The notes below the pieces were generated by a model that ran no database searches, was not told the origin of the DNA, and worked only from the letters and a program-made list of their open reading frames with translations. A DNA stretch of 23,388 bases from a virus, in the IMG/VR virus record IMGVR_UViG_3300030012_002854, positions 1 through 23,388 of that record; one strand, given 5' to 3'. The first letter of the stretch is position 1. Every line of letters begins with the position of its first letter. Below, piece after piece: positions 1 through 23,388 of this stretch. The position numbers and the translations under genes were made by a program.

Positions 1-999
1 ACTATCATCCAATAAATTTATATTTCGCTTTGTATGCTTGACCGTAGTGTTTAAAAAATGTTGTACATCAAAGCTTTCAGATATGGCATCAACTGCATCC
101 CAACCCTCAGGTTTACCTCTTGGTGGTGTTAATGTTGTAACCGATCTAGCTCCTGCATTTAAAGCCAGTTCCTGTACCAGTTCAGCTACCTTACGACCTG
201 CATTGTCATTGTCCCCCCATATGATAAGTTCTTTGTCCTGTAAAGGGCTAAAATCAAATCTACTGGCTGACTTACGTGATAACATCCCTGCACCACCCAT
301 AGTGCAGGTAGCAGTATATCCGATCTCATTTAAAGCATCAGCACACTTCTCGCCCTCAACCCATATGATTTTATCAGAAGCAACAATATTTGGTATGTTA
401 TACAATGGTCTAACATCAGGAATCCTTGGATATGGCGAGTCTGTAAACTGTCTAAACTCTTTCTTAGGCTTTCCATGACTATCCATAACTGGATTACCAA
501 GTTCATCTCTTATATTATATCTTCTGACACGGCATAATATTTCCCCATCACCTGACAGGTATAAATGTTCGGAGTCATAAGGTGTATTTACGTCAATAGC
601 TCTTTTAAATGTTATCCCTAATTCTTGTGGTATGTCTTGTTCAACTGGGGGTGGAGCCGTTTCGTCCAGATAATTTGCGAACAATTCTTTAATTTCAGGT
701 AGACGCATACCTCTACCTTCCATCAAAATTTTAACTATACCCCCGATACCTTGTGATCCGTTGAAGTCTGAACCCTTCATAAAATAAGGTGACCTTGGAT
801 TAATATCTATTTTAAGAGATTTACCAGCCTCTCCATCTAAAGACCCGATGGTGAACACGTCACCCCGAACAATTCCATGTGGAAATGTATTTTTTAATTC
901 ATCTATTTGCACACTGGCTGGAACTTTTTGACTTATCATATCGACTAGTTCATTGGCTGACATGTCTCTATTCTTATTGCCAAGTTTTATAATGTTCAT
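1..999 (-). CDS. Toprim-domain DNA primase (3' part off window)
   Basis: This reading frame is open for 333 codons and runs off the left edge, so the C-terminus is missing and any helicase domain would lie outside. It likely primes phage DNA replication. A Toprim fold is visible: the acidic motif WVEGEK around residues 213-218 (E215) and IWGDNDNAG around 260-268 with the D263/D265 metal pair, followed by KPEGWDAVDAI. The N-terminal segment around residues 80-115 resembles the part that follows the zinc finger in DnaG-type primases, but no CHC2-type zinc ligands are present. The ATG at 999 is preceded by GTGAGG at about 8 nt. It is the last visible gene of the leftward replication operon, 60 nt after the Fe-S nuclease. 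The Toprim call is firm; primase rather than another Toprim enzyme is inferred from motif order and context. Confidence 0.85.
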   Translation of the reverse strand, partial: MNIIKLGNKNRDMSANELVDMISQKVPASVQIDELKNTFPHGIVRGDVFTIGSLDGEAGKSLKIDINPRSPYFMKGSDFNGSQGIGGIVKILMEGRGMRLPEIKELFANYLDETAPPPVEQDIPQELGITFKRAIDVNTPYDSEHLYLSGDGEILCRVRRYNIRDELGNPVMDSHGKPKKEFRQFTDSPYPRIPDVRPLYNIPNIVASDKIIWVEGEKCADALNEIGYTATCTMGGAGMLSRKSASRFDFSPLQDKELIIWGDNDNAGRKVAELVQELALNAGARSVTTLTPPRGKPEGWDAVDAISESFDVQHFLNTTVKHTKRNINLLDDS

Positions 1000-1028
1000 T
1001 ATACTAACCTCACTTCATTGGCTGAAGT

Positions 1029-1060
1029 ATATGGGGGAGATGCTACCTTCTCCCTCATAT
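1029..1060 (-). terminator. 12-bp hairpin between nuclease and primase genes
   Basis: Positions 1029-1040 pair with 1049-1060 over 12 bp, including one G.U, around an 8-nt loop. The hairpin starts at the last base of the nuclease stop codon. No U-run follows on the transcribed strand, so it is more likely a 3'-end stabiliser, processing site or attenuator than a classical intrinsic terminator. Confidence 0.4.
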
Positions 1061-1767
1061 TAATTACTCCAACAACTATCTTGAAACTCACAATATTTAC
1101 AAGCAAAGTAATCACGAGACTGTGCTATACGTGGCAACATCTCATTTGCTTTTGTGGCTTCTAATATTAAAACTGCTTTATCACTGATCTCCTGTGCAAG
1201 GGCTTTGTTAAAAGGTATAAACTCATAATATATATCGCTTGTGTTTTTGTTTAATACTGTAAACAAACAAGGATTGTCTGTTAATTCCATATAAGCTTGA
1301 TACAATGCAACTTGTGCAGCATATACAGGATTAGCTATTGCTACACCTTTAGTTTGAAACTCTCTAAACTTTTTATCATTAGCTGACTTACACTCCCACA
1401 ACATGGGATATTTTGTTTCCAAAGGTCCACTACATATAACACCATCTATGTGACCTTTGACCTCTCCTTCTGCTATACTAAATCCAAATTGTTCGCCATT
1501 TTTATCCTGGACTCGCAAATCAAACCCAGCTTGTCTGAGCCAACCAGCCACACTAAATTCTATTTCGTGACCAAACTGAAATATACGTAGTGTCTTAGCA
1601 TCAAAGTCCCGATCATCATCAATAGCTTGACCCATATACCGATATTGTATCTTTCTGGAACAGGAGTCTCCTAAACTAGAAGCACCAATATATGTTCTTT
1701 TTTTGACTTCCTTATTCCGATCAACGATAGCTTTATCTATTATATTTGATATTTCCTGCTGTAACAT
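1060..1767 (-). CDS. Cas4/RecB-like PD-(D/E)XK exonuclease with Fe-S cysteines
   Basis: The product is a 235-aa nuclease predicted to resect DNA ends for phage recombination. The PD-(D/E)XK core is visible as H67 (FGHEIE), D108 (GHIDGV) and E125-x-K127 (WECKS). Four cysteines, C36 (GDSCSR) near the N-terminus and C223, C226 and C232 near the C-terminus, match the split arrangement that holds a 4Fe-4S cluster in Cas4 and AddB nucleases. The frame stays open upstream to 1863, but the extra residues lie over the preceding gene and look non-native. The ATG at 1767 sits 1 nt after the stop of the 71-aa gene, which fits translational coupling. It belongs to the same operon as the RadD-like helicase and Sak4-like ATPase. 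The fold call is strong; the Fe-S cluster is inferred from cysteine spacing. Confidence 0.87.
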   Translation of the reverse strand: MLQQEISNIIDKAIVDRNKEVKKRTYIGASSLGDSCSRKIQYRYMGQAIDDDRDFDAKTLRIFQFGHEIEFSVAGWLRQAGFDLRVQDKNGEQFGFSIAEGEVKGHIDGVICSGPLETKYPMLWECKSANDKKFREFQTKGVAIANPVYAAQVALYQAYMELTDNPCLFTVLNKNTSDIYYEFIPFNKALAQEISDKAVLILEATKANEMLPRIAQSRDYFACKYCEFQDSCWSN

Positions 1768-1768
1768 T

Positions 1769-1984
1769 TTAAAAGGGTATTTCGTCATCTTCGAGTATGT
1801 TTGAGTTTGGATTAAGGTCGAGAATGCCACTATTGTCTCCATTAGCTGATTGAATGGCATCAATTATGGCAAGAGCTTCGTCTCGTGTCAAATGCTGCAG
1901 TTTTTTATCCCAACCTATTTTTGCAAATTGTTCGGACAGTATCTTTAATGTATCGTGTCTGTCCCTGTTACCATGTTGTTCCAT
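1769..1984 (-). CDS. 71-aa protein ending in an SSB-like acidic tail
   Basis: The family is not recognised. The first 48 residues look helical and mixed-charge (DTLKILSEQF, LTRDEALAIIDAI). A short polar linker with several Asn follows, then the C-terminus LEDDEIPF. That ending closely matches the SSB C-terminal tip, which is DDDIPF in E. coli SSB and docks RecO, RecQ, RadD, PriA, exonuclease I and other partners. There is no OB fold: the protein is too short and lacks the usual strands. The start is supported by a strong GGAGGAGG stretch upstream of the ATG. It overlaps the 97-aa gene by 40 nt and is followed 1 nt later by the Fe-S nuclease. Its role may be to recruit host or phage SSB-binding enzymes. 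The tail is seen directly; its function is inference. Confidence 0.8.
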   Translation of the reverse strand: MEQHGNRDRHDTLKILSEQFAKIGWDKKLQHLTRDEALAIIDAIQSANGDNSGILDLNPNSNILEDDEIPF

Positions 1985-2238
1985 CTTTTTCCTCCTCCTT
2001 CTGTTACCATAAAATCAAAATAATGACTGACACCTAAAAATTCAGCCACTATTCTACCACCTAATAATTCATCATCCGTGTCATCAATAGCTTTCCCGAT
2101 AAATTTATCAATATGATCTAATACATGATCGTTATCATCCTCTAAAAATATTGGCACAACTATACTACCCTCAAGAATATATTGAGTATTACTTTTAGAT
2201 TTCATGTTTAATTGATAATCCACGTTAATTCTTGCCAC
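1945..2238 (-). CDS. hypothetical protein, 97 aa
   Basis: The family is not recognised. It starts at a GTG (2238) preceded by GAGGG at about 7 nt, and overlaps the end of the DUF6378 gene by 14 nt and the start of the 71-aa gene by 40 nt. The sequence alternates hydrophobic strands (YILEGSIVVPIFL) with acidic patches (LEDDNDHVLDHIDKF), suggesting a small soluble alpha/beta protein. There is no signal peptide or membrane segment. Its place inside the replication and recombination operon argues for a DNA-metabolism accessory role, but nothing in the sequence defines one. Confidence 0.72.
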   Translation of the reverse strand: MARINVDYQLNMKSKSNTQYILEGSIVVPIFLEDDNDHVLDHIDKFIGKAIDDTDDELLGGRIVAEFLGVSHYFDFMVTEGGGKRWNNMVTGTDTIH

Positions 2239-2506
2239 TTTTACCCTCTGCCCATAAAGCTCCGTATCCTATTACATCTATTGGATTATCCATATTTTTT
2301 GGATTCTGAGAGTCTCGAACAAGTTTTTGCACTATGCAAAATTTATATATGTCATCATAAGTAAGTTCTGCTTTAAGTTTATGTCTCCATAATACATTCA
2401 TAATTTTAGCTATTGACTCATGTGTATCTTTTGCATCTCCATGTGTCCTAGCTCTAGCTCCGTTAATTAATTGTTCGGCTTTTTGTAATGCTTCACTACG
2501 CTGCAT
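2225..2506 (-). CDS. DUF6378-like phage protein
   Basis: A 93-aa soluble protein resembling the DUF6378 family, common in phages of alphaproteobacteria and marine hosts. Recognisable features are the opening EQLINGARARTHGD (the family's 'HGDR/YGD'-type motif), a central helix with LWRHK and LTYDDI, and the ending IDVIGYGALWAEG, matching the family's 'D..GYAALA.E' end. Its biochemical role is not known to me. Three in-frame ATGs lie close together (2521, 2512, 2506). The last is chosen because the only good Shine-Dalgarno sequence, GGAGG at 2515-2519, is 8 nt from it but overlaps or crowds the others. It overlaps the helicase end by 11 nt. Confidence 0.75.
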   Translation of the reverse strand: MQRSEALQKAEQLINGARARTHGDAKDTHESIAKIMNVLWRHKLKAELTYDDIYKFCIVQKLVRDSQNPKNMDNPIDVIGYGALWAEGKSGKN

Positions 2507-4178
2507 TCTCATCTCCTCCATAATAATCTAAAACTCTGCCATCTATTTCTTTTTTGTTCCACAAGTAATTTAACCAACAAGCAGCTTTATACTTACTAAA
2601 ACTTAAATCTAACTGACTTACAATTTTGTTTTCTCTAGCCAAAGCCTCTCTTTGTTTATCTGTCATAGCTTGGTTGAGCCATCTTTTACCTTTCTTAGCT
2701 CCATCACTATCTTCAATTTCCCTCAAAAAATCATCAGCAGAAGCCAAAGCTTGTTCTTTGGTCCCAACACCTACAACTCTAAGTTTACCTCTTGTACGCT
2801 TAACTAAGGCTACAGAAACGTCATCTAAATGTGCTACTAAACCAAAACCATTAAATCCACTAGCCGACATGCACCTGCCATTGTTAAATAAATCAATCCA
2901 TCTAAACGGAGATCTGTCAATAAGATCAACCTCTGTCATCTCAAATGTCTCAAGCATCTCCTTTGCCTGCATCTCGATCTCATGTCCACACATAGGACAA
3001 ACACGAACACTCAAAGGTATAAGACATTTACAATTAGGACATACTTTCTCAGGTCCTGATCCTTGTTGCATTTTATCTTTGCCATCAAGATCAACACCCT
3101 CATCTAAAGATCCATGTGTCAATACACTCGTGCCAAAGTCTAATACAATGCAATCTTTTTTTATTATGCCAGGATGTGTCTCAGGATCTATTGTTCGCAA
3201 ACCACGACCAATCATCTGCACCATTGTGGATTTGTACGAACATGGTCTTGTAAGCACAATACAACTCACAGGTGGTGCATCAAATCCCTCTGTTAATACT
3301 GCAACATTAACCACGACTTGTACGTCACCATGTTCCAGATCATGCAGTATTTGTTTTCTTTCTTCCGATGGTGTCTCACCTGTGACAATTTCTGCACGGA
3401 TTTTAGATCTTCTAAACTCATCACACAGATCATGTGCATGAACTACTGTGCTACAAAATATAACTGTCTTTCTGTTTCCTGCTTTTTCTTGCCACTCCTC
3501 AACGATCTTCTCATTAATGGCACGTTTGTTCATGATCTGCTCGACCTGACCCATGTCAAAATCCGACACAGTTTTACGAACATTTTGTAAATCCTGCTGC
3601 ACCCCGACATCAATTACGAATGTCTTTGGTGGTACAAGAAAACCCTCTCGTATGAGATTAGCTATCTCGATCTGATGTGAGCAGTTATTGAACACACCTT
3701 TCAAACCTTTTCTATCTCCACGATTAGGTGTAGCAGTAAAGCCAACAATCTCAACTGACTCATTAGCTTCTTTAACTTTATTAATAATTCTGATGTATGT
3801 GTCTGCTATGGCATGGTGACTTTCATCTATCACCATCATGTCTACTTTAGACATATTAGCTAAATTGTTCGGTCTCGATAGTGTCTGCACCATGCTAAAT
3901 ACTGTGCTACCATCCCAGTTTTTTTCTGAAGCATCTACGATAGATGTAGATATTTTTGGATTAACACGAGAAAATTTGTTTTTGTTCTGTCCTACAAGTT
4001 CATCCCGATGTTGCAAAACTAAAATTTTTTTGCCTTTTTTGTATCGCTTACCAATCAATGCAGATAGCATAATTGTTTTACCAGCACCTGTTGGTGCTAC
4101 AACTATTGTGTTTTTGTGTTTGTCAAGTGCATCAGAAGCATCTTGTACTGCTATCTCTTGATATGGTCTTAAAATCAT
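2496..4178 (-). CDS. RadD/SSL2-like superfamily 2 helicase with zinc ribbon
   Basis: A 560-aa SF2 helicase. Motifs run in order: a Q-motif-like LRPYQ at residues 3-7, Walker A APTGAGKT at 28-35, Walker B/motif II DESH at 118-121, motif III GFTATP shortly after, and motif VI QMIGRGLR in the second RecA lobe. Two CxxC pairs around residues 385-405 (VCPNCK and VCPMCGHE) form a zinc ribbon, an arrangement also found in RadD (YejH)-type helicases. In E. coli, RadD acts in recombination and binds the SSB tail, which is notable given the SSB-tailed small protein two genes downstream. It probably remodels branched DNA during phage recombination-dependent replication. GAGA lies upstream of the ATG at 4178. 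A structured 104-nt leader separates it from the DUF669 gene. Confidence 0.9.
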   Translation of the reverse strand: MILRPYQEIAVQDASDALDKHKNTIVVAPTGAGKTIMLSALIGKRYKKGKKILVLQHRDELVGQNKNKFSRVNPKISTSIVDASEKNWDGSTVFSMVQTLSRPNNLANMSKVDMMVIDESHHAIADTYIRIINKVKEANESVEIVGFTATPNRGDRKGLKGVFNNCSHQIEIANLIREGFLVPPKTFVIDVGVQQDLQNVRKTVSDFDMGQVEQIMNKRAINEKIVEEWQEKAGNRKTVIFCSTVVHAHDLCDEFRRSKIRAEIVTGETPSEERKQILHDLEHGDVQVVVNVAVLTEGFDAPPVSCIVLTRPCSYKSTMVQMIGRGLRTIDPETHPGIIKKDCIVLDFGTSVLTHGSLDEGVDLDGKDKMQQGSGPEKVCPNCKCLIPLSVRVCPMCGHEIEMQAKEMLETFEMTEVDLIDRSPFRWIDLFNNGRCMSASGFNGFGLVAHLDDVSVALVKRTRGKLRVVGVGTKEQALASADDFLREIEDSDGAKKGKRWLNQAMTDKQREALARENKIVSQLDLSFSKYKAACWLNYLWNKKEIDGRVLDYYGGDENAA

Positions 4179-4282
4179 TTGTCTCTCATTGGCTATAATG
4201 GTGGGTAGTTTTAGGGCATCGCACTACCCAAGCGACTTGCAAGTAGACTAAGGTCAGTTAGCCCTTGCTATGCCTACCATCA
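4179..4282 (-). promoter_or_regulatory. structured non-coding leader before the helicase gene
   Basis: This 104-nt gap is the longest one inside the leftward replication operon. On the transcribed strand it can form an outer 7-bp stem (4276-4282 with 4196-4202), an 8-bp hairpin (4223-4230 with 4202-4209, 13-nt loop), a 4-bp hairpin (4248-4251 with 4258-4261) and a 10-nt palindrome (4235-4244). The 13-nt loop can pair with either of two upstream segments (4270-4274 or 4261-4265), which suggests a pseudoknot or a switch. It lacks a T-arm and anticodon arm, so it is not a tRNA. A cis-regulatory element or small RNA is possible. Confidence 0.45.
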
Positions 4283-4882
4283 TTACCTAGCCCAATCAGG
4301 TACTGCATTACCATTATTGGTAGGTGCAGGCGATGGAGTGACAGGTGCAGAACCACCACCACTTGGTATGTAACCTTCCATACCTTGTGTCATTATAATT
4401 CTGCATTTATTCTTATCAGCATATTGTGGATCGTTTGATTTCTCAATCCCAATCTTTACACAAACATTCATGCCATTGATAGAAGCAACTCCACCTTTTT
4501 GCATATCTATTTGTCTTACTGCTTGAGCCTGTGGTGAAGCATCCATTGCAGAAATGTCATTATGACTTTCTACTACTGCTTTTAACCATTGCAATCCAAT
4601 CTTTTTGGATTTAGATACACCACTATCATCTTTGGCATCGCCATCAAAAAAGTGATTAGTCCAAAATTTACGCTTGTCAAATTGACCACCAATTATAGTG
4701 TATTCAACTTCAAGCCACTTAGCTGATGTAGTTTGCGATGCCTTAAATATAGGTGTATTACTAAATTCAGGCATTGTTACTGCATTAGGTTTGATAGTAA
4801 TAATCGCTCTTGCGATAGTGCCATCAGGAATAAGTTCAAAATCAGAACCACCCCCATTTTCAATATTATTTAAATCAATCAC
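4283..4882 (-). CDS. DUF669-family putative ssDNA-binding protein
   Basis: A 199-aa protein resembling the DUF669 family found beside Sak4-type ATPases in many phages. Family-like features are the N-terminal GSDFELIPDGTIARAII, the middle WLEVEYTIIGGQFDKRKFW, the LKAVVESHNDISAMD helix and IGIEKSND...YADKNK towards the end. The last 35 residues are a flexible Gly/Pro/Ser/Thr tail ending VPDWAR, so it lacks the acidic IPF tip of classical SSB. DUF669 proteins are commonly regarded as SSB-like partners of phage recombinases; that role is inferred from family and context. It starts at GTG (4882), sharing GTGA with the Sak4-like gene stop, so the two are translationally coupled. Confidence 0.8.
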   Translation of the reverse strand: MIDLNNIENGGGSDFELIPDGTIARAIITIKPNAVTMPEFSNTPIFKASQTTSAKWLEVEYTIIGGQFDKRKFWTNHFFDGDAKDDSGVSKSKKIGLQWLKAVVESHNDISAMDASPQAQAVRQIDMQKGGVASINGMNVCVKIGIEKSNDPQYADKNKCRIIMTQGMEGYIPSGGGSAPVTPSPAPTNNGNAVPDWAR

Positions 4883-5742
4883 TGTACTTCCCCTTTCTGT
4901 GTTGGTTGTGATTGAGGATCAACAAATGTTAAATCCTTTTTCTGTGCAGATCCATTAAGCTTATTTATAAGTTTACCAAGATGTGGCTCTTCAATTACAT
5001 CAAGCTTACCTGATCTATCTTTGGCTGGGTATCCCCATTCGTTAAGAGTTTGACATACAAAAGCTCTATATGGTTGCACACCATCTGTACCACCCATAAC
5101 TGTCATTGTAATAACTTCATCAACAATTCCAGGTAGTTCTCGTGCAGTTTTAGAACCTTCAATTTGCAACTCGTAGTTGGTGCGACCATAGTCATCTATC
5201 TTAGAGTCAAGTATGCCAACTAATATAACATTCTTATCTCTAATATGTTGTAGATGTGTAAGCCATCCCATCATTTCTCTTCCGTGCATACCATAGGCAG
5301 CTCTAGTATCAACTTTACCAGACCTTTCTATGACATTATCAGGATGAGACATGCAGTATTGAAAACACAAACGTCCTGCAACTGTAATACTATCTACAAA
5401 TATAGTATCATATTTGTGCATTTGGACTAATTTGTCGCCAAACTCCTGCATAACTCTCTCATAATGGATATGGTCATAAGGCTCTCTTGACAAAGATGGA
5501 TTGACACCACCAATGTAACAAACAAAATCACGACACTCTTGCCATGTCTTAGGTCTAATTACATCAATCGGAAAATCCTTAATTGCAGTATCGCCTGCCT
5601 CAAGGTCAATAAATAAAGTCTTATCAGGATCAAGAGTGCGAGCAAGAGTTGTCTTGCCCACACCACTTTGACCACAGATGACCATCTTATGACCTCTTTT
5701 TTCTGCCATACGTTGCTCGGCAGTTATTATTTCTAAAGCCAA
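4879..5742 (-). CDS. Sak4-like RecA-fold ATPase (AAA_24 type)
   Basis: A 287-aa P-loop ATPase of the Sak4/AAA_24 group, predicted to promote single-strand annealing or strand exchange. Walker A is GQSGVGKT at residues 24-31, followed by the typical FIDLEAG strand. The Walker B-like strand is TIFVDSI, and the C-terminal half carries the strand NVILVGILDSK. The N-terminal TAEQRMAEKRGHKMVI is family-like. The start is TTG at 5742, with GGAGG (5748-5752) exactly 5 nt away and overlapping the previous stop; the first internal ATG would delete 11 residues and lacks such a site. Pairing with a DUF669 gene through a GTGA overlap is the classic phage arrangement. Confidence is high for a RecA-fold ATPase and moderate for Sak4 specifically. 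Confidence 0.87.
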   Translation of the reverse strand: MALEIITAEQRMAEKRGHKMVICGQSGVGKTTLARTLDPDKTLFIDLEAGDTAIKDFPIDVIRPKTWQECRDFVCYIGGVNPSLSREPYDHIHYERVMQEFGDKLVQMHKYDTIFVDSITVAGRLCFQYCMSHPDNVIERSGKVDTRAAYGMHGREMMGWLTHLQHIRDKNVILVGILDSKIDDYGRTNYELQIEGSKTARELPGIVDEVITMTVMGGTDGVQPYRAFVCQTLNEWGYPAKDRSGKLDVIEEPHLGKLINKLNGSAQKKDLTFVDPQSQPTQKGEVQ

Positions 5743-6177
5743 TTAAGCCTCCTCTGGTTGTACAAGATCAATATTTATTGTTCCTTGCTCGACAGTTCTG
5801 GCTGGCTGAAGCTTATCAATAATAGCTGGAGGAGCATTTGTATATTTTCTCTCTTCCACGGCATATGTCACTTTTGCATAATGCCTTGCATCTTCAGGGT
5901 CCATGCTATCGAAAGCATCTCGCAATGCCTGCTGATCCCATGTTACTTTTTTATTAATGGAAACCTTAACTTTATCTTCTTGTTCAGAAAATATAGTAGT
6001 TGTACCAAAGTCTTTACCTTGTCTCTGTAAATCTTTATGAGCATCGTTAAAGAACCTTGCTGACAAAAGACTGTTAAGCTCTTCCATCTTCTTTTTTTGT
6101 CGATCAATCTCCTGCTTTAACAAGATCTTCTCCTGTAAAAGCTGCTGATCGTTCATGTCATAGAAATTCTGTGCCAT
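5743..6177 (-). CDS. hypothetical coiled-coil protein, first gene of recombination operon
   Basis: A 144-aa protein of no recognised family. Residues about 8-40 form a charged, Leu/Glu/Lys-rich coiled coil (LLQEKILLKQEIDRQKKK). A middle part with beta-type segments (TTTIFSEQEDKVKVSI) is followed by WDQQALRDAFDSMDP and a helical AKVTYAVEERKY. The ATG at 6177 is chosen over the more upstream start at 6240 because GTGAGG lies 5 nt before it and because the upstream codons overlap the promoter. It is the first gene after the strong leftward promoter and ends by overlapping the Shine-Dalgarno region of the Sak4-like gene. Position suggests an early accessory recombination or regulatory protein. 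Confidence 0.75.
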   Translation of the reverse strand: MAQNFYDMNDQQLLQEKILLKQEIDRQKKKMEELNSLLSARFFNDAHKDLQRQGKDFGTTTIFSEQEDKVKVSINKKVTWDQQALRDAFDSMDPEDARHYAKVTYAVEERKYTNAPPAIIDKLQPARTVEQGTINIDLVQPEEA

Positions 6178-6217
6178 ACTAACCTCACTTTCGTTAAAAT
6201 TTCTACTTGCAAGGTTA

Positions 6218-6245
6218 AATATAGACATCATTACATACATGTCAA
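6218..6245 (-). promoter_or_regulatory. strong leftward sigma70-type promoter for replication operon
   Basis: On the minus strand a perfect -35 TTGACA (6240-6245) and a -10 TATATT (6218-6223) are separated by 16 nt. An A-tract of 8+7 A (6260-6275 on the plus strand as T) lies upstream of the -35 like an UP element. The predicted start is near 6211, leaving a leader of about 34 nt before the ATG at 6177. Confidence 0.72.
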
Positions 6246-6313
6246 TACCTAAACTATCATTTTTTTTATTTTTTTACTTGCAATATAAATATATTGTATT
6301 ATGTATTGTAGTA

Positions 6314-7126
6314 ATGATTGCAAAAGCAATTGAAAAATCCAATCAGTCAATGGAGGAAAAATTGGACAAAGACAATAAAAAAAATAAGAAAGATAAGAAT
6401 AAAATTCATATCACTACTGATTACAATTTGTTTACTTATCTTGTTGGTAATAGAGATATAGTAGACAAACATGTCAAAGATTTATCTTCTCAAATAGATG
6501 AAAGAGATCTTAATATCCCTATTATTGTAAATGAAAAAATGGAAGTATGTGATGGTCAACATAGACTCGAAGCTTACAAAATTTTAGGATTGCCAGTTCA
6601 TTATATAATAAAAGAGGGTTTAACTCTTCAAGATATAAGAAAGTTGAACTCTGTTAATCGTAAATGGACTATGCACGAATATATGATGTCTCACTTTAAG
6701 TTAGATGCTGAGCATTATATTACCTTAGAATGGTTTGTTAGAGCTTTTGGTTTTAGTGTATCAGACTCACTTGCTATGCTTAATGGTAAGGGTTATTTAG
6801 ATCAACACGACTATCGTGAATTTCGTGAGGGTGGTTTTAAGGTACATGATTTAGAAAAAGCCAAAGAGATAGCCAATGCCATTATATGGATAGGTAATTA
6901 CTTTGATAAATGGAAAAAGGGTAACTTTATTCGTGCTATGATTTCAGTTATGAATGATAAGTCCTTTGTATGGTCAATATTTAAAAGAAGGGTAGAAAAC
7001 TTTTCTGCTAAATTGACTAATCAAGGTAGTAGAGATGACTTTATTATAATGATTGAAAGACTTTATAATTTTAAAACTAGTCCTGATAAAAGGATTAGAC
7101 TAAAGATTTATGGCAAAAGGTCGTAA
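6314..7126 (+). CDS. ParB/Srx-fold (ParB-like nuclease domain) protein
   Basis: A rightward 270-aa protein, one of only two plus-strand genes. After a Lys/Asp-rich N-terminus it has a ParB/sulfiredoxin-like domain: LSSQIDERDLNIPIIVN, then the signature VCDGQHRLEAYKILG at about residues 78-92, then LRKLN/NRKWT-type residues. The C-terminal half is helical and unrecognised. ParB/Srx-fold proteins may be CTPases, nucleases or DNA-binding regulators, and no helix-turn-helix was identified with confidence. The start is uncertain: ATG 6314 lacks a ribosome site, while TTG at 6362 has GGAGG 5 nt upstream, the same architecture as the TTG-started Sak4-like gene, and would give 254 aa. It is divergent from the recombination operon, so a regulatory role is plausible. 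Confidence 0.82.
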   Translation: MIAKAIEKSNQSMEEKLDKDNKKNKKDKNKIHITTDYNLFTYLVGNRDIVDKHVKDLSSQIDERDLNIPIIVNEKMEVCDGQHRLEAYKILGLPVHYIIKEGLTLQDIRKLNSVNRKWTMHEYMMSHFKLDAEHYITLEWFVRAFGFSVSDSLAMLNGKGYLDQHDYREFREGGFKVHDLEKAKEIANAIIWIGNYFDKWKKGNFIRAMISVMNDKSFVWSIFKRRVENFSAKLTNQGSRDDFIIMIERLYNFKTSPDKRIRLKIYGKRS

Positions 7127-7130
7127 TTGG

Positions 7131-7154
7131 TATAGTAATTGCAAAGTTACTGTA
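7131..7154 (+). terminator. hairpin after the ParB-like gene
   Basis: Positions 7131-7138 (TATAGTAA) pair with 7147-7154 (TTACTGTA) in an 8-bp stem with one G.U and an 8-nt loop, 4 nt after the stop codon. No U-tract follows directly, so the terminator role is uncertain. Confidence 0.3.
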
Positions 7155-7213
7155 TCAGGATGATTTGCCACTACCATTGAGAAGATGTGTAAAAAAATTC
7201 TTGATATAAGGCT

Positions 7214-7246
7214 CATACAGAGGGGGTAAAGACCCTCTCCTGTATG
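7214..7246. terminator. 14-bp hairpin between convergent genes
   Basis: Positions 7214-7227 pair with 7232-7246 over 14 bp, with a single bulged C (7240), one G.U and a tight AAAG loop. It sits between the 3' ends of the convergent ParB-like and DUF1064 genes, where a bidirectional terminator is expected. Neither side has an adjacent U-run. Confidence 0.5.
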
Positions 7247-7260
7247 ATTCTACCTGGAAA

Positions 7261-7641
7261 TTACCGTTTATTTTTGTAAGAAAGATGTATATCTATACCG
7301 TGTATAGCTTTCATCATTTTCTTTTTTAATTTAAATTCAGGTGTCAAAACACCTTTTGCATCCTCAACAATTAATTTAGAAAATCCATCCTCTTCCTGCT
7401 GCAGGTATCTAAAATCAGCAATGTAATCACAAATTTTAATATCGTTAACAGATAATTCGTATTTTATTTGACGTTCTAATTCGGTAACAACACCAGCTCT
7501 TTCCATAGCTTTTAATTGTCCCCACCTTTCTGCCTCCCACTTTGAATCAAATTTTAAACCAAAAGCTAATGTTTTTTTTGCAAAATACTTATTGTTGCTT
7601 GTTCTGTTCTTTTTGGGTATAAATGGGTATGAATAGGTCAT
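7261..7641 (-). CDS. DUF1064-family PD-(D/E)XK nuclease
   Basis: A 126-aa phage protein resembling DUF1064, a nuclease-like family related to Holliday-junction resolvases. It shows the N-terminal KFDSKWEAERW helix (E36 or E38), then D76 in YIADFRY and the catalytic-type strand VEDAKG (D94-x-K96), followed by the basic helix FKLKKKMMKAIHGI. It could resolve branched phage DNA before packaging or cut host DNA. The only usable start is the ATG at 7641, which has no Shine-Dalgarno sequence. A candidate promoter ends 6 nt before it, so the mRNA may be leaderless. Its start lies 12 nt from the divergent ribbon-helix-helix gene. Confidence 0.82.
   Translation of the reverse strand: MTYSYPFIPKKNRTSNNKYFAKKTLAFGLKFDSKWEAERWGQLKAMERAGVVTELERQIKYELSVNDIKICDYIADFRYLQQEEDGFSKLIVEDAKGVLTPEFKLKKKMMKAIHGIDIHLSYKNKR
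7595..7623 (+). promoter_or_regulatory. candidate rightward promoter for the RHH gene
   Basis: A -35 TTGCTT (7595-7600) and a -10 TATAAA (7618-7623) are spaced by 17 nt, inside the start of the DUF1064 gene. A GGAGG (7642-7646) follows, 7 nt before the ATG at 7654. The -35 is weak. Confidence 0.35.
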
Positions 7642-7647
7642 GGAGGT

Positions 7648-7676
7648 AGTATAATGACAGATACAACAAAATTCAA
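7648..7676 (-). promoter_or_regulatory. candidate leftward promoter giving a near-leaderless DUF1064 mRNA
   Basis: On the minus strand a -35 TTGAAT (7671-7676) and a -10 TATACT (7648-7653) are separated by 17 nt. The -10 ends 6 nt before the DUF1064 ATG (7641), so the predicted start falls at the start codon. It lies within the first codons of the divergent RHH gene. Confidence 0.4.
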
Positions 7677-7866
7677 GTCAGTTGGTTTAGACATCGAAAG
7701 TTATGAAAAACTTCAAAAAATAACCAAACATCAAAGAAGAAACATTAGACAACAATTAGGACTTATGATTGATCAGGAATTTAAAAAAGAAGAATATAAC
7801 GATTACAGAGCTAAAGTTACCAGTTTAGGATTAGGTGCTATCAACAGCCTTCATACGAGAGACTAA
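7654..7866 (+). CDS. ribbon-helix-helix-like small protein
   Basis: A 70-aa rightward protein with an Arc/MetJ-type ribbon-helix-helix pattern: the strand KSVGLD, helix 1 YEKLQKITKHQ, the basic turn RRNIRQ, and helix 2 QLGLMIDQEFKKE. It is expected to be a dimeric DNA-binding repressor. GGAGG (7642-7646) lies 7 nt before the ATG. It is divergent from the DUF1064 gene with only 12 nt between start codons, and its 3' end overlaps the lysozyme 3' end by 36 bp in a convergent fashion. It probably controls its own overlapping promoters or a late/early switch. The fold call is from pattern only. Confidence 0.75.
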   Translation: MTDTTKFKSVGLDIESYEKLQKITKHQRRNIRQQLGLMIDQEFKKEEYNDYRAKVTSLGLGAINSLHTRD

Positions 7867-8280
7867 TCTATTTGCACGATTAGGAACTTGCTTGTGCCAT
7901 TTTGAATCTTCCATTTGTACTGCAGCTTCTTGCCAATCTCTCTCAGCCACAGCTTTACATAATCTTCTAAATTTGGATAATCTTGGTCTGCCCAGGTTGA
8001 ACATCATATTGGCTAAAATCTGCTGCACTTCTTCTGGAAGATCCTGAAAGTTACCGAATAATTGTTCGCATTCTTCTATTGTTACCTGGACATCTTTATC
8101 AAACAATTCGTTGACACGTTCTTCTGATACTGGTGTGCCTACTGGTTTGTCGTACTCTTCATCCCACTCTGTCAGCAAATGCCCAATTCCTACGGTCTTC
8201 AAATTTAAATGGTCCAAATACACGGAATTTACACAGCCCTCATCAATTTTAAGGGTATCTCTTAATTGTTCTATGTTCAC
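7831..8280 (-). CDS. T4-type lysozyme (GH24 muramidase)
   Basis: A 149-aa peptidoglycan muramidase closely resembling T4 gene e lysozyme in layout. The catalytic triad is visible as E14 (IDEG), D23 (YLDH) and T29 (KTVGIGHLLT). The family features NMMFNLG and the C-terminal KWHKQVPNRANRLVSRM are also present. No signal peptide or signal-anchor is seen, so release would need a holin not present in this window, or delivery within the virion. It starts at GTG (8280), sharing GTGA with the stop of the 1062-aa internal protein gene. This coupling hints that it may be made with virion proteins. The last 36 bp overlap the convergent RHH gene. Confidence 0.93.
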   Translation of the reverse strand: MNIEQLRDTLKIDEGCVNSVYLDHLNLKTVGIGHLLTEWDEEYDKPVGTPVSEERVNELFDKDVQVTIEECEQLFGNFQDLPEEVQQILANMMFNLGRPRLSKFRRLCKAVAERDWQEAAVQMEDSKWHKQVPNRANRLVSRMKAVDST

Positions 8281-11200
8281 GGATTACCTCTTGTTCTTTG
8301 TGCTATTGCTATGTTCTGTGGACTAAGACCCAAGGAAAAAGCATTAGCTGGATTAGATATGTTTATACCAGCAAGTTGAGTTCCTGCTGCTGGTGGATTT
8401 ATATTAGGAGCTGATGCAGTCAAACCTCTTGCTTGATTAACTCCTGCTCTCGCTTGATTAATAGCTGGTCCTAATTGTTGAGTTACATTTCTTATTTGAT
8501 TTTTTACACCAGAGCTTTCTAAAACAGCATCAACTTGTTTCTCTGCTTCGTTTATAGCGTTATCAATTGTTTGACCAGTTGATTGACTTAAAGCTTTACC
8601 AATAATAGATCCAAGGCTTTTTGCTCTCTCATCAGGTCTCTTAAATTGTTTTAGAGTTATGCCATTATATTGAGATATGATGTCATCATAGTAGCTTTGT
8701 GATAACATTCTGTTACCTAATATTGTAAACTTTGCAAGCTTACCTATATTTTGAAATGGTGACGCAGCTATATTCGCTGCAACAAGATCTCCACCTTCTG
8801 CTGCTCTTGCATTGAATTTTAGTATTTTACCAAACTTTTCCATACTTTCACCAACGCCACCAGGAAAAATTGTTCGGAGTTTACCATCTGCTGCAGCGTC
8901 TAAGATTCTATCTGCAAAAGCATTTAATGACTTGCCATCTGTCATAACAGACTCACCAAAGTCATCAATCATGCTATTTATATAATAAGCTCTAATTTTT
9001 TGTAATCCTGCATCATTTTGATTTCTGGTAAAGTAATTAATTATAGGTCTTATTTCAGAATTTTTAGTTTGTTTTTGTACTAAAAATCTTGCAGCTTCTA
9101 ACGGATCTAGATCTAATGTTTCATCTTGTAATTTATTTATAATTCTATTTTTCTGTTCTCTAGCTAGTATTCTTTGAGTTACAGCAAGACCCTCCATCCC
9201 CTGTAACAATCCGTTTATACTTTCAGTGCCACCCTCTCCAACTGCATCTCTGTATTGGTCTAAAACATTTCGAGCTTGCAGACCTGATATTTTTACGCCA
9301 CCTATCTCATCTGCTAACTTTAATATGTCATTTGTTTTGTCACCGAACAATTCTCTTGCTGTTGTGCCAAGACCTTTTACAGCCATTGCAAACTTTGCAC
9401 CATTAAAGTCTTTAACATTTTTAAAGTTTTTAATTCCTGATGTTTCTATAGCGTCTTCTAAAAACTGATTACCTGCTCTAGCAATAAATTCGTCTGCTAA
9501 CTGATCACCAGTTTTAACAGTATCATCTAGACCTTTTGCACCTGTTCCATACTCTCTTAAAAAATCTGTTGCCCTTTTTAGAAATTGTGGATTATTTGGT
9601 TTTACAACATTTCTGTAAATATCAATATTCATAGGTGCTTTATCGAGCTCACCTGGCATAGTTCTATATTTACTTAAATTTTTAATTGATTGTGAGGCGT
9701 ATAGATCTTCTAAAATACTTCTACCTTCAAAAAAATCATTTTGTGCATCTTTAATTGTTTTACCAGCTCTTCTAAATTTATCTGGCGATATACCTATATT
9801 ACCCAATCTCCCAGACAAATCTCTAAAAAGTTGACTGTTTTGGTCTCCCATTTGTTTAAACATGTTGTCAACTTCGTCTAACAATCCTGTGCCATTTACG
9901 TTTGTAAGTTCTTGTTTTACAGTATCATTTGAACTCATTCTTAAATCGCTAAGAGTTTTTCTTAAATTGTAGAGTTGATTAAATGATATATCTTTTGTCA
10001 ATCCATCATCTAACTTTCCACCAACTGATTCAAAAGCATCTATTATGTTTTCAAATGCTTTACCATCAGCGTCTCTTGCAGCTATTTGTGGAGCGTAATC
10101 ACTTTTTATTCTTTTGAGATGATCTTCAAAATTATTGATAAACATAATACCTTGACGACCTAATCCAGCATCATCTCTTAAAATATCATCAACAGCTCTA
10201 AATTTACCTGATATAAATATATCAAATTGATCTGAAGCATTCTTGAATATAGTAAATAAGTCATCATCCACAGAGCTGTTTTCGTCAGCAGCTCTTCTAA
10301 AAACGCCAACTGCACCTTTCATTTGCTCAATAATCCGTCTTTGTGCGTCTTTTTCAGCTCGTATCAATTGTTCGTTGTTATCGACCATACCTCGTTTAAG
10401 TATTTGACCAACGTCTACAGCGTCAGCTCCTTCTAAACCAAACTTTTCTTTATAAGCGTCAATAACTTGCTTAATAACATCATTATTATTTTTTAATCTA
10501 TCTGATGTTTTAAATATTTTCTCACCAATTGCTTGTATTCTTGCCACAAGAGATGGTGCTCTGATAGCTGACAATGTAGGCTTTACACCAAAGCCACCTC
10601 GAACAACTGTGCCGTCTTCTTTTGTAACAACACGATTTACTGCAGCTATTTTTTCATCAGCAGATAATTTTGCAAAATCTGCTGGTTTAATTACATTACC
10701 AGCTTCATCAATTGGTGGTGATGTTGACAGTCCTGCTGTGTCTAACTCAGTTGCAGTAAGATCCTTACCTGGCGTAACTCCTCGTCTAACAGCTCTAAAA
10801 GCACCTGCAGCTAAACCGAATGTTAAATCGCTAACAAAACCTATACCAGCTTCTTTAAGAACATCCATACCGACTTCGCCAATGTCTTGCTTTTGTACAC
10901 CAGTAACAGCCTCTCCCAATTCTTCTACAGCTTGACCACCACCAGCTCCAATTGCAGCTCCAATAGCACCACCTACTATTGGTAAAAATGGTAAAGCAAT
11001 TTGACCAGCAATAGCTCCACCTACGCCACCAACTAACTCTGGTGCTATGCCTGCAAGATCAGAAAAGTCGTATTTACTAAAACCTTCTTCATCAACAAGA
11101 ATATTTCTGTCTGTTTCTTGTCCAAACTTAGCTGCACCAGTAGGTGTAAGAGCTAATCTACCTCTATTATCTCTTAAAAAATCATCGTCATTAAGATCAA

Positions 11201-11465
11201 ATTTACGAAGTATTGCATCTTCTTCTTCATTTGTTTCTGCTACACTCAATGCAGAACGCAAAGCATTACTTCTTATACCAGTGCTAGAGTCGAACAATTG
11301 TTCGAGTTTATCAGCAGTATTTGGCTCTTCTTTTGATATTAATTGTCCAGCACCTGATTTTCTAATTATATTATTTATTTGAATTGATTCTTCAAACGTA
11401 GGTTTGTCACCTGCTATAGTGATGTTTATTTTGCCTTGTGGCGTATTTAAAACAACTTTACCCAT
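8277..11465 (-). CDS. large internal virion / DNA ejection protein, 1062 aa
   Basis: A very large structural protein, placed where podoviruses encode internal core or ejection proteins, between the tail nozzle group and lysozyme. Residues about 135-185 form a Gly/Ala-rich hydrophobic stretch (LVGGVGGAIAGQIALPFLPI, then GAIGAAIGAGGG) that could insert into a membrane during DNA ejection. The rest is mostly helical and charged. No transglycosylase motif was recognised. It starts by abutting the upstream stop (TAAATG) and ends with a GTGA overlap into lysozyme. It contains the only perfect 14-bp CGAACAATTGTTCG palindrome in the window (11291-11304). The role is inferred from size, position and hydrophobic segment. 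Confidence 0.7.
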   Translation of the reverse strand: MGKVVLNTPQGKINITIAGDKPTFEESIQINNIIRKSGAGQLISKEEPNTADKLEQLFDSSTGIRSNALRSALSVAETNEEEDAILRKFDLNDDDFLRDNRGRLALTPTGAAKFGQETDRNILVDEEGFSKYDFSDLAGIAPELVGGVGGAIAGQIALPFLPIVGGAIGAAIGAGGGQAVEELGEAVTGVQKQDIGEVGMDVLKEAGIGFVSDLTFGLAAGAFRAVRRGVTPGKDLTATELDTAGLSTSPPIDEAGNVIKPADFAKLSADEKIAAVNRVVTKEDGTVVRGGFGVKPTLSAIRAPSLVARIQAIGEKIFKTSDRLKNNNDVIKQVIDAYKEKFGLEGADAVDVGQILKRGMVDNNEQLIRAEKDAQRRIIEQMKGAVGVFRRAADENSSVDDDLFTIFKNASDQFDIFISGKFRAVDDILRDDAGLGRQGIMFINNFEDHLKRIKSDYAPQIAARDADGKAFENIIDAFESVGGKLDDGLTKDISFNQLYNLRKTLSDLRMSSNDTVKQELTNVNGTGLLDEVDNMFKQMGDQNSQLFRDLSGRLGNIGISPDKFRRAGKTIKDAQNDFFEGRSILEDLYASQSIKNLSKYRTMPGELDKAPMNIDIYRNVVKPNNPQFLKRATDFLREYGTGAKGLDDTVKTGDQLADEFIARAGNQFLEDAIETSGIKNFKNVKDFNGAKFAMAVKGLGTTARELFGDKTNDILKLADEIGGVKISGLQARNVLDQYRDAVGEGGTESINGLLQGMEGLAVTQRILAREQKNRIINKLQDETLDLDPLEAARFLVQKQTKNSEIRPIINYFTRNQNDAGLQKIRAYYINSMIDDFGESVMTDGKSLNAFADRILDAAADGKLRTIFPGGVGESMEKFGKILKFNARAAEGGDLVAANIAASPFQNIGKLAKFTILGNRMLSQSYYDDIISQYNGITLKQFKRPDERAKSLGSIIGKALSQSTGQTIDNAINEAEKQVDAVLESSGVKNQIRNVTQQLGPAINQARAGVNQARGLTASAPNINPPAAGTQLAGINISNPANAFSLGLSPQNIAIAQRTRGNP

Positions 11466-13412
11466 TTATCTTTTTGTCAAATCTATATTTATTGTGCCAT
11501 CTCCACCAACAGAAAAATTATAAAGATTTTCTGTGCCAGTTGAAATTGCTTTTTGAATTATAGCCATAGTTTTATTATATTCATCATCATTTCTGTAATT
11601 TTCTCTTTTTGAGAAAGCATTAAATTGACTTTCTATAGCTCTTTGTGGTGCAGCAAATATTTGTGAAAGTTGATCTAGTCTATTTAAGTTTTCAGCTAAA
11701 GGTTGTCCGACTTTAATTTCACCTATTAGTTGTTTTAATCTCTTTATATCTCCCTCAGATACACCATTTCCTGTTTCTTTTGTTAGAAATTTTTTATACT
11801 GAGATATTAATCTGTCTTGAATTGCTGCTATTTTTTGTTCAGGAGTAGTTCCTGCATCAATTATTTCTGCCACTCCTTTTGAATAATCGGTATCTCCTAT
11901 ACCTAATGGTTTTAGAACACTAACCACTCTATCTTTTAAAAGTGCGATTGCAGTTGAGTCGTTAGCTTTTCCTACATCTTGGAGTATTCTTTGTACTTCA
12001 CCTATACTATTTTGTGCCTCTAAAACATTAACATATTGTTCAGCATGTTTCTGTGCCTGTTGTACAGGTGCTAAAAATACTCTGTTTCTAGACCCAGTAA
12101 CAAAAGCTGTATCTACCTTAAGAATATTGTTTCCATCAAGTGTTTGTGTTGTCACTTTACCTTTTGCATCTATAGGTTTCATATCATTTTCAAGTAACTT
12201 AATCTCTACATTGTTTCGGTGTTTTAAATATTCTAATTGTTGTTTGTTTTTAAAATCTCTAAACTCTTTTGATACAGCAGCTAATGCAGCTCTTTTTTCT
12301 TTAGCTAAAGCTAGTGCAGCTTTCTGATCTGCCTTCTGTTCTTGTAATGCAAATCTACCAGCAGCTATTTGACCAGCTCTTGCCTCTTTTCTAGCTGCTT
12401 CAAATTTAGGTAATGCCTCTTGACCAGCACGACCAACTTCGCCAAGTATGTTGGATAAGTTAAAACCTTTACCAGCTCTGTTTTGCATCAGTGATAACCC
12501 TAATGCCATGAGTGCAGCTCTATTGTCAGGCTCTCCTGATATATCTATACCTGTTGCCTTTGCAAAGTCTTTTTTGTAATCATCAATAGTTTTTGTTTTT
12601 CTTACTTCTGTGCCATCACCATACATATCTTCTATATCTTTCATAGCATCTGCGAACAATTGTTGTTGTGCAGCCTTCTTTTTTACTTCGGGATCATTTA
12701 CTGCTTTAAGCTCTTCTTCTGTGTATGTATCTGTGTAATCAAGATCTTCATCAGGTGCTGATGCTATGTCAGTTTCTCTTTCTGCTGCAATTTTTGCTAT
12801 TTCTGCTTCAGGGTCTTGAAATTGTGGTGATGATTTTTCGTCAACGCCAGGTGTTGTTTCTTTGTCTTTTCCTGCACCAATAGCAAACTCATCAACTTGC
12901 GATTTTTTTTCTTGAGCTTTTATTTTTGCTGCTTCTCTTTCTGCTAAAGTTTGTCCTATTATCGGATTAGGACCTAGAGCACCTCTTGGAGTGCCAGTAG
13001 CTAAGTTTATTGTTTTATCTGTGGGCAATCCAAGTTCCATGCCACCTGTGCCAGTTGCCATGCGTTGTGCTTGTTTTTTTCTTCCTAATTCAGTAAATAA
13101 TGGATCAGTTAATGCAGTTCCTGTGGTTGATACCAAAGCATCTATTGGAGTTTTAATTCCTTTGTAAACATTACCTAATGCTTGAGGTATATTTAAAAAA
13201 CTTTCACCTAATATAGAAGCACCTTGACCAAGAAGAGTATCAGCATCTTTACTACCTAGAGCACCAGTGTAATCTTTAAATCCAAGAACATTTAAAAACT
13301 CTTGATTTTGATCTGCTTGTCTATTTAGTTCTTTTAAAAATTGTGAACCTAAATTTCTTTGGGGGACTAATTGATCTACTAATCCTTGTGATAATGTTTG
13401 CTTTGGAGCCAT
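11466..13412 (-). CDS. putative internal virion protein, 648 aa
   Basis: A 648-aa protein of no firmly recognised family, second of three consecutive ejection-type genes. The N-terminal 100 residues are helical (FLKELNRQADQNQEFLNVLG). A long acidic, low-complexity stretch (residues about 185-260, rich in Glu and Asp) follows. The segment GLSLMQNRAGKGF near residue 305 and the helical GEVGRAGQEALPKFE are typical of marine-phage virion proteins. A long Ala/Lys/Glu coiled coil spans about 335-410. No signal or membrane segment is seen. AAGGTAG precedes the ATG at 13412. Structural role is inferred from context. Confidence 0.65.
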   Translation of the reverse strand: MAPKQTLSQGLVDQLVPQRNLGSQFLKELNRQADQNQEFLNVLGFKDYTGALGSKDADTLLGQGASILGESFLNIPQALGNVYKGIKTPIDALVSTTGTALTDPLFTELGRKKQAQRMATGTGGMELGLPTDKTINLATGTPRGALGPNPIIGQTLAEREAAKIKAQEKKSQVDEFAIGAGKDKETTPGVDEKSSPQFQDPEAEIAKIAAERETDIASAPDEDLDYTDTYTEEELKAVNDPEVKKKAAQQQLFADAMKDIEDMYGDGTEVRKTKTIDDYKKDFAKATGIDISGEPDNRAALMALGLSLMQNRAGKGFNLSNILGEVGRAGQEALPKFEAARKEARAGQIAAGRFALQEQKADQKAALALAKEKRAALAAVSKEFRDFKNKQQLEYLKHRNNVEIKLLENDMKPIDAKGKVTTQTLDGNNILKVDTAFVTGSRNRVFLAPVQQAQKHAEQYVNVLEAQNSIGEVQRILQDVGKANDSTAIALLKDRVVSVLKPLGIGDTDYSKGVAEIIDAGTTPEQKIAAIQDRLISQYKKFLTKETGNGVSEGDIKRLKQLIGEIKVGQPLAENLNRLDQLSQIFAAPQRAIESQFNAFSKRENYRNDDEYNKTMAIIQKAISTGTENLYNFSVGGDGTINIDLTKR

Positions 13413-13421
13413 ATTTCTACC

Positions 13422-14345
13422 TTACTTAGAATTTGTACCACCAAAAGGTGCAATCTGTGACAATGTTGTATAAGCTCCAACACCTTGTAAAAATGGGTTT
13501 GCACTAGGCATTGTGGCTTGTTGAAATGTTGATGGCATTGAAGCACTAGGCATTCCTTGTAATAAATTTTGTCCGAGTTGCAATCTTGTAAATGGTTCTT
13601 GTGCTTGTGACAATAAGTTTGCTCGATTAGCATCTAATTGTGCCTGTTGTTGTCCTTGTCTTAATGCACCAAGTTGAGATAGTTGTGAAACATCTGCTTG
13701 ACCTAAAGCTTGTTGTAATCTGCCAATATCACTTGTTGTACCAGCTAAAGTTCCAAATGCTTGACCAAGACCACCTGATAATCGACCTGCATTTTGTGCT
13801 GCTTGCAAAGCAGTTGTAAAGCCTTGTGATAATAATCTTGATAGGGTATCACCCTTAACTTGTTGTAATCCTCTCTCTGTTTCAGCTCTTTGGACTCCTT
13901 CTCGTGATCCACCAAATGCACCAGATCTGATAGCTGCTGCATCTGCTCCAGCTCTTCTCATGTCAGCTTGCCTGTTAAGCTCTCTCATGGAGGCATCAAT
14001 AACCTGCTGTTGAAAAGGATTTTGAAATTGTTCGATAGCCTCTGGCTGTAAAAATTGCAATCCTGATGTAAGTGCTTGCTGTGCAGCTAAAGTTTGATCT
14101 CTTGCACCTTCTATGAACGGTCTAAATGATCCAGTTAGGTTTTCTCCTAACGTAATTGCCTTTTGTCTTAATGGGTCCATACCAGCAATTTGAAACCCAG
14201 GAAGATTTAAGGGAGTATCAAGTAATCCTGGCGATGTTTGATCTTCACCATCAAATATACCAAAAGCTGATTGTAATAATCTTTTTTGCAATCCCTCTAA
14301 AAAAGGGGGTAATCTTTGTATATTTTCAACTGTTTGTGTTGACAT
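13422..14345 (-). CDS. putative internal virion protein with FGGSRE motif, 307 aa
   Basis: A 307-aa Gln/Ala-rich helical protein of a type often seen near podovirus and siphovirus tail genes. Family-like marks are the opening ENIQRLPPFLEGLQKRLL, the segment FQIAGMDPLRQKAI, then NPFQQQVIDASMRELNRQ at about residues 108-125, then AAIRSGAFGGSREGVQ at about 137-152. A long Gln/Leu/Gly-rich helical region follows. It may be a DNA-ejection component analogous to T7 gp14, but homology was not established. The ATG overlaps the preceding stop (TAATG), with AGAGGG upstream. It contains many Gln codons, giving spurious open frames on other strands. Confidence 0.68.
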   Translation of the reverse strand: MSTQTVENIQRLPPFLEGLQKRLLQSAFGIFDGEDQTSPGLLDTPLNLPGFQIAGMDPLRQKAITLGENLTGSFRPFIEGARDQTLAAQQALTSGLQFLQPEAIEQFQNPFQQQVIDASMRELNRQADMRRAGADAAAIRSGAFGGSREGVQRAETERGLQQVKGDTLSRLLSQGFTTALQAAQNAGRLSGGLGQAFGTLAGTTSDIGRLQQALGQADVSQLSQLGALRQGQQQAQLDANRANLLSQAQEPFTRLQLGQNLLQGMPSASMPSTFQQATMPSANPFLQGVGAYTTLSQIAPFGGTNSK

Positions 14346-15145
14346 TATGCCCTCTTCTCTAAGTTATCCATCAAGTTGTATGCTCTTTGTATGCCTTTAC
14401 GTGAATTACCATCACCTAATCCTTTAACAGCATCTTTTGTCAAAACAAATTCACCAGCCATTAACATTGCAGGAACATCATCTTTTGTTCCTGATCCTTC
14501 AGATGGATCTATGCCACCAGTTCTTCTAGGAAAATCCATTATATTACCACCATCTGCAGCGTATGTTATGCCACCTATTCTTCCACCAGGTCCTCCTGCA
14601 CCAAATGGTCTTTTTTCAAATGCTGTTCGATTATCAGTTGGCTCATCACTTCCTGATAATAATTGAGCTAACAGACCTGCAGTTAAACCCTCACCCATTG
14701 GTGTATTTAACAGTCTTGCCAATAAATTATCGCCACCAACACCAGCAGATTTAAGCAACTCTGCACTAAATGTTCTCGGTTTAAAAGTTTCAGCAATTCC
14801 TTTAGTTGCTGCCTCTGTTGGAACTGAACTCACACCCATTTTCGCAGCAATTTCTGGGTTACCAGCTACTGTTCTTGCTCCAGACTGAGCAATTGTTCGG
14901 TTTGCAGCTTGACCAGCAGCCTGTTCTGCACCACCAAATTTATCAAAAGCAGCACCACCAACACCTGCAATCAACGCATCTCTTAAAGCATCTTTAGTTT
15001 TGCCACCCATTAATTTAGAAGTTAAAGCTCCAGTAACAGCTCTTTGAAAGAAAGGACTCATGCCAGTAGTGCCAAGTGCAGCAGGTCCTAAAAACGCTCC
15101 AATAGCAATGGGTGCAACAGATTTTAATAACTTACCTAAACTCAT
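14345..15145 (-). CDS. virion-associated protein with PAMLMAGEFVLTK motif, 266 aa
   Basis: A 266-aa protein. The N-terminal half is Ala/Gly-rich and hydrophobic (VAPIAIGAFLGPAALG, then RDALIAGVGGAAFD). The C-terminal part has DDVPAMLMAGEFVLTKDAV, a motif common in marine-phage virion proteins of this position and in some tape-measure proteins, followed by a helical RAYNLMDNLEKR. Its exact role is unknown; a membrane-interacting ejection component is plausible. The ATG at 15145 lies 13 nt from the AGG of an AGGTTAGT box (15154-15161), which is rather far for a normal ribosome site. Confidence 0.66.
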   Translation of the reverse strand: MSLGKLLKSVAPIAIGAFLGPAALGTTGMSPFFQRAVTGALTSKLMGGKTKDALRDALIAGVGGAAFDKFGGAEQAAGQAANRTIAQSGARTVAGNPEIAAKMGVSSVPTEAATKGIAETFKPRTFSAELLKSAGVGGDNLLARLLNTPMGEGLTAGLLAQLLSGSDEPTDNRTAFEKRPFGAGGPGGRIGGITYAADGGNIMDFPRRTGGIDPSEGSGTKDDVPAMLMAGEFVLTKDAVKGLGDGNSRKGIQRAYNLMDNLEKRA

Positions 15146-15177
15146 GGCTCTATACTAACCTATATTTATTATTACGT

Positions 15178-15405
15178 CTATGTCTTAACTTTAATTGTTC
15201 CATTATCGTTAAATAATGATCCTGCTTCTAAACCTTCACTAGATGTTGGTAAATCAGTAAGTGTAATTTTTGTGCCACGTAACTCTCCAGGATTTTGCAA
15301 TTGATTAACCAACTGACTTAAACTTCTTACCATTTCACTAAAATATTGTGGATCATACTCATCTGGTGGCAAGGAGAAATTTGGTGGTACAAGTTGTCTA
15401 CTCAT
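15178..15405 (-). CDS. small conserved virion-operon protein, 75 aa
   Basis: A 75-aa protein. The N-terminus is Pro-rich (VPPNFSLPPDEYDP), the middle is a helix (FSEMVRSLSQLVNQL), and the C-terminus has the LPTSSEGLEAGSLFNDNGTI pattern found in small proteins encoded after tail nozzle genes in marine phages. It is translationally coupled to the 600-aa nozzle part through an ATGA overlap. Function unknown; a tail accessory is likely from position. Confidence 0.7.
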   Translation of the reverse strand: MSRQLVPPNFSLPPDEYDPQYFSEMVRSLSQLVNQLQNPGELRGTKITLTDLPTSSEGLEAGSLFNDNGTIKVKT

Positions 15406-17204
15406 CTATCTCCATCCCTTCTAAGATCAACTCTATTTGTTCCAAGTCTCCAGTTAACTTTTGGTGTAGTGCTTTCAACTCTTAATCCAAAAGATCTTCC
15501 TCTTAATCTTAAATGATTAATTTCTGTTGATGATGTTACAGTATTTTCAGATGTTTTTACAAAACCACCATTAGGAGATCTTTGTGCCTTTAATGAAAAT
15601 ATAGCTTTTTTATCGCTTTCATTTATATCGCTATCACTATTATCAAAGCTAACGTCTGGTATCATTCTTCTTAAAAATACAAATTGATCTCCATCTTGTA
15701 TATCTATAGGACTGGATTGTATGAATGATGTAAAAGCAGTACCATCATTATCATTACCCTTTTCATGGTTGTACAAAAGATTAGAATCAGTGGCTATAGG
15801 ATATTGATAAACTCCACGATCTAACCACGAACTTCTTTTCAAATTACCTACATACCATATCTTTTGATCATAATTATATACAACATATTTATCATTTTCT
15901 CCATCACCACCATTTGATACTGAATTTGTGGTTGATGGATAAAACCAAAAGACCTCTCCAAAAGCTGAATTTACTCCTGCATAAACTTTCTCTGCTTGAT
16001 TTTCATTAAAATCTCTAAATACATGATCTCTAACAGAACATGGTATTACTTGCACACGTCCATCATATATATAAAAACGATCATAACCCATCCACATGAC
16101 GGCATCACCCACTGCAACGGCACTGTTAAAACCACGAACAGTTATTGCACTAGCTAATTGGTTTATACCAAAAGTAAAAGGTGGTCCTATAAATTGCATA
16201 CTATGTATAGAGGTATCTGTTAAAATAATTATTTCTCTTCTTGTTTTAACTGCTGTAATTATTTCTGAACCTGAACCAATTCTTAAACTACCTGCTGTAT
16301 TAGTAGCAGATGGTGTCCAAAAAAAAGGATTTTCTTGAGAGCTAAACCTAACCAAAAGTTTATCTTGTGTTTGAGAGCCCAACGGACTAGCTCCAAAACA
16401 AATGACATGACGATCACGTTCAGAAACTACTACTTTTCTTGATTTAAAAGGAGCTGCGTCAGATAATTCTAAAAAAGACTTTGCTCGTGTGCTTGTACCA
16501 AGAGTTTTATCCCAATAAAATAAAAAACCATCTTTCTGATTAAATATTAAATCTTCTCCAAAATTATCTTGAGACCATAAACGAAGTGATTCTCCAACAA
16601 CTGCATCGCTGGATCTCTCTCCCCATCCTGTAAAATCATTAGCTGAACTTGTATTACCAGTAGCTAACTGTACAATACTTCCGTCAGCATGAGCAGACGC
16701 TGTTGTTCCTTCAGATCCTCTTGTGACAGTTAAGTTATCTGAAGAGACATTTGTAACTGTTAACAATTCATTATCTATCAATATAACATCTGATGCGACA
16801 ATTCCAGTAGCACTAGTGACAGTTAGCGTTGTATCAGAATCAGAAAATTCTGCACCTTCATTTATTGTTGTAGATAAAGCAAAAGTATTAGTACCACCCC
16901 ATTTTCCTGCACCCCAACCAGTGCCAGGAACAACAGTGTTTATACCAGTATTAAATTGATATTCGGCATCAGCAGATCCAGCTCCTGTAAGAGCTGCATC
17001 AGCATTACCACTTAAAGTTATTACATAATTTGCACTATCAGTTACAGATGTTATAGAAAATTCATTGTTTAATTTAGTATTTAGAGCACTGTTTCCAGTA
17101 TTAGCGTTACTAAATATAACGAAACTACCAGTTCCAGCTCCATGATTAGGATCGTTAACAGTTACCAAAGCAGAAGATGTGGTTGATGTAAATGTGATTG
17201 CCAT
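15402..17204 (-). CDS. tail nozzle-like protein, C-terminal part (P22 gp10-like), 600 aa
   Basis: This matches the main body of a phage tail or DNA-stabilisation protein of the P22 gp10 / T7 gp12 type. Recognisable stretches are LRLWSQDNFGEDLIFNQKDG, RHVICFGASPLGS, RFSSQENPFFWTP, SMQFIGPPFTFGINQL, then MGYDRFYIYDGRVQVIPC, and the ending GRSFGLRVESTTPKVNWRLG followed by RRDGDR. It normally begins with a PGINKE-type N-terminus, which here is encoded by the separate preceding gene, 1 nt away. Residues about 110-175 hold an extra beta module (TLTVTSATGI, VTRGSEGTTASAHADGSIV) not expected in the core fold. It starts at ATG 17204 just after the preceding TAA. Confidence 0.85.
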   Translation of the reverse strand: MAITFTSTTSSALVTVNDPNHGAGTGSFVIFSNANTGNSALNTKLNNEFSITSVTDSANYVITLSGNADAALTGAGSADAEYQFNTGINTVVPGTGWGAGKWGGTNTFALSTTINEGAEFSDSDTTLTVTSATGIVASDVILIDNELLTVTNVSSDNLTVTRGSEGTTASAHADGSIVQLATGNTSSANDFTGWGERSSDAVVGESLRLWSQDNFGEDLIFNQKDGFLFYWDKTLGTSTRAKSFLELSDAAPFKSRKVVVSERDRHVICFGASPLGSQTQDKLLVRFSSQENPFFWTPSATNTAGSLRIGSGSEIITAVKTRREIIILTDTSIHSMQFIGPPFTFGINQLASAITVRGFNSAVAVGDAVMWMGYDRFYIYDGRVQVIPCSVRDHVFRDFNENQAEKVYAGVNSAFGEVFWFYPSTTNSVSNGGDGENDKYVVYNYDQKIWYVGNLKRSSWLDRGVYQYPIATDSNLLYNHEKGNDNDGTAFTSFIQSSPIDIQDGDQFVFLRRMIPDVSFDNSDSDINESDKKAIFSLKAQRSPNGGFVKTSENTVTSSTEINHLRLRGRSFGLRVESTTPKVNWRLGTNRVDLRRDGDR

Positions 17205-17205
17205 T

Positions 17206-17784
17206 TTAAGAAATACCCACTGTAACTGTTGCTTCGTTTGTAATAGATATTGTTACATTTCCTACTGCTGTATTCATTCCTATATCTACTAGCGTTGTAT
17301 TTGTAATAATTGTTGGAGTACCAACTGCTGTTGTTCCTACTACTTTTAATTCATCTACTGGATCTTCTGACTCTACGGCAATTCTCTGTGCATTGTCTAT
17401 TACAACTGTTCCCACTGCACTAGTTCCTACATTTCCAGTAACAACTGCCGTTACGATATCGCCATCAAAATCAACGATTGTTACACCATTGACAACTTTT
17501 CTTCTTATTGGCGTAATGTCTTTTATACTAAGGGATTCTTCTATGTAAAATTTTATTTCTGTGCCAATACCTAAATACTTATCACCCTCCAAATTTGCCC
17601 ACGCATGTAAAGATCTAGATGTTCCTAAAAAAGTGGTGTCTGTATATTTTTCCCATCCACCAAGTTTTTCTGGATAACCAAAACGAAAACGAATGAGATC
17701 ACAATCGTTCCAACCACCCTTATTAGAATAAGATGTTGTCTCTTTATTAATACCTGGTCTGAATTTTAAAGATGTAATTGGCAT
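17206..17784 (-). CDS. tail nozzle-like protein, N-terminal part, 192 aa
   Basis: Residues 1-95 match the N-terminal end of the same tail nozzle family: LKFRPGINKETTSY, GGWNDCDLIRFRFGYPEKLG, GTSRSLHAWANLEGDKYLGI, FYIEESLSIKDITPIRR. After that the sequence becomes a Val/Thr/Gly-rich beta tail of about 95 residues with a degenerate repeat (GTSAVGTVVI, GTTAVGTPTI, MNTAVGNVTI) and stops. The nozzle body continues 1 nt later in another frame as a separate gene. A candidate promoter precedes it, but no clear Shine-Dalgarno sequence is seen before ATG 17784. It could be a functional split protein or the product of a frame-disrupting change. Confidence 0.8.
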   Translation of the reverse strand: MPITSLKFRPGINKETTSYSNKGGWNDCDLIRFRFGYPEKLGGWEKYTDTTFLGTSRSLHAWANLEGDKYLGIGTEIKFYIEESLSIKDITPIRRKVVNGVTIVDFDGDIVTAVVTGNVGTSAVGTVVIDNAQRIAVESEDPVDELKVVGTTAVGTPTIITNTTLVDIGMNTAVGNVTISITNEATVTVGIS

Positions 17785-17790
17785 GATGTA

Positions 17791-17819
17791 ATTTTACTTT
17801 AAAATATATCTGAAAGCAA
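17791..17819 (-). promoter_or_regulatory. candidate leftward promoter before the tail/ejection operon
   Basis: On the minus strand a -35 TTGCTT (17814-17819) and a -10 TAAAAT (17791-17796) are separated by 17 nt, in the 40-nt gap after the oxygenase cassette. The predicted start lies close to ATG 17784, so that mRNA would have almost no leader. Confidence 0.45.
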
Positions 17820-17824
17820 TAGTA

Positions 17825-18514
17825 TCAACGCTTTAGAAGTTTCAAATAATTATTATTAAAAAAACTATGACTCCTAGCCTTATTAAAAAACTCTGTCTGT
17901 GGAATAAGATGTGTTTTCACTTTTACTTTAACATTCTCAGTAGGCATTATGTGTATGATTGGATACCCACCCTCTAATAAAGTTATGTTTGGATTTTCTT
18001 CTGTGCCACCTTTTTCTTTAAACAAATGAAAAAACACATGTATTTGTGGAGCCCAGTGAAAGTGAGTTATACCATTAACTACAGTTATGTTTGGTCTTTT
18101 ACTGTGATAGTGACAATTTGTTAACAAAAAAGGCATTTTGCTCTTTGTTTTAATTAACCACGGCATGTTAAGTTTATGAAAAGTTTCAGTGAAATTATTT
18201 AAAAATATGTATTCAGGAGAAAGACGATTGTAACTTTTTACATTATAAACATCATTTTCATACCAAGTTCCTATTTTAACATCACAAGGTAAAGGCAATA
18301 CTGCACCTCTTTTAAACAAGTCTAACATACCACTACATTTTCGTATGCTAGTAACAACTTCTAATACCTCTGTTTCTTCAGATTTTGGTGCTTTTTTAAA
18401 CCAATCTGGTATATAATTTATAGATTCTGTAATAGGAAATTTTTCTTCTATCATGTCTATAAAAGTAAAACAGTCTAATACAATGGTTTTTCTTTTGAAA
18501 AGAAAATTAATCAT
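17825..18514 (-). CDS. hypothetical protein of marine-phage type, 229 aa
   Basis: A 229-aa protein, last gene of the oxygenase cassette. It resembles uncharacterised proteins of marine T4-like phages, with the pattern YIPDWFKKAP near the N-terminus, SIRKCSGMLDLFKRG around residues 56-70, LPLPCDVKIGTW, and an aromatic/His-rich centre (NCHYHSK, HFHWAPQIHVFFHLF). The several His residues could bind a metal, but no known enzyme motif was found. No signal or membrane segment. It overlaps the QueC-like gene by ATGA, so it is co-translated with it. Function unknown; partnership with the cassette enzymes is inference. Confidence 0.75.
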   Translation of the reverse strand: MINFLFKRKTIVLDCFTFIDMIEEKFPITESINYIPDWFKKAPKSEETEVLEVVTSIRKCSGMLDLFKRGAVLPLPCDVKIGTWYENDVYNVKSYNRLSPEYIFLNNFTETFHKLNMPWLIKTKSKMPFLLTNCHYHSKRPNITVVNGITHFHWAPQIHVFFHLFKEKGGTEENPNITLLEGGYPIIHIMPTENVKVKVKTHLIPQTEFFNKARSHSFFNNNYLKLLKR

Positions 18515-19167
18515 AATGGATTACCATATTGGTCTCTTATTTTGTGTTTGATTGCGTGATCACACTTAGCACATTTTCCACAGAAATATGTGCCACTCCA
18601 ACAACTTCTTACCAAACATTTTAAGTCCCAAGGTAAAGAATCCCAGGCTTCTTTTTTTGTTTCAAAACTATCTATATCTGTTCCATTGTAAACCGATCTA
18701 GGTGTTAGTAGTTCAACCTTGTGTTTAAAGGCAGTGCCACTATCAATGTAATTTTGCATACGTTCATCATAAAGATATTCTTGATCATATCCGTATCTTT
18801 CGTAAACTAGTCTGTCCGTGTAACTAAACCATCCTGCCCACATTTTTTCAAGTCCATGTGCTCTGGCAAAAAGAGCTCCATAAAAACCACACCATTGATC
18901 ATCTTTGCCGAAATAGCCTTCGTGGTTTGATTTAAAATCTAAATCTAAAAACATAGAACCTGTTGAAAATTTAAAACCACCATAATGAATATTGATATAA
19001 TTTAAAACTTTCTCAACAACTTGTGTTTGAATAGGTATTCTTCCTTGTTGATCAATACACCAACCAAGTTCTAAATATAAAACTCGCACTGGCACTTTTT
19101 TCTTTAAAAGATCAATTAAAAGAATAGTACTGTCTGGACCACCAGAAAATAATACTAGTTCATCCAC
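18511..19167 (-). CDS. QueC-like PP-loop ATP pyrophosphatase
   Basis: A 218-aa enzyme of the QueC/ExsB type. The PP-loop LFSGGPDST is at residues 6-14, an ATP-binding strand follows at about 28-34 (VRVLYLELG), and the C-terminal zinc site is C189-x6-C196-x2-C199-x2-C202. QueC turns 7-carboxy-7-deazaguanine into preQ0, used for queuosine or, in some phages, for 7-deazaguanine DNA. The usual partners FolE, QueD and QueE are not in this window. It starts at GTG (19167), inside the 3' end of the preceding oxygenase gene (13-nt overlap). The C-to-C spacing is slightly shorter than in E. coli QueC, so a related substrate is possible. Confidence 0.82.
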   Translation of the reverse strand: MDELVLFSGGPDSTILLIDLLKKKVPVRVLYLELGWCIDQQGRIPIQTQVVEKVLNYINIHYGGFKFSTGSMFLDLDFKSNHEGYFGKDDQWCGFYGALFARAHGLEKMWAGWFSYTDRLVYERYGYDQEYLYDERMQNYIDSGTAFKHKVELLTPRSVYNGTDIDSFETKKEAWDSLPWDLKCLVRSCWSGTYFCGKCAKCDHAIKHKIRDQYGNPL

Positions 19168-19712
19168 GACTTTTTTTCCGTTGGATTTATTTCAAAAATA
19201 GTGTTCATAATAAATCTTGCTTTTACATCAGTAGGAGCACACCCTGTATGTAACCAAATCGAAGGGAAAATAAGAACTCTGTTTGCAACTGAATCTACTT
19301 TTATAATTTCATCTTTTTTCTTTAAAAGAGTGTAACCATCACAAGTTGTAAAATAAAGTATAGAAGAAAACCAAGTGTCCTCTGGACCATTTTCAACATC
19401 TCTGTGCCACCCTAATTCATAATTTTTGTCAGCGTTGGGGTTACAATTTAATTTACACCTAAGTATTTTAATTAATTCAAGTTTATTCCAAAAGGGCATT
19501 ATTTTGTTCAACTCATCTTTAGGAACCCCTCTATATGTTTCTTGTTCTGTAAGATAAGTTATTATTTTTGAAAATTGATAATCAAAAAGATCTTTTGTTA
19601 TATTACCTGGATATGTTGTGTGATCTTTAAACGCATATTTTGAAGTTAAAACATAATCAGATATTGTTTTAAAATGAGAATCAGATAAAAAATTGTCTAT
19701 GATATAATACAT
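19155..19712 (-). CDS. 2OG-Fe(II) oxygenase (fourth of four)
   Basis: A 185-aa predicted 2-oxoglutarate and Fe(II)-dependent oxygenase. The facial triad is H103-x-D105 (GWHRDV) and H155 (WLHTG), with R166 (ARFIMN) as the likely 2OG-binding arginine. The family's opening YYIIDNFLSD and the strand RVLIFPSIW are also present. The substrate is unknown. It abuts the previous gene (TAG then ATG at 19712) and overlaps the QueC-like gene. Intact metal ligands argue for an active enzyme. Confidence 0.83.
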   Translation of the reverse strand: MYYIIDNFLSDSHFKTISDYVLTSKYAFKDHTTYPGNITKDLFDYQFSKIITYLTEQETYRGVPKDELNKIMPFWNKLELIKILRCKLNCNPNADKNYELGWHRDVENGPEDTWFSSILYFTTCDGYTLLKKKDEIIKVDSVANRVLIFPSIWLHTGCAPTDVKARFIMNTIFEINPTEKKSWMN

Positions 19713-20360
19713 CTATATCCTAAAAGGAGGTTTTCCACCAAGTAAAGAGGGGTTTATATTTTTTAATTGAGGAAGATAAGAGGCATGTATGCCTTGACCT
19801 AAATAATTTATGTTGATTGTTATTCTGAAAGGAACATTTGTTGGTGCAGAACTTGAATGTGGTGTTCCTGGATTAAACAATAAAATTCTGTTTTCTTTTG
19901 ATTCTATTGGTGTGCCATCAAACATGTATGTTGGTGCATCACAATTTGTAACAAAAAACAACGCTCCTTGATGTCCAAAATTATAATCAACATGAGGAGC
20001 ATGTATGTAATTACCTTTTACGTTAGGTACATACAAATTAGCTTTCATTCTTAACATCGAAACCATATGTAACTTAGATGAAATATTAACAAAAGGTTGT
20101 TCATCAATGCCTTTTGTCCATTCTCTCCTAGCTCCATGTTCACAATTTTGAATCATAGTAGCCATGTAAAAGTCATTATTGTCTGTATCGTTTTTGTTAA
20201 TTTGATTTGAAATAGTCCAAAAGGGATTACCTGACTCAATCAAATAACTTTTTAAATAACCATATTCATTCGCAGGAAGAAAATCGTCATATACAACATA
20301 GTATGGATCTCCATGACTTTCTGATTTTTTTACTGCTTCCTTATACTGTTCAATATTCAT
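19713..20360 (-). CDS. 2OG-Fe(II) oxygenase (third of four)
   Basis: A 215-aa oxygenase. Metal ligands are H123-x-D125 (APHVDYN) and H168 (GTPHSSS), with R179 (PFRITININ) in the 2OG site. YYVVYDDFLP at residues 20-29 and RILLFNPGTPH match phage 2OG proteins with a split beta core. The start ATG shares TAATG with the preceding stop. The substrate is not evident; protein side-chain or small-molecule hydroxylation are both possible. It differs strongly in sequence from its neighbours, so the four were not made by recent tandem duplication. Confidence 0.82.
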   Translation of the reverse strand: MNIEQYKEAVKKSESHGDPYYVVYDDFLPANEYGYLKSYLIESGNPFWTISNQINKNDTDNNDFYMATMIQNCEHGARREWTKGIDEQPFVNISSKLHMVSMLRMKANLYVPNVKGNYIHAPHVDYNFGHQGALFFVTNCDAPTYMFDGTPIESKENRILLFNPGTPHSSSAPTNVPFRITININYLGQGIHASYLPQLKNINPSLLGGKPPFRI

Positions 20361-20935
20361 TATTTAAAAGGCTCTCCTAAAAACCAACACACCACACTAT
20401 TTCTAATGCCTTTAGTTACAGGCTTAACTCCATGTTTGACATAAGAAGGAAAAAAAATTGCTGTTCCTTGTGACATGGAATCTCCCACAATAAATTTTTC
20501 CTCATCATCTGGAAAATGTAATCTACCTCCTTCATAATATTCTGGAGGTGTTAACTGAATAGACATTGAAAGTTTTCTAACCATTTTCATTTCTGGGACA
20601 TCATAAACACCATCAATGTGAGGTGTATAAAAACCTTGATTTTCAGAATCATATTTTGAAACTTGTATATCTTCTACTTTTTTTATATTAAACTGATAGA
20701 ATTTATCATTTACTTCTTTTGTTAATTTATAGATTGGTTGAAATATATCACAACTGTCTATGTTGTTATCTATCCAAGCCACATTAGATCTTCTAATTTT
20801 TGTATCTTTAATACCCTCACCAGTTTCAGCAAAACCAGTTACTTTACCTTCTTGATATTGCGTAGCAACTCTTAAAACATGATTACAATAATCTGGACTA
20901 AAAGCATTTTTTGCAATTATAATATTTCTTTTCAT
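20360..20935 (-). CDS. 2OG-Fe(II) oxygenase, PKHD/P4H-like (second of four)
   Basis: A 191-aa oxygenase closest to the prolyl 4-hydroxylase / PKHD-type group. The signature is clear: YTPHIDG (H106-x-D108), then RKLSMSIQLTPPEYYEGGRL, then FFPSYVKHGVKPV (H168) and GIRNSVVCWFLG (R178). This type hydroxylates protein residues or small molecules. The start ATG is coupled to the preceding gene by an ATGA overlap. It is the best-supported member of the group. Confidence 0.88.
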   Translation of the reverse strand: MKRNIIIAKNAFSPDYCNHVLRVATQYQEGKVTGFAETGEGIKDTKIRRSNVAWIDNNIDSCDIFQPIYKLTKEVNDKFYQFNIKKVEDIQVSKYDSENQGFYTPHIDGVYDVPEMKMVRKLSMSIQLTPPEYYEGGRLHFPDDEEKFIVGDSMSQGTAIFFPSYVKHGVKPVTKGIRNSVVCWFLGEPFK

Positions 20936-21474
20936 TGTTCTATCTGCATTTCTGTATATAAATTTTTTCTACCATCATATTTATGTTCTGGATAAAAAGG
21001 ACCATCTCTTTCAATGTAATGTAAAAAAACTTGTCTGTGCCAATCATATAACAAAGGCTCTCTCCAATGTTCTTGACTAAAGCCTCTGTACACAACACCT
21101 TCTCCTTTTTGTAACTTTATTGCATAACCATCAACAAAAATATCCCAAGGATCATTTTTTTCTGACATATCAATACATAAAGTAACACTTATTTGACAAG
21201 ATGGACGATCACTATGTCTTTTAAGAGCTTCACCTTTAAAATAAGTTCTCCAAAAACTATATGAAGGAACTATTTCTTTACCTATTACTTGTTCGATTTG
21301 AGGTTTACAATGAAGTAGAAGAGACTCGATTGCAGGATCACCATAAACTTGTTTTGCATTTTTAAACTCGCCTACTTTTGAAATAGGAACAAAATTTTTT
21401 TCCCAATAATCCAAATGAGTAGAAATACATTTTGCATGGTCTTCTTCTATAAGTTTTAATTTTTTATTGATCAT
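20932..21474 (-). CDS. 2OG-Fe(II) oxygenase (first of four)
   Basis: A 180-aa oxygenase with predicted ligands H87-x-D89 (RHSDRPS) and H136 (EHWREP). The ending WHRQVFLHYIE is typical of oxygenases found in marine cyanophages. The 2OG-binding residue is less certain than in its neighbours; R138 or a later residue could serve. It is the first gene after a candidate promoter in the 51-nt gap, with AAGG before ATG 21474. It leads the cassette and overlaps the next gene by ATGA. Confidence 0.8.
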   Translation of the reverse strand: MINKKLKLIEEDHAKCISTHLDYWEKNFVPISKVGEFKNAKQVYGDPAIESLLLHCKPQIEQVIGKEIVPSYSFWRTYFKGEALKRHSDRPSCQISVTLCIDMSEKNDPWDIFVDGYAIKLQKGEGVVYRGFSQEHWREPLLYDWHRQVFLHYIERDGPFYPEHKYDGRKNLYTEMQIEQ

Positions 21475-21493
21475 GATTTGCTACCTTAAATAA

Positions 21494-21522
21494 AATCTAT
21501 AAAAAATCTACATATAAGTCAA
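21494..21522 (-). promoter_or_regulatory. candidate promoter for the oxygenase/QueC cassette
   Basis: On the minus strand a -35 TTGACT (21517-21522, 5 of 6 consensus) and a -10 TAGATT (21494-21499, 4 of 6) are separated by 17 nt. It lies in the 51-nt gap (21475-21525) directly before the first oxygenase gene. The -10 is weak. Confidence 0.42.
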
Positions 21523-21525
21523 ATC

Positions 21526-21879
21526 CTAAGACCAAGGAAAACCAGTTTTTTCAGAAGCATCTTTAATGTTAAGTTTAAACTGTAATTGACCATCCATAAA
21601 TTCTTTAATACTTGTAATGGTATCTGAAGTCATTCTTGATTCCACCCAAGATATGGCATTAGCTTCAGTGATATTATCATATGCAGTAAAACTTTCGCCT
21701 ATGCCACTTGTGTTCATATCTAAATCTGATTCATGCGTTGAAGTAATACTTGAATCATCACCACTTGTACCAGTGAATGTAGCCTGTATTCTTACCACAA
21801 CATCTGTATAAGTAGTGCCTCCTACTTTTAAGTTTTTAGTGTGCAGTTTATCTATTGTCCATACATAAGTATTTGCCAT
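21526..21879 (-). CDS. small virion-associated protein, DUF7936-like
   Basis: A 117-aa protein resembling a small family common in marine cyanophages and related phages. Family-like marks are the opening MANTYVWTIDKL, the middle TDVVVRIQATFTGTSG, FTAYDNITEANAISWVESRM at about 64-83, and the ending FPWS (often PW in the family). It looks like a beta-rich accessory protein next to tail fibre genes. The DUF number is from memory. TAATG overlaps the stop of the adhesin gene, with AGGAGG upstream. Confidence 0.7.
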   Translation of the reverse strand: MANTYVWTIDKLHTKNLKVGGTTYTDVVVRIQATFTGTSGDDSSITSTHESDLDMNTSGIGESFTAYDNITEANAISWVESRMTSDTITSIKEFMDGQLQFKLNIKDASEKTGFPWS

Positions 21880-23120
21880 TATTCTGTACCTCCTGCGACT
21901 GTACCATTATTTGTAAAAGTTACGAGTGAGAAACCCTCGATGTAATTTCCTGCTGCTCCAACAGAACCATCATTACCTCCACTAGAGCCACTTGTTGTTG
22001 AACTAGTACCTGTTGATCCATTTTGACCTGCTGCTCCAGCTTGTCCATAGCCACCACCAGTACCACCATTGCCTCCAGCACCACCATTACCAGCTTGACC
22101 AGTTGATCCACTAGAACCACTAGCACCAGAGTCTCCACCAGGTTGGTTTTGAAAACCTCTTCCTAAACCACCTGCTCCTCCAGCACCACCATTATGTCCA
22201 GACACTTGGTTTTGTGATTGTTGTTGTTGAGGATAAGTTCTACGAATAGGTGATACAATTAAAGTACCTTGTGGACTTCCTTCAGAGTCTGCTGTAACAC
22301 CCATAGAGTAAGTTCCACCACCAGGAGGACCTCGATAGTAAGTGTACTGTCCTGATGATAAAGAAGTTGCTGTATAGTTTCCTTGAGCTACTTGTGAACC
22401 ACCCCAAAATGCTTTTGAATAGTTATAACTAGACCAGTTTGTGTATCGCCAATCATAACCATTAGCGTATGCAGCATTGTAAGGACCTTGTTGAGCAGTT
22501 GACTGCTGCTGTTGTTGTTGTTGAAGGTTACCACCTTTACCTCCTCCACCACCACCAGAGCCTCCACCTCCTCCAGCTAAAATGCTTCCATTGTTAACAA
22601 AGGTTACTGGGACTGCTACTTTGACTGCATCTCCTCCAGCAGAACCATTACCTCCAGTTCCACCATTAGCACTTCCAGCAGAACCTCCAGCTCCACCAGC
22701 ACCTATGATGTTTCCATTATTTGTAATTGTGATAGTTCCTTGCCCACCAGAATCTATTTCAAGACCATATTCTGCTGTATCGTCTGCACCCAAAGTTGTT
22801 CCAGACGGGATTAAAATATCTTTAGGATAATCTACTGTATAATCACTACCAAACAAGTTACTAGCATCTGCTTCAGTTATGCTTCCAGTGGCAAAAGTAA
22901 ATCTAAAACCTTTGGCTTGATCATAATAGTCACTTACATCAAGAGCACCTGAAGTTGCAACAGAAGCAGCAAGGTTTGTACCTTGATTATTACCTGCTTT
23001 TTTTCTAATGTTAGAACCACCTCTATAAAGATCGCCAAGACTAATCGCACTAGAACCACCTACAAATTCAGTTCTTAATGCTGAAAAAGATAAAGATTGT
23101 CCAGAACTAGGTATTGCCAC
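21879..23120 (-). CDS. glycine-rich tail fibre adhesin
   Basis: A 413-aa tail tip protein likely to contact the host receptor. The N-terminus (SLSFSALRTEFVGGSSAIS, then LGDLYRGGS) is typical of phage fibre proteins. Two glycine-rich blocks (about residues 126-195 and 305-395) resemble the polyglycine-II sandwich of gp38-type adhesins. Between them is a Tyr/Trp/Asn-rich segment (YNAAYANGYDWRYTNWSSYN) bracketed by Gln runs: seven Gln at 22503-22523 and four at 22218-22229. This segment would be the variable receptor-contact part. It starts at GTG (23120) with GGAGG (23128-23132) 7 nt upstream, and overlaps the S74 fibre stop region. Confidence 0.82.
   Translation of the reverse strand: MAIPSSGQSLSFSALRTEFVGGSSAISLGDLYRGGSNIRKKAGNNQGTNLAASVATSGALDVSDYYDQAKGFRFTFATGSITEADASNLFGSDYTVDYPKDILIPSGTTLGADDTAEYGLEIDSGGQGTITITNNGNIIGAGGAGGSAGSANGGTGGNGSAGGDAVKVAVPVTFVNNGSILAGGGGGSGGGGGGKGGNLQQQQQQQSTAQQGPYNAAYANGYDWRYTNWSSYNYSKAFWGGSQVAQGNYTATSLSSGQYTYYRGPPGGGTYSMGVTADSEGSPQGTLIVSPIRRTYPQQQQSQNQVSGHNGGAGGAGGLGRGFQNQPGGDSGASGSSGSTGQAGNGGAGGNGGTGGGYGQAGAAGQNGSTGTSSTTSGSSGGNDGSVGAAGNYIEGFSLVTFTNNGTVAGGTE
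22503..22523 (-). repeat. CAG/CAA trinucleotide run coding seven Gln
   Basis: Seven tandem codons (four CAA then three CAG on the coding strand) form an uninterrupted Gln run in the adhesin. A second run of four CAA lies at 22218-22229. Such trinucleotide runs may vary in length by slippage. Confidence 0.7.
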
Positions 23121-23123
23121 TGA

Positions 23124-23388
23124 CTAACCTCCGTTATTAATCTGTTGCTTTAAGTGTTTTACTTCGTTGCTAAGTTCTTTAATTGACTCTATCAACACTG
23201 ATGTTAGTTTACCGTAATCCACAGATTTTGTTTGCATATCATCTTCTGCTGTCAACACAACTTCTGGAACTATACCTTCCATGTCTTGTGCTAAAACACC
23301 AACTTGAGTACGAGCATTTTCTACATCATTTCTTTTGTAGTAGACACCTTGCATCTGCATAACTTTTTCTAATGCATTTGTTATAGGT
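23124..23388 (-). CDS. tail fibre C-terminus, S74 intramolecular chaperone domain (5' part off window)
   Basis: The last 87 codons of a gene that continues beyond the right edge. The sequence matches the end of the peptidase S74 (endosialidase-type) chaperone domain: ITNALEKVMQMQGVYYK, then RTQVGVLAQDMEGIVPEVV, then VDYGKLTSVLIESIKELSNE and a terminal coiled coil. This domain helps a trimeric fibre fold and then cleaves itself off. The catalytic Ser and the cleavage site lie outside the window. The stop is 3 nt from the adhesin GTG, so fibre and adhesin are made together. Confidence 0.88.
   Translation of the reverse strand, partial: PITNALEKVMQMQGVYYKRNDVENARTQVGVLAQDMEGIVPEVVLTAEDDMQTKSVDYGKLTSVLIESIKELSNEVKHLKQQINNGG

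Follow-up and report, generated by a model that had tools for sequence, protein, structure and literature searches.

Why a single 9-bp word, CGAACAATT, recurs along the left part of a viral sequence and is absent from its right part is the question raised by the analysed stretch of 23,388 nucleotides (the window), a fragment of a marine podovirus genome of ~54 kb. Exact matching finds the word 15 times, 5 times on the + strand and 10 times on the - strand, with start positions from 678 to 14891. Two matches, at 11291 and 11296, share letters and form a single perfect 14-bp palindrome, CGAACAATTGTTCG, of which CGAACAATT is the half-site, and the 15 matches thus correspond to 14 loci, the same number and limits as given in an earlier sequence-only reading of this DNA.

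Enrichment and conservation of the word

Over-representation of CGAACAATT, the strongest 8- or 9-mer of the window, is real. Dinucleotide shuffles predict 0.15 copies with a maximum of 2 and a third-order Markov model 0.24, while the reversed word used as control has no match in the window. Within the 28 complete genes, 13 copies are observed as against a mean of 0.94 and a maximum of 4 in 500 codon-preserving shuffles. Ten matches lie on the coding strand and five on the template strand, and the recount again finds five of the six codon registers in use. Full records of relatives (53-55 kb each) contain 39, 45 and 35 copies, and the full-length relatives span 35-47. At positions where the protein is unchanged, the sites are kept in 8/8, 11/12, 5/6, 8/10, 7/7, 9/10 and 6/7 cases, compared with a background of 0.28-0.52. 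As judged from these alignments, the sites are conserved among relatives beyond what the protein explains, and the proposal that selection acts on DNA rather than protein is supported by both this conservation and the codon shuffles.

In the primase gene, the half-site at 678..686 (+, the template strand) is kept in all six aligned word-bearing relatives, with different flanking amino acids in five, and that at 866..874 (+) is kept in G011 and G020. The half-sites in the Cas4-like exonuclease gene (1487..1495, -), in the DEAD/ResIII helicase gene (3863..3871, -) and in the lysozyme-like gene (8060..8068, -) are each kept in 7/7 word-bearing relatives, that in the DUF6511 gene (1926..1934, -) in 6/6 aligned relatives and that in the DUF6378 gene (2469..2477, -) in G011 and G020. 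A gene for a 1062-aa protein without a PHROG match, which adjoins the structural genes, carries exact half-sites at 8868..8876 (-), 9344..9352 (+) and 10366..10374 (-) and the complete palindrome at 11291..11304, both halves of which are kept in G003, G011 and G028. Further to the right, the half-site in the 648-aa protein gene (12653..12661, +) is poorly conserved, being present only in G039, and those in the gene for a 307-aa protein, DNA ejection-like by PHROG (14026..14034, -), and in the 266-aa protein gene (14891..14899, -) are not conserved.

Match positions confirm two empty stretches. One of them, 3872..8059, encodes SSB, Sak4, a ParB-like protein, DUF1064 and a ribbon-helix-helix (RHH)-like protein, and the word is likewise missing from its SSB-to-RHH part in G003, G011, G038, G053 and G054. 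The other, 14900..23388, contains structural, oxygenase and adhesin genes; for 14 random loci, a right-hand gap of at least 8.5 kb has P = 0.002 and any gap of that length P = 0.027. With its nozzle gene and neighbours common to word-free phages, this right-hand part reads as an exchangeable structural module, in line with the earlier suggestion of a separately acquired block. No near-identical phage was found in INPHARED. HTVC023P-type pelagiphages and the Roseobacter phages CRP-901/902 are distant relatives by the nozzle protein, CRP-902 also by the helicase, and the word is absent from the 50 kb searched of HTVC023P and CRP-902. HTVC023P differs from the word-bearing phages in having only a divergent RHH protein and a different terS array. 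Relatives of the helicase in cellular genomes are mostly alphaproteobacterial; among 80 such loci with a helicase ~49% identical, Sak4, SSB, exonuclease and primase are present in 70-78 and the RHH protein in none, and CGAACA is not enriched (1131 observed, 1055 expected). Eukaryotic contamination of the GC-rich contigs, which contain splice-like words such as ACTTACC, was rejected, as these words are the array upstream of terS and the contigs encode the same early genes.

Palindromes at terS and upstream of early promoters

Half-sites are found singly and as inverted pairs, and their flanks vary by clade around a constant core. Site density is highest immediately 3' of terS, in a non-coding spacer whose first 500 bp hold 10.3 and 7.0 sites/kb, with none in the 500 bp before it, and it falls off along the early genes. 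This main cluster lies just beyond the window and hence was invisible to the sequence-only reading. There is no GC skew switch at the cluster, and consequently no evidence for an origin there. A gapped-dyad scan of the word-free G006, HTVC023P, G033 and G036 revealed no equivalent palindrome family.

Among 97 distinct sigma-70-like early promoters, the nearest CGAACA, mostly as a full palindrome, lies 40-100 bp upstream of the -35 element in 48, a fraction that is inflated because many cluster loci were fetched for containing the palindrome. The phasing of the sites should suffer less from this choice. Distances from site to -35 cluster around 46, 55, 65, 75, 87 and 96, giving a helical phasing of R=0.51 at 10.5 bp for the 97 promoters, which are not fully independent despite de-duplication as some are homologous; none of 2000 jittered sets is as strong. 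In a set of 133 promoters, control words show no comparable upstream peak and the site overlaps the promoter in only 3. The palindrome, the clade-specific flanks and the helical phasing to promoters together give the word the character of a protein-binding site, one of the functions suggested earlier.

On balance, it is considered probable that a transcription regulator encoded by the phage uses CGAACAATT as its half-site, with full sites upstream of early promoters and the RHH-like protein as its most likely reader. At strong sigma-70-like promoters serving small early genes, the full sites CGAACAATTGTTCG lie behind an A-rich tract, ~45-96 bp upstream of the -35 and on a favoured helix face. 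Because of this position and helix face, a bound regulator could act from upstream without covering the promoter, contacting or reshaping RNA polymerase, with either activation or shut-off as the outcome. Further full and half-sites occupy the stretches that separate early genes, most of all 3' of terS, and the single half-sites kept in genes of the linked early, replication and 1062-aa-protein module may keep more of the protein at hand for cooperative binding, looping or roadblocking. The word thus probably serves as the docking site for a small regulator, encoded by the virus and so far undescribed.

Candidate reader of the site

The most likely reader, as far as sequence comparison goes, is the 70-aa RHH-like protein encoded at 7654..7866 (+), a candidacy that draws on alignment, co-occurrence and weak profile matches. 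In the RHH family, each dimer reads a single asymmetric half-site, and an inverted pair takes up two dimers. A homologue is present in every word-bearing genome covering the region, and in the alignment its strand carries K-[FY]-[KR]-S. The word-free G006 and HTVC023P have divergent RHH relatives with different strand residues, while L057 and L061 have a sister-clade RHH protein and little CGAACA enrichment in the part of their sequence examined. Co-occurrence does not single out the RHH protein, since TerS and DUF1064 are likewise missing from the 80 alphaproteobacterial loci. Profile searches match the 70-aa protein to the RHH domain MatP_C (E=0.017 and 0.041) and its G006 relative to RHH_5 (E=7e-5), all below the curated cut-offs; a match to HP0222 has E 0.72, and the AlphaFold2 monomer is a poor model with pLDDT 65. 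An RHH fold for this 70-aa member is thus faintly suggested.

Two other proteins were rejected as readers. The ParB-like gene (6239..7126, +), put forward earlier, is missing in the word-rich G003, G020, G028, G009 and G007, near relatives with 39 sites lack it, and word-free genomes have it, at 57-74% identity. An XRE/HTH protein encoded between the array and terL was not found in G051 and G052, which contain CGAACA 66 and 23 times, and the recognition helix of this protein differs greatly between loci that have the word in common.

Alternative readings and known systems

The conserved coding half-sites far from promoters are left unexplained if the sites are operators and nothing else. A broader reading, put forward tentatively and with clearly less confidence, is that the small RHH protein both organises and co-regulates half of the phage genome: full palindromes phased upstream of early genes would be enhancer-like operators, and dozens of codon-embedded half-sites, selected over ~20 kb, would allow looping or coating of the linked module. 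Such an organiser would correspond, in a phage, to the macrodomain organisers of bacteria, with stoperators added. That the sites serve mainly genome architecture, the RHH protein bridging or coating the early half as MatP does on matS with phasing secondary, seems unlikely. In keeping with it, the sites use both strands and five registers, single half-sites are conserved over ~20 kb, density declines as a gradient away from one cluster, and the best Pfam hint, albeit sub-threshold, is to the MatP RHH domain. The promoter-proximal phasing, however, points to transcription, and the other genome half has almost no sites. The likeness to MatP/matS extends to scattered sites and a candidate reader of RHH type, whereas matS is a 13-bp palindrome of the bacterial Ter region and the phage site a 9-bp half-site clustered at promoters.

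That TerS reads the word as a packaging (pac) signal, weaker copies elsewhere marking phage DNA as packageable, is rather improbable. In W and X loci the densest array follows terS immediately on its 3' side, terS adjoins the array wherever the cluster is covered, TerS homologues occur in the word-bearing genomes covering the region, and the HTH-like TerS N-terminus is conserved in these phages; an alignment search of cellular genomes found no relatives of TerS. However, most word-bearing and some word-free relatives have a second, purely local array upstream of terS, whose word differs by clade (ACTTACC, TACGTCAA, TAACGTTA, CCGGTAA and others; GTGTAAC in the word-free G036 and CTAGGAA in HTVC023P), and which is the better pac candidate. 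Word-free terS relatives lack the CGAACA array, and a pac signal would not be expected to involve promoter-phased palindromes or half-sites in coding sequence as far as ~20 kb away, and so the earlier proposal of packaging is disfavoured.

Control by a host LexA-type repressor, tying early genes to DNA damage, is very unlikely. Alphaproteobacterial LexA reads GTTC-N7-GTTC, and the helicase relatives in cells point mostly to that class. The palindrome shares its core, CGAAC-N4-GTTCG, with the Gram-positive SOS box, and the core of the box at M. tuberculosis dnaE2 agrees with CGAACAATTGTTCG in every letter (PMC8607333); a mycobacterial LexA paper was the only relevant publication on this palindrome among the matches listed. 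The flanks, the promoter-relative position and the likely host do not fit, however: the flanking T of the full SOS box, TCGAAC-N4-GTTCGA, never precedes CGAACA in clade V and is unpreferred in other clades, the sites rarely overlap promoters, and phage GC ranges about 0.35-0.57. A Chi-like signal for the phage's own Cas4-like exonuclease, helicase and Sak4, as had also been suggested, is hardly credible, for although the 9-mer is a single asymmetric word on both strands and every word-bearing genome covering the region has the recombination genes, the 80 loci with the same module are unenriched, orientation within genes is mixed and the palindromes are phased to promoters.

For the favoured regulator, a close comparison is with Cluster A mycobacteriophages (L5, Bxb1), which have up to ~30 asymmetric Rep repressor sites per genome, some at an early promoter, with a clade-specific consensus (PMC6550527). 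Both systems have many copies of one asymmetric site, which here number 15 for the window and 35-47 per full-length relative. Stoperators, however, are 13-bp sites predominantly oriented with transcription and read by the helix-turn-helix immunity repressor of temperate phages, which blocks elongation, whereas here the sites occur on both strands, many inside codons, densely upstream of many early promoters and as inverted pairs, with a 70-aa RHH protein as candidate. RHH repressors with repeated half-sites, such as P22 Arc, pSM19035 omega, CopG and MetJ, are comparable in that short asymmetric half-sites, single and in inverted pairs, fit the binding of one RHH dimer to each. The known members act at one or a few operators, whereas a genome of the present group has 35-47 sites, phased 45-96 bp upstream of promoters.

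It is unusual for many early promoters of a phage to have helically phased operators upstream and for these to be accompanied by selected codon-embedded sites. Contigs can be assigned to this module by the word, which also marks where the early cluster lies and directs attention to one particular small unannotated protein, while the absence of the word marks module boundaries and thereby shows exchange of structural and early modules. It thus offers a readable regulatory code for uncultured, abundant marine podoviruses, in which the timing of early expression becomes testable from sequence.

Constraint on the word and its association with the early module

The over-represented 9-mer CGAACAATT has 15 matches in the 23,388-base window, distributed over the 14 loci proposed by the sequence-only reading, with two copies overlapping to form the palindrome CGAACAATTGTTCG at 11291-11304. 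Its expected count is 0.15 from dinucleotide shuffles of the window and 0.24 from a third-order Markov model, and the reversed word, used as a control, has no match in the window. The enrichment stands against codon-preserving shuffles as well (13 copies observed versus 0.94, maximum 4 in 500 shuffles), and the sites indeed occupy five of the six codon registers. A second over-represented 9-mer in the window, TCTGTGCCA, occurs 7 times versus 0.27 expected.

The proposal that selection acts on DNA rather than on protein was addressed by comparing window genes with orthologues in seven word-bearing relatives, using only positions where the protein is unchanged. The sites are kept in 8/8, 11/12, 5/6, 8/10, 7/7, 9/10 and 6/7 cases in the individual relatives, above a background of 0.28-0.52 for 9-mers in the same test (p from 0.011 to 0.0001), in support of this proposal. 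All six relatives that align at position 678 retain the site there, with adjacent residues differing in five of them, and the sister clade (G005, G030) retains no site of the window.

The window is part of a larger phage genome, whose close relatives are IMG/VR contigs and whose nozzle protein places it near HTVC023P-type pelagiphages and Roseobacter phages CRP-901/902, at ~28-37% identity. The full records of word-bearing relatives contain many more copies of CGAACAATT: 39 in 54.0 kb (G003), 45 in 52.7 kb (G011), 35 in 54.8 kb (G038) and 47 in 58.4 kb (G054). Eight further relatives (G006, G033, G036, G031, G023, G032, G022 and G026), having the nozzle and other structural genes in common but not the early/replication genes, carry no copy. 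Thus, the word is a property of the early module. The right-hand 8.5 kb without sites represents an exchangeable structural module, in line with the earlier suggestion that the gap could mark later-acquired modules. Both site-free stretches are real, with P = 0.002 for the right-hand one as specified and P = 0.027 for a gap this long anywhere. The SSB-Sak4-RHH block (window 4283-7866) is also without CGAACAATT in all six genomes: the window, G003, G011, G038, G053 and G054.

Clustering and promoter phasing

The main cluster lies just beyond the window end, on the primase side. In loci aligned on terS, site density in the first 500 bp past the terS stop is 10.3 sites/kb in the W clade and 7.0 sites/kb in the wider set, with no site in the 500 bp before this stretch, 2-3 sites/kb over the next 3-4 kb in the W clade, ~0.5-2 sites/kb on the early-gene side and nearly zero beyond +4.5 kb. 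The array occupies a non-coding spacer of 400-550 bp, at the end of which lie an A-rich tract and the strong TTGACA/TATATT promoter that serves a small gene; the other small genes are preceded by similar spacers. The full site is CGAACAATTGTTCG, with lone half-sites being common. The core CGAAC(A) is constant and its flanks are clade-specific: CGAACAATT in the W clade, A[CG]CGAACA in the V clade, whose dyads include CGAACAATAGTTCG, and CCCGAACA in the X clade.

Of 133 sigma-70-like promoters, each with a ribosome-binding site and start codon downstream, 62 have their nearest CGAACA at 40-100 bp upstream of the -35 box and three are overlapped by it. The fraction of promoters with a site is inflated by the gathering of many loci for containing the palindrome, which should affect the phasing less; control words have no 40-100-bp peak in this set. 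After strict de-duplication, 48 of 97 promoters have the nearest site at this distance, mostly as the full palindrome. Distances cluster near 46, 55, 65, 75, 87 and 96 bp with a period of ~10.5 bp (R = 0.51, not matched in any of 2000 jittered sets), which is the signature of a protein acting on polymerase from one helix face. Upstream of early promoters, a DNA word under constraint is both clustered and phased, and it is tied to one gene module.

Outside the early module, CGAACAATTGTTCG followed by a T-run forms a conserved intergenic element beyond the 3' end of a structural gene that is itself strongly conserved (G003 locus L247, 1536-1549; G011, 13754; G038, 45531). Locus L245 of G003 contains, at 5100-5195 on the plus strand, a likely small RNA of ~60 nt, read by eye from a TTGACA/TATATA promoter, hairpin and T-run, whose loop TTTTCCTTTCC could base-pair with the ribosome-binding sites GGAAAGGA of nearby genes.

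Candidate readers

The TerS gene adjoins the array. However, another short-repeat array lies directly upstream of terS. The repeat word of this second array varies rapidly from clade to clade, and the array is present in some word-free relatives too; it is a better TerS/pac candidate than the word's array, and its specificity may co-evolve with its reader. This upstream array is found at 8012-8260 of L245 and equivalent places in ~40 other terS loci, with the words ACTTACC, ACTTGCA, TACGTCAA, TAACGTTA, CCGGTAA, ACGGTAA and TGGGTAA, and GTGTAAC and CTAGGAA in the word-free G036 and HTVC023P, respectively. Near the terS side, G036 also has tandem CCCCGAA repeats (L276, 11735-11763 and 12702-12744).

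Reading of the palindrome by host LexA as an SOS box is suggested by its identity to the core of the M. tuberculosis dnaE2 SOS box (PMC8607333), but neither flanks nor site placement fit, and the likely host is alphaproteobacterial, all of which argue against it. The ParB-fold gene, a candidate of the sequence-only reading, is missing from the word-rich G003, G020, G028, G009 and G007, and the XRE protein was not found in G051 and G052. Sak4, SSB, Cas4-like exonuclease and primase each have homologues in 70-78 of 80 loci, most of them alphaproteobacterial, that were retrieved with the helicase; CGAACA is not enriched in this set (1131 versus 1055 expected).

With these candidates set aside, the 70-aa protein encoded at 7654-7866 remains as the one with a sequence-specific DNA-binding look. 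It is present in every word-bearing genome covering the region, and its putative strand has a conserved K-[FY]-[KR]-S, with W-K-S in word-free relatives. A ribbon-helix-helix (RHH) fold is weakly indicated by MatP_C matches in two distant family members (0.017 and 0.041) and an RHH_5 match in the G006 relative (7e-5), all below curated cut-offs; the HP0222 match is at 0.72 and the AF2 monomer is a poor model. DUF1064 and phrog_2480-like proteins have the same distribution among phages as the RHH protein; to our knowledge, sequence-specific binding is not known for either.

A proposed scattered phage operator

We infer that the word is a half-site bound by a phage-encoded regulator, with the RHH protein as its probable reader. 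Among known systems, the stoperators of Cluster A mycobacteriophages (PMC6550527) come closest, but they follow another orientation rule and differ in reader and in placement. A literature search did not find, among the titles listed, a description of the word in phages. The unrelated 62-kb phage G056 carries in its early region (L313-L315, 9200-17060) ~13 copies of a TTAGACGTAATTACGTCTAA-type palindrome spaced by ~500 bp, another putative phage-wide operator, as well as four copies of CGAACAATTGTTCG. The putative regulator would act on early promoters from upstream, as an activator or a repressor, and half-sites within genes may help to load the protein cooperatively, to form loops or to block polymerase. 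The word would be a new form of an already known kind of element, the scattered phage operator.
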